DNA from: Rhodotorula mucilaginosa
Taxonomy: Eukaryota; Basidiomycota; Microbotryomycetes; Sporidiobolales; Sporidiobolaceae
Direction of reading: 5' to 3'
DNA: 64,000 bases
Assembly: GCA_034406715.1 (NCBI GenBank)
Contig: CP137879.1
Span: 372,001 to 436,000, forward strand
Position numbers and translations under genes: made by a program. The notes under the pieces were generated by a model, which did no database searches, was not told the origin of the DNA, and worked only from the letters and a program-made list of their open reading frames with translations. Positions 1 to 64,000 of the stretch are shown here, piece after piece. Within the stretch, counting starts at the first letter, position 1, and every line of letters starts with the position of its first letter.

Positions 1-1050
1 TCTACTGCGACTCTCGCCGGTCTTTCACTTCTGCGTACTGATACCGCCCACGACTCGCGACCCAGCCCGCGGCGGTGGACGTGGACGTGGTGCGCCCCGA
101 GGTGGCGGACGCGGCGGCAAGGGCGGCGTCGGCGCCAAGGGCGGCGCCAAGGTTATCCTCGAACCTCACCGTCACCCGGGCGTCTTTGTCGCCAAGGGCA
201 AGGAGCACCTCCTCGTCACGCGCAACCTCGTCCCTGGCGAGTCTGTCTATGGCGAGAAGCGCATCTCGATCGAACAACCCAACTCGACCGACCCTTCGTT
301 GCCGGCTGAAAAAGTCGAGTACCGCGTGTGGAACCCGTTCCGGTCCAAGTTGGCCGCTGGCATCCTCGGCGGTCTCGACAACATTCACATTGGTCCAGGC
401 AAGAAGGTCTTGTACCTCGGTGCCGCGAGTGGAACTTCGGTCTCGCACGTCGCCGATGTTGTCGGCCCGGAGGGAACCGTCTACGCCGTCGAGTTCTCGC
501 ACCGGTCCGGACGTGACCTCGTCAACATGGCCAAGAAGCGCACCAACGTCATCCGTGCGTCGCTGTGGCGGTGGTCGTGCTGTCGAGGCTCTTTACGGCT
601 GAGCTGACTTTTCAATCCCCCCCACCCGGCAGCCATCGTCGAGGACGCCCGCCACCCGAACAAGTACCGCATGCTCCTCTCGATGGTCGACGTCGTTTTT
701 GCCGACGTCGCCCAGCCCGATCAGGCCCGTATCGTCGCCCTGAACGCGCACCACTTCCTCAAGAACGGCGGCCACGCCGTCATCTCGATCAAGGCTTCGT
801 GCATTGACTCGACCGCGCCGGCAGAGGCTGTCTTTGCGGCCGAGGTCAAGAAGCTCCAGAGTGAGCAGTTCAAGCCGAGGGAGCAGCTCACCCTCGAGCC
901 GTACGAGCGAGACCACGTGCGTTTTTCGTTTCTTCGCTCCTGAAGCTTTCCCGGGCCTCCCTGGGCCTCCCCTGACCTCGGACGACCTTCCACTGACTCT
1001 CCAACCTCGTACAGGCCATGTTGGTGGCGGAGTACCAGAGGAGCGCTTAA
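1..1050 (+). CDS. NOP1: Fibrillarin, box C/D snoRNP 2'-O-methyltransferase (3' part)
   Basis: Nucleolar methyltransferase that 2'-O-methylates rRNA guided by box C/D snoRNAs. The 5' end lies outside the window. Visible exons are about 66-554, 633-916 and 1015-1050; the start at 66 is inferred from a TACTGAT-like branch point and CCCAG acceptor just upstream. The protein begins with an Arg/Gly-rich stretch ([20 protein letters not shown]), as in all fibrillarins. The N-terminal domain ([20 protein letters not shown]) and the SAM-binding loop [19 protein letters not shown] follow, and the protein ends LVAEYQRSA at the TAA at 1048-1050. Introns 555-632 and 917-1014 have GTGCGT donors. The family match is very strong along the whole visible length. 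Confidence 0.96.
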
Positions 1051-1077
1051 TATCGTGGGGATTTTCGCGTCTCCCTC

Positions 1078-1290
1078 GTTCTTGTTGTAATCTCTGCGGG
1101 CCGCCGGAGGAGCATGCCCGTCCCTCCCGTGTTGCTTTCCATTCCTCCTTCCGGCTGTGCCTTGTCTTCCCTCATCTCTACAGCACCTCCATCTTCAGCC
1201 TCGCGTGCTACCTGGTGCGCTGGCGCGTATCGCCTGTATTTTTACCTTACATTCTCAAGCGCCACCCCCCCAGCGTCTTTCGTTTCGGAG
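1078..1290 (+). repeat. Degenerate dispersed repeat, copy 1
   Basis: Lies just downstream of the fibrillarin stop. It shares ordered blocks with 6765-7020: TTCTTGTTGTAAT, then CCTTGTCTT with TCTACAGCACC, then GTGCGCTGGCGC and a TTTTTACCTTA..TTCTCAAGCGCCACC block. Both copies sit in the 3' flank of a plus-strand gene. No open frame is conserved between them. It may be an old mobile-element relic or a duplicated 3' UTR; the class is unknown. Confidence 0.6.
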
Positions 1291-2258
1291 GTCTGCGCTT
1301 TCTTGCCAGATGTACTCGTTGAGGACTGCAGGCAGCTAAAGTAGTAGCGCTTTTACATGTACCAGCTCTCGCTTGGTTCGAACTTCTTTGGAACTTCTCT
1401 TCCATCAATGATCAAACGTCAACGTCAGTTTCCGCCAAGCTTGCCGATCCATTCCTGTTTCTCTTTCCCTTTGGAAGAGGATTGACCGCTCCGTATCAAC
1501 TGTTGGAGAGGACAGCGAGGCGCGACTCGACTCGAACGACGAGAAGCGAGGGCCGACGGAGAGGTGGCGACGGCGGTTGAGCGGAAGTGGCGACGTCCCT
1601 CACAAGTCACTCACTAGTGCACCTGTGCTTCCTAGGTATGTCCATTTAGTTGCACTAGATCCACCTGAATGGCACAAGTCACTGACTGCGTACAGAACTG
1701 ACTACGTGAACAAAATCCGGGACATGCTAGAACGGACCACTTGACTGGTATTGACTTTGGGTTTGCATTCATATGTGTCCACTTTGTTTCAATGGCCCGG
1801 AGACAGATAGATAAAAGAGAGACAGAAAGGAAGAGAAAGTGGAAGAGGGAGAGCGACAGGAAGGACCGGAAGGCCGAGTCAAGGCGAAGGTGAACCGGTG
1901 AAGACAAAAGATGAGGGATAAAAGACTGAAGACAAAGGACGAGAGGGAACAAGGAGAAGGTGAGAAAAAGGAAGAGGAAAGACGAAAGAGCAAGAGAGAG
2001 AGAGGAGAAGGCGAAGAAAGGAAGATGAAGAGGAAGAGCAAAGAAAGATTGGAAGAGGAAGAGGTCGTCAGGTCGAGGATCCGCCACAATGATCGTAGAG
2101 AAGTCCACACAAATCCGAACCAATCAAGCAACCGCCACTCCCCCCACTACACTCTGTCCCTCCATGTGCCTCCCACCTCGGATGGGACCCTACCAGGCCT
2201 TTGTTCCTCCGTACGGAACATTCCTGGCATTGCTCAGGCGGGCCCGGGAATCTTTCTG
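1291..2258. other. Convergent intergenic region with a purine-rich tract
   Basis: No supported gene between the stops of NOP1 (plus) and the F-box-like gene (minus). From about 1795 to 2075 the plus strand is almost entirely G and A (repeated GAAAGGAAGAGAAAG-like runs), a long polypurine/polypyrimidine tract. Open frames across it are low-complexity artefacts. Confidence 0.7.
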
Positions 2259-4562
2259 CTACCTGTCTGTCTTTTCGTATTGGCCAACAGCGGCGGCGAT
2301 CTTGCGGACGTAGTCACCGTTACCGAGGCTGGCGGCGACAAGGTCGTCGGAGTTCGGGATCTGATAGCTGCGCACGGAAATGAAAGTGTTAGAATGCGTC
2401 CATGCAGGGGGCATACAAAGACGACATACCCGTTCTCCTTCCAGGCCTTCCCGTACAGCGCAGCATTGCTAAACGACAGGAAGCCCAAGTCGTCGAGCGA
2501 CCTGTCATTGAGGGCTTTGAGGTCGGGGTGGCGAGACCCGCTGGAGTTTCAAGAGAACGGGATCAGCACTCAGGTCCTAGCTATACGGGAGCTTTGAGCA
2601 AAATGGAACGCACACAGGAAGATTGAAGCCCAGGTAAGACAAATCGAAGGCGCCGGTGACGACTTCGAGATCCAGTCCCCGCTTCTCCGCCTTCTGGAGG
2701 ACGGCGCGACGGAGCTCGCGGAGGAGGCAACCTTGCTGGTCGAGGGAGAGGATCGAGAGGTAAAAGCTGGACCACAGCCAAACCACGAGTTTTCCGTGGA
2801 CGAGGCGCCTCTTGGTGCCCTCGACGAGGTCTTCGGCGCTCTTCCAGTCAATGTCCTTGTACAGCGCACGACGCTCGGGCTTGACGCGAGCTTTGAGCAG
2901 CGCTTCCACGGCGTCATTGGCAATGAAATCCGATAGCTGGAGGTAAACGGTGATGCCTGATGAGTAGATAGAAAGGAAAAGCGAGGGAGACAATCCCAAC
3001 GCACCTTGAGGCGGTCGAGGGACATCTTTCTCAAGAGCATAACACGTTCGATGTCCAAATTGTCGACATTGACACCATTGTCGAGGTTCGCTTGGATGAG
3101 GTTGACCACGAGCTATATGAGATGTGTCAGCAGCTGCTGATCAGGTCAACTAGATTCAAGCGGAAAGACCCACGTTGAAACGCTGCAGGATCTCCTCAAT
3201 GACGTTCGGGTTCAAACCATTGTAGTGACGGCGGGTGTTGTATTGGAAATGGACTGAATTGAGCACGTAGATCTTGACGTCTTGAGTGCCGGGGCTCGCG
3301 TTGGTCGGGAATCCGGAGTTCGCGGCGGGGAAGAAAGGGGAGCTGGCGCGGAGGTACCGCTCATCTTGGTTTTGCGTCCAGACTTTCGAGCGGTCGATGG
3401 TCTTGCCCGGGACGTAAGCGTAGAAAACGGTCCACGCAGCGCCGAAGAGGTCGGGCGAGCACAGGCGGATCGCTTGCGCCTCCTTGCGGACCCCGTTCAA
3501 ATTGGCAAAGAATTGATAGGGCCCGCCGTGACAATGGCTGAGATCTTTGAATGTGGTCGCAGAATCGGGGTGATTCTGTTCGAATGCCTCGGCGAGTCGG
3601 TTCACATCGATACTGGAAGCAATCCGGAAGGGTTCAGCTCAAGGTCAAGGAGGGGGAATCAAGAAGAGGAGATGCACGAACCGCCCATTCTCATTGTAGC
3701 GCAGCTGGAGATCCAGAAACCACGAATACACAAACAACGGATCGTCGCGGGTATAGAGGTTTGGCAACTTGATGTTAGCGACGATGGTACGAGCGACGGG
3801 GAGGGAGAGGTTGAGGGGGCCTTGCGGTTGACCCGAGAACGCGGTCGCCAAGGCGTTCGTTGACGGATTGACGGTACTGGTGGCTGAGGCAGTGGGTTGC
3901 CCGATTGAACCGGACGCCGACGTGCCATTCAAGCCGGAAGGTCCCGCTGCCACGTTCGACGAGGAGGGAGAGGCCTTCGATGCGGAGGCAGAGGTGTTCA
4001 ACACAAACGCGGTGGTGCTCAAGCCGGGTCCTGAGCGTTTGAAGCTGGGTAGGGCGCGCAGAAGGGCGGTCTGGCGAGCGGAAGAGGCGAAAAGAGGAGC
4101 GAGCTTGGCAGTGTCACTCCGTTCCGCTGACGAAGAGGCGAGAGGTAGGCTTCAGAGGCTTGTCGGTTCTAGTCTGCTCAGACTGGTGTTGATCAGTTAG
4201 CATATGTAAACACTCCGATGGGAAAGAGAAAGGATGGCGGACACTGCGGCGGAAGGAGAGAATTCCAATCTCATCGTCATCCGAACCGGTCAAATCGATC
4301 ACTACCGCCAGAGGCGGCACGGGGGCTTTGCCCTTCTTGGAGGTGCGGTAGCCGGTGACAATGGAGGTGAAGGACTTTGATGCCAGCCCGAGGCGGGTTA
4401 GATCGTCGACCGCGAGTTCATCGAGGATCTACCGAGAAGCAAAGATAGTGTTACCGCGGCCGGAATCCGAGCCAGCATAGCGTAGTGGAAACGCACCTCA
4501 GTGGTAATCTCCTGGGAGACAAAGAGAGTCGCGAGACCGACGGCAGACCCGTAAGGCGGCAT
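2259..4562 (-). CDS. Hypothetical protein with F-box-like N-terminus
   Basis: Minus-strand gene starting at ATG 4562 (MPPYGSAVGLATLF). Residues about 15-50 (QEITTEILDELAVDDLTRLG followed by LASKSFTSIV) match the F-box pattern of a short helix, then a DLxRLxLxSKxF turn. A Ser/Thr/Ala/Gly-rich linker and a long region that I do not recognise follow (LPNLYTRDDPLFVYSWFLDL; LAEAFEQNHPDSATTFKDLS; WKSAEDLVEGTKRRLVHGK). Introns fit as CG|GTTCGT near 3680, AAG|GTGCGT near 3003 and GG|GTATGT near 2430. The last exon ends with GDYVRKIAAAVGQYEKTDR and TAG at 2259-2261. The family would suggest a substrate adaptor of an SCF ubiquitin ligase, but only the short N-terminal motif supports that. The intron phases fit, so the gene appears intact. 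Confidence 0.7.
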
Positions 4563-4955
4563 GGGTGAAAAAAGAGCGGTGGAGTGGTCCACAGCAAAAT
4601 TTGTTCCTATCTATTGCAGGAGGAGGGCGCGTCAATTGAGCTCACGCTGGTGAGGCAGCAAGAGCAACAACTCTCAGCGAGCGTGCAAGCGTCCCCGCAC
4701 AATGGAGACAGAGGCGAGAACAAGAGGAAAAGAATCAAACAGAAACGATCGCCGGAAAGATATCTGCTTCGGCTTTTCCCTACGCCTGTCTACTCCTCTC
4801 TAGATGCTGCAGCCATAATGCCCAAGCCAGCTTGAAAGTCTCGTAAGTTTGAACTGTCCCTTGTCTCATCGAAAGCGAGCTGTTGGTGGCGCACCACCAC
4901 GACCTCGCTTCCTTGGTTGGCAGAGCTGATTGCTCATCATGATCTCTGATTACAG

Positions 4956-6484
4956 AGGGAAGACCGACTACAGCCCAAATTGGCCCAGTGAACCGCCTTA
5001 CAAGGGCTGATCCAGAAGGCGAAGGAGACGTTTGTACCGCTGGCGAACTGCCTCGAAGTCGCGCGCTTGATGAAGACCGGGCAGCCAGTCCCCGAATCAT
5101 GTTACGGACCCGTCGCTGGTTTGGAATGGATGAGGCCTATCGTGCGTAAAGACGAAATGCCGTGATATGTGGTGGATAATCGCTAAACGCACTTGTCTTG
5201 CAGACACCTCTGACACTAGCATGCGACGCCAAAACTCGCGCAAGGTTGCTCGAACCGCAAGCTGCGTATTAATACAGCCTTAGAGATGGAACAACGGAAG
5301 AAGAGCGTGAAGCACTCCAACAGCACGCTTCGGTGGCCGGCAAGGCCATGATCGAGCGATTTGTGGCGTCCACGGAGGCGAGCACGTCTCAGAGTAAACT
5401 TGGCAGCATGCTTTACGAATACGTGCATATCGAATACTGTAGCGCATGTGGATATCAGACTGACAGCAGTGGTAAAACAGCTGAACGCACGCGAGGTCAC
5501 CTACCTCGTCTTTACGCTGCATCCGGAACCGTCCGACGGCGTCAAGCGGCTCGTCACTCTGCTCCGACTCACGCGAACACCGTCGCTGACGCCTATTGTC
5601 GAGATGCTCTTGCCCGTGTTTGACTGCGATACTGTTAACGTAAGTGTGTATGGCCAATTATTGGGTTGACACAGCATGCTGACAACCTGAACGGTTTCTT
5701 GCGGGCAGGAAATCCTCGATGTCGACCTCGACTCTCTCGCGCATGCACTCGAGCTGGACTATGTCCTCGGCTTTGCACCTCTTTTCACCGACCGTCGAGA
5801 ACCCAAATATCAACTCCATCTTGGTCGCGCGTTCGCTCAGTCGGACCAAGAGGCTGCAGCGACAGCGGAGGCACCGAATGCCAAACCGAAAATGCTCGCA
5901 CTTGCAGCTGCACGGCCACTCCTGTTGAGTTTGCAGCGGCAGCTCGGAGCGAACAACAAGCCCTTCCGCAAGGCGTTCAAGGACAAGGATACATTCCCGG
6001 TTGCGCTCGACCTGGAACTTGGTGTGTTGCTGAAGCAGAACGAGGAGCTTGGGCAATGGTCAGATGGGGTCTCCGCTGGAGCAGTGGGACCACTTGCAGC
6101 GCACTCGGCAAGCCAGGTAAGGCTGTCCAGATACCCCCACTTCCAGATGCATAACTGAAAGTATGAGCGGAACAGGCTTCTTACATCGCCATCGGCGCAA
6201 CAGGCACCCTGCCACCAAAACCTCCGGTTTTGTCAGCTCAAGATGGCTTTGTCTGTGCGGTGGTCAGGGGGTACAGCAACCGACACCACTCACATCATGC
6301 GCAAAGAAGCCATGTACACCCTGGTCAAGACAGGCTCGGCCAATTGTGAGACGATCATGGCATGGTTTCCTTTCGGACTGAATACTGACCCTCTCCGCGT
6401 TGATAGTTACACAGCCGGACCTCGTCCTCAGCAGGGACTTGGAAAGTGGCAACTTTGGAGAGCGTAGAACAATCTGCGGCATGA
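4956..6484 (+). CDS. Unrecognised multi-exon protein
   Basis: Coding exons are clear, but I do not recognise the family and could not fix the start. Likely exons are 4956-5141, a short one ending near 5262, about 5280-5390 (TEEEREALQQHASVAGKAMI), 5443-5639 (LNAREVTYLVFTLHPEPSDG) and 5709-6116 (EILDVDLDSLAHALELDYVL, then KPFRKAFKDKDTFPVALDLE). The C-terminal exons end WKVATLESVEQSAA with TGA at 6482-6484. Donors GTAAGT (5640), GTAAGG (6117) and GTGAGA (near 6350) with CAG or TAG acceptors support the structure. Two joins do not resolve: one near 5260 would need an intron of only about 35 bases, and the frame changes near 6250. The gene could be real with unusual introns, or recently damaged. 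Confidence 0.5.
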
Positions 6485-6764
6485 TCATCCTCAACAGTGA
6501 CGAAGAGTAGGATGGAGTCGATGGCAGCAGGAGGCTTTTCGCTTTTCTTGAGATCTCTTTCGCTCCCACATTTATAGATTCCCTTCCCACATCATGTCTA
6601 TCTTTTGTGTTGCAATATCTAGACCGACTTCTTTTCTTCCCTATTGTTGCCAATAGAAGCAGGTAATCATTCGCGGTGGCAGTGCACTCAACCAAGAGAC
6701 TGGACAAAGGTTGGGGTCCTTTCAAAGTGTCGGCTGTGTTAATGGAGGGCGGCTGGTTCTCTTC

Positions 6765-7020
6765 TTGTTGTAATTCTGAGGGGAGAAGTTAGAACACGCT
6801 CGTCCCGCGTTCCTCTCTCATCAGCGAGATCCGTGGTCTGTGGTCGACCTAAAGCCCCGTCTCTCTCTCTCTCTCTCTCTCCCGCTTGTCTTTCTTCTCC
6901 TTGCCTTGTCTTGCCCCGTTTCTACAGCACCGCTATCCCTGAGGCTCTTGTGTCCTCTAGTGCGCTGGCGCTTGTCACCCATCTGTGTGTTTTTACCTTA
7001 TGTTCTCAAGCGCCACCTCG
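6765..7020 (+). repeat. Degenerate dispersed repeat, copy 2, with CT microsatellite
   Basis: Second copy of the repeat at 1078-1290, again in the 3' flank of a plus-strand gene. Shared blocks are TTCTTGTTGTAAT, CCTTGTCTTGCCCC..TTCTACAGCACC, GTGCGCTGGCGC and ACCTTA..TTCTCAAGCGCCACC. A (CT) microsatellite of about 23 bases (6859-6881) and further sequence lengthen this copy. Confidence 0.6.
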
Positions 7021-9485
7021 ACTTCTTCCGTTGCGAGATCCGTCTCGGCCCTCACGCTTGCTTGAGATTGTTGAATGGCAGCGCTTTCAGCGGCAGCACA
7101 GTAAGCATTGCAACTCTCGCTTTGTCTGAGCTTGTCTTCGATCTAGTTGTCGAGCGTCGACTTACGCCAAGCTGGAGCATAGCAATTCCGGCTGCCTTCC
7201 TTTTCTTCTCTGTCGCAGTGGAGTAACATCTTTGTATCGGTTGCAAAGCCAGCTTATGCAGCTGATTGCGCAGTATCCACAACTCCGAGGTCCTGGAGGA
7301 TTCGGCTTCTTTGCGCCACTCAACTGTTTTCGTGACTTCTTTCGCGCCCCGCGCCGCGCAAGAAGGGCAAGGCAGAGGCTCACTTGGGCGGTACCGCTCC
7401 GAGCCTGCTCCATACACCGCCACGTCTAGCAAAAAGACATGAGCTCGATCCCTCACGCTTCACAAGAGTCGGCGCCTGTTTGTCGTTTCAGTTGTTCAAT
7501 ACTGTGGTTGTTGCAGACGCTCCGGTCAGGGATCGGGTCAGAGAGTACAGCAGACTTGCATCTGGTCAGTCTAGCGAGTCAAGAACTTCCGAGGCAAGTT
7601 GAACACACTGTTGAACCGAGCGAGATCTACTTTGGAACGGACATGAGCGAGTGAGCGAGCCGAGTCCCAACAAAGAGAGCAAGAACTTGGCTTACGGGTA
7701 TTCGCCGGCAGACTCGAGCGGGTACTAGAGCGCTTGTTTGCCCCGGCTTGAGCGAGAAGCCGTGGAAAATTTGGATCGAGAGGGCGAAGCGAGATTTTTG
7801 CTTCGCTCTCTTTCCCTCAACGAGTCACGACCAATCTCACAAAGGCTTCACCGGGCGTCCTTTAGCGCTACTCACGCACGCGAATTCCGAAGGTCAGAGG
7901 GCCACGGGTGGTTCCCGCTTCAACAATGCGCTTTTTCGCGCCACAGTCGCCGACGCACTCGGTCTCCCAAGGCAGGGAGGGTACAACAGGGGAAGCTCAT
8001 CGTCTGCCGCAATTGGTTGGACAGCCGGACCGGTAACATCAGCTGAGCCAACCGCGACAGGTGTAGGCGGCGAAGCGGCGACCTCGGGGACGGCAGGAGA
8101 GAAGAGGAAGCAGGGCCCGGTAAAAGCAGCACAGGGAGATCGAGGGAGCAGGTCGAGCCGGACCAGTGAGGGTACGTCGTAGTATCATCCCGTAGCCTGT
8201 ACACAGTGGGAACGGGCTGGTCCGAAACGCAACTAGAAGTAGGGGAGGGACAGACTCGGAAACTAACATTTCTCGTTTGCCTGAAACAGCCGAAACCTTC
8301 ACGCAGCCGGTGAACCTTGGTCCAGTTACAAGGTGCTCCTGTTACACCAACAGATCTAGCATGGGGACCTTGCTGCAGGTCAACCACCCTGCCTGCTCGA
8401 CTACGCCCAAAGAACCGGCGCCGCTAACTCCCCCGCCGACCCGACGGTTCGAACGAGGACCGAGTTTGCCGGGATCAGAGACCTCATCACGGCTGAGCAA
8501 GCTTCGCTGCTCTACTCCGTGCTCGGTGACGCTGGTGCGCCAAGGAAAAGTACAATTACGAGGCGGAGGTCTGTGGAGAAGAGCGGCAACGGACCCGGCA
8601 GGAGCTTCAAGAGGTCGGGGCGGAGCTGTTCGGACTGGCAAAAAAGTCGGCGTCATTGACATCCTGCGCAAGTATGGCAAGCCGGGAGAAGCCGAAGTGG
8701 TGGCCATGCGCTTGCAGATCAACACCGACCACGCTTCGGAGCAGACGCCATCCGTCACCGGTCCGCCCACTCCCGCAGACCGACTCGGACAACAACTTGC
8801 CGATGGCACCAGGGCGCGCGCAGTACAAGTGACGGCCAAGGCTGCCCAAGCTGCGCCGATGGGTCCGCCCCACCATACCCGCGCATCGAGGGAAAAGCCG
8901 GAGCGACCAATTGGCGGGGGAAAGGCTCGGAGGAGCGTAGCTTGAGTGCCAGTGCTTGATTTCAGTCAACAGCGAGATCTACTCGCGAGCGGTCCGAGTC
9001 CAAAAATGTCTAGAGAGCTACACCAGGTTGGCTGTCCAGTCTCAACAGAGATCATCCACCATTTTCCACTTGATTTCTGTCAACCCTTGATGCCTTGCTG
9101 TCAATTCCAGTCAGTATAGCGTGGAAATTTGTAATCCAAAGCTGTTAGCTATGATCAAAAGAGAAGGAGTTGGGGAGGAGCCTCAGAAGAGAAAGTCAAG
9201 TCCGAGCGAGGCCGAGCAAGAGAAAGCTGGCGAGGGAAGAGCAAGCAGCCCAGCATAGTCAACACTTGTTACGTTACATTGTGTTATTGTCAGTGTGGCT
9301 ACCTGGCAGTGTGACCTCTTGTTGTCCGGGCTGGTTGTTGGGCAGCAGGGGTTCACCTTGGCTGTTGCCATTAGTCGGCGGTGGCGCAAATAATGATCCG
9401 CGCTTGCAACAACCACACCCCTCCACTCAGCGTGACGTACCCACTGGGAAAGGGCTCGAGCTCACTTAGGGTCACAACCGCCAAG
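7021..9485. other. Region with unresolved coding fragments
   Basis: No gene model holds together here. Coding-like pieces occur on the plus strand: an ATG at 7440 with a possible intron to about 7520; a stretch at 7748-8180 rich in Ala, Gly, Ser and Thr; LITAEQASLLYSVLGDAGAP near 8480; and QRTRQELQEVGAELFGLAKK near 8590, in another frame. A GTACGT donor near 8172 and a CAG acceptor near 8287 could join some of them. The frames around 8300-8560 cannot be reconciled by plausible introns. This is either a gene with poorly conserved sequence or a decaying one. From 8946 to 9485 I see only AT-richer flanking sequence. Confidence 0.4.
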
Positions 9486-9515
9486 CTCCGAGGACTTGCC
9501 GAGCGCACGCGCCTC
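9486..9515 (+). promoter_or_regulatory. Family-shared upstream element, gene A
   Basis: Reads CTCCGAGGACTTGCCGAGCG followed by CACGCGCCTC and ends 78 bases before the ATG of gene A. It matches the TCCGCGGAC..GCCGAGCGCACGCGCCTC element before the other family members, with one change in the CCGCGG core. A promoter or transcription-factor role is inferred from position and conservation. Confidence 0.65.
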
Positions 9516-9593
9516 GCACGAACGAAAACTGCTGTCGCGGACCTTCGCAGGTTTCCTTCTTTTTCCTCTCGCCACTCACCTCACTCGCTCACT

Positions 9594-11786
9594 ATGACCG
9601 ACCACTCCCCCGACTACCGCAGCTCCGTCAGGCAGTTAGACGACTCTTACCGCGCACTTGCCGACGCTTGCAGCCAACTGCCCGAGGAATCGGAGGCCCA
9701 CAAGATCGTGAAGCAGCTCGGCTTTCATATCGATGGCTTCGTGGGACAAGAGTGGCCGTTGGAGGTGAACACAGGGCTTGCAGAATTCTACAGTGACTTG
9801 GCAATCGTGATCAAGAACGCACTTGAGTGGGAGGGATATACGGACGCAGCGAGGCAGTCACATGTCGAGCGCCTCCTGGTAAAGCGTCCGAGCTGTTTCT
9901 GAGTATTGGAAGACAAGGCTGATCTTCTGAATGGCAGATTTTGCTCTCTCAGTCTGCATTCTCACTGAAACTTCAGCAGTGCGCCCTCCTGGTGAGTGTG
10001 TCCGTTCAAGAGCTCACGCAGAGCATTGCCACTGAACAACCGCAAGTGTACATCAGGAATGTGACAAGCAAGGTGTGCACGGATCTTCTATGGACAATCA
10101 AATCGTAGCTGATTACTACCTCAACCCTCATGCCTGTGCAGGAGGTGTCCGAAAGCTTCTTGCTCTTTGTGACGCCATACGACAAGCTGCGCTGGCACGC
10201 TCACCCGGGCAATCTGAAATGAGCCCTGCCGACCACATTGGGCTCCTGAATGCCTATCTGACCTCCCTTCTGTTTGCTGCACCCAAAGACGGAGCCTGTG
10301 CCTACCTTGGGCTTGCTGATCCGGAAGTCTTGATTCAGTTCAGTCGGACAATCCGAAAGTACTGCAAAAAACTCGAGGGGGCAACGACTAAGGACAGAGT
10401 GAAGCTCTTGGCGGATCTTGTATGTGCCCTTTTGTTCTTCCCCAGCTCTGCTGTGTGTGCTATCTTTGACTGACGCAACGCAACAAGGCCAAAAATCTCC
10501 TGGGGCCACTGACCGATGCAGTAAGTTTCAGCTCTAATCCAATGCTTATGGAATGCTGACAGGAGTATGACACAGGACAAGTCTGTAAAGCAAGCTGTCA
10601 TGAGAGCTGAAGGAGAACTTGATCCTGTCTGGGCGGCAGCGCAGGCACTGGTGGAAGATTGTGCTCCAGCTTCGCTTGCACAGGCGCAGATTCCCCAGCT
10701 AAAGGAGATCTACCACTGGGTTCATGAGCTTGGGAAGTTCATCACCCGGCTGGAATGGGACCAGTATGACCGGGAGTACCAGAAAGAGGTGGCGAGCCGT
10801 GTGGAAGCATTTTGTCGGATGTTCTCAGGATGCCACCAGACCTCAAGATGGCTTGTCTGGTGAGTCTTGAAGGCTTGCATGCAGAACAACCCTCGCTAAC
10901 AGCAGTCTTGCAGAAGTCGGACAGGACGCGAGAATTGTTTCAGGGCATGATTGAAGGTGCCAGTAAACATCTGATTTGGACCCCTGAGAAGGCAAGTACT
11001 ACTGTATTCTGCCTCATGAACCGCCTTCTGACCATGACAATTCCTTCCCCAGCTCAAACAAGCTCGGAAAGAGGTGAGAGCGACCCTTCAAGTGATCGTC
11101 CAAGCTCCGCCTTTGACTTCCTGCTTTTCGGCGACAGTTCTTTCAAGCTAGAGAGCACCTGTACCGCCAACTTCCGCGCACTGGGGCTACCTTCCAACAA
11201 TGGTTCCAGCACAACACTACCCACTGGCAAATCTGGAAAGGATCAGAGCTCAAAAGGGTCACAGCCCAAGTGGTGTCCCTGTGTGGCAAGCTTCCCGCAG
11301 GGAAGCTAGCAGTAATGGTCAGTCTGCCCTCTCACCTGCTCTCACACGGGCTGACTGATTCTCAGACATACAGGAGGCAGCCCAGCGTCGCGAGAGTTCT
11401 CTTTCAAGGGCACTCTACTGTGCCAACCTCTCTCTCATACTGTGGAATCTCATCCCGGACGATTATGCTAGTTACAAGTCGCCTGTACAGGATCTTCATG
11501 TGAGTGACTGACTTGCCAGACGCTGTGGAGAATGCGCAGGAGGCTAACACAAAGCCTCTCACACATGAAGCGAGCCTTTGTTGCCCGCCAGCAGGAGGCT
11601 GATGCGTGGGCTAAAGAGCAGCAGACCCCGCCTCCTTGTTTACCATTTCTGCACACTTACCTCTATCCGCCATCAGCTCCGAAGCCTGCTGCAGGCCCTG
11701 GCTCCTCGTTTCCAGCTCTGGGTCGCGCCTGCCTCTCGTCTCGCCAAGCCGCGATCTATGGGCGTCGTGCTGACATGGAGTGGTAG
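9594..11786 (+). CDS. Family member A (unrecognised 11-exon helical protein family)
   Basis: Starts MTDHSPDYRSSVRQLDDSYR at 9594; exon 1 ends near 9878. Family signatures are present in order: WPLEVNTGLAEFYSDLAIVI in exon 1; LTSLLFAAPKDGACAYLGLA near 10290; DPVWAAAQALVEDCAP near 10625, with WDQYDREYQKEVASRVEAF after it; FQQWFQHNTTHWQIWKGSEL near 11200; and LGRACLSSRQAAIYGRRADM with TAG at 11784-11786. It is the most divergent of A-F. The end of the DPVWAA exon (about 10835-10860) is out of phase with the next exon compared with B and F, so a small frame change or an altered splice site is likely there. Product function is unknown. Confidence 0.6.
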
Positions 11787-12881
11787 CAGCGTACATTCTG
11801 GTTCTAGTCTTGCAATTTCCATCACGTTGAGCCCTGGCTATGGCGGACAAGGGATGGCTGCAGCTGAAGTGTACATACGCCAGCGAGAGCGAGAGGGCTG
11901 CGTTGTGGCGAAGGGCACAAGGGATTCCGTTGCGCGCCGGACCGAAAGCAGATTTTCGCGCTGGATTTTCTTGACCTTATGGGGCCGCCACGTCAATCGT
12001 TGTGACTTAGACGGCGGTCAAAGCAAGGTCAAAGACCGAATGTCGCGAGATGTTTTCTCGTGAGAAGGGCAACAAACGGCTCTCCCTTGTTGCTGCCATT
12101 CCCATACCGCAAAGCAGTGCCTCGGACATGGCATGAGAGCTGTCTCTGCCTGCTATGAAGCCGTCAAGCCCCGACAAGCCCGCTCTCACTTGCTCGAGCC
12201 GGTAACGAATTCATCACCATTATCATCGTCGCCGAGACGAGGCAAGCCTCACTACGGACCGGCACGCCGCGGGGAGCTGCCGCGCGACAACAGAGCAACT
12301 CAGTATGATCCGCTGCGTGCGTATCTGCTGCTCCTGTTCCACCCACGGCTACCGCTGACCTGTTCCGAGCGAAAACAGTCCGGATCTTTTCCTCGCCGCT
12401 GAGGCGATGCCTGCTCACCAACAAGGTCCTCCCGAGGGGTGCGTTGGGCAGCGCAGAGATACAATTGCCGGTTTTCTAAAGCGCGCTGATCCCGGTCCCC
12501 ACGATTTGCAGACATGATGGTCCGCTTCGAGTTGACCCGCCCGCCGCCGCTATCGTCTGATCCCGTCGTCATAGGAAGCAGTTCCGTTCGCGCTAAGCAA
12601 CAACCCGCCCACAAACTCCTCCTCAAGCCGTCTCGCATCCTTCATACAAGGTTCGATCCCGCCGTCGCGGGTCAAGGAGGTCAGACGACTGGCAAAGGTC
12701 TTTGGGTCACCTGCTGGGCCGAAGCGGTCGAGGCGCTTGCAAAAAAAGGTGCGTGGTCTGGCATGCTCTCGCACGCGCGCTCCAACCTCGAGCCTCCAAC
12801 CTGACGACCCGCCTTTCACGCATCTCCCGCTTCCGCCGCTTCCGCGCAGGCTCCTACAAGCGTCTGCACCCGTCCGCGACC
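11787..12881. other. Intergenic region, no supported gene
   Basis: About 1.1 kb between family member A and the 245-residue gene. Open frames on both strands are short, overlap one another and have no recognisable motif or splice context. A GGTTCGATCC string near 12650 resembles a tRNA T-loop but lacks a matching stem. The right end presumably holds the promoter of the gene at 12882. Confidence 0.5.
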
Positions 12882-13619
12882 ATGCCCGCCCCGGCTCTCG
12901 TGTCCGCCCAAATCGAATCTCAACTCGCGCGGAGGGTGGTGCAGGAAATTGACCTGCTGGCGGAGCGAATCAAGAGCTGGCCCGTCGCGAGCCGCGGTGG
13001 ACCGATCTCGTCTTGGGAGGACGTTCCGGTCCGGCTCGTGTCGCGGGAGAATATGCACGCGGGTGGTCTCGGTCGACTCGAGCCTGGAGTGCGCATCATC
13101 GCCGCCCTCGACCTCGCACCGAGCGAGTCCTCGTCGCCGTCCGGCTTCCTCTGCGATTTTGTTCAGCCCGCGCTGCCGGACGAGGCCGGCAAGGTCACCT
13201 CCGATGAAGCGAGTGCGATTCCCGTATATCGCCTTTCCCGGTTCTTCCGCACCGCTCTCCTCCCGCCCGAGTCGCTCCGCTCGTTCCGTCCGCGACCCGA
13301 GGCGCCGGATCAAACGTCGGAAACAAGGCTGATCGCTGTCGCCCGCCAGCCGGTTGCAGACATGCTCGCGCTCCTTGGACGCCGTTTTCAACGCGAAGGC
13401 GAGGGTGCGACAGAGGCGACCGCAGCTGGGAGTGCAGTCGCAACGGGAGGCATCGCCACGACCGGACAAGGCGACATGATTTTGCTCGTTGCGCCCCAGA
13501 ATCCGCGCACAGAAGCAGAGAAGACGAGGGCCGAGGTGGTCATTCCTCTAGCCGTCGCCTTGCGGCGGCTCGGACTCTGGACCGGCGAGGAATGGACAGG
13601 AGCGCCAGGAGCAGAGTAG
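12882..13619 (+). CDS. Unrecognised 245-residue protein
   Basis: Single-exon gene, MPAPALVSAQIESQLARRVV, ending GEEWTGAPGAE with TAG at 13617-13619. The ATG at 12882 is chosen because the upstream in-frame extension is Arg-rich and looks untranslated, while the first downstream residues form a clear amphipathic helix. The N-terminal half is structured (VQEIDLLAERIKSWPV; ENMHAGGLGRLEPGVRIIAA). A variable Ala/Gly/Thr linker (around residues 180-200) precedes a final conserved-looking block (DMILLVAPQNPRTEAEKTRA). No signal peptide or membrane segment is visible. It converges with NOP16. I do not recognise the family. Confidence 0.7.
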   Translation: MPAPALVSAQIESQLARRVVQEIDLLAERIKSWPVASRGGPISSWEDVPVRLVSRENMHAGGLGRLEPGVRIIAALDLAPSESSSPSGFLCDFVQPALPDEAGKVTSDEASAIPVYRLSRFFRTALLPPESLRSFRPRPEAPDQTSETRLIAVARQPVADMLALLGRRFQREGEGATEATAAGSAVATGGIATTGQGDMILLVAPQNPRTEAEKTRAEVVIPLAVALRRLGLWTGEEWTGAPGAE

Positions 13620-13779
13620 CGGAATTTCCCTCAATAGAGCAGTAACCTCTCTTCACATCGCCGAATCAAGAAGCTAGAACGATGCAAGAAGTATACAAGC
13701 ACAATCAGGGGTTGGAGAGAATGCGACGAGCTACAACGAGAATAAGAGAGGAAGAGCAACGCGAGACGAGGCGAACAGA

Positions 13780-14934
13780 TCAGGCCTTGCTCCGCAGTGC
13801 GTCGATGCCGCCGGCCTTGGCGATCCTGTCGTTCCATAGGTGTGTCAGCGAGGGATTGAAGCGAGGACAAACCAAGAAAACAAGCCATGCGCGAACTCAC
13901 ATTTTCCGCAACTCGCCGGGAGTCTTTTGCCACTGGTTCAGCTTGATGTCCCTCGCCATCTTGGCGACATCGTCCCCGTACTTGTCGACCAACTTGACCA
14001 ACCAAGTCTCTTCGAACTCGCTCGTATGCCGGATCACTTTGGTCTTCTTCGCGGCGCGTTCCTCGAGCGCGCGGACGACGTCCGTCTTGGCTTCGACGTG
14101 GCGGGGGGCGCCAAAGATCGGGATGCCTTGTCTCGAGTTGCGCGTGACGCCTTCGAGGGCGCCATGCTCCTTTTCCTGCGCCGGATGCGCGTCCCAGTCC
14201 TTCATCGCCGGTCCCCACGGTTGTGCTGCCGCCGCCGTCTCTTCTTCCTCCTCATCGTCGTCCTCGTCATCATCGTCGCTATCATCGCCACCCGCTGCTC
14301 GCGACGGCTCAACAATGTCCTCCTCGACTTCGGCGCCGTCCTCTCCCGCCAAAACAATCTTGACAATCTTGCCCGTCTCGTCCCGGATGATCCGAGCCAT
14401 GCCAGGCTTGAGTTCCTCCTCCTTGGCGGGGGCTCGCTCCTTGCCCTTGCCCTTGACGTCCTTCTGCTTCTCTTCGTCCTCCGAGTCGGAACAGGAAGCC
14501 ATCTCGGCGTCTTCGAGGACGGCGTCGAGGTCATCGACGGTGGCCGAGGTGGCCGAGGCCACGGCGTACGGAACGGCGTGTCGGTCCGGTTCAACACCGC
14601 CAGATTGCCGAGGGTCTAGAGAGGGCATCAGACCCAGAGCGGCGTAGCTGCAGAGAGCGAATGAACGTCAGTTTCTTCCCTTGAACAGCGAGTGGCCGAT
14701 GTAGGACGCACTTTTGTCGGACCGTCTTGCTGCAGGGGGGAAACATAGGCAGTGTCAGCTCCATGCGGTATATCTGGACATATACGCCCTTTCCCCTCAC
14801 TTCTTGTCCCATCCCTTGACGAGTTCTTCGGGTCCCTTGATGGAGACCTTTTTCTGGTTCTTGATCGACCGCTTCGAGGCAGACGCCTTGGCCGTGCCCG
14901 AGAATCGCTTGCGGCGTTGACGAGGGTTGACCAT
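13780..14934 (-). CDS. NOP16: Ribosome biogenesis protein Nop16
   Basis: Nucleolar factor for 60S subunit assembly. Four exons: 14934-14801, 14729-14712 (a micro-exon of 18 bases), 14647-13901 and 13825-13780. They total 945 bases and encode 314 residues. The start MVNPRQRRKRFSGTAKAS and the downstream WDKNKTVRQNYAALGL, created across the micro-exon, are the family's N-terminal hallmarks. The middle is acidic and low-complexity (runs of D and E, near 14240-14290). The C-terminal domain carries EETWLVKLVDKYGDDVAKMA followed by RDIKLNQWQKTPGELRKM, as in Nop16. Introns have GTGAGG, GTGCGT and GTGAGT donors. It is tail-to-tail with the gene at 12882. The acidic middle makes it longer than yeast Nop16. 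Confidence 0.93.
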
Positions 14935-15293
14935 CTTGGTACTTGGGCGCTACGGCGACGCGTATAAGCGAGTGCGAAAAAGTTGGACGATGAAACGACG
15001 AGCGAATTCTCGGCGTCGGGCGTTCGAAGTGACGGTAGAAGCCGCACAAGGACAGTAGGCGGGTATTCGAGCGAGTGTCGACGTCGAGTACGCTGCTCTC
15101 GGCAGGTAGAGCTGACTATAGACTGGCAAGCGACGAGTCGGGTTCGACGAGCTCGAGCTGGAGAAAATCGTTCCGCGTCAAACTTGGATCGCAGAGTCGG
15201 AAATGGAAGAATAGCCATAGACTCGACGCGAAGTAAGCAACAAGAGTCGAATGCAAGATGCAAGCAAAACAGAAACAGAGAGCCGCGCGCGCT

Positions 15294-17001
15294 CTACCGA
15301 GGCCGAGAGTAGTCTAAAGGCACCGTCTTGTCCCAAACGGCGCGAATCAACCGGTCCTGCGCCTCCCTCGCCGTCTCCTTCTCGGTGCCGGAGCAAGCCC
15401 GGATCGCGAGGTACAGCCGACCGCCGAGGTCCGCGTCCGGGATGGGGGCGAGCGGGTCGGCGAGGCATTCGGGAGGGGGAGCGGAAGGGACGACGCGGCC
15501 GCCCGATTCGAGGATCAGGACGATCCCGGCGCAGACGTCCTGTGTGGTGGTGGCGGTGGAGGGTCGGGATCAGCCTGTGTGATGTAGTTGTGAAGGAGAA
15601 ACAGCACTTACCCATTCCCAGCAGCTGCGCGCGGTGATGGCGGAACGTTTAGAAGGAATCAGTTTCCGGTGGGTGGCAAACAGGCGCCTCTCTCGAAGCC
15701 AACGAAGGTGCAAGCCGGACTCCAAACGTACCCGCCTTCCCAGAAGATGTCGGCCGCGCCCGTCGCGACATACACGCAATCGAGGGTCGCGCTCCCCAAA
15801 CTCCTCACACCGTGCACCATTCCGCCCTTGCCTCCACGACCCCCAATCTCGGCCGCCATGTTCCAGAAACTCGTCACCTTACGACTCAGGTTCGATTCCG
15901 GCTTGTCGGCGCGAGCTTTACCCCATTCGGAGACGAAGAGGCACCCTTTCGGCGCGTCGGGGGGGATGGGCTGCGGTGGGAGGTAGGGGAGCGGCATTGC
16001 GTGCTGCCATGGTTGCGGTTTGGACGAGGAGGAGGAGGAGGAGGAGGACGGGTTTGGTTGGCTGGAGGAAGAGGAGCTCGTGGCGGCGGTGTTGGGCGGG
16101 TCGAGGACGGAAGGTTGGAAGGGGAACGAGATCGAGGTGGACCAGGCGCCGAGGCCTCGCGCTGCCGAAGACAGCGTCCCCGAAGCGTTGGTGAGGTGCA
16201 GTCCGCCGATGACCGGACTAAAGATGGCTCCGACCAGCGGGACCTTGCTGTGAGTGCGCGACGAGACTGGAGATCAGCGGAACTGCCAGACGAGCAGGAG
16301 GTACGGCGAGGCGGCGGGGCGCACTCACTTGACGCAGAACCCGATCGAGACGCAGCAGGTAGGGAAAAGGTGCACGAAATTGACGGTCTGTGTGCGTTGG
16401 ACACGAGTCTGTCAGCTGCTGGTCGAGTCCGGCAGCGCGAAAGGCATTCGGCCGAGAGAAGGAGAATGAAGGCGTACGCCGTCTAGAGGGTCGATGATCC
16501 AGGTCGGACTCTACAGGCCAAGAGACATAGGTGTCAGCTGCGTCTTTGCTCCGCTCACAGATTTGGCGTGCCCGTATGGCGCGCGAGATCAAGTGCGACG
16601 AGAGGCAGCCGACTGACGTCGTCGAGGAGGAAGCGCTTGTCCTGCCCGGCAGAGTAGCTCTCCTCGCCGATGATCCTGTTTCGCTGTGCGTCAGCTCTGT
16701 TCTCCCTTCCGCTGCAAAAGACGACGGAGACTGACTTGTGACCGGGATACCGTTCGCGGATCATTCCCGAGATCAACTCTTCGGCATGCATATCCGCCTT
16801 GGTGACGATATCGGCGGCGTTCTCCTTGATCTGGATCGAGTCGTGCAGGGTCGTACTGGCTCCTCCGGCGGTGGTGCGAGCGAGAGCCGAGTCGCGGAGG
16901 TAGGATCCTGCGAGGATGGCAGCCTCGGCGGCGAAGCGGTGCAGCTCGGCGAGGTCGAGGCCGTGATCAGGGAGCGAGTTGGTCCATTCTAAGCCCGCCA
17001 T
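15294..17001 (-). CDS. Inositol monophosphatase family enzyme
   Basis: Mg-dependent phosphatase of the inositol-1-monophosphatase superfamily. Starts at ATG 17001 (MAGLEWTNSLPDHGLDLAEL). Motifs in order: NAADIVTKADMHAEELI; IGEESYSAGQ (metal-binding Glu pair); PTWIIDPLDGTVNFVH, the signature DPxDGTxNF; GPLV-like KVPLVGAIFSPVIGGLHLTN; GSATLDCVYVATGAADIF; and CWEWDVCAGIVLILESGGRV, the WDxxAG metal motif. Seven exons with six introns bring these into one frame, ending YSRPR with TAG at 15294. A Ser/Pro/Gln-rich insertion after FPFQPSVLDPP is encoded partly by a GAG/CTC trinucleotide run (plus strand, about 16025-16049). All catalytic motifs are present, so it is probably active. The substrate could be inositol phosphate or a relative such as a quinate-pathway phosphate. 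Confidence 0.92.
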
Positions 17002-17970
17002 CGTCAAGTCCGGACACAGCAGGGCAGAGTGGTAAGAGTCTGACCCCAACCTCTCCCAAAGTGGGGCGACCGGGCGAGACTCATCAGCTTGCCCCTTGCC
17101 ATACAGTCGCGCCCTACTCGATATGCTTCGTTCGCTCGACTCTCGCGTTCAGTCTTATAACTCAGAATTACCGACCTCGACAGTCCAGTGCCACGCTTCA
17201 GCTACACCGACGCCGGCTCGTCGACGGTTCGCTCGCTAGCTGCTCGACTCTCACTCCACAGTCTCACGCTCTTTGAGCGGTGGACAACGGATCTCAGTGC
17301 AGGAGACTCCTCTCACGCGGACGCTCCGCGAGCATGCACTCCGAAGCGTCCGGTTTGCACCTCATCGCCCTTCGCCGATTCATTGATTCGCTCTCTCTCC
17401 GCTTTGTGGCAGCATCTCCGCACGCCCCGCAGCCCTGACACGCATTGCGGTGCCCATCAGTTGGGCCGTCGACCCCTTGATAGCTACCTCGTCTGCTTGT
17501 GTTTCAACTTGGTGCCGCGCCCTCGCCTTATATCTCGAGGTTCGCCACTGGAAATCAACTGCCTGCCGAGTCTGCTTTGTCGCGCGTCCCTGCAGCCGCG
17601 GGCGATCTATCGAGGTCGCAGTCAAGCTGCTGGACTGAGATTATCGCCAATGAGGGGCCGCCCACAGCTTTGCTGTCTGCTCACACCGCCGCTTTAGCGT
17701 TTTTACGCACGACTCGCGGCTCAGCTACGGCTCTCGCTCCGTCCGGAAGCACTGCGCCGACTCACGTACACGTAGCTAATCACCTGTACTACCAGTACAA
17801 AGAATATTCGCCGCAGCCCACGCGCGCTATCAGTCAGGGGACCACGTTGGGCTTGGTACTTGTGAGGAATGAGGAACTTCCGACACGGTCGCGTTCGAAC
17901 TTCTGCCGTGATGTGGACAGCGCTCAAACGTCGAATCGATATCGATAAGCTTGCACACGGACATTTCCCA
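17002..17970. other. Divergent intergenic region
   Basis: About 1 kb between the 5' ends of the phosphatase gene (minus) and family member B (plus). No open frame with motif or splice support. It must contain the promoter of both genes; only the element at 17971-18002 can be recognised by comparison. Confidence 0.55.
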
Positions 17971-18002
17971 AGACCGCGGACATGCCGAGTGCACGCACCT
18001 CG
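17971..18002 (+). promoter_or_regulatory. Family-shared upstream element, gene B
   Basis: AGACCGCGGACATGCCGAGT followed by GCACGCACCTCG, ending 79 bases before the ATG of B. It has the palindromic CCGCGG core and the GCCGAG.GCACGC.CCTC tail seen before the other family genes. Confidence 0.7.
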
Positions 18003-18081
18003 TGCAACCGAATGCGTCCGTGCGCCTCTTGGTCTCCTTCCCTTCTGCTTCTTTGTTGCCAGCAAGCAGAGCTGCTAGACC

Positions 18082-20106
18082 ATGGACCACGGTGCTCTGG
18101 CCCGCAGTCAGTCGGTCGATCACCTATACAAAGCGCTGCACGCCGTCGAGGCTGCTTGCAGCACGATAGAGCGTCAAAAGACACCTCAGGTCCACCTTCA
18201 CTTGGATTCACTCAAGCGGCGCCTGACAAGATTTGTCGGGATGGACTGGCCAGCCTCGGTACTTGATGGAGTTGCTGAGTTCTACACAGACCTTGCGAGT
18301 GTCATAACGTATAACTTGGGGCGTCGCGAGCTTGAACCGGCGCAGAAGGTCGCCCGGATCGAAGAACTCTTTGTCAGCCTGCTGCCTTCTGATCCGTATA
18401 TTGCAAACGTGTTCCTCCCGCTGACTTACTATGGTCAATAACAGGGTCTTTTCACCGACTCTAGGCTCTTTCTGGACAATCAAGACTGCCACCTCCTGGT
18501 GAGTGTGCTCACTGTATTTGGGAAGAGAAAGAGAGAGCGAGCGTTGACTTGGCACAAAAAAAAAAAAACAGGATACAGCCGAGCGCAAGGGTGCGTTCTG
18601 GCGTCCTGTTCCTGTGGTCTGAGCCTGATGGCCGATGTTAAGGAACACAGAAACCGTTGGGACCCTGCTCAAAGTTTGTCACAACATCCGCACAGGCTGC
18701 CTGAGAAATCTGGCCGCAAAGCATCGTGATGATGTCCTCGAGGATTATGTGGTGCTGTGCCTGTGGCTGAGCGCTCAGTCAAGTTGGCTTGCATACCTAG
18801 GTCTCGCTAACAAGACAGTCGTCAACAAGTACCTGGAGGAGTTCTCGCAGTACTGTCAAGAACTTGCTCAAGTCAGCAGCGTCAAGGACAAAAAACACCT
18901 TGTGGCAAGCTGAAGGTGGCACTCTTCTGTCTGCAGCATGCTGATCCGGCACCCTCCTCAGTATGAGTATCAAGACTTCAGTAGCAGATTTGCAAATCTC
19001 CTGGAACGCGCTGTGAGTTCCGACGCTAACAACAGGTCCGAAGGACCGCAGTTGATCAAAAAAATGCTTTGCAGGATGTCACGGCTCTACGAGCGGTGAT
19101 TCAAGCCGAACAGCCGCATTCTCCCCTCCGGGCCGCAATGCATACTCTCATTGCGGACTGCCGGGAAACAGAACCAAACATCTCCAAGCGCGCTCCTGAA
19201 CACATGCAGGTGGTGCGAGAAGCAGAAGACTTTTCAATGTGGTTCTTCGCCTTCTGTTGGGGTGACAGCAAGGAGCAATACCAGAAGCTGGTCATTGAGC
19301 AAATCAAGGCTCTCTGTCAGAAGCTAGACAGCCTCCGCACAGGGAAACAGCGGCTCACTTGCCTTGTGAGTTCATTCACGTGTCTCTAGCTTTGAAAGTC
19401 TGCACTGACAGCTTTCTGCGCAGGAAGCATCACGGGCAGGCCTAGAAAAGCTTGCAAAGGATATCCACATGAATTGGGATGGTGAAAAGGTCAGACCTCT
19501 GGGACTTTGCAACTCAAAGGATGGTGTCAGGAGTAACTAAAGACTTCATGCTCTTTTCAGGTCAGAGCATCTCGGACTGAGGTGGGTCTAATAGGTATGG
19601 TGAGCTGTTGGCTGCTTTACTGACCTGTTTGTTCTACCCTCTACAGTTTCAGGACGCCCGATCTCGTCTTCTCCGAGCTGTAGCCGCAGCAGGTGATGAG
19701 GACAACACCTTCTCCACGTGGCTGATGCACACAACTAGCATCTGGATGGCATGGACAAGGACAGAGCGCAACCAGGTCACTTGCCAGCTGCGCAGGGTCA
19801 AAGCCAAGCTTAGCAAGGTCCAGAGTTCCCAAGAGAAAACAGAGCTCTCAACCAGAGCGCGACGGCCACAGAGCAAGCTGAGTCGAGCAATCGAGGCTGC
19901 CAACAAACGTTTCGGGCACAATATAAGCCTCACAACACCCCCTGAAGACTATGCAGCAAGTCCCTTTTTTCTATGAATGCGTCGGAGTCATATTTCTGAT
20001 ATCTGGCAATTTTGTTTTTCAGATTTATCTGCCGGCTTTGGGCAACGCCAGACTCTCAAACCGCCAGGCGGCCATTTATTCGCAGCACAGTGGAATTCGC
20101 TGGTAG
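18082..20106 (+). CDS. Family member B (unrecognised 11-exon helical protein family)
   Basis: Starts MDHGALARSQSVDHLYKALH. Exon 1 carries FVGMDWPASVLDGVAEFYTD. Short exons LFLDNQDCHLL and DTAERK follow; the latter ends in phase 1. Then come the TVGTLLKVCHNIRTGCLRNL exon with AYLGLANKTVVNKYLEEFSQ (about 18650-18905), SRFANLLERA, and the exon from 19075 containing HTLIADCRETEPN and WGDSKEQYQKLVIEQIKALC. The later exons are ASRAGLEKLAKDIHMNWDGE, VRASRTE, FQDARSRLLRAV with WMAWTRTERNQVTC, and LSRAIEAANKRFGHN. The last reads LPALGNARLSNRQAAIYSQH, with TAG at 20104-20106. Introns begin GTGAGT and most are phase 0. The reading frame appears open throughout. No signal peptide or membrane helix is visible. 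Confidence 0.75.
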
Positions 20107-20479
20107 TTTCTGGTGTTTCGTGTTGCCTGACTTTCTTTGCCATTGTCTGAGACCACCTTTTGCGAGAATAAGGTGGCAACCGTGACTCTCTCCTCAAAGG
20201 ACACAATAAAGCAGTTGGAGCAGCACTTGGAAGTACTGTGCACCTTGTTACCTGGGACACACAAGCCTATATTGCCACAAGAGAGTCAAAAGGTAAAGAT
20301 GGGGGTTTGGCAAACCTGCTGCAACAGAAGGCGAAATGAAAGGCCCCTTTTTTCCGGTGAACATGTTTGACCAAGTCACAGGAGGCAGCTTCACCGGAAA
20401 TTGCACCATCTTCTTGCAAGTAGGGGGAGCCTCCTAGCTCAGGACTGGAAGAAGGGGAGGGAGAACGCGCCTCTTGCAA
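20107..20479. other. Spacer between family members B and C
   Basis: Noncoding spacer downstream of the B stop. No conserved frame or motif seen apart from the C element that begins at 20480. Confidence 0.5.
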
Positions 20480-20510
20480 GTCCGCGGACATGCCAAGCGC
20501 ACGCGCCCCT
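20480..20510 (+). promoter_or_regulatory. Family-shared upstream element, gene C
   Basis: GTCCGCGGACATGCCAAGCG followed by CACGCGCCCCT, ending 89 bases before the ATG of C. Same core and tail as in B, D, E and F. Confidence 0.7.
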
Positions 20511-20599
20511 GCAAATGAAACGGCCGTTCTCAGCGCGCCCTCCTTTCCTCACCTGTCGCTATCTTCGCGTATACTCGCACCCAAGCTGCATTGCCAAGA

Positions 20600-22695
20600 A
20601 TGTCAGACCAGCTAGCTCTCAACCGCCCTTCGGCCGACAGGCTGCTTGCGTCTTTGCGCGAGCTCAGGGCCGCTTGCCAACCGGAGCAAGAAGCTTCGGA
20701 GGAGCCCCTTATACCCGCCGAGACGATGGTCGATTTGGACTTCCTGGAGAAGCGGGTTGCTCTTTTCATCGGCAGGGGTTGGCCAGACAAGGTACTCGAG
20801 GGACTTGCTGAGGTTTACGCAGATGTGGCAGCTTCTGTCAACTTCATACTGGGCCTCGAGGTGTGTACGCCGGCACAGAAGCGTCAAGGAATCTGCACGA
20901 CCCTTGTAAGGTTCCACATGTCTATATGAAAGGCTCGCAGGTTGTGCTCCACACTGAACTTGCATGGACACTCGACACTTAGTACAAATTCCGGTCTTCT
21001 GCTTTCTTCCTGAACAATGAACTCTGTCACATTTTTGTGCGTAAGCGACAAAAAAACTGGTTCAACTGAGATGCTGAATCCTACACGGATGACACAGGAC
21101 ACAGACCAACGCAAGGGTGGGTCTTTCCTGGCGTGCAACGGCGCAGCAATCCTGATTTCGAGTTCTGCAGGAACAATCGAAACCCTATTCCACATCTGTG
21201 CCCGAGTCAGGGAAATCTGCCTCAGCGGGTTGTCTCCCAACAGTCATAGCCGTTTTCAACATGACTATGTGATGCTGCTCCTCTGGCTAGCCATGGATAA
21301 CCATCACCTTGCCTTTCTGGGTCTTGTTGATTCTCAGGTGTTTGAGCAGCATCTCGCAAAGTTCGCTTCATACTGCCAAGACCTGACATCTGCTGGCAGT
21401 GCTCTAGCAAGGTTAAAGGTTATGGTGAGCCGCAGGTTGATTGTGTTTGGGAAGTCAGAGAAGTCCGACTCTTTGGTTCTCTTACACTACACAGGAAGAA
21501 CACATGGATACTAACAGCAGGTTGGTAAAGATTATACACCCTATGGTGAGCATGAGTGGGCAGCTGCTTGTTGGATAATTGCTGACTGCCAAGATACTGC
21601 AGGAGATTGACGCAAAGCGAGCTATGATTGCGGGGGAGCGGCGCCACGTCCCAGTTTGGGCTGCGCTGCAAGCGCTCATTGCAGACTATGAGGATCTGCA
21701 GCTTGACCATACAAAGGTGAATATGAACATAGAGAATGTGTGTGACCAAGCACATTTTCTTGCAGACATGATGCTTGAGTATGAATGGGAAAACAGCAAA
21801 TGGCCATATCAGTTGGAGGTGGCGCAGCAAGTTGACACTCTTTGTCAGAAGCTGGATAGCCTCCTGGACTGGCCAAAGGAGAGGGATTACCTTGTGAGTC
21901 TCAGATCCTATCCATCTCAACAAAAAAAAACCTACACTAAACAGAGCTCATGCAGCGCTCCCAATGGGATGATAAGTTCAAAGAGCTTGCCCACCGAGTC
22001 TCAGCACATTGGGATCCAGAAAAGGTGAACAAGGACAGCTCCCAAGACCATACAGTATGCTGAATACTTCTCAAACCTGTCAGGTCAAAGCCTCTCGCAC
22101 CAAGGTATGGCTGTTTACCGACTGCGAGCGTTTCCTTCACTTGACCATTGTCCTCTTTTCTCCAGTTTTTCAGAGCTCAAAGTGAGCTTGTTGGGGCCAT
22201 ATCTGGCTTTCAAGAAGGCAAGGAATGGAGCGTTTGGCTGCGCCACCGCACTAGCATTTGGGCAGACTGGACAAGAACAGACCGTGGCCGCGTTACGTCA
22301 GCTATCAAGGCCCTCACACGCGAGCTCAACAAGGTTGAAGACAAAGAGGAACAGAAAATGCTCTTGGTGAGTCACCTTTCTGGTTCGTATGTGTTACTCT
22401 GCACACATGGCTGAAACAGTCTACTGCAAACTAAGGATGAAGCTGAGCAACCAAAGAGCCGGCTGCGAAAAGCACTCCGCAAGGCCAACAGACGATTTGG
22501 TCACAACGCCACACACATGGGAGTCTATGAGCATCTCACAGTGAGTTGTGCCTCCCAGCAAACACACTGTTTCTTGCCCACTGACACCTGGTGTGTCAGC
22601 TTGCAGCCTTGCACAGGGCACCAGCTTTGGGCCACACCAGGCTCTCATACCGCCAGACAGCCATTTACTCACAGCACAGTGGCACTCACTGGTAG
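20600..22695 (+). CDS. Family member C (unrecognised 11-exon helical protein family)
   Basis: Starts MSDQLALNRPSADRLLASLR at 20600. Exon 1 has GWPDKVLEGLAEVYADVAAS. The second long exon has ETLFHICARVREICLSGLSP and LLWLAMDNHHLAFLGLVDSQ. The third (from about 21600) has VPVWAALQALIADYEDLQLD and LEYEWENSKWPYQLEVAQQV. The fourth has WSVWLRHRTSIWADWTRTDR (near 22235), followed by LRKALRKANRRFGHNATHMG. The last exon, ALGHTRLSYRQTAIYSQHSG, ends at TAG 22693-22695. Exon order, GTGAGT donors and the phase 1 junction before the ETLF exon match B and F. The neighbours are B upstream and D downstream in the same orientation, so this is a tandem array. Function unknown. Confidence 0.72.
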
Positions 22696-23212
22696 CTGCT
22701 TTGTAGTGAAATGCCGCTGCTGTGTGCTGTGTGGAGTTTCTGTAGATGTCTGTTTTGCTGTGTCTGACCAAAATAAGCAAGAGCGAGAAGCTCGAGGTCG
22801 AGAAAGTCCGGATTACGCTTTGACGGCTATAGCAAACGCGCCCGGCAAAGGTTGCCTTCGCGAATCACGAGAACAGAAAACAGCCAATTGTTGTCACTCT
22901 TGCGAGCAAACCCTCCGCGCTTTTCCGGGGTCCGCCACACGAATCCGCTCGCCCCTTGGAAACTCGCTTCGGACGACTATCACAGGCGATAAGCAATGAG
23001 CCGCGAGTTGCAACTTCCATCTGTGCCTGCCCACATGACGCCGGGTTCCCATGCCGTATAGGGGGGAGGATGCCCTCCGATAACCAACTCCACGGCGACG
23101 AGGTCCATAATGCATAGCGACGCAGGCGTGGGCCTCGCCAAGAATCGTTGTCAGCTATAGCTCCTGTCCCCCAGAACTTTCCAGCATCTTGGCCTGCGCA
23201 CGCGCCTCCCGA
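22696..23212. other. Spacer between family members C and D
   Basis: Contains GGCTATAGCAAACGCGCCCG at about 22826, followed by related sequence to about 22880. A diverged copy lies at about 25676-25740, upstream of the family relic, so intergenic DNA was duplicated along with the genes. No gene is supported. Confidence 0.5.
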
Positions 23213-23240
23213 GTCCGCGGACATGCCGAGCGCAGAGCAC
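23213..23240 (+). promoter_or_regulatory. Family-shared upstream element, gene D
   Basis: TCCGCGGACATGCCGAGCGC followed by AGAGCACG, ending 73 bases before the ATG of D. An extra GCGCACGCGCCTC block lies just upstream (about 23196-23208), so the two halves of the motif appear in swapped order here. Confidence 0.65.
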
Positions 23241-23313
23241 GTTCGCCGCTCCCACCCCTGGTCCTTCTTCTTCTCTCACTGTTTCTTCGCCATTGAGTCA
23301 AGTTGCTCTAGCT

Positions 23314-25038
23314 ATGGCAGAGGCATCTGCAGAGAAAGCAATCTACCAACTGCACGTTGCCGTGCAGACACTCAGGCACGTCAGCAGCCGCTTGCAGGCA
23401 CAGCCACCCAAACAGTCTGAGGCCAAGCCACACCTGTGGTTGAAAGGCCTTGAAGATCGCGTTAAGTCCTTCCTTGCGCGAAAACCACCATTGCGTGTAC
23501 TGCAGGGCATTGGTCAATTCTATATGGATATGGCTCTTTCATTGAATTGGCTGCTTTCGTTCAAAGCGACAGCCGTTGTCAATTCAGCGTTCCAAATTCA
23601 AGAGGTTGAAGGCATTTTTGTGAGTTTTTGCGGCGGTCTCCAGCCTGATCCTGTGACTAATCTGCAAGAGGCAACAGGAAGACTTTTCCTGCAGCTCGTT
23701 TTCCCTAGTGGATAAGAACTGTCACCTCCTGGTGAGCTCATCCTCCTAGAATCAAACGAGAAAGCGAAGCATGCATTAAGTTTCACTTAGGGGAAAACAG
23801 AACTCGGATGTGCACATGGGTGGAGTGTTGTCTCATCTCCTTCTGCACTTGGATATAAGTCTGACACTACGCCTTCCAGAAACACTTGGCGAGATGCTCG
23901 ACATTTGCTGTGAACTCAAAGATAGTTGTACAAGATCAGCTTCCAAAGACAGCCGGCACGGTCTCATGATGGCCTATGTGGCTGTGGTCCTCTGGCTTAC
24001 TCACCGGGACCACCTTCTGGTCTATCTGAGTCTTGCCAACCAAGATGTGGTGAAAGACTGCCTCGCGGGACTCTCAAACTACTGCAAGAAAGTGGCCAGT
24101 GCTACCCTTGCACGCAGACTGCTAATTCTTGTAAGTTGTGCCTGTCCCCTTCTCCCCCTGCATACACTCATTGCCCTTGTTCTTCAGCAGGAGGGCGGAA
24201 AAAAACACTCCGGGCTTGGAAAGCTGGTCACAAAAATTGTAAGCAATTGAAGACCTGCTTGTCAGAAACCATATCTGACTGTGACTTTCAGACCAAGGCA
24301 GCCAGGGAAGCTTTGGATGATGCCAAGCGGCAGCAAGAGACAGCAGATCAAGAAGGCAGCAATACTGGGCAAGAACTCCGCAACATTGCACAAGAAAGTG
24401 CTGTAGCTCAAGCTGCCCCTCCAGTCAATAAGGTGAGCGCAGGCATATGGTAGGGAACAATTTGGCACAGCTGAACATTCTTACGCTCCAGTTCTGCACT
24501 GCTAGGGTCAGGCTTTTTGAGGCTGTACCTAACAGCAAAGGAGGCAACCACTGGGTTTTCTGGTTTGGGAAACAGGTGTTGCTTTGGAAGCACTGGTCAA
24601 AGAAGTCTCGTGGTAGCGTTGTGAGGAGCATGCAGGGGCTCCTGACTGAGCTTGAAAAGGCCACGACGGAGGAAGAGAAGATCAAAATCCTTGTAAGCAG
24701 CTGGTTGCTCTGCAGGAGTATTCTACAGCATAGACTGATGTCATTACATTTCAAGTTGTCAGCACAAGATCCAAGAAGTGCACTGCATCAAGCCATTGAT
24801 CACGCAAACCAAGCGGCTTCCGCCAGAGCCAAGCTACCTGCTGCGGAAGCTATCACGGTCAGTTGCTCGCACTGTGAAATTTCACACACTGGGTTTTCTA
24901 ACATCAGAGTTGGTACTGGATATAACAGCATAATCTGCAGAAGTACTGGTTTGAACGGATGTCTCAGACTCTGGGTCACCCTGAACTTTCACATCGCCAG
25001 CTGGCTGTCTATGGACGGCACGGTGGCACTGGCTTGTA
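23314..25038 (+). CDS. Family member D (unrecognised helical protein family)
   Basis: Starts MAEASAEKAIYQLHVAVQTL at 23314. Exon 1 carries RVLQGIGQFYMDMALSLNWL. The next long exon has ETLGEMLDICCELKDSCTRS and LVYLSLANQDVVKDCLAGLS. Further exons include TKAAREALDDAKRQQETADQ, FWFGKQVLLWKHWSKKSRGS near 24560, and HQAIDHANQAASARAKLP. It ends TLGHPELSHRQLAVYGRHGG at TAG 25036-25038. Compared with B, C, E and F, the exon with the WAALQALI motif is shortened or replaced by a Lys/Gln-rich coiled-coil-like stretch, so D may be a degenerate or re-specialised member. A 23-bp tandem duplication (TGTATTACTTGTAGATCAGT.., about 25066-25110) lies just downstream. Confidence 0.6.
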
Positions 25039-26195
25039 GCTGCTGTGTGCTAGCGGGACCCAAATGTGTATTACTTGTAGATCAGTGCATGTATTACTTG
25101 TAGATCAGTGCACAAGTCTGCTCGTAGCGAGTGTGAGTGACTGGAGGTCAAACATGAAGATGCCCAGGGCACTGGGCCAGCGTGCTGCGTGAGTGAACGG
25201 CTCTATGCAATGCAAACAGTCTCTACAACACACCTGGGCAAGCGTGCTGCGTGGATGTATGGCTGAAGAACAGCCACTTCACCTCACCGCTGCGCCAGGA
25301 TCACTTCGCTCCTCTCGACTCGCACCTCCCCTCATCCACCTGCCTCAACAAAACACAAGTTCACGCTCAAGCAAGCAATATAACAAACAGACTCTCCTCA
25401 TCAACTAATCATCCCCGTGAACAATCCATCTCGACAGCGCCACCTCGTTCACATCCGAGACCACCCTTCAACATTACTGGATTCTATTTGTCAGCTTGTG
25501 TGGTTGGAGAGCTACAGAAAGACTGGTCACCAGGATCCTACTTGTCAGCCCATGTGGTGAGCGAGAGAGAATCCAAGTGAGCTCGCAAGCTTGCGCAGGT
25601 CATCTGTCTCGCGTGAGTCCCCGTGAGCGAGGTCCGCGCCGGGAAATTTGCACGAACCCGATCCAAGAGGCCTGTGCAGCTATAGCAAGCGTGCCCGGTA
25701 AATGTTCGCTTCACACGTCACAGGAACTGGGTACAGAAGAACAAGGAAATGAGCATGATTCAAAAGAGACGTGTGTTGGCGCTAGTGCTGAAGGATGTAG
25801 GTTTCCTGCAGTGGCTGAAGAGAAGTGTAAATGTTGGTGCTATGCAAAGACAAGCAAGATTGTATCTACCTGAAGAGAAGTGTAAATGTCAGTGAGGAGA
25901 AGAAGAGAAACAGGGGAACATGACGAACTGATGACGGTCCTCGGCCCTCCGGATGCGTTTGAAACAAAACCTTCCTCCGAAATTCCTCCCGACCACAACT
26001 TCTCCGTACTTCCCAACTACGTGAGCAAGGAGGGGAGTGCTAGAGAACAGAGCTGAGACTAAGTCCGAGCGTTCGTTCAGCACGAGAAGATCCGTCCTTT
26101 GTGGAAGGTCTTGAGGTGACATCCGAGCCCTTACGTCCAGCCCAACAGAGTAGATTGTCTGCATGAAGGTCCTCCCCTTCCGGTATAGGCTCCCG
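25039..26195. other. Flank of the family array, no intact gene
   Basis: Holds a short tandem duplication near 25066-25110, a repeated CTGAAGAGAAGTGTAAATGT at about 25814 and 25872, and a copy of the C-D spacer sequence at 25676-25740. Plus-strand frames such as GPPDAFETKPSSEIPPDHNF near 25940 may be remnants of the family gene whose last exon survives at 26196-26290. No complete gene is supported. Confidence 0.5.
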
Positions 26196-26290
26196 CAGCG
26201 GATGGCTTCCGGCTCTGGGTCGTCAAATTCTCCCATCGCCAAGCTGCCATCTACGGGCGCATGCGCTCGCTGGGTGGCAGCCCTGTACAT
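26196..26290 (+). pseudogene. Relic of a family-member last exon
   Basis: Reads CCGGCTCTGGGTCG at its start and, after a small length change, HRQAAIYGRMRSLGG, the family's C-terminal signature. It aligns best with the last exon of gene A, including noncoding sequence just past the stop (GTGGCAG..GTACATTC). A two-base length difference between the PALG and RQAAIYG parts breaks the frame. No intact upstream exons were found, so it is the tail of a lost or badly decayed member at the end of the B-C-D array. Confidence 0.65.
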
Positions 26291-26673
26291 TCCGTTCTGT
26301 TCCTCTTTTCCCCTTTGGCTATATGAGTCCTGGAAGGCAGGAACAAGTAACCTCTGAGCTGAAAAGACCGTTGACTGAGGAGTGGCGCGAGTTTGAGAAG
26401 GTTCCGACGAGCGCTTGGGGGACTGATCGCAGCCCACTATGGCCGTTCCACCTGTAGCTTTGCAGCGGCGAGAGCAACGGACGCGCGTGAAAGTGGGAGC
26501 TAAAACCTGCATAGCGATGAGAATGAGAGGACTTTCTGAATTGTCGGAGTCTGGCGCGGAAGCAACTGAATCTGACTGCAGCTGCTCGCGGCGGGAGCAA
26601 GATGGCGGGTAGCGCTTCCTTTACTCTCTCTCCCACACTGTGCGATCAAGAAGGTATCCAGCGCTTGTATAAC

Positions 26674-27529
26674 ATGGCCAACGCCCTACACAAGATTGAG
26701 CACGCGCTCCACCTCGACGACGTGAGTCTCTCTCTGCCCCTCCTCCGCCGGACGTCATCATTCAGCCGAGGTTGGCCAGCCATTCGAGCGAGGACTGACT
26801 CGGTCGAACCCTTTGCAGCGGACACGCAATCCCGAAAAGGTGCACGAGGAGACGCACATCGCCGAGCGGAGACACCAAGAGGAGGAGGAGCGCGCCAATG
26901 CCTTGATCGGTGAGCAGCAGATCTTCTCACGAGGGTGACGAATGAGCTGCGGGGTATTGGCCCACTGCGCACGCTGCAGACTGAAGAGATACCGTATCTG
27001 TTCCACAGCTGAGCGCGAGGCGTTCGAGCGCACCCACCCGACCGCGTCCGGCCCTCCCGACGCCGTCCCGATCCCGCCAGCCTCCCTCGACTTGTCGACG
27101 GTCGCTCACCGTGCTTCGCTCGACGAGGCCGCCCACGGCGACCACGCAAAGCACCACCACGCGGTTGAGAAGGGTGCTACGACGCCGGACTTGGACGGCG
27201 TGACGCACATCCCGGAGAAGCAGTTGCCGCCGAGACTAGAGTGAGTGCTGCTCCTCTTCCCGTACAGACTGTCGAGATCAGACTGACGGAGCTGGTGCCT
27301 ACAGCCGCATGGAACACACGGCGCTGCGCCCCTCAGACCCGAACGATTACAAAGTAAGCCCTGCTTGATCTTCCTTTTTCTTTACCGATTTGTTTTCTCC
27401 GCTCCGGTCCCTGCAGCGCTCGGAAGTTCGATCTCTTCTCGCCGATCTGTCTGACACACGTTACTTTCGCAGTCTATGGACGGCAAACCTCTCCCGCTCG
27501 GTGCCGCTGGCGACGATGCCATGCTTTAA
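26674..27529 (+). CDS. Small five-exon orphan protein
   Basis: Exons 26674-26721, 26819-26909, 27009-27240, 27305-27353 and 27473-27529 total 477 bases and encode 158 residues. The N-terminus MANALHKIEHALHLDDRTRN and the next segment (HIAERRHQEEEERANALIAE) are strongly helical and charged. The middle has a His-rich stretch (DHAKHHHAVEKG). The end is SMDGKPLPLGAAGDDAML. All joins keep frame, with GTGAGT, GTGAGC or GTAAGC donors. An in-frame ATG at 26602 would add 24 residues. No family is recognised. Confidence 0.7.
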
Positions 27530-28031
27530 GCTGCTGTGCAGCCTTCGAAGGTTTGTTCGCGCGGCGCTCTTGGTCTGGCAGCAACGCCGACGCCATCCCC
27601 TCTACAGACGCTCTTGCGTATACATACCCATAAGCGAGGAACCGTATAGTTAGAATGTAACTCACCGCACAGGAAGTCGAGCAATTGTCCTGTTTGCGAG
27701 AGTCGGAGAGGAGTTCTACAGCTCGCTTCGCTACGGTCGAGACTCGTAGTGCGCTGCCATGCTTGTTGTACGCCTCGGAATGAACCGAATGGTCCAGATA
27801 TGGTGCTGGTCAAGCGACTTGACCGAGTGCTCACGCTTGGAGAGGCTGCGCTTCCGCGTGATTCGGTTGCTCGCTTGTTCGATCTCAGCGTGGCTCCCGG
27901 AGCGTGCTATCCGAGCACGTGGCTTTGCTAGACCAACGCTAGATAGTCCACCCGCCCGCCGGTGCCTTCTCGCTCGCTGCCACCGCCCCTCGCTGTTCCT
28001 TTCCCTCTCCTCTCTCACCGACTTTCCCACG
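27530..28031. other. Intergenic region upstream of GCN20
   Basis: About 500 bases with the 3' flank of the orphan gene and a pyrimidine-rich leader just before the GCN20 ATG. No additional gene seen. Confidence 0.5.
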
Positions 28032-31000
28032 ATGGCGACGCAGTTGATCCAGCGCGTGCTGCCGTCGCTCGATTTCCCCATTCTGTCCTACATCAACGGC
28101 ATCTTCGGACCCGACGCCGACCCGAACGACAACCCGGTCGAGTCGTTCATCCGCCCGCTCCTCGAGTCGGAAACTCGCCCCGTCGTCCCGCAGGATGAGA
28201 TCGACCGCGTCTGCGCAGAGCTGCAGGCCATGTGGGACAAGACCACGGGAGGCGTAGGTGCCGCGGGAGGCGCGGCCGGCCAGAACGGGGCAGGCGAGCC
28301 GGCGAAACTCGATGTTGCGCTCGACATGCGCAGGCAGGAGCTCAAGAGCAAGAGGCAGGCCGTCACCCAGGTCGTCGACATTGCCTCGGTCGTGAGTCGA
28401 GATTTGACTGTTTAGCCCGATCGCAGACCCCGGAAGGCTGACCACGGCTTCCTCACAACGTGCGCAGGTCAAGGCCCGCGAAAGTCAGGTCAACATGAAG
28501 GCGCTCGAAAAGGCCGAAGCCAAGCTGAAACAAAAGCTCGAGAAGCGCAACGCCCGCTCGTTGTACGAAGGATCGAAGCTCATGGAGGCGCAGAACAACA
28601 AGAAGAGTTACGAGGAGCTGTTCCTCGAGGTCAACCCGCTCAACGCGCTCGGAACCGGAAAGGGCAAGAGCAAGGACATCCACATCGAGCAGATCGACGT
28701 ACATGTGCCGGTTCCTTTGCGCGTGATACATGATGTGCTTCTGGAGGCTGATTACGCCTGTGCAGCTCAACTTTGGTTCGAACCGCATCTTGTCCAACGC
28801 CACCCTCACCTTGCCCTTCGGTCGGTGCGTACCCAGCTCGCCTTTGTGTTCGGGAGCCATCGGGTTACGCAGACTCTGTAAGCTGACGCTGCGCGACCCC
28901 GCAGCCGCGCCGGTCTCATTGGCCGAAACGGTATCGGCAAGTCGACCCTCCTGCGCGCGATGGCCCTCCGAGAGGTCGCCATCCCGCAGCACATCTCGAT
29001 CCTCTACGTCCAGCAAGAAGTCATCGGCGACGACACTCCCGCGGTCGAGTCGGTCTTGCAAGCCGACGTGCATCGGTCGCACTTGCTCGCCGAGGAGGCT
29101 CAACTCAACGAGACCATCTCGGTCCTCGAGACAGAAGCCGAGACGGTGGCGGCTCAGGGTGCTGCGGCTACCGGTGCGAGTGAAGAAGACGCGGCTAAGC
29201 ATCATGCCGAGTTGCGCAAGGTCGAGAGGAAAAAGGACGACGCGATCTCGCGGCTGGGAGAGGTGCAAAAGTTGCTCATCGAGATCGATGCCGACTCAGG
29301 TCCGTCGCGGGCTGCCGAACTGCTCGCAGGTCTCGGTTTCTCGAGGCAGGATCAGGTCCGTTTCCTTCCCGAGGCAATGTCTCTTTTTTCTTCATGAAGC
29401 TGACAAAGGCACCGTTCGATCGCGTTTTGCAGGACATGCCCACTCGTGCATTCTCTGGTGGATGGCGTATGCGTCTTTCGCTCGCGCGTGCCCTGTTCTG
29501 CAAGCCGGACCTCTTGCTTCTCGATGAACCGTAAGTCCAGCCTAGCCCGTGTTCGCCGACCGCAGCTGACATTGGGCTGGAACGAGAACCGCAGGTCAAA
29601 CAACTTGGACTTGAACGCCCTCGCCTGGCTCGAAGACTACCTCCAGACGTGGCCTTCCACCTTGCTCGTCGTCTCTCACGACCGATCGTTCCTCAACGCG
29701 GTCGCGACCGACATTATTCACCAGCACAATGAGCGCCTCGACTACTACAAGGGCAACTTTGCGCAGTTCTACGCGACCAAGAGTGATCGTCAGAAGCAGC
29801 AGAAGAGGGAGTACGAGGCGCAGCTGCAGTACAGGCAACACTTGCAAGCGTTCATCGACAAGTGGCGATGTGAGCTGCTTCTTTTCTTTGCCTTCTCGAC
29901 GTGCCCTGCTGACTGACGCCTCGAACCCCCCACCCCCACAGACAACGCGGCGCGCGCCTCGCAGGCTCAGATGAAGATCAAGATCCTCGAAAAGTTGCCC
30001 GAGTTGACCCCGCCCGAGGAGGACGACGTCGTCACGTTCAAGTTCCCCGAGACGGACAAGATCTCGCCGCCGCTGTTGCAGCTGTCGGACGTCGACTTTG
30101 GTTACACCAAGGACAAATTGCTCCTCAAGGGGGTCAACATGGATGTTGGATTGGACGCGAGGATCGGGTTGATCGGCGCGAACGGTGCAGGAAAATCGAC
30201 CCTGTGCGTCCAGCCCGCCCTTTCATCGGTTCCCGAATGGTTCCTTTTTTTTTTTGGATCCGCGCTGACCGATGACTTCGTCGGGTATTTCACGACGCAG
30301 GATCAAACTGCTCATCGGCGAGCTGCAGCCCATTCGAGGACAACAGTCTCGGAACGGCCGACTCCGTATCGCCTGTGCGTGACCGAACGCGATTCTCGCT
30401 CGGGCCTTCCTCCGCCCACTTTCAGAACGCCGACTGATGAGCTGACCCTTCGCGCCGGATCTACGTCACACGCAGACTTTGCGCAGCACCACATCGACTC
30501 GCTCGACTTGACCGTCAACTCGGTCGCGTACTTGCAGAAGCTGTTCCCCGGTCTGACCGAGCAGCAGTACCGTCAACATCTCGGTGCCTTCGGTATCACG
30601 GTACGTCAAGCTCTTGTGTCTCTGTCTTTTGCCGGATCGCTGGCGGCACCGCCCCATCGCCGGACGGCTACTTGTGGACAAACAGAGGCTCGATCGCTCA
30701 CTCGCGAATCAATCTCCCGCAGGGCATGACCTCGCTGCAGTTGATCGGCACCCTCTCGGGAGGACAAAAGTCCCGAGTCTCGTTCGCCGTCTTGTCGATG
30801 CAGAGACCGCACATCCTCTTGCTCGACGAGCCGACCAACCACTTGGTGCGTGCTTGCCGCTCAACTCTGCCTGATTGTGCATCGTGGTACCTCGGTTGTG
30901 GAGATGGCTGATGGTTCAGGCCATTGTATTTACGCACAGGACTTGGAAGGTCTCGACGCGCTCATGGACGCGCTCAATGTTTGGAACGGAGGTGGTGAGT

Positions 31001-31446
31001 CTCCGCAATTGCGTGGTGGCTCGTCTGTTCGATCCGGTGCTCACGCTTTCCACTCTCACAGTCCTCGTCATTTCTCACGACAGTACCGTACGCTTGCATC
31101 CTCGCTTTGCATTGGATGATTATGAGGTGACGCTGACCGTCCATGCCTGTCGCACCGCATTTCCCGCGTACAGTTCATCAACTCGTGAGTCCGAGACACG
31201 CTCTACTCTAACCTCCAGTCTAACTCGAGTACTGACTCTCGTCCTTCTTCACAGTGTCTGCAAGGAGCTCTGGGTCTGCGCCGACGGCAAGGCCGAAAAG
31301 TTCTACGGCGACGGTGCGTTTTCCGCCTCCCGCTGCTTTACTCACCAGGACCTCTCGCTGATTCATCAAAAAATGCCCTTTCAGTGGAAAAGTACAAGGA
31401 AATTATCGTCAGTGGCAACAAGACGATGCGGCCGACGCAGGTCTAG
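28032..31446 (+). CDS. GCN20: ABC-F ATPase GCN20 (ABCF3-type)
   Basis: Cytosolic ABC-F protein that with GCN1 activates the eIF2-alpha kinase GCN2 on ribosomes. Fifteen exons (28032-28391, 28468-28698, 28766-28824, 28905-29355, 29433-29530, 29595-29869, 29942-30203, 30301-30374, 30476-30600, 30723-30845, 30940-30994, 31062-31087, 31174-31184, 31255-31313, 31385-31446) sum to 2271 bases, 756 residues, close to yeast Gcn20. The N-terminal HEAT-binding region is followed by ABC domain 1: Walker [15 protein letters not shown], signature [17 protein letters not shown] and Walker B LLLLDEPSNNLD. Then come a linker and ABC domain 2: [27 protein letters not shown] and [12 protein letters not shown]. 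There are no membrane segments. One exon is only 11 bases. Everything needed for ATP binding is present. Confidence 0.97.
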
Positions 31447-31807
31447 GTTTTTCCTTCCTGTGGTGGAAATATCCGGGTTCTGGATGCAACTCGGACGCTC
31501 AAAATGCTCACACGGAGAACGGTCGGGAATGTACTGCTACTGCTAGGCGCAGAAAGACAGTGTCCTTCCCGCTTCATGGCTCTCTGGGTTGGTTTGACAC
31601 GGCTGCTGAGAGAGGAGCGTGCGGGCGGGTGGGCAAGCGGAACATAACTCGCAGCGTCCAAATCGTGGTCGGTCCGCTCTCGAGCTTCTGTATACGTGAT
31701 GGACCGTATCAAGACTGCTCTGCGAGGTCGTGAAAATATGGCGGTGTTCGCGCTGGTCGGCGCCGTCACCGCGAACCGGACTTTGTCCTCTTCACACCCT
31801 CACCACC
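31447..31807. other. Intergenic region between GCN20 and IWS1
   Basis: Holds the GCN20 3' flank and the IWS1 promoter and leader. No coding or repeat signal recognised. Confidence 0.5.
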
Positions 31808-33490
31808 ATGTCGGACACGGAGGAGCACAGTGCAGCGGCTCAGATGAACCAAGAAGAGCCTGCTGAGCTGCCTGCGCCGCCCGCAGCGGCTGCGTCGGAG
31901 GAGCAAGACGAGGCTGGTGCGGACGACGGCGAGGCGGCGGCGCAACCGGCCAACAAGCCCCAGTTCGATATCGTGAGCACGCGCACGGACTTGTGGAGAG
32001 GCTGTTGAGGGCTACTGCGCTGACCGTGCATCTCCGCCGATGCCCAGTTCGCGCAAGAAGACTCGGATTTGACCGAGATCAGTTCAGACGAAGGTGAGTC
32101 GGCGCACGCACACGCGCTATGGGCTGCTTGAAGCACTGCTATTGCAACATGCGCTCATATGTAAAGACGGTCTTGGCCTCACAGACGAGCCCGCCGAGCA
32201 ACCGGCGCCTGCTCGCCGTTCGCCTTCCCCCGCCAGCTCTCGTTCCGCCTCGCCCGACGCCGCTTTCGCCGCCGGTGCGGGTCTCGCCGGCGCAAGCAGC
32301 GACGAAGACGAAGGCGACGAGTACAAGGATGAAGGAGCCGCGATCAAAAAGATGAAGATTGCCAAGCGCAAGAAACGCGCAGAGGAGGGAGGAGAAGGAG
32401 ACGACGAGGCGCCGAGACCGTGAGTGCGGGCATATAGTGGCATCCTGCCGGGGCGCAAAGACGCGCAGGAAGTGTCTGACTCCCGGCTCCATGGACCGCA
32501 ATATGCCTCACAGGAAAAAGAAGAAGCCGTCGAGCAAGAAGCAGCGCGAACGCCGCGATGAGGAGCCCGAAGAGGAGGTCCAACTCGACCCCGAGACGCG
32601 TGAGTGCTCATCTCATCATGTGCTACGAGAATGTAGACCGGTGCGACCCCGGCTGACGACCTGACCTCGCCCGCCACACAGGTCGCCGGAAAGACTTGGC
32701 CAGTCGGCTGTCTGCGATCGTCAAGAAGCCGGCGGGTACGAAAGGTCGCAAGAAGAAGCAGCAGGACGAGGAAGACTTGGAGATGCTCAACGACGAAGCG
32801 GTCGCGACTCTCCGCAAAGACATGCTCCGCGCCGCGGACGACGACCGCGAGCAGAACGAACTTGGCCGGCCGGCGCTCAACAAGCTCAAGATGTTGCCGC
32901 GCGTCGTCGACTTGATGCAAAAGACGGCCCTCGCCGAGACGATCGTCGAAGGCGGCTTGCTCGAAGCCGTCCGGGCGTGGCTCGAACCGCTCTCGGACCG
33001 GTCCCTCCCCGCGCTCAACATCCAACGCCCGCTGTTCAACCTCCTCCGCACCTTCCCGATCGAACTCTCGGCGCTCAAATCATCCGGACTGGGCAAAGTC
33101 GTGTACTTTTACACGAAGTGCAAGCGCGTCGACCCGCAGATCAAGCGCGTCGCGGACCAACTCGTCGCCGACTGGATGCGCCCGATCCTCCGTCGTTCGG
33201 GCGCCTTTATCGACCGCGAAGGTGGCGCTGCCGGCGGGGGTGGCTACGGGTCCGCCTCTCACGCGGCGGCCATTGCGGCGGCGAGGAAACTCGCGATGCA
33301 GCAAGCGGCCGGAGCCGGCGCGACTCGTCACGCCCGGATTCCCGAAGCCCTCACGGCGACGTTCCAGAACGCGCCGACCAATGCTGTTACGGGACAGATG
33401 GCGAGTTTGCCCGGGTCGGGATCGGGGACCAAGATGCGCTCGTTCAAGGCCAAGTTGCAGGCGTCGTCGCAGGCCGCCCGGAGGGTTTGA
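31808..33490 (+). CDS. IWS1: Transcription elongation factor Iws1/Spn1
   Basis: Nuclear factor that binds Spt6 and RNA polymerase II. Exons 31808-31972, 32048-32093, 32185-32419, 32514-32599 and 32682-33490 sum to 1341 bases, 446 residues. The N-terminal half is acidic and Ser-rich (SDEDEGDEYKDEGAAIKKMK) with Lys-rich nuclear-localisation-like runs. The C-terminal half is a TFIIS N-terminal (LW) domain: ALNKLKMLPRVVDLMQKTAL, LFNLLRTFPIELSALKSSGL, GKVVYFYTKCKRVDPQIKRV, then ADQLVADWMRPILRRS. This order and spacing are typical of Iws1. The tail is Gly/Ala-rich. It converges on the F-box gene at 33890. Confidence 0.95.
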
Positions 33491-33889
33491 GCAGTGTGGA
33501 GGCGAGGTTCTTTTTGTTGTGGCGGTCGCATGGTGTCCTTTCTTCCCCAACTGTAGGGTGTGCTTGTACTAGACTTTTCCTCTTTGGCTTCTTTTTCGAT
33601 TTGAATGGTCTCCCAAGCGTGGCAGTGATCGCGAGCGACATCTTCTGAGCACCGCCGAACTTGCCTACCACGCCTCCATAGCACACCGATGCCTTGTGCG
33701 GATAAGGCGGGGACGGTCGGGACTGACCTCGAGACCTCAGAGTCAGTCTTCCTCCACAGGGACAGAAAAGGGAGGCTTTCGTGGTGGCTCTCTTCGTTGG
33801 CACTGACGCGGGCAAGGAAAAACGGGGCGCGCACTCGTATACGAACAGGCACCAAGCAGATCAAATTTCCCAACCGTGGGAAGCTGCAA
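33491..33889. other. Convergent 3' flanks
   Basis: About 400 bases between the stops of IWS1 and the first F-box gene. Nothing beyond ordinary 3' flanking sequence was seen. Confidence 0.5.
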
Positions 33890-35499
33890 CTACGAAATTT
33901 GGGCGATCAACCCTCGCAGGACGAGGTCGGTCAACGCTTCCGGTCCCGCCGAGGAGTCGAGGTCACCTTCCAGGTCGACTGCCTGCGGCGACACGGCGTG
34001 CCACTCTGAGAGTGAAGCCGCCGCACCGGGCCCGTTGTAGTAGGGCGCGAGCTTGAGCAACACCGTGACCTCGACGTTATCGGGCGAGTAGGTTCGGACC
34101 GGGAGCACGACAGTTTGTGCGCGAGGCTTGCCCTTCCAGGAGGTCGAGACGTTCCCGTCCTCGTGCAGAGTAAGGGACGGCGCGCGAGGTCTCGCGAGTA
34201 TGTTGCTGAGGAACCGGTGGTGAAAGTCGGGGTTGAAGACGTAAGGGTCGCGATCCTCCTCGTTCGCAACGGGGGTCGTTTCGACGAGCTTGATCGTGGG
34301 AGGAAGATCGCCGAGGAATTCTTCAACGGTGAGATCTTCGTCTTCGTCTTGTTCCTCGTCGTCATCGTCGTCTCCCTGGCTCGGCAAGTCGACGCAGAGG
34401 TTCATGATCGGGCGCTGGCCGAGGTTGCGCAATTGCGGCCAAACCTCGCGGACATACTGCTCAGGACGAGTGAAACAGCCCAGAGTCAGGCGCCGGAGAG
34501 GTTGCGTGCCTTGCGAGAGTTGCGGGAAGAGGCCAGCCGGCACGCGACTGAGCCAACTGACGGTCCGAAGCGGCGCGTCGGCCGCCGGCGACAGAAGGTT
34601 GACGAAAGGTGCGAGCAGATTCGGATCCGCCTCGCGAGCTGTGACGACAAAGTTCTGCAAGTGGTTCAGCGGCTGCACCTGGTTTGCTGCTGCCGCGATA
34701 GCCGCGTCGTCGGCTTCTTGGTCTTCATCGCCGTGGTCGTCGCGGGTAGGCGAGAACCAGACATCAAGGGATGCCATGTCGGTCAAGCATGAGAGCCTGG
34801 TCAGGATCGGGTAGATGCACGTAATGGGTGCTCCCCAAAAGAGCGCCATGCGGACGAGGCGCGGCCATGCAATAGTGGGATCATTCTCGCAAAAGGCACG
34901 CTTGATGACCGATTCGGTCCCCTCGGCGGTCATGAGTTCTTGGATGTTGGGCATATGGGCGAGGATCGCGACAAGGCTGTCTGCGGTCTCGGACGATATG
35001 TCGGTTTCGCCTGTACTCGCGAACGAGCTCTCGAGGTCATCTTGCGCTGGATCAGCAGGGCCCGAGCCGGGTTCGTCCTGGCCCGGATCGGATTCGAGCT
35101 CCGTCTCGGCGTCCCCGACCGCGCTTTCGTCTTCGCACTGGTTCGGCATGGTGACGAAGCAGCACGAGTGAACAAGCGGGAGCAACTTTGCGCCGGGACC
35201 GTCTTTTGCCGGATCAAAGTAGGCGACGGCTTCTGGGTCGAGCGGATCGAGCGGCAAGATGTCGACGGCGACGGCTTCGACAGCCGACATCCACGCCTTG
35301 CAGACGAGGCCGATCTCGGTCATGAGGCGGATCTTGGTCCGAACATCTTGCGACTCGGTGAAGAGGTGCTGGAAGATCATCTCAAGCACTTCGAGCGGTG
35401 CGCAAGCGGCGGCGCTACGCCCAGGCAGACTGGCTGCGGAGGTGCACAGTCTCGGTCAGTAACGTTGCTCGCACGCAACAGGACGTGTGGCGCACCCAT
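33890..35499 (-). CDS. F-box-type protein 1 of a tandem cluster (intact)
   Basis: Two exons, 35499-35475 and 35433-33890, joined across a 41-base intron (GTGCGA donor, CCGCAG acceptor), give 522 residues starting MGAPHVLLPSLPGRSAAACA. The F-box is PLEVLEMIFQHLFTESQDVR with TEIGLVCKAWMSAVEAVAVD. The rest is leucine-rich repeat-like (LTRLSCLTDMASLDVWFSPT; PLRRLTLGCFTRPEQYVREV) with acidic low-complexity inserts (DDDDDEEQDEDED). The family role would be substrate recognition for an SCF ubiquitin ligase in nucleus or cytosol; that is inferred. It is the only member of the cluster with an open frame from start to stop. Confidence 0.8.
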
Positions 35500-36014
35500 C
35501 GTCGTGTCGAAACCTCGCTCCGAACGTCTCAAGTGGGGGAGTGTCGCGGGCAGCTGTAGGGAAGACGGAAAGCTGCCTGGAGCGAAGAAGCGGTCGAGTG
35601 TTGGCAGAGGTCCGGACGAGACACGGGAATGCGCAGTTCGGCGTGAAGCTCGTAAAGGGAAGAGACGAAGGAGGGAAAGGAGAGAGAAGACGGACATGAC
35701 TTCAACACGGAATCATTCACATACGCCGCATAGAGTACGAAGAGCGTGAGAAGCTAAACCGACGGGCTTCAGAAGGATATATGTCTCTAGGGAAATCGGG
35801 AAGAAAGGGAGGAGCTTTTCTTTCGTTGTCAGACTGCGGAAAAAGCGCGACAATCATTTGCAAGCGACGTCCAAGCAGGCCAAGCGTACAAAACCCTGCC
35901 ATACCTGCACATTCCGAGCACTCCTCCCTTCCCCAAGCCCCGAGCAAGGCCGTTCCGTCTCCAAAGTCAAGCTTCCTCCAAGCGCAAGCGACCATTGATC
36001 AAGTCGTCCGATCT
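35500..36014. other. Spacer in the F-box cluster
   Basis: Between the 5' end of F-box gene 1 and the 3' end of gene 2. No supported gene; it presumably contains the promoter of gene 1. Confidence 0.45.
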
Positions 36015-37524
36015 TCACAAGCGGTCGACGACACCCTCTTTCACCATTCCCACCACGCGCCCACGCGTATCGACAACCGCAGGCGACGCCGGCATCCATT
36101 CCGTCAAGTCCCCGTCGGTGGAGCGCTTGTACCTGGCAAAGACCTGGAACCTCGCCGCGTCGGGACCGGACACGTCCAAATTGACCATGCAGAGTTGCGC
36201 GAGGGGCTTCTTGTGGTAGAGCGGTTTCAGTTCGCCGTTTTTGAGGCGCGTCAGGATCGGGACAGGCGGACGCTTAGTCATCTTGGCGTAGACGCGGTCG
36301 GCTGTGAAGCCGAAACCGAGACCGCTGTCGGGGTCGGAGCAGGCAGCGTCGACTTTGCGGATCGACGGCGGGATCGCGTTCAGGAGCGCACCGATCGGGT
36401 GACCGGCTTCATGGCTGTCGTGCCGGTGGTGGTGATGAGCCGTGAGGTCGAGAATGAGCCTGCGAATCTTGAGGCCGGCAAGCTGGCCGAGTTGCGGAAG
36501 CAGCGTCTCGTCAAAGTCGATGTCGGAGCGGAGGCACTTGATCGAGAGGCGCGGGAGGTCGCGAGTCATCTTGGCAAGGTGCTTGCAGAGGCCGGGGGCG
36601 ATGATGCCGGCCCACCTGACCGAAGTGAGAGACGCTTCGGGCGAGAGAAGCGGGAGGAACGCGGCGAGCGTCTTTGGGTAAGGCGCCGCGCAAGCCAAGT
36701 CAAACACCTCGAGCGTCTTGATAGCTGTCATCGGATACTGCGCGAGGAGGTCGTTGGGCACGATTTCCTCGTCATCGGGGTCGATGCCCTCCTCTTTGAA
36801 GCGGTTCCAAGCCCAGGTCGACCACATCTCGATCGTCAGATTCTCGAGCAAGGGCAGGCACGACAAGCGAGACATGACGGGGATAAAGTCGTGAATTGGG
36901 CAGACCCCAGCGCAAGTTCAGGAGGCGAAGCTGGGGCCAGAGAGCGGCCGGACCAGGTTTCGCTTCAATGACCTGGAGGAGGGCCGATTCGAGCCCGTAG
37001 TCGAGCACAAGCGCCTGCAGGTTTGGCACGCGCATGAGAAGATCGGCTGCGATGCGACTCTGGGTGATCTTGTTCGCTTCGTCCGTAGCCAAACCACTGA
37101 CAGGCGTTTCAGTCCCATCTTCGAGATCAGCCTCTTCGACTCCGCTGGGACGAGGATGCGCGTGCAGTTCAGTTTTGTGAGTGGCCATTGTATCGCAAGA
37201 GAACTTTGTGTCGGCGGCGGCACGGCTCTGGTACGTCAACGCCAAGACGTGAACGCCGCCAAGGGCCTCGCGGACGGGGCTGTGGGCCGGATCAAGGTAC
37301 GCGAGCGCGTCGGCGTCTTGCATGCTGATCAAGACAATCTCGAGGGCCGTAGTCTCTGCAACTGGCTTCCACGCCTTGCAGACTTGCGCCAAGGTCGACA
37401 TGCGGCTGATCCTCTGGCGGAACGAGTCGCGGTGGTGGAACAGCGTAGCAAAGATCGCCTCGAGGAGCTCGGTCGGGAGTCGAGTGCAAGCAGAGATTGG
37501 GTTCGTCATAGTCATACCTACCAT
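36015..37524 (-). pseudogene. F-box-type protein 2 with one frame break
   Basis: The N-terminal part (ISACTRLPTELLEAIFATLF, then MSTLAQVCKAWKPVAETTAL) is a clear F-box. The ATG could be 37524 or the in-frame ones at 37515 and 37509; the last gives MTNPISACTRLP, like gene 4. The C-terminal half (MSRLSCLPLLENLTIEMWST to the stop at 36015) is in another frame. By comparison with gene 1 (WGAPITCIYPILTRLSC) the protein should read WGLP-IHDFIPVMSRLSC, so one extra base near 36895 breaks the frame. No intron fits without removing conserved residues. It is either a young pseudogene or a base-calling error; the rest is open over about 500 residues. Confidence 0.7.
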
Positions 37525-37981
37525 AGAGTGCGCGTCTGTAGTCAGCTGCCTTGATCGCGGATGATGAGCAGGGAAAGATGCGCACTCGGACTCGTCGCAG
37601 ACTCTGCAGCTTGGCCTGGGTCCGTCGCAGGCACTTGGTAGAGTTCGAGAGACTCGCTTTGCATCATGTCCGAGCCGGTCCGAGTGAGCGGGCGAGGTGA
37701 ACGATTCGGCGCAAAGGGGAAGAGGTGAAAGAGCAAAAGGAACCTCCCTCTGGGGTCAAAGTCACGCGCCCAGCCGAAGCGAAGTTGTTCGCTTCCGTCC
37801 AATAGAGCACTGAACCGACGTAGCAAGGCTACGCCGCTGGAAAGGGAAATCCCTTACGTAGGAAACGATAAGAAAAGAAGCTCTTTTCGTCGGAACTGGA
37901 TTTGCTCTGACAATCTGAGCAACTTCTTCCCGTTGACGCTTTGGCAAAGAAGGAGAGTTTTTTCATGTGACAAGACGCAGT
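37525..37981. other. Spacer in the F-box cluster
   Basis: Noncoding sequence between F-box genes 2 and 3; presumably the promoter of gene 2. No repeat or gene recognised. Confidence 0.45.
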
Positions 37982-39584
37982 TTACAGAGGTTCGGACCTC
38001 ATTCCGCGGGTGATCAAATCGGCCAACGCTTCTGGACCTGCCGCCGGGTCGATCTTGCCGTGCCTATCGACGATATCCCGCAACACCATTTGCCACTCGG
38101 TGAGCCGCCCCTTGCTAGAACCCTCACGGTAGCACGTCAGCGTGAGCTCGGTGGTGAAGGAGCCAATGTCTTCCCCAAGCGCTCGCATCAAGAGCATGAC
38201 GGTTTGCGCACGGATTTTGTCGTCCCAGTCCTGCGAGACGGTCCCGTCCTTCTGGATTGTGAGAAACGGCGGGCGAGGCCCCCCGCGCATGGCCCTGAAA
38301 AAGGGTCCGGATCCGATGCTGAACAGGTAAGGGTCCCGGTCTTGATTGCTCGCGGTATAAGTCGTTTCGGCGAACGGGACCGACAGAGGGATGTCGCGGA
38401 GAAACTCTTCGATCGTGAGGGTAGCGGGAAAGTCGTCTTCGTTGTCAGAGTCGTCAGAGTCAAAGTCGTCTCCGTTGCTGGGCAAGTTGACGCAGAGGTT
38501 CATGATTGGCCGTGTCGTGCCGAGGTTGCGCAGTTGTGGCCAGACCTTGCGGACATACCGCTCCAGTCAAGTGAAACAGCCGAGGGTCAGGCGCTGGAGG
38601 GGTTCCTTGCCCTGCGAGAGGCGCGGGAAGAGGCCAGCCGGGACTGGACCGATCCAGCTGACGACTCGGAGTGGTGCGGCGGGCGGGAGAAGGTTGACTA
38701 CATGTCCGAGCAATTCCGCCTTTGTCTGGAAGGTCGCGACAACGAGCTCTTGCAAGGTGTGCACCAGCTGGATCGTCTTGGTCGCAGCTTCGATCGCCGC
38801 GGCGTCATCCTCGGCGTCGTCGAACATGTTGTCGTCCGCTGGGCGCTCAGGCGAGAGCCACAGATCGAACGTCTCCAGACTGGCGATGCATGGGAGCCTA
38901 GCCAGAAGTGGGTAGACACGCAGAATGGACCCGGCCCACACAAGGTAGATGCGGGCGAGGCGTGGCCAAACGGATCCGGGATCCCCCGCGCAGAAGGCCC
39001 GCTTGATGGTCGACTCGATCCCGACGGCGAGGCGGAGCTCTTGAATAGTTCTTGTAGGTTGCGCATGCTGACCATGATGGCGCAGAGGGTGTCGTCGTCC
39101 GCCATAGGTCGATTGAGTCCGGCCAGAATGGCGGCTTTGATCTCGGCCTCCTCCGCGTCGTCCTCGCCGTCTGGCTCACCATCCAAGAGCCTCTCCTGCC
39201 GCCTTTCATGAGCGCTCTGTATGGCGTTACTCAGGAAGCGGCACACGTGCACGAGCGGCAGCAGCTTCGCGCCCGGACCGTTTGTCGTCGGGTCGAAAAA
39301 CGCCACCGCCTGGGCATCACACGGGTCGACCTGCACCGCCTCGAACGCGACAGGCTCGAGGGCGGCTCGCCAAGCCTTGCAGACGAGGCCGATCTCGGTG
39401 GTGCGGCGGATCTTGGTGCGGAGAGACTGCCAGTCGTGAAAGAGGTGCCGAAACGTCATGTCGAGCAGTTCGGGGGGCATGCGAGCGCAGGCGCCGCGCG
39501 GCTGCGAGTCTAGAGCCCGCAATCAAGTTCATCAGCGCTAGTCTTTCCAGTTGCCAGTCACTCTGGGACACGTAGCGCACCCAT
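37982..39584 (-). pseudogene. F-box-type protein 3, decaying
   Basis: Begins MGALRVP at 39584, paralogous to the MGAPHVLL first exon of gene 1, with an intron whose acceptor is ACTCGCAG. It continues ACARMPPELLDMTFRHLFHD and IRRTTEIGLVCKAWRAALEP (F-box). Two lesions are visible against gene 1. There is a frameshift near 39030-39050, between NLQELFK and VGIESTIKRAFCAGDPGSVW. A TGA replaces the codon after RLTLGCFT near 38573. Downstream the frame is open again through YVRKVWPQLRN to the stop at 37982. The amount of decay suggests recent loss. Confidence 0.75.
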
Positions 39585-39960
39585 ACGTCGCGTTGGAAAC
39601 TCGCTCGGCAAACTTAATGGGGGAGAGGGCGCGTCTCTTGCAGTTGCAGCGACAGCGAGATTGGGCTTGTCAGAAAAGGCGACGAGTACTGATGTAGCTA
39701 CAAGGCTCGGAAAGGGGCAGTGTGAGCAAGTGAGCGAGGAGAGAAGTGCCTGTCGGAGAAAGGAAACGTGCCCGCTGCGGTACTTTTCAACGGACTACTG
39801 AATATCAAGCTGCTCGTTGCTTGTACATGGCGTACATAGGGCAGACCGTCTTCATTTCTGCGCACCAGCGGGACCTCAATCCGCTACGCTCGAATCTTCT
39901 GAACCCGGGTCACCTCCCCAAACCTCCCTGCTCCTCAGCTGGCTCGACTGCGCCCGGCCC
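39585..39960. other. Spacer in the F-box cluster
   Basis: Noncoding spacer between the decayed genes 3 and 4. Nothing else recognised. Confidence 0.45.
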
Positions 39961-41426
39961 CTAGCGAGGGACCACCTTGAAAGAAAGCACCAAGCGACCT
40001 CGCGCATCCACGATCTTTTGCGAGACAAGATGCCATTCTGTCAGAGTTTCCGCGTCGCCATAGCGCGCAAAGAGGTGCAGAGCCATTTCGTCGTCGTCCT
40101 CGTCGTCGTCGACTTCGGGTTGCATGGCGATTGTGACGGTCTGGACGCACTCCTGACCTCGGAATTTGCGCGAGCGAGACGAGGCCGTTGTCGAGAAAAG
40201 TTGTCATAGGCGCGCGCGGTCTGGTCCGGATACGCGAGAAGGTTTCGTCGGCTTGGAAAGGGTAGCTGAAATGTCCGTCATAGTCGGAATTGCGCTCAGT
40301 CTCGACATGGAGGATGTTTGGCGGGAGGTTGTTCAAAAACTCGCCAACCGCGAGCAGCGAATCGGACGAATCCGGTTCGTCCGGGTCGGATCTCAAGTCG
40401 AACGAGACGCGCTCAATCATGCGGGCGCCGAGGAGGCGTAGATGAGGCCAGGCCGAGCAAGCGCATGCTTCGGGAGACGGTTTGGTGCATCCCAAGGCGA
40501 GGTTGGGCAGACACTCTTTGCCGCGCCCGAGTTTTTCGAATAGAGCTGCCGGCGTGATTCCGAGCCAAGTGACGGATTCGAGCGGCGCGACGCGCGAGAC
40601 CAGGCGAGCGAAGGGAGCCAGAATCTCGGCACTGGTTTTGACCGATGATAAGAACAAGTCTTCGAGCTGTTCGAGCGGTCGGACCAGACTCGCGGCGCCC
40701 GGTTCATCGTCGTCGTCGTCGGCGCCCTCCTCGCCGGACAGAGTCCCTTCAACCTTGGCCGGGATGGAGAGCCTGAGGCTGCGTAACTCGGGTAGCAGAT
40801 ACAGTTGGGCTGCAACCGGTACGAGTTCTGGGATCGGGCGCGACCACGTCAAATCGAGCGACGCGAGTCGCGGTCAAACGAGTTTGGGATTTGTGAAATC
40901 GAAACGCCTGGCTGATGTCTTGCTCAACTCCTATGACGACTAGTGACTGTAGATTGCGCACGTGGACGAGGATGGCGCAGGGGGTGCCGTTCTCCGCCAT
41001 GGGTCGATCGAGATCGGCTAGAACGGCGGCTTTGACGTCGCATTCCGCCGAAGGTGCGTCGTCGTTGTTGCCGTCATACGGGCCGGCGCTCGGGCTCAAG
41101 CTCCTACGCCGACGCTGCCGCCGCAACTCAGAGACGTCCTCCGTAGCAGTGCTCCAAACGTGGCACGCGTGCACGAGCGGCAGCAGTTTCGCGCCCGGTC
41201 CGTTCGCGGTCGGATCAAAGTACGCCACTGCCTCGGCGTCGTACGGGTCCAGCTGCAGCGCGTCGAATGCGACGGGCTTGACAGCAGCTTTCCAATCCTT
41301 GCAGACGAAGCCGATCTCGGTCGCGCGGCGGACTTTGTCGTGGAGATATTCCCAGTCGGGGAAGAGGTACCGAAATGACATCTCGAGCAGCTCGTGCGGC
41401 ATGCGAGCGCAGGCAGATGTTGTCAT
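39961..41426 (-). pseudogene. F-box-type protein 4, decaying
   Basis: Starts MTTSACARMPHELLEMSFRY at 41426, with ATEIGFVCKDWKAAVKPVAF completing the F-box. Three lesions relative to its paralogues are visible. The frame changes near 40900. A TGA stands where the family has Trp in the xPRLASLDL segment (about 40875). The frame changes again near 40190, before the C-terminal QECVQTVTIAMQPEVDDDED and FARYGDAETLTEWHLVS segments. The ancestral stop is TAG at 39961-39963. It is the most damaged of the four cluster members. Confidence 0.75.
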
Positions 41427-41948
41427 AGGATCTGAGCGGGCGGCTTGTCAGTACCCTATGTCGCTCCCTATGCGCGGATTGGACCGCTGTCTGGCGGACT
41501 CACCGCTGCCGGAACTGATGTGGGGCGAGGAGGAGGTTTCCACAGCCGGAGCCGGAGCCGCTGTGGGCAGGTCGCTAGCGCCGCCCGAGAGCATTGTGTA
41601 CTGTTGACGTGAGCTGTAGGCGAGATAGACTCGGCGAGAGACGAGGTCTCGTGCACGTCGTGCAGCGGCTAAATACGGCCAAAGTTATTCGATTCGCCCG
41701 CATGGCAAACGAGCACAGATAGAGCGTCGTTAAAAAAAGCTGCAGGATCGCTGAATGTACAGACAAAGCAGGCGTCGTAGATTGAGGCGAAACGAATCCC
41801 TCGGCGGCGCTCCGAGTCGCGCCGCACGTTCGCCTGTCGTCCTCCGTTCGTTCACTCGGTTGCCTTTCCCGAGACCCTTGAGAGCTTCCGAAGCTCAGCG
41901 AAACGTTTGACTCGCTATCTGTCTCGCTCGCCTCGTTCCCAAATCCAA
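41427..41948. other. Divergent intergenic region
   Basis: Between the 5' ends of F-box gene 4 (minus) and the orphan at 41949 (plus). Short open frames only; presumably promoters. Confidence 0.45.
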
Positions 41949-42973
41949 ATGGGTCGAGGCTCCGGCACTACGAAGAAGCAGTTTGATGACCTCCGGCAAC
42001 AGCTAGCCGAGGCGTGTGCGGCACAGCAAGCTGCCGAGCAGGCTTTGGCAGCCTTACAGCGCAGCAAGGAGGGCGGCAAGGTCAAAACGGAGAAATTTGT
42101 TGGCAGGACGGCGCCGCGCCCGTTCCTCCCGAGGACCAAGGCAAATCCAAGGAGGTCAAGGGCGACATCGGCTCGAGCACGGCACCACCGTTCAAGATTG
42201 GGCTCCGCCCCACAGAGAGGGAGGACCCGCTGACAACCATCTCTAACGGCGCGGGCGGCCTCGCCGTTGTCGACCAACTCGTCCGCGCCGTCGCAAACGG
42301 CCTCATTCCGCCCGCCGCCTGTTTCACCGAGACGCACCTCCACTACATCAAATCTCACAAGCTCAATTTCCTCCCTTCTGCGCACTGCCCCATCAACAAC
42401 GAGGCAAAGAGGCGCTGTCTCCAAGCCTGGGCTCCGGTCCACGAAGCGGAACACCTCATGCCCCTCAAACGGTTCCTGCCGGCTTTTCTCAAGTTGATCG
42501 CGAGCGTCCAAGAAACCATCTGCAAGGACAACGCCTCGCAAAAGTATGTTCAGGAGGATGTGGACCATTTCCTCGACGAACTGTTTCGCCGGCTCGGAAA
42601 CGACGGCGACTGGCGGATCGCTCGCGAGTACGCGCTCCTGCGCATTCAGCAGTGGCGCTCCAACATTGCCAAACACGTCCCGTGGTTGCAGAACTTTCTC
42701 TCGTCATGGTCCGAAGATTTCTGGACTCTTGCGAAGCAGATGGCGGGCGCGCCAGAGTCGAGGACGGTCCCGCGTCTGGAATCTGCTGGCGACACAAAGA
42801 CTGCCTGGGGCTCGCTCACGTCTCTGACATATGATGAGACAAAGCAGGAGTTCCTCAAGCAGATCGGTGACGAGGACCGCAAGATTGCCGGTGCCGTCTT
42901 GGCCGGTGAATGCTGGGCCGGCATCGCTTCGCTCGCCTGCTGCGCCCCGCTCGGACTCATCTTCCTCTTCTAA
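41949..42973 (+). CDS. Orphan protein with hydrophobic C-terminal tail
   Basis: Two exons, 41949-42015 and 42060-42973, sum to 981 bases, 326 residues; the 44-base intron has a GTGCGG donor and a CTTACAG acceptor. It starts MGRGSGTTKKQFDDLRQQLA and passes through a Gln/Gly-rich linker to a long helical region (LQAWAPVHEAEHLMPLKRFL; VDHFLDELFRRLGNDGDWRI; RIQQWRSNIAKHVPWLQNFL). It ends in the apolar segment AGECWAGIASLACCAPLGLI followed by FLF and the stop. The tail could be a tail-anchor membrane segment, but it carries Glu and three Cys, so that is uncertain. No family is recognised. Confidence 0.65.
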
Positions 42974-43428
42974 GTCTCCTCCTCGCTCTTTTTCTTTCGA
43001 ACGGAACTAACACTCGTTTTGATTGCAGACATATACACTATATCGTGCCGGGCCCAAAGTGACGGCCGCGCCTCAAGACTCGGCAACTCAGGCGGATGTT
43101 GGTGGATCGTCTCGGTCAACTTGTTGTAGCTCCCTCACCTCTCTTCTTCTTCTTCTTTAGCACCCTGCCCTCCTTTGCTCATACTCTCTTCAAAATCTAT
43201 ACTTGAGTCACTGTTTACAGGCTCTGGCTCGTTCTATGACTCGCTACGACCCGAACTGCGCAGTAGACCCACTCTCGCATCGAGCTTGAGAGTGGTGTCC
43301 CTGCAGTGAACAGCCCGAGGGCGAGATCCCGCCCAGTCTCGACTATGCACCGGCGTACGCGTCAAAGGAGGCTGATCGGGCCGGCAAGAGACGCCGTTTG
43401 GATTTCCGCGATTAAGAGGAGGACGTAG
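42974..43428. other. 3' flank and spacer before the duplicated block
   Basis: About 450 bases with no supported gene; ends at the left edge of the duplicated block that starts at 43429. Confidence 0.45.
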
Positions 43429-44199
43429 AGGAGGAGGATGCACACTTCAAGCACCAGATTGGCGGCACGATGGTCATGCAGATCCCTTCGGAAGGACGTC
43501 GGGGAGTAAAAGCTTCGAATGGAACTCGCAAGCGTATCCAACAGAGTAGTCCCTTGTCTGAACCGCAATGTCACAGTGTGCGGATTGACCTTAGACTGCT
43601 TCTGCCAAGCAGAAGGCAATTGTTGCTGCGGTGGCGGAGTGGACGTTTCCAAGCGGCAGCAAGCTCTTGGACAAGCCGCAGGATACAATCTGACTAGCAC
43701 TATAGTAGGGTACACCTTGTCCAGGCCATTGTGAGTGCCGCAGTGGAAGCGGGACAAGGAACCGGCGCGTGAGGAAAAAGAAAGTGAGGGAACCGTCTCT
43801 TCAATTGCTCTGCTCTCTCCTGTCCTATAGTGCCGGTTTGCGTGTGCCCTGTAGGCTACTACATGTGTGTACAAGCATCTGAGACTAGACTACACAGCAT
43901 TTTTTTCGAGTTTTGGCTCAAGAAAATTCGTTCTGATCGTCTTCTTGCGAGGATTAATGCTGAGACCAGTCTATCGACTTCAAGTCGATTCCCTCAATGA
44001 TCATGTCCCATAGCGGGGACATATCACGCAGTCGGGTCACGGCAGAGACCACCTTGTCCACGACAAAGTCGACTTCGCCCTCGGTCGTGAACCGTCCGAG
44101 TCCGAATCGGATCGAACTGTGCGCCATCTCGTCGTCGGCGCCGAGGGCACGCAGAACGTACGACGGCTCGAGCCAAGCAGAAGTACAGGCAGAGCCGGA
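43429..44199. repeat. Duplicated block, copy 1 (NFS1 3' end and flank)
   Basis: 771 bases nearly identical to 45819-46590, in the same orientation. It begins AGGAGGAGGATGCACACTTC in both copies. It includes the NFS1 terminal exon and about 500 bases of downstream flank. Most differences cluster in the last 40 bases near 44165-44199. Confidence 0.9.
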
Positions 44200-44215
44200 G
44201 AAAGCGGTACTGTGC
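43954..44215 (-). pseudogene. NFS1 3'-terminal fragment
   Basis: Encodes [20 protein letters not shown] and then the last 55 or so residues of NFS1 ([20 protein letters not shown]) with the same stop. It has no upstream NFS1 exons, so no PLP-binding domain. The 3' part is almost identical to the functional gene, while the GSACTS region is clearly more diverged and recognisable to about 44215. It is a truncated copy, not expected to make an enzyme. Confidence 0.9.
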
Positions 44216-45818
44216 AGGTTCAGAGCGAAGACAGTGACTCGGAAAACGGTGCACATGAGCTCGATGTGCAGGGATCATTCTTGGTCAGCTTGTCGTAGCT
44301 TGACGCGGTCCTGAGTCTCCCTCTAACTATTCCACCCCACGGCTGGAACTATTTTCGGTACTCATTCTGAAGTCCATAGCCAAGGGGACGAGCGCAAGAC
44401 TTGAGAAGGTAACGTTGTGCTCACCGCCCAGGGCTTTCTTCTCTCATACTATACCGCTTGGAGAAGCATCACATCTAGCTTAAATAGCAAGTGAATTACT
44501 TGTGGCACTGCTCACCTTACCATCCATGCGGGAATCCGCCGACCTTTGGAACCCAGCGCTGCCCTTGCGCCTCATCCCACTGAAACATACTGCAGTCGGC
44601 CGGGCACTCGATCCCCTCCGGAAAAGGAAGAATACAGGCTCTGATCTGCGTTGATCACCCCTCTGCCCAACTCTGAGCTTCAGACTACGGCGCCAAAATT
44701 GCCGCAGATGAATATGTTTACATGTTTTGGCCGAATCAAAGTCTGGCGACGATGGTGGCGATGAAATGGAGTGTGCATTCGCGCAAGTGCCTCCCTGCGC
44801 TTGTGTTGGCGTCCGTGAAATTCCCCCCGGATGCGGCATCCGGTATCAGCTAAATGTTGCTGGCTTCTGGCGCAATTGACTATCTCTTGCCTACTTCCTT
44901 CTGCGTTCGCCTGCGCTAAGGTCAAGCACATGAGCCAATGATCAAAAGCCTCAGAATCAAGATCTCCACGCTCTGTCAGAAGTGCAAACAGATGGGAAAA
45001 GTCAGGCAGCCCAAGACGAAAGGCACGGGCGTTGCGAGGCAGGCAAGCATTCGGACCAAGATCTTCACAGGTCAACACCACAGGTCAACACCGTATTGAG
45101 CTGGTGGAAGCGCGCAACACAGCTATCACAAGAGTAGTACACATTCGCTGCTTGTGTCAACTGTATGCCTGCAGGGTGACCCAAAGAAGTGGAGGAGAAA
45201 GAGTAAAGTCGAACATCCTCTTTCGAGTTCTCATCGCCAGTCGCGTCGAGAGTCTCTTCAATAGGCGCATGAGACAACCATTGAAATTTTGACGATTCTA
45301 AGGCGCATTGGAACAGATTACCAGTACCACGCCCGCACCCACGGAATCCGGAGAACGGATTCAAGGAAAAGATTTTGCAGACACCTTTGTGGGCATGCGC
45401 CACATTGCATGTGGCCGCCTGCTCTTGAGCATCAAGATTAATTGCCTTACCTCTCCTGAATGTAACAAAGAGAAGATTGCTGACCACCAACTCCCGGGCC
45501 CAATACTGCACTTGGGTTGCGCAGATGGCAACGGGGGATGCCGCTGTGGCGGCACGATCCTAGAGCGGAGCAGGCTGGACAGTCTTCTGATGTACAAAGC
45601 TTAAGCATGCTATAGAGACGCTTGACTGAAACTGACTTTGTGCGTGAACTGCTGAGGCCGGCACTTGGACGGATCTTTGCAAAGGACAGAAGTGGCGTCA
45701 GTGCAAGATTTAGTGATGATCCACAATCTGGAACAGCGTCAAGTGTCGGAAACATACCCAGCTGTGTCAAGTAGTGTGACAGACAGTAGGATGCTGTCAT
45801 CTGAAGGCAGAGATGCAG
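44216..45818. other. Region between the two duplicated blocks
   Basis: 1.6 kb without a gene model I can support. Minus-strand open stretches (FSHLFALLTERGDLDSEAFD and following near 44950; SHAPIEETLDATGDENSKED near 45250) look weakly coding but lie in different frames without clear introns. GTGTTGACCTGTG occurs twice in tandem near 45070-45100. It may be a decayed gene. Confidence 0.4.
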
Positions 45819-46590
45819 GAGGAGGATGCACACTTCAAGCACCAGATTGGCGGCACGATGGTCATGATTGATCCCTTCGGAAGGACGGCGGGGAGTAAAA
45901 GCTTCGAATGGAACTCGCAAGCGTATCCAACAGAGTAGTCCTTTGTCCGAACCGCAATGTCACAGTGTGCGGATTGACCTTAGACTGCTTCTGCCAAGCA
46001 GAAGGCAATTGTTGCTGCGGTGGCGGAGTGGACGTTTCCAAGCGGCAGCAAGCTCTTGGACAAGCCGCAGGATACAATCTGACTAGCACTATAGTAGGGT
46101 ACACCTTGTCCAGGCCATTGTGAGTGCCGCAGTGGAAGCGGGACAAGGAACCGGCGCGTGAGGAAAAAGAAAGTGAGGGAACCGTCTCTTCAATTGCTCT
46201 GCTCTCTCCTGTCCTATAGTGCCGGTTTGCGTGTGCCCTGTAGGCTACTACATGTGTGTACAAGCATCTGAGACTAGACTACACAGAGCATTTTTTTCGA
46301 GTTTTGGCTCAAAAAAATTCGTTCTGATCGTCTTCTTGCGAGGATTAATGCTGAGACCAGTCTATCGACTTCAAGTCGATTCCCTCAATGATCATGTCCC
46401 ATAGCGGGGACATATCACGCAGTCGGGTCACGGCAGAGACCACCTTGTCCACGACAAAGTCGACTTCGCCCTCGGTCGTGAACCGTCCGAGTCCGAATCG
46501 GATCGAACTGTGCGCCATCTCGTCGTCGGCGCCGAGGGCACGCAGTACGTACGACGGCTCGAGCGAGGCGGAGGTACAGGCGGAGCCGGA
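45819..46590. repeat. Duplicated block, copy 2 (native NFS1 3' end)
   Basis: The copy attached to the complete NFS1 gene; see 43429-44199. A Cys-rich plus-strand frame (ATG 45908, VCGLTLDCFCQAEGNCCCGG, stop at 46123) is open in both copies; in copy 1 it is at 43519-43734. It has no other support as a gene. Confidence 0.9.
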
Positions 46591-48608
46591 AGAGACGGCT
46601 ACGTCCTTAATAGCCATCAGGACTTAGCGAGGGAAAAAAAAAGGCAGTCGTCAGCAATGAGCGAAGGGTAAAGTAGCCGCCCCGCTCGCCCGTAACCGGT
46701 CCGGAACGAGAGTAGAGACGTACGGGACTCTCCCTCCACGGCGGCAAACGACAGGTTGGTGCAACCCGGGTAGCCATCAACGTCGCCGTTCCGAACGACG
46801 TGCGTCAGCTTCGAAGTGATGCCGTCGTAGAGGCGCTTCGCGAGCGCTTCGACGTGTGCGTGGTCGGCCTGTAAACAGTCGCGTCAGTACATGAGAGTCT
46901 GAAAGACGATTGCTGTTGCTGTGAGGCGCCGGCCACGGGAAAGTCACCCCGTCGGTAAGTTTCCAGCTCAGAACCCCTGCACGAGACTCTCGGCGCCGCC
47001 GAACCCGGCTCGCCCGCGCAAACAGGGAACCAGCCGCGGCGCTCGTTTCGGCCATCAAGGCAATGTCCTCTATCCCCCTTCGCGAGGAAAAGGGATAGCT
47101 GGTCCCCCGTGGAGGGGACAAGAATTGTGGTTGGACGGTGTCGTCTTTGCTGACGGACGCAAACTTAGGCGAGCAACCCCAAAAGAAGATCAACTCACCG
47201 CCATCTCCTTCTTGGCGAGCCTGCACGCTTCGCCGAACCCGACCGCGAGCGGCACGGGGACCGTTCCACTCCGGAGTCCACGCTCCTGACCGCCACCCGA
47301 GATGATCGGCTCGAGCCTGACACGCGGTTTGCGACGGACGTAGAGGCATCCGACGCCCTTGGGGCCGTAGATCTTGTGACCCGAGATCGAGAGGACGTCG
47401 ACCTTGAGGTCGTTGACGTTGATTGGAACTGGGGACGCGATCAAAATCTCATCAGAGTCAGCGAGGGACGACTTATCAGAGACAGGGCACTCGGCGACTC
47501 ACCCTTTCCGACACCCTGAGCAGCATCCGTGTGGAAGAAGACGCCCTTGTGCTTCTTGACAATCTCTCCAATCTCCTTGATCGGCTGGATCGTCCCGATC
47601 TCGTTATTGACGAGCATGATCTGCGGGCGAGCACGGCGATGAGCAAACACAGCCAACAATAAGAACACGGGTGTGGCGCACCGAGACGAGGCAAGTGTCG
47701 GGCCGGATCGCCTCCTCGAGCTGCTTCAGGTCGATGAGGCCGTTCTCCTTGACGGGGAGGTAGGTGACGTCGAAGCCCTCGTCCTGCAAGACACGGCACG
47801 AGTCGAGCACACACTTGTGCTCGGTCTGAGTGGTGATGCTATAAGAGCGCGCTGGGTCAGCGGGGGGAGAAGCTCCTTCGGAGGGGTGAGGCGGGAGACA
47901 AACATGTGGCGCTTCTTGCCCTTGTAGAATCGCGCGATACCCTTGATGGCCATGTTGTTCGACTCGGTCGCACCCGAGGTGAAGACGATGTCTTTGGCGT
48001 CGGCGCCGATCAGGTCGGCAATGTGCTGCAGAGCGAAGTGCCGATGTGTCAGCAAGGACACTCGCAGGCCACCGTCACGAGTGAGATTGCACCTTGCGCG
48101 CGACCTCGACCGCCTTCTCTGCCTCCCATCCCCACGCGTGAGTAGCTGCGAGAGAGGATAAAAATGTCAGTGGCGTTTATGATGCGATGGCGAGATCTCG
48201 GTTGCAGATGACGAAGGCGAGAGACTGACCCGAGTGCATGTTTCCGGTCATGTTGGTCAGGTACGGGAGCATGGAGTCGAGCACCCGCGGGTCCACGGGC
48301 GTCGTCGCCTGCGCGTCGAGGTAAATCGGTCGGCCGATGTCCTCGCGCGGTGCTCCCGACTGACTCTCCGACACTTCGAACCCGAGCATCTCGCTCGCGG
48401 GCGAGACGACGTCGACGGCGGCATCCTGCACTTCGACGGGGATGTGCGTGTTGGTCCCGAGCGGCACCTGGGACGTCACGGTCGCGAGAGAGCGAGTCCG
48501 AGATGAGCGAGCGAACGAGGCGGTGGAGGACGACGCGACCGACGACGCCACCGTGCGCGGAGCCGTACTCCGGGCGAGGCGCTGCAGAGTCTGAGTAGCC
48601 CGATGCAT
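46345..48608 (-). CDS. NFS1: Cysteine desulfurase, mitochondrial
   Basis: PLP enzyme that supplies sulfur for Fe-S cluster assembly on ISCU. Eight exons from ATG 48608; exon 1 is 48608-48230. The N-terminus ([20 protein letters not shown]) is Arg/Ser-rich and acid-free, typical of a mitochondrial presequence. Motifs: [60 protein letters not shown]; the PLP-lysine motif [34 protein letters not shown]; and the catalytic cysteine loop [20 protein letters not shown]. It ends [11 protein letters not shown] at 46345. One intron (46869-47198) is 330 bases, far longer than the others. The downstream flank is duplicated at 43429. All catalytic residues are present. Confidence 0.97.
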
Positions 48609-49181
48609 GTCTGCTGCCGCTTTCCTTAAGCTCGGCAGGTGGTGCGTAAGAGGGCGACGAGTCGACGACTCGAAAGTGCTCCGGCAGCCTCGGATCTCAC
48701 CTTTTCTCCGGCTAACTCCAGCGATTTACTCAAGATATGCGTGACAAGTCTAAAAAAGGTCGGCTTTCTTTGCTGCTATCACAGCACATACAGTCATTTC
48801 GTATACCTTGACGAGCGGGGGTTCAGGCACATTCGGCTTTCCACACCTCGACAAACCCGCCGTCTTCGTAATTCTCACTACCGCATCTTCTCTCGGCTCT
48901 GAGCATCCGTCCCTATTTGCTCTGCCACAGGGCTGCCTCTGTTCCGAATCCTATGGCTACTCAAGAACGCAGTCTCGGCGGGACGTGGCACTTCTTTCAA
49001 GCATGGCGGCTGGGGCGGCGTCAAGTTTCGTTTGTACCCAAAGCGCGGGCTCTCCCCACAAGCACCAAGCCCGCTGCCGGCGCAGCCGCTCGAGCGGGGA
49101 CTTCTCTCCAACACATCGAGCTCGAGCTTTGACCTTTAGGTTTCGAGCCCCGAGCTCGAGGCTACGGGTGTCCACTTCCCA
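48609..49181. other. Divergent intergenic region
   Basis: Between the 5' ends of NFS1 (minus) and family member E (plus). No gene supported; promoters of both are expected here. Confidence 0.5.
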
Positions 49182-49211
49182 ATCCGCGGACTCGCCGAGC
49201 GCACGCGCCTC
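49182..49211 (+). promoter_or_regulatory. Family-shared upstream element, gene E
   Basis: ATCCGCGGACTCGCCGAGCG followed by CACGCGCCTC, ending 79 bases before the ATG of E. Near-perfect match to the F and B elements. Confidence 0.72.
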
Positions 49212-49290
49212 GAAGACCGACCCCTTGTGTTCCCGCGTAATCGAGGTCTCCTTCCTGACTTCTCCCCGCCAAGTCATACTCCTGCTCGCG

Positions 49291-51399
49291 ATGCCAGCCG
49301 AGTTGCCCGCGCACGATACAGCAGTCACAAAGCTGCACTCTTCGGTTCGCAAAGTCAAAAGAGCTCTCCGCCTTGTGAAGGACATAGCGAAACCTGAAGT
49401 CGAGATCAGCGGGCACTGGGAGAGCGTGCAATCCCTTGACATCCGCGTGAAGCATATGGTCGAGAATAGGTGGCCGCTCGAGGTCCTCGACGGAATTGCT
49501 GGAGTTTACGAGGATTTTGCAAACGCCCTTCAGTGCAATTTGGGGGATGGTGCCCCTGACCGAGACCATCTCACCATTGTGAGCGGACTTTGCGTAAGTT
49601 TTGCCACCGTTACCCTTACAAGTAGGGCTGTATACTGAAGATTGCGTGAAAACCCAGGAATCTTTCTTTGTATCCACCTTCTTCCTGAAAGATAAGCGCT
49701 GTTACCTGTTTGTGAGTCTGCTGCCCCAGACCACGGAAGCAGAAGATACTGAGCTTGGCATGGACACGATTACAGGAGACCCCGGCACAAAAGGGTAACT
49801 TTGTCTTGTCTGGCTTTTTCCGGCAGGGCAAGCTTGCTCACCGAGCCCTCGCAGATACCCTTGTGACCATGCTGCGCATGGGCCACGAGCTTAGAACAGC
49901 TTGCTTTAGCAACATTGCGCCAGATGACCATGGTGATATGCTGACAGGTTATGTGTTCACGATGGTCTTGCTTACCCAGCGAAAGTTGTTCCTTGCCTAC
50001 CTGGGGCTTGCCAACAAGACTCTTGTGAACCGCCACTTGACTGAACTTTCTGCGGAGGTTCAGCGGCTGGCTCCTGCCAACTATGTCAACAAAGAGGAGA
50101 TTCTTGTAAGAAACGAGAACAACGGTGTTCGGTGTGTGCAGCTGCCTACTGATCCATGCTTGATGCCAGCTCTCATTCACAGATGACCATGACACCGGTG
50201 TTGGGAGGATTTTTGTCCCTGTGGTGCGTTGCTGGATGGGCATGATTCATGCAGGCTGTAAATCTCCAGGCAGTGACTTTCTCTACAGTGCAAAACAGCA
50301 GCAGAGGCAGTCAAAAAGGCTGAGCGGTACTCACCGGTCACCGTGCCCCTGCGTGCCCTTGTTAAGGACTGCAGTCCCATCACTGAGCCTGGACTGGACC
50401 AGCCAGGATGTGATCCGGTTTGCCAACAGCTCTCTGCTGCAGCAAAAAAGCTTGAGGCATGGTTACTCGGCTTTGAATGGCAAGACAGTAAGGCTGACTA
50501 CCAGTCAAAGATGGCACAAGAGGTGCAAAACCTCCGTCAGCGGTTGCTTGGCCTCCAGACTGTACAAGAGAAGCTCAATTACCTGGCAAGTCTTGAGAAG
50601 CCACCATATCACGTAGCACTGACCACTGTCCTGTAGGAATCACCCGAGGTCAAAGAACACCTAAGCACGCTTGCTTTGGAAATCCCTTTGCACTGGTATT
50701 CAGACAAGGTGATTCTTGTCCTGCATGCCCACCTATGCAAGAGTTGCTAAACACTGCGCACTGTTCAGGTCAAGTCCTCTCGCGACAAGGTAGGTGTAGG
50801 ATCATGGCAGGAGATATCAGTGCAGCTGAACTTGCTCACTATCAGCTCTCCAGTTCTGTACAGCTGTTGAAGACCTCTTCAAGACAATTCCAAATCATCC
50901 TCCAGTATTCAACCGATGGAAAGTCTGGCTCTCAAAGGAAACAGCCATTTCGCGGTCCTGGACAAGGTCCGAACGCGACAAGGTGACACGCCAGTTGGTG
51001 GAGCTCAAGGAGGAGTTGCATGAGCCCGCAGCCAATCAACATGAACTCTTGGTGAGTCAGTCTCCCTTAGTGAGCTGAAATTGCCCAAATAGACCAGTCT
51101 TTGCTGTACAGGCAACGGCCAGGAAATCCGACAGTGGATTGAGTCAAGCCGTCAGAACTGCAAATGGAAGATTTGGCCACAACAGCAAAGCGCTAACCCA
51201 CCAGGAAATCTTCAGCGTAAGTGACAGGCATACTCCTTGAAACTTTGGCCTGACACCCTCATTGCGACGACCGCAGGGAATTTGCAGCGATCGTGACAAA
51301 TCGCTTAGGAGTCAGCATGAGACGCCCGCAATGGGTCACGCCAGGCTTTCATACCGTCAAATGGCTATCTACAGAAGGGATGAGGTGGCTCATTGGTAG
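49291..51399 (+). CDS. Family member E (unrecognised 11-exon helical protein family)
   Basis: Starts MPAELPAHDTAVTKLHSSVR. Exon 1 has NRWPLEVLDGIAGVYEDFAN. Short exons include STFFLKDKRCYLF and ETPAQK, the latter ending in phase 1. The next long exon has DTLVTMLRMGHELRTACFSN and LAYLGLANKTLVNRHLTELS. The middle exon contains PVTVPLRALVKDCSP and LGFEWQDSKADYQSKMAQEV. It is followed by KEHLSTLALEIPLHWYSDK, then an exon with a WKVWLSKET-like segment near 50920, and LSQAVRTANGRFGHNSK. It ends MGHARLSYRQMAIYRRDEVA at TAG 51397-51399. Exon order and phases match B, C and F. F follows immediately in the same orientation. Confidence 0.72.
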
Positions 51400-51589
51400 T
51401 CATAGACCTTGTTTTCTTTTCCATGTGAAGGTTGTGCAACTGCTGGTTTTGAAATCCCGGCTTACTTTCCACCGCTCAAACACTTGTGGCAGTCTTCCGA
51501 GCCCGATTCAGTATTCCCATAGCGGAGTGCGGAACTCTTCATGTTGCCCTCGAGCTGCGCACGGTCCTCGCGCCGCTCGCGCAATCCAG

Positions 51590-51620
51590 GTCCGCGGATT
51601 CCCCGAGCGCACGCGCCTCC
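51590..51620 (+). promoter_or_regulatory. Family-shared upstream element, gene F
   Basis: GTCCGCGGATTCCCCGAGCG followed by CACGCGCCTCC, ending 79 bases before the ATG of F. The whole E-F spacer is only 300 bases, which limits the F promoter to about 190 bases upstream of this element. Confidence 0.72.
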
Positions 51621-51699
51621 TCCGGCGCTTACCTCCCCTTGGCCGACTACCCGAGGTCTCCCTCCTACTTTTCTGGCTGCTGAGCAACAACTGAGCACA

Positions 51700-53751
51700 A
51701 TGACAGACAAGTCAACCACCTACCGTGAATCAGTCAAGGCTCTACATGCTTCAGTCCGCAGTCTCCTAGATGCTTGCAAACTAGTGAAGCAGGCCGAACC
51801 ACAGTCGGAGACACGCGCGCGCTGGGATAGCTTGGGATTCCTCCAGAGTCGCGTCAAGCGTTTTGTCAAGAAGAGGTGGCCGCGCAAGGTACTCGACGGA
51901 CTTGCTGGATGCTACACAGACTTGGCATTTGCGATGCAGTGGATTCAGTCCAATACGGAGCGGACTGCAGAAGATCGGCTTACAGAACTGAACCACCTAT
52001 TTGTGAGCTTGGCGCGCTTCTATGAGGCTCTGGTTGATGCTAAGTGTGTACACCGGTGGGACCAGGACCTGTTCTACAACTCCACCCTGTTCCTAGAAGA
52101 CCGACACGGGCACCTCTTTGTGAGTCTCTTCCATCAAGTCTAAGCAAACAATGCTGATCTTCGGACAAGTAACAACCAGGACACGCGCGCACACAAGGGT
52201 ATGCACACTTTTGCTATCTCCTGCGACCTCAGCCTGACATCGAGCTCTGCAGAAACGCTCGCCACTATGCTTGACAGCTGTTATCAGCTCCGAACCAGTT
52301 GCCTCAAAGGCGTGGCCGAGGGGGATCGCGCATATTTGCTGCGGGAATACGTCTTCCTGCTTCTCTGGCTTACGCGCGAAAGTGTCTCCCTCACCTACCT
52401 GGGTCTGGCTGACAGCGCGCTTGTGAAACAAAAGCTGGACAACTTTTCCCAGCACTGCAAGGCACTGGCCAACGTCACTGTTGGTGACGACAAGGCAGAG
52501 CTCCTTGTGAGTCATGCAGCATGTAATGACCCTTGTCCTGATACACCATCCTCACCTGAGCCTCTTGTGCAGTCCGAATACATGCAGGACAACAGCGGTT
52601 TTCGGAGGCTCATTTCGAGTGCTGTGAGTACAGGCTTTGCACCTGCTGGTGAGACTGCTTACCAAGTTCCTATATAGGCTATCATAGCACACCAGGCTCT
52701 GATCAGATCTGAGCGCATGTACCTGCCAGTCTGGGCTGCACTGCAGGCCCTCATCACAGACTACTCTGACCTTGAACAGGACACGAAAAAGCGGAGCAAG
52801 GATCTCAACCAGCTCATTCAAGGAACAAAAACATTTGCAGACTGGCTGCTTGGCTTCGAGTGGGAAGACAGTTACATGGGTTGTCAACGGAAGATTGAAC
52901 AGCAAATTGACACCCTGCGTGGAGCCATGGAGAACCTCCCAACCTGGCAAGACAAGCTGGATTACCTTGTGAGTTCAGATCCTTTGTACAGTATGGAGAA
53001 AAGGTACCTTGACAGGAGCCCTTGCAGAACTTGCACCGAGGGCACTTTGAAGAGCTTGCGATGGAAATTCACCTGCATTGGAATCCGAAGAAGGTGCAAG
53101 CTTGTCCCTCTGCTCAGCGCTGCTTACAGCCATTTACTGATCATCTTGCAAGTGTACCAGGTAAAAGCATCTCGGGAACAGGTAGGCAGTGTATCGGCCC
53201 TATGAAAGGCAGCACTGGTTGACCTATCCTCTCCGCAGTTTTGCGTAGCGCAAGAGCAGCTTTCTCAGGCTACACCCCTTGAGGAGGATGGCGAGGCTTG
53301 GCACAGCTGGCTCCTGTGCACAACAAGTATCTATCAAGCCTGGACAAGGGCAGAGCGCGACCACGTGACAGATGAGATGAACGAGCTCGCAAACAAGCTT
53401 AGTAAAGTCCGACGCATCAAAGACAGGATGCAAGTTCTAGTAAGTTGCTCCCTCCTCTGGTGAGGTATCACTGAATGTGTCTTGGCCTTTAGGGGATTGT
53501 GGTTGATGGTATGTACGGCAGAAGAACGCGCAGAAGCCGCAAGGTGAGCTGTGCAAAGCCATTGATGCTGCCAACAAACGCTTCCATCACAATGCTGCAG
53601 TAAGTGAACCATGGCTGCAAGGGATTACACTGTCTCCTGTCGGCTAATCACTGAAAAATAGCCTCAGCTGCCAGCTTTGGGTCACACCAGGCTGTTGTAC
53701 CGCCAGATGGCTATTTACGGGCAGCGTGGAGGAGTTTCTTGGCAGTTGTAG
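51700..53751 (+). CDS. Family member F (unrecognised 11-exon helical protein family)
   Basis: Reference member of the family; every exon reads cleanly. E1 51700-52002 (KRWPRKVLDGLAGCYTDLAF); E2 DLFYNSTLFLEDRHGHLF; E3 DTRAHK, ending in phase 1; E4 ETLATMLDSCYQLRTSCLKG with LTYLGLADSALVKQKLDNFS; E5 SEYMQDNSGFRRLISSA; E6 YLPVWAALQALITDYSDLEQ with LGFEWEDSYMGCQRKIEQQI. E7 is LHRGHFEELAMEIHLHWNPK; E8 VKASREQ; E9 AWHSWLLCTTSIYQAWTRAE; E10 LCKAIDAANKRFHHNAA; E11 LPALGHTRLLYRQMAIYGQR, with TAG 53749-53751. It encodes roughly 410 residues, helical throughout, with no signal peptide or membrane segment. Introns are phase 0 except the one after E3. Function unknown. Confidence 0.8.
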
Positions 53752-54122
53752 CCTCCCTGTTCAGACTTTCTGCTAAGCCGAACCCCTGTGCTCCTTTGCA
53801 AGTGCAAGGTCCGGGATTGTATGGTTTGCTGCGGTCTCGGAGGAAGATCAAATTTGAGAAGGCCCCAATCCGGGGGGAGGGCACAATCGGCGACAACAGC
53901 GTGGCGTTGTCTAGTCGTTGTCCTTCACAGTGAGAAGCGCACTCTGCACCACGTCACTGCTCCAGTAAGCGTGCGGCAGGCCAGAATCGCGGGCACCTTG
54001 TTCGTCTCCGCCGAGCGTTTTCCGGTTGCTTCCGCGCCAACTCGCGCTGAACGACGCTGGTCTCGTTGTCGGCGGGAAGGTGACGACACTCTCTGTACGC
54101 TCTCGCTCGCAGACGGAGAGGA
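53752..54122. other. Intergenic region upstream of the WD40 gene
   Basis: F 3' flank and promoter of the next gene. No coding or repeat signal recognised. Confidence 0.5.
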
Positions 54123-55960
54123 ATGGCGAGCTCAGGACCATGTCGACTGCGCTTGCCGTACATTGCCGTGCAGCCCTCGCTCCCCCACGTCGTGTCCGAC
54201 ATTCTCGCTCCCGGTTCGACCATCGCCGTCGAAGACTGCTGGGTCTCGTGCTATGCTCCCGCTCCAGCTCCCGCGACTGAGATGACGAGCGTGCATGGAA
54301 AAGTTCGGTTGGCCGAGTCGGACGAGCGGGAAGGAGAGGTGGAGTGCTTGCCGACGGACGACAGAGTCCGAGTCGACATGCTCTCGCCGGTACGCAGACG
54401 CTCTCCCTCCGTCTCGGGGTTCCTTATGTGCTGATCCAGCTCGCTTTGTGGCCGACTCGCGCAGTCCGAGTTCAAGGTCGCCTGCCCGGAACTGGCGATC
54501 CCGGCGACCACAGTCCTGTTCCCTTCGCCCGACTGCAACACTCTCCTCCTCCCGACCACTTCCACTTCCTCCTCTTCCACCACCATCAACCCCACAACGC
54601 AAGAACTCCCCCCTCCCTCTTTCTACCGACTCCCCGCCCGCGGCCGCAGGGCCGCCATCGAGACCTTTGCCCAAAGTGGTGACGGTCGCAGAATTGTCGT
54701 CGGCGGAGTGGACGGCCTCGCAAGCGTGGTCGAGCTCGTGGAACAGGTCGCGGTCAACTCGTCTGCCGCGAGGAGAACGCGGGTGGTCAAGGGCAAAGAG
54801 ACGGCACTGAGAGGGCACGTTGGCGATTTAACGGACGCCGCTTTCGTGAGTCAACCTCTGCACCACGCATACCGCTACAAGCCTGTCACTGATTTCGGGA
54901 GATGTGTTCATTTCGTCGCGCAGTTCCCGTCAAACGAAGTGGTGTTGACCGCCAGCAGCGACATGACTTTGCGAGTCTTTTCCGCACTGGCAAGTCCTTT
55001 CCCGGCTTTCTCGCCCGAGTTCTGCGATGCCTTGCCCGATCTGACCTTCTCGCTCCTCACAAACTACAGGACGGCTCGTCCCCGCGCACCCTCAAAGGCC
55101 ACACGAAACGAGTCACCTCGACGCACATCCTCGCTTCCCCGACTCCCGAAGGTCCTCATAAAGGTCGCTTGGTCCTCTCCTCTTCGCTCGACGGGACTAT
55201 CCGACTCTGGGACGTCTCGACCTCGAGCAACGAGCGGAAGTGGACGTTGCAGCAACCGATTAGCAAGATGGTCGTGCTCGGGAAGGAGGGCGAGGGCGAC
55301 GAAGGGTTGGAAGCGAGCGATGTCTTGAGAGGAAAGGTCGCCCTCGCAGCGCACACGGACGGGACTGTCTCGCTCGTCAATCTCTCCAAACCCTCAGCCA
55401 ACACCTCTTCCGGTCTCGAACCGGCGCGAGTCGTGCTCCGCACTTTGAGCACGTCACCCATCGACGCGATCTCGACTCTTACAGGAGGCTGGGTCGTCAC
55501 TGGAAGTCGGAACGGCGTCGTTTCGCTCTTCCACTTGCCGGGACTTGTGGGAGGTGACCCGGTGGCGGAGGTGGAGGCGGAGGCGGGGCCGGTCGTGTCC
55601 TGGTCCCGAACCGAAGGCGGCTCGTCAATTCTCGATGTCAAGCTGTCGAAACGCCTCCGGACCAGCGTTGCCTCTACGTCCGCATCCGCATCCGACGCCG
55701 AGATGGCAGCTGCCGCCGCCGCCTTCTCCGTCCTCGTCGCCCCGTCAGACGGTCTTGCCTACCGCGCTGTTGTCAACGTCTCGCCCTCTCCGACTTCTTC
55801 TGATTCCGATTCGCCGCCGTGCACAGTGCGCGTCGTCGAAGAGTTTGTTGGGCCGGATTGCGAACCTACAACTTGTGTACGCGAGGACGAGCAAGGCCGA
55901 CTTTGGATCGCGTCGGGAGGGACGGACGGTGGTTTGAGGGTGTACGAGCGCGCCGGGTAG
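54123..55960 (+). CDS. RPN14: WD40-repeat proteasome assembly factor-like (PAAF1/Rpn14)
   Basis: Exons 54123-54389, 54465-54845, 54924-54989 and 55070-55960 sum to 1605 bases, 534 residues, starting MASSGPCRLRLPYIAVQPSL. WD repeats are recognisable: LRGHVGDLTDAAFFPSNEVV with LTASSDMTLRVFSA; LKGHTKRVTSTHILASP with LSSSLDGTIRLWDVS; LAAHTDGTVSLVNL; VTGSRNGVVSLFHL. The order matches PAAF1, a chaperone of the 19S ATPase ring (Rpn14 in yeast), acting in cytosol and nucleus. The third intron starts GCAAGT, so it is a probable GC-AG intron. Assignment to PAAF1 rather than another WD40 protein rests on the GHVGDLTDAAF and GHTKRVT repeat pair. Confidence 0.82.
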
Positions 55961-56113
55961 TCCTCCCAGGCTGTCGTGAGGGTGGAACCGCTGGAATCTC
56001 CGCGCTTTGATAACATTGTTTTCTCCGCATTCTTTCTGTTCGGCCCGGGTGGAATATCCGCCGTTACACGCGGCAACTTTTGTACGCCGAGACCGCTATC
56101 ACAGCGACCCCCT

Positions 56114-57903
56114 TCAGCCACGCCTTTCCTCTTCCCATCGCCGCCAATCTATCCCGTACACCCGTTCTGCGATCCGGCGGGCAATGCATGGCCATGTTGT
56201 AGCCGGGGAATTTAAAGAGCATGGACGAGGCGAGGTTCGTGAATTCGGTGGCGAACTCGGACGGCTGGTATGGCGGGATCGTTTCCTCTTCTTGTGCACA
56301 TGTGGAGAGGTTGAGCTCTCGGGTGAGCGGGGATGGGCGGTCCGGGCTTCTCCTGGATCTGAAGGGGGAAAGAAAGAGGCGGCTGCAGCCTAGACGTTGG
56401 AAAACCGAAGGACATGAGCCACCCGAAACTTGAGGTGATGCTAACACCGGAAAGCAAGCGAAACAAACCTGTTCCGTCTGTGTGATGTCTGATCCCCCTG
56501 GGGCTGAATGGAACCTGTAGAGGTCGGTGCCTGTTCGTCCTGAAGGAGACGCCACGGGCGGCGGATTGCTCAAATTTGGGTCGACGGAACAATGGGAACG
56601 AACTCAGTCGATCACCGGACCCAAATTGTCATACACGCCATCAAATGGAGCATGTTTGTGGAGTCCATCCGCGACAGTCCGTGTCTAGCACTCCGGACCA
56701 AAGCTGAGATGCGGTGGTGTACCGGCATGAGCTTTGACGAGGGGCGGAAAGGTTCACCCTGATGACTGCTCGTTGAGGTAATGTTGCTGTAGAGGCAGTG
56801 AAAAGCAGTCAGAGAGAGGGGAGGGCTGTTTTCGACAAAGGCAATGACACACAGCTTGCTCAATGACCAGTTCGGGTGTCCAGAAAACCTGCAGGAGCGT
56901 TGAAGAATGGTAAACACTTGGCTACCTCGGAAAACTGCGTCAAAACCCCGTGCGCTACAAAAGCGGCATAAGAACTCACACAGAGGTCTCGGATTGTTTC
57001 TTCAGGGCCGAAGTCCAGCAATCTGACCTTGACCCAGTCAAAAAGAGCAAGGTCAAGTGTGTGCTGGAGCGCAATGCTTTGTTTGTCCTCCAGCTTGGTG
57101 AGGTACTTCTTTGAGTATGCTGCAAGGATGGAGCAGCGTCACCTGCCCAGTAGTGTGGACGTGGCCCAGGGTACGTTAATCGGCTCGCGTCCAAGGAGCC
57201 AGGCGGCTGTCAAGGTGCTCAACAGCTGTTGCACAAAGTGTGCAGCAAGCTGGCGCTTCACCGGCGTGTCGCATACGACCTCGTTGGAAGGGTACTTTGC
57301 TGGAGTGTCTCTTGATCAAGTTCCGGAAGGTTCCAGCCCTGAAAGATCAAAAAAAGGATCAGAAGTGGGAAGCGAGCGGGGCGCAAGAAACATCCGCCCG
57401 GGATACTTGCCCCTTTGTTGAGGTGGCTGCACCACGTCGCTGGAGTCACGCACAGCTCTATTAGGTCCAGCCCGAGACGGCTGATTGCGGTCAGAAAGAA
57501 CGGCCAGATGTTCACGTTCCGAGACAAAGGCGGAGGAACAACGCACCGCTGTAGCCACGGCACTGTTGCACGTGTCTCCTTGTTGTTGTTTTGCGTTCAT
57601 TACAAAGACTAGCTCGGCGAGGGTGTGAAGCTCGTGGTAGATGGCCAGGAGCTGTCCGACCGTGAGCTTTGCCAGCCACCTGATGGAAAACTGCACCTCA
57701 AACGCCTCCTCCCACTGGTTGAGCGATTCCCTCACGACTTGGCCGAGTTTCCGTGAGCGCTTTACCCGCTCCAGCATGTGTGTGCAGAGTCGAGCGATTT
57801 TGCGGACCAGGATTTGGTACCAAAAGTAGTGTCGTTCCCAGATGGTGCGCGGTTCCAGGTACTGTGATGGTGCAAGCGATTGAGGCAGCGCCACTTCTGC
57901 CAT
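56114..57903 (-). CDS. Second-group family member H1
   Basis: Starts MAEVALPQSLAPSQYLEPRT at 57903. Exon 1 carries YFWYQILVRKIARLCTHMLE and SIRWLAKLTVGQLLAIYHEL, paralogous to H2 and possibly to the WPxxVLDGxAxxYxDLA region of A-F. Later exons include LTAAWLLGREPINVPWATST and LQHTLDLALFDWVKVRLLDF (near 57050), which matches DFVLFDHVKVKIV in H2. The last exon reads IARRIAERVYGIDWRRWEEE and stops at 56114. Against H2, about 11 bases are missing just before IARRIAE (near 56186), so the upstream frame runs into a different tail (to about 56064). H1 may be decaying or have a changed C-terminus. Confidence 0.6.
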
Positions 57904-58030
57904 CCAGTGCGGGCCCTCGGGTTGTCGGAGGTTGAAAGGTCTTGTGCGAAGGACAGCAGGCAGGAGTGAAAGGAGAGGGCGAACCAACCGCTCGTCCGGT
58001 TGGAACGTTACTCCGCGGCGTGCACGTGCC

Positions 58031-58048
58031 CCTCGCGCAGTCCGCGGA
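58031..58048 (-). promoter_or_regulatory. Family-shared upstream element, gene H1
   Basis: On the minus strand reads TCCGCGGACTGCGCGAGG, 127 bases before the H1 ATG. The same 17-base core lies 126 bases before H2, and its CCGCGG centre matches A-F. Because the core is palindromic, orientation is uncertain. Confidence 0.6.
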
Positions 58049-58345
58049 TCAGCCGAGCGGTACACTCGCAATTGATCAATCCGGCTCCTTGTTTCGAGCT
58101 GCTGCTTGTTTACGAGTCGGGCGAGGAGCAGCGGCAAGCAACAGAGCGAGAAGTACAGAGGTAGGAGGGATAAAGAGTCGTCAAGGACCCGCAAGGCCAT
58201 ATCGGGTCCGCCAATTAAAGTGTCCGGCTCACGAAAAAGGTTCCGTAACGTGCCGTTGAGCCCGTTTGTTGTTGATTCTCCACCATTGTTTTGTTTCAAA
58301 AAGTCTAGAGGTGTGTTTGTACGTAAAAAAGGCAAGGTCAAAGAC

Positions 58346-60319
58346 GGCCGAGCCGAACTGGGGCGGGCCGTTCAGGAGCAGGTCCGAGTCGGTGAAGTGG
58401 TGGATCTGTGCGGAAGGGTGAGTAGTTTAGCGGCACGTCGGAAGGCAGAGCGAGGGAGAGCGAAGTGTTTTGTTTTTTTGAAGGTGGACTTGCCTCCTCG
58501 CGCTCGCGTCCTCGGAGCCACATTGGGTTGGTGCCCTTGTAGCTGTAGCGCGAGCAAGGGAAAAGTATGTCAGTCAGAGCATGCATAAAGAGGGCGTCCG
58601 ACTCGGGAGGCGGCCAAGTTTCGAGCGAAAGAGCTCGAGACTCGGAAATTTCACCCCAAGTCCCTCCGTTGCCCCAAAGTCCACATCCTAGAGAAGAAAG
58701 ATGAAGGGACGCACTAGATGTCAGTCCACATATCCTTTTCCTGCGCCGGCTCCGGCGACTTTTTTGCCTCCTCGACCGCCTTTTCAACTTCTGCGCGCGC
58801 GTCCTTGTCGATCTTCTTCAAGTCGGCTTCGGGGATCACGTTCCATTCGAGCAAGTGATTCTTGAGTCCGGTAATGGGATCGTTGGAAGAATGCATGTGT
58901 TGGATCTCCTCGCGCGTGCGGTAGGTCGTACCCGGTAGGGATGTCGGACCCATCAACGGGTAACGGAACGGGAACGGGCCCCACCTCGTCCCGATATCGG
59001 GAAATATCGGGGTCCCGTTGAAAATCCGTTGCCGTTACTCGCAGAGCTGGTTTTGGAGGCTGATAACGGGGTAACGGGCTCATAACGGGGTGCAGACTGG
59101 CTGTATTGCAACCCCTGGCCGCTACAGTGGTAGTAGCAGTGAGAAAAGAGAGAGTGCCGATCGCCTCAGCGCACATTTTGCCGAGTTTCGCACGCCGACG
59201 GCTCGCGCGACTCGCTCTCCTCCCCTTCCTCACGATCCGCCTCGCTTGCTTGCGATGACAAGACGGCTACATTGCTCAGATGGCTGCTCAAAGCTTGCCT
59301 GGTGTGCTGACGTTCACGTCCTTCTTGCTCGTCTATGACCCGACTTTGCCCGCTCGCACCTCCGCCCACGACCTCCACGTCGACATCGACGCCGCTCCCC
59401 CTCGCGGCCGTCGCTCAAGTCAGCTCCGGCTCTGCCAGCAGCATCACTCTCGCCTCTTTCGACAAGACAAGAGCTCCAATCACGACCTACGCCTCGCCTC
59501 GCCTTGCCGCCTCGAGTCCTCCGCCTGCGCCTTCACCTCGCTCCTGCCGCCACCCCTCTGCCTGTGCTTTGCCGGTCTAAGGTGAGTCACTTTTGCTCTC
59601 AATTCTGTGCTGTTTGCTCTACTGGAGAAGCGGAGGACGCAAGGGCTTGTGCGCGGGTTAGCCCGGACAAGGCGAGACGGAAGCTGACTCTTCCCCTTGC
59701 TCGCCCCCTCGCCACTCCTCTGTCCCTGTTGTAGAGAGCGAAGACTGATAATAAGCTGCATGCTTTGCTGCTGCCCTCCCAGGGCAGAGAGGGATGCAGC
59801 TGGCAAGGAGGAGCTTGCTGCACTTTGGACAAGCGCGGTTACTCGGCTTCTGAGTAGAATGACGGGTCTCTATGCGCTGAAAAGATGCTATCATTTCTTT
59901 CTACAGACTCTGCTCGAGTCTAGCTCCCTAGAAACGCCTGAATGCACTGTAACGGGACTCGTAACGGGGTGCTAACGGATTTTAACGGGGAAACGGGCGA
60001 TTCCCGTTGCCGTTACGCCAAATTGGGGGTTTTTCCCGGTAAAAACCCCCGTAACGGGACCCCCCTTGATGGGTCCGACATCCCTAGTACCCGGGTCCGA
60101 CATCGAGTGGCCGCCGTACCGCTAAGTCACCATCTCGAGCAGGAGCGGTCCCCTGCCCGACGTTGTCCAGTCCTTGGCGTACCTGACCGCCTGCATGACG
60201 GCAAGGACGTCCATACCGTCGACCTATGTGGCCCGAGTGTCAGCTTCGAATCGCTCGAGTCTCGAGAAAGGAGGAATTCTCAAACCTGGATTCCCGGGAT
60301 GAGGTCTCCGCGCTTGAAG
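58346..60319 (-). pseudogene. PDA1 3' fragment, interrupted by a hAT element
   Basis: Partial copy of PDA1 that starts inside the exon ending [10 protein letters not shown] (60319 corresponds to 63809). It includes the [20 protein letters not shown] exon and the [17 protein letters not shown] exon with its GCAAGT donor. It ends inside the terminal exon after the PPQFGSA-like codons at 58346. About 250 bases present in the real gene (62747-62995) are missing there, while the next 60 bases of downstream flank (58283-58345) still match 62680-62746. About 94% identical to PDA1 over 58713-58935, mostly with silent differences. A 1151-bp transposon splits it at 58936-60086. Confidence 0.93.
58936..60086. 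mobile_element. Non-autonomous hAT-type DNA transposon
   Basis: 1151 bp with perfect 21-bp terminal inverted repeats beginning TAGGGATGTCGGACCCATCA. It is flanked by the 8-bp direct repeat GTACCCGG (58928-58935 and 60087-60094). The uninterrupted sequence in PDA1 has this 8-mer once, so the insertion is certain. TIR form and 8-bp target duplication are hAT hallmarks. Both ends carry many subterminal TAACGGG motifs (left 58955-59090, right 59945-60060), likely transposase-binding sites. No transposase-like frame or zinc-finger BED motif is seen inside; the middle is Ser/Arg-rich noise. It therefore needs a transposase from elsewhere. Identical TIRs and target copies suggest recent insertion. 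Confidence 0.9.
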
Positions 60320-60752
60320 CAGGGCATATGATACTAATGCATCTGTTGATGATGCCGGTGTGGCGTGGTTGGCGGCGGGGACAAGGTGAAAAGGTAAGCA
60401 GCGCTCTGCCAGTTTGGCGGGAATGCACTCGAATGCGGGAGCGGTCAGTAGGTGAGAGCTCCCAGGATATATCCTCAAAAGTCTTCTTACACGACTGCCT
60501 GGCATTTTTGTTCTGAGGCAACCAGTGCAAGACACCTTGACCAGATATCGCTCCCTGGAAATTCCAACATTTCGAACCTTTCCTTCCCATTTACTTCCTC
60601 TTGAAAAGGCATCTATATATGCATGGCATGTCTACTGCTCTGACTTTCCCTCCTCTGCTTGAAGACCAGCTCAGCAGCTGCCGCCCAACACAACTTTCAA
60701 GCACAAGATGCTCAAGATCTATGAGTAAATCAGACTTGTCCGCCAAAACAAA
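60320..60752. other. 3' flank of H2
   Basis: Between the edge of the PDA1 fragment and the H2 stop. No gene or repeat recognised. Confidence 0.45.
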
Positions 60753-62478
60753 TCACATCAGACGGTCTCTGGCCTGCCTTTCCCCCTGCCAATGCAACCA
60801 GTCTATCCCATAGACAGTCCTGGCAATCCGGCGTGCAATTTCTGGCTGGAACAAGGCCAGAGAGTTGTAAGAATGTGGCTCCGGGTCTTTGATTTGTGGA
60901 TCAGAAGGTCTGTATCGTTTCCGCAGAGCCTCGTGCGGGTCCCCAAAGCCCAGCGGTTCCATATAGGCAGAAGAAGCGCTCCTCAGAAGGAGCCGCGGGT
61001 CAATGAAGAGTTCGGCCCGTTCGGGAGGCAAGTGTTGGCTCATGTGGAAGTTGCCGCTGTGGGATGAAGCAGTTGCACCTGTAAGAGGATGTGTATGTTC
61101 CTGGGAACAACAGACATCAGTAGTCTGTATTGAAAGGCCATCTAAGCAGACAGGGAACATACATTCTTGGGCAGATGCCCCGCGTCGTCTCCTCTTTGAC
61201 GCTCCAGTGTGAAGGACTGTTGTTCCGGTCCGACCGGACTAGGATTCTGAGGCAGACCAATGTGTTGAAGGAGCTCCGGTCTGATCAACATTGGAAAGGC
61301 TGCATCTTGCTGTAGCTCTTCCTGTCAAAGCGCAAGTCGCATGAAGCTGTCAGCTGGTTGTACGCCTTGTTCAGCTGGCCTGCAGCCCAGTCACGCACTG
61401 CCTTCCGTATCACAGCCTCAGGTTTCCACAATCTCTGTAGGTCCCAAAAGCTTAGTCTTATGTAGTGCAAGCGGACTCAGCCATAACTGCACCTCCACGT
61501 ACACAAAGATCCTCAATGGCTTGCGTAGGGCCCGATTGCACAATCTTGACTTTGACATGGTCAAAGAGGACAAAGTCGAATATGTACTGGAGCTCAGTGT
61601 CCAAACCTTTATTCAGTCTGTCGGAGAGTCTCGCCTGCATGTCTCTGCTCCACAAGGACAGGCTCCTGTTGTTGCGGGCAATGCCCCACCGACATGCACT
61701 GCCAAGGAACCAGTCCGTTGTCAAGTTTGACAGCAACACTTTAAACAGGCGAGCACTGAATTGACCGGGCAATCGCTGACGACTTTTGTACCTGATCCCA
61801 TCGCCAAGCGGTATCTGTTGCGGCTGCGGCTGGTGAAATTCGGGAAGCTTGGACCCCTGCATGTGTTTTCCAAAAATATGGGGCAAAGATCAGCAAGTGG
61901 ACACACCACCGCAGAGTTGCATCTCACGGGTCTCCAGTAGAGTACAAGCAAGCAGGTGAAACATCCGAAGAGCAGGACACCGGCTTCACCTTGTACGCGT
62001 TCAGGTATTGCCGCAGAGTGTTTGGTGTCACCGCCAACTGTCAAGTGTCAGTCCCAAAATAAAGTCAGCCTGCATATTCTGAAGGAGCAGAAGGATGCAT
62101 GAGAGTACTTACAGTTTCCTCTATGGCAACAGATATACTTGCCACAACCTTGCGCTGCGGTCGTAGCGCATTCAGCGCAAGGAGGTACCTTGCAAGGCGG
62201 TACAGCTCTTGATATATGTCATCAAGCTGCTGCTCATCAAGCAGGGCGACCCACTCTTGAGAGACTTGCGCCTTGAACGCTTCCTTCCACTGCTCGAGTG
62301 ATCTTTCCACGGCTCTGGCAGGCTCCGACTTGGCCTGGAATCTGGTTTGCGAGTTCACGCATAGCCGCAAGATCTTTTGAACGAGGACTTGGTACCACCA
62401 GCAGTACCTCTGGTGGAGATCATATCGCTCAAAGTACACGGCCGGTGCGAGCGACAATGAAGCTGATGTTGCGGCCAT
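60753..62478 (-). CDS. Second-group family member H2
   Basis: Starts MAATSASLSLAPAVYFERYD at 62478. Exon 1 has YCWWYQVLVQKILRLCVNSQ, SLEQWKEAFKAQVSQEWVAL and DDIYQELYRLARYLLALNAL. A middle exon (about 61460-61750) has MQARLSDRLNKGLDTELQYI then FDFVLFDHVKVKIVQ. The last exons give LPPERAELFIDPRLLLRSAS and IARRIARTVYGIDWLHWQGE, ending RQARDRLM at 60753. The frame stays open across the exons examined. Exon 1 is roughly half identical to H1. It sits between PDA1 and the PDA1 fragment, the same arrangement that H1 has on the other side of that fragment, so gene and flank were duplicated together. Function unknown. Confidence 0.68.
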
Positions 62479-62604
62479 TGCTCAGTTGACCCGTGCCGAC
62501 AAGGAGCCTCCCGGGGGCAAAGAGTCTGGGGGCCAAGATGCGGGCTACTGCGAGTGACCAGAAGGAGAGGAAGAGTCGTTGGCCGGTCGGATCGCCAGGG
62601 GCAT

Positions 62605-62621
62605 CTCGCGCAGTCCGCGGA
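62605..62621 (-). promoter_or_regulatory. Family-shared upstream element, gene H2
   Basis: Minus strand TCCGCGGACTGCGCGAG, 126 bases before the H2 ATG; identical core and spacing to H1. Confidence 0.6.
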
Positions 62622-62956
62622 GTGTCCGGCTTGGCGAACGCGAAAATAGCGATGAGCGAGATGTTTTGTGCTTTTCTCCCCATTGTTTTGTTCCAAAAAG
62701 TCTAGAGGTGTGTTCGTACGGAAAAAAAAGGCAAGGTCAAAGACGTCAAAGAGAGAAAACAAAGCCCGACGGGAGAAGTTCGATTGTCGCTGTCCGAACC
62801 AGGAGGGGGCGAGAAAAGAGGAACAAGAAATGGGGAGAAGAGAGAGTATCGGTGGAGGTTCAGAAACAGCTGTATGCGAGAGAAGATCACGAGGGAAGGT
62901 GTCCGAAGAGTGGCGAGAGAGAGGGAAGGCGGGAAGCAAAAGCGACGAGGACGGAT

Positions 62957-64000
62957 TTAGACGGTCGAGGTGAGCGAGTCCATCTTCTGGTTGTTGGCCG
63001 AGCCGAACTGAGGCGGGCCGTTCGGGAGCAAATCCGAGTCGGTGAAGTGGTGAATCTGTGGGGGAGGGTGAGTAGGTTAGCGGCACGTCGGAAGGTGGAG
63101 CGAGGGAGAGCGAAGTGTTTTTTTTTTCTTTTCGAGGTGGACTTGCCTCCTCGCGCTCGCGTCCTCGGAGCCACATCGGGTTGGTGCCCTTGTAGCTGTA
63201 TCGCGAGAAGAGAAGATGAAGTCAGTCAGAGCATGCATAAAGAGGGCGTCCGACTCGGGAGGCGGCCAAGTTCCGAGCGAACAAGCTCGAGACTCGGATT
63301 TTTCACCCCAAGTCCCTCCGTTGCCCCGAAGTCCACATCCTAGACGAGAAAGATGAAGGGACGCACTAGATGTCAGTCCACATATCCTTGTCCTGCGCCG
63401 GCTCCGGCGACTTTTTCGCCTCCTCGACCGCCTTTTCGACTTCTGCGCGCGCGTCCTTGTCGATCTTCTTCAAGTCGGCTTCGGGGATCACGTTCCACTC
63501 GAGCAAGTGGTTCTTGAGGCCGGTGATCGGGTCGTTCGAAGAGCGCATGTGCTGGATCTCCTCGCGCGTGCGGTAGGTCGTACCCGGGTCCGACATCGAG
63601 TGGCCGCCGTACCGGTAAGTCACCATCTCGAGGAGAAGGGGTCCCTTGCCCGACGTCGTCCAGTCCTTGGCGTACTTGACCGCCTGCATAACGGCAAGGA
63701 CGTCCATACCGTTGACCTATTGGTGCAAACGTCAGTTTCCGATCGTTCAACTCTCGAAGAGGAGGAATCTCAAACCTGGATACCCGGGATGAGATCTCCG
63801 CGCTTGAAGTACTCAGTGTTGGAACTGGACCGAGCAGCGGAGGTTCCCATCCCGTACAAGTTGTTCTCGCACACGAAAACGCAGGGGAGGTTCCACACTG
63901 CGTTTTCGGTGCGAGAAAACAACGTACAAATTCATGCGGGCGGCAGAACAAGGGTCAGCACGACACAACCCAGCCCCCAGAGCACGCTCCACCACGCACG
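62957..64000 (-). CDS. PDA1: Pyruvate dehydrogenase E1 component, alpha subunit (3' part)
   Basis: Thiamine-diphosphate subunit of the mitochondrial pyruvate dehydrogenase complex; the 5' part is beyond the right edge. Exons 63897-63776, 63716-63367, 63195-63147 and 63055-62957. An intron at 63999-63898 begins GTGCGT, so one more exon ends at 64000. Visible sequence includes [36 protein letters not shown] and [18 protein letters not shown]. The phosphorylation-loop motif [20 protein letters not shown] also shows, followed by [20 protein letters not shown]. The end is [12 protein letters not shown] with TAA at 62957-62959. The intron after REREE starts GCAAGT (GC-AG). The apparent TAG after DMWTDI is not a stop; it is split by a GTGCGT intron. 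Confidence 0.96.

Follow-up and report, generated by a model that had tools for sequence, protein, structure and literature searches.

Lineage-restricted (orphan) tandem gene families are a general kind known in fungi. The six Rhodotorula mucilaginosa genes described here, A-F, resemble them in forming a multi-copy cluster at one locus, in having no domain that is recognised, in an apparent birth-and-death pattern, and in an exon structure that predates the duplications. They differ from such families in a consistent scheme of 11 exons, one of them a 19-nt mini-exon, and in a promoter element that is far more conserved than its surroundings and whose full form is found only in this family. A described element that resembles this one is the pleiotropic drug response element (PDRE) of Pdr1/Pdr3 in Saccharomyces, whose consensus is given as TCCGCGGA in a passage of PMC5539612. 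The element of C, D, E, and F starts, at its 5' end, with this same 8-bp palindrome, but in A-F the palindrome lies inside an asymmetric 27-bp element (core 17 bp) at a fixed strand and distance.

The six related genes all lie on the + strand, at 9594-53751 of the window, the whole 64,000-nucleotide stretch that was analysed. Gene models were obtained by spliced alignment with a script, and exon limits were checked by hand. Four members have an open frame from ATG to stop (B, 478 aa; C, 488 aa; E, 485 aa; F, 473 aa) with pairwise amino-acid identities of 30-39%, and 54 of the 57 introns in A-F are GT-AG, the remaining three being GC-AG. The detection profile was built from B, E, and F, whose scores of 1307-1339 are hence those of genes inside the profile; A, C, and D score 359, 721, and 294, against a control maximum of 32 (40 stretches of 2,600 nt from 20 window places on both strands). 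A sliding scan of 3,500-nt stretches with the same profile gives at most 82 outside the six genes, and no extra family copy was evident on the two strands of the window. Scores this far above controls bear out the original prediction, made from the DNA letters, of a multi-exon family with at least six members in 44 kb. By spliced alignment, A-F is a real multi-exon paralogous family of fixed architecture, and it is very probable that the family and its shared promoter element are both genuine.

The 11-exon architecture that had been predicted for every member holds for A, C, E, and F. Gene B has 10 exons because canonical exons 9 and 10 are fused, and gene D has nine because canonical exon 6 is without its 3' half and exons 7 and 8 are absent. 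All six genes have an exon 2 of 54 nt, the five that possess exon 8 have it at 21 nt, and exon 3 is the 19-nt mini-exon in five of six (16 nt in A). Introns in the open models are in phase 0 throughout, with the sole exception of the intron after the mini-exon, which matches the phase-1 join predicted before the ETLxTML exon. C, E, and F agree on all ten intron phases (0,0,1,0,0,0,0,0,0,0); in A, exon 6 falls out of frame.

Gene A (9594..11786) is diverged, with 11 exon equivalents at 9594-9878, 9938-9991, 10057-10072, 10142-10419, 10488-10520, 10576-10859, 10914-10991, 11053-11073, 11138-11317, 11374-11499, and 11685-11786. Its exon 6 is 284 nt long and loses the frame, so A is probably a pseudogene. 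Gene B (18082..20106, stop included) has exons at 18082-18372, 18445-18498, 18572-18590, 18651-18901, 18962-19012, 19075-19365, 19424-19489, 19561-19581, 19647-19955, and 20023-20106, with a weak donor after exon 4 (GTGGCA). The exons of gene C (20600..22695) are 20600-20905, 20983-21036, 21098-21116, 21171-21424, 21495-21545, 21603-21893, 21956-22024, 22084-22104, 22166-22366, 22436-22540, and 22600-22695. Gene D (23314..25039) is a short member with an open frame of 407 aa, encoded at 23314-23619, 23678-23731, 23801-23819, 23880-24130, 24188-24238, 24292-24432, 24492-24692, 24756-24857, and 24941-25039. Gene E (49291..51399) comprises 49291-49593, 49658-49711, 49776-49794, 49855-50105, 50170-50223, 50289-50585, 50637-50708, 50769-50789, 50854-51051, 51112-51216, and 51316-51399; gene F (51700..53751) comprises 51700-52002, 52066-52119, 52180-52198, 52253-52506, 52573-52623, 52678-52968, 53028-53093, 53161-53181, 53239-53439, 53522-53599, and 53668-53751. 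The shortened D and frame-broken A suggest occasional loss, as in a birth-and-death pattern. The original prediction mentioned neither the internal loss in D nor the frame loss in A, nor the promoter element.

This 27-bp element, on the + strand, is common to A (9487..9513), B (17973..17999, with three mismatches to the pattern), C (20481..20507), E (49183..49209), and F (51591..51617), where it starts 107, 109, 119, 108, and 109 nt before the ATG, respectively. In D (23196..23240, + strand) the first 21 bases are intact at 23214-23234, starting 100 nt before the ATG, and the CGCACGCGCC half lies upstream of this 21-base part rather than downstream as in the other genes. Identity within the element is 85% as compared with 26-36% in the adjoining blocks, and an 11-mer is common to at least five of the six genes, whereas 500 shuffles give no shared stretch longer than 6 bases. 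Because flanks of equal age have been randomised while the 27 bp have not, the stretch is constrained. A PDRE-type TCCGCGGA or TCCGTGGA is present upstream exactly in four of six genes (C, D, E, and F) and with one mismatch each in A and B. The PDRE link is a resemblance only, and a Pdr1-type regulator is putative.

The sharing of this element suggests that A-F are switched on together, and such co-regulation is probable. A less likely but still appreciable alternative is that the element is merely a general core-promoter element that confers no family-specific shared regulation. Its 5' core occurs at 87 genome sites with at most one mismatch (21 exact), and these are clustered. Some precede varied unrelated genes, for example, one for a Frag1/DRAM/Sfk1-type membrane protein; several precede unrelated tandem orphan genes, and some lie at places without a recognised gene. 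With such a distribution, the core may serve promoters in general rather than act as a specific switch. Truncated forms of the element also occur outside the family, accounting for eight of 12 genome matches to its 3' 16 bases with one mismatch (control, 2) and for 19 of 25 matches to its first 21 bases with two mismatches (control, 4). Against this reading stand the constraint on the 27 bp amid randomised flanks and the confinement of the full pattern, all five of whose genome matches are at A, B, C, E, and F in the cluster (control, 0).

A broader and rather doubtful reading takes TCCGCGGACAAGCC as the sequence through which red yeasts control clustered, lineage-specific genes across the genome as one programme. 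One factor would then jointly switch on several tandem arrays of mutually unrelated orphan genes, namely, A-F on contig C16 and those at C10 102-110 kb, C7 1104 kb, C7 1292 kb, and C8 416 kb, with A-F set apart by a 3' extension of the element that is particular to the family. Comparisons of A-F with the element-linked arrays L080, L081, and L084 give remote homology probabilities of at most 6.6%, as against 98.0-99.5% for positive controls.

Searches of the 20.35-Mb genome with the F and B proteins (E <= 1) find matches in the A-F cluster only: for each query, all of the exon matches, at least 28, lie on C16 from 381594 to 425748. No dispersed copies were found with these queries, and the picture of several paralogues at one locus with a shared gene structure is the one expected for a lineage-restricted tandem family. 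Outside the genome, an exon-level search recovered 13 external fragments, whose closest family members are B, C, or F, and these relatives are 64-99% identical over single exons. A full-length protein profile search found no match in the 8000 best-sharing candidates, but this negative is weak because the search missed P0035, a 287-aa protein within its length range that the exon-level query found. Scans of bacterial and archaeal contigs and of viral contigs gave 595 and 79 pattern matches, respectively, none confirmed as family. The prediction had not recognised the family, and neither do the databases searched. No Pfam match reaches its curated cut-off in the four members scanned (best E, 0.016; for B three families are shown, all under their own cut-offs, and for the other members E-values only), a profile search of PDB sequences has none at E <= 0.001 (best E, 0.12), and Rfam and tRNA searches yield none. 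Literature searches on the family, lineage, or motif in an open-licence library showed no paper describing the family.

The original prediction took A-F for fast-evolving paralogues under diversifying pressure and proposed dN/dS as the check. Pairwise NG86 estimates do not support such pressure: dN/dS between paralogues is 0.28-0.45 with saturated dS (1.4-2.4), and dN shows no sign of exceeding dS. Coding constraint is also seen in all six pairs in a higher conservation at codon positions 1 and 2 than at position 3, while homologous introns among C, E, and F (three pairs) average 55-58%, close to the 53-54% of non-homologous introns. One fair comparison of speed is available, between P0035, a relative of F that is 72 and 67% identical over exons 6 and 4, and P0004, for the WD40 neighbour, at 81%, both probably on one contig. 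By this measure the family seems to change somewhat faster than the WD40 neighbour, not strikingly so. Given these ratios and the identity of the relatives, the low identity among paralogues is more in keeping with old duplications than with an unusual rate of change, and A-F appear to be under purifying selection. A rapidly diversifying repertoire for self/non-self or parasite recognition, with paralogues selected to differ, is improbable in light of the average dN/dS, external relatives that remain 64-99% identical per exon, an F that changes only somewhat faster than the WD40 neighbour, and the absence of a Pfam recognition or effector domain. That A-F derive from a transposable element, as remnants or as coding parts since domesticated, which multi-copy, unrecognised coding sequence and recent duplications nearby might suggest, is highly implausible given matches of the two query proteins restricted to one 44-kb cluster, copies that share one strand and have conserved introns and a promoter element, and no Pfam transposase or polymerase match.

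The preferred explanation is that A-F are old tandem duplicates at a single locus, which purifying selection has retained while members were occasionally lost. A sequence-specific regulator would bind the element and thereby cause A-F to be transcribed together; the simplest candidate is a zinc-cluster factor that recognises the palindrome. The products would be soluble intracellular proteins of ~55 kDa that are mostly alpha-helical and whose first part, encoded by exon 1, is a four-helix bundle. In support of solubility, no 19-residue window exceeds 1.6 in any of the four full-length open proteins. Exon 1 of F is predicted to be a helix bundle (mean pLDDT 85, pTM 0.73), and the model of exons 4-6 is all helical at low confidence (mean pLDDT 59, pTM 0.35, with read-through intron residues in the chain). 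Foldseek comparison of the exon 1 model and the weak exons 4-6 model with PDB folds has no match at E <= 0.001. The top VIA-align match for exon 1 is the plant Rx coiled-coil domain with Z 9.2, a value attained by helical bundles through a shared arrangement. Internal repeats were not found among exons 1, 4, 6, and 9 (hhalign probability <=1.9%). The paralogues may act as binding or scaffold modules of the helical-bundle type that partly divide their roles within a condition-specific response, although the binding or scaffold role is tentative and on the unlikely side. As a whole, the explanation, in which A-F encode soluble helical-bundle proteins, are co-regulated, and evolve under purifying selection, is slightly favoured, with molecular function inferred only.

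Orphan families usually offer no functional handle. A bounded element common to six paralogues, with its core in other orphan-looking arrays, is such a handle: profiling the element-bearing genes and seeking the binding factor would show the condition under which they act. With one member frame-broken and one exon-shortened, A-F also lend themselves well to asking how old a clustered orphan family is and what becomes of it, and fungal gene predictors can usefully be tested on their 16-21-nt exons.

The same window contains a neighbouring tandem array of F-box-like genes on the minus strand (33890-41426), of which one of seven fragments tested matched F-box-like just below the cut-off. It resembles A-F in its tandem arrangement but is a separate family, in which the A-F profile finds nothing. 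The recent duplications in the window are at 43429-46581 (98%) and 58346-63507 (93%).

Six plus-strand genes of the window (A-F, window 9594-53751) follow one exon scheme, bearing out the original prediction of at least six members. Their models were produced with a spliced-alignment script and then checked by eye and by script; those of B (478 aa), C (488 aa), E (485 aa), and F (473 aa) are open. The predicted 11-exon architecture is exact for the three intact genes C, E, and F, each with intron phases 0,0,1,0,0,0,0,0,0,0, and describes A in layout, but B has 10 exons because canonical exons 9 and 10 of the common scheme form one exon, and D has nine. Exon 2 measures 54 nt in all six genes, the mini-exon 3 measures 19 nt (16 nt in A), and exon 8, where present, measures 21 nt (five of five genes). 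The 57 introns of A-F comprise 54 GT-AG and three GC-AG introns with a median length of 62 nt. A weak donor (GTGGCA) lies 3′ of exon 4 in B.

Two members are reduced. D retains a 407-aa open frame with GT-AG borders at all eight introns, and lacks the 3′ half of canonical exon 6 as well as exons 7 and 8. All 11 exon equivalents are present in A with usable splice sites; its exon 6 is 284 nt, and the reading frame does not continue. Judged by its sequence, A is probably a pseudogene, an assembly error being the alternative source of the frame loss.

A profile built from B, E, and F recognizes the genes outside it, scoring 359 on A, 721 on C, and 294 on D. On 40 control stretches of the window the same profile scores no higher than 32 (median 1), and longer stretches outside the A-F genes score up to 82. 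B, C, E, and F share 30-39% amino-acid identity, and in all six pairs of these genes codon position 3 is less conserved than positions 1 and 2. Introns at homologous positions in C, E, and F average 55-58% identity versus 53-54% for non-homologous introns. This codon-position pattern, together with near-background intron identity, indicates coding constraint. NG86 dN/dS between paralogues is 0.28-0.45, figures that are rough because dS is 1.4-2.4. Third-position GC is 0.57-0.61 in B, C, E, and F versus 0.75 and 0.71 in two adjoining open frames.

The family has no match in Pfam or PDB, and the open-licence literature listings searched contained no paper on it. Within the source genome (20.35 Mb, 19 contigs), where the window occupies C16:372001-436000, searches at E ≤ 1 with F and with B each returned at least 28 exon matches, every one inside the A-F cluster. 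A full-length family profile had no match in a large protein collection, a weak search given that a profile of exons 4 and 6 did find relatives there: 15 short open frames, every one at E 1.1e-13 or better. Two of these (P0040 and P0041) are the window's own. Among the 13 external frames, eight are nearest to C (64-99% identity; the 64% relative, P0049, appears rearranged), four to F (72-95%), one to B (84%), and none to E. In single-exon trees, which exclude P0040, P0041, and P0049 and include P0035 for exon 6 only, the C set is firm (support 100/99 for exon 6 and 100/100 for exon 4), as is the B pair (100/100). The F set is moderately supported for exon 6 (89/92) and not resolved for exon 4. 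Grouping of B, C, and F with external frames implies that the split among the three predates these lineages.

A WD40 open frame adjoining the family has relatives in Rhodotorula dairenensis (64%) and R. pacifica (61%), and further ones in Rhodosporidiobolus species and R. toruloides, which places the source organism among Rhodotorula-type red yeasts. For both the F relative P0035 (72% in exon 6, 67% in exon 4) and the WD40 relative P0004 (81%), the longest contig given is 23,666 bases. Because of this equal figure, the two probably share one contig, and the F-WD40 neighborhood is probably conserved. Judged by this pair, the family evolves somewhat faster than its WD40 neighbor.

A 27-bp element starts 107-119 nt upstream of the ATG in A, B, C, E, and F, with a mean pairwise identity of 85%; each adjoining 27-nt block shows 26-36%. 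In D, the first 21 bases are exact, 100 nt upstream of the ATG, and the CGCACGCGCC half is displaced to the upstream side. An 11-mer is common to at least five of the six upstream regions, where 500 dinucleotide shuffles reach a maximum of 5 or 6 bases. With up to three mismatches, the full pattern has five genome matches, all at A, B, C, E, and F (control 0). Its parts are less private to the family: the 3′ 16 bases have 12 matches at up to one mismatch, four of which belong to the family (control 2), and the first 21 bases have 25 at up to two mismatches, six in the family (control 4). A seventh site resembling the first 21 bases, with two mismatches, lies outside the six genes at window 58041-58061 (plus strand); the chance expectation for such sites in the window is 0.19.

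The 17-bp core of the element, TCCGCGGACAAGCCGAG, occurs at 87 genome sites with up to one mismatch, 21 of them exact (control 0), and the reversed pattern has zero genome matches. Another core lies within 5 kb of 33 of the 87 sites (1000 random trials average 3.4 and never exceed 14), and all 20 pairs at most 5 kb apart are on the same strand. Three cores on contig C4 (520629, 525321, and 530013) have an exact 4692-base spacing, which suggests that a unit of this length was recently repeated in tandem. Surroundings were inspected for 11 regions of grouped sites (L080-L089 and L091) and six others (L075-L079 and L090). By eye, tandem related open frames follow the core in five grouped regions (L080, L081, L084, L088, and L089); none were recognized in the remaining six in this unsystematic survey. 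L091 (contig C14:50300-54460) has three cores within 4.1 kb and no recognizable long open frame downstream. Of eight open frames from the five regions scanned against Pfam, one, in L089, exceeded the cut-off (Frag1/DRAM/Sfk1), and the other seven had no match above it. L080, L081, L084, and L088 are four more tandem arrays of orphan-looking genes 3′ of a core, the pieces scanned having no Pfam match above the cut-off. Exon profiles from L080, L081, and L084 revealed no relationship to A-F, with match probabilities no higher than 6.6% where positive controls reach 98.0-99.5%. The core is a genome-wide element that sometimes lies near tandem orphan genes, and it may serve either as a specific regulatory switch or as a common component of promoters.

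The window holds other repeats. On the minus strand, about four related genes at intervals of about 2-4 kb form a tandem array at window 33890-41426 (repeat families D1, D5, D8, and D11), and fragment 36772-37524 of the array has an F-box-like match just below the cut-off. A recent direct duplication (window 43429-44191 and 45817-46581) is 98% identical, and a genome search found these two copies only. A second direct duplication, in pieces that are 83-94% identical, spans window 58283-60319 and 62680-63809; one piece has a third, inverted copy at contig C16:451290-451795 with 78% identity.
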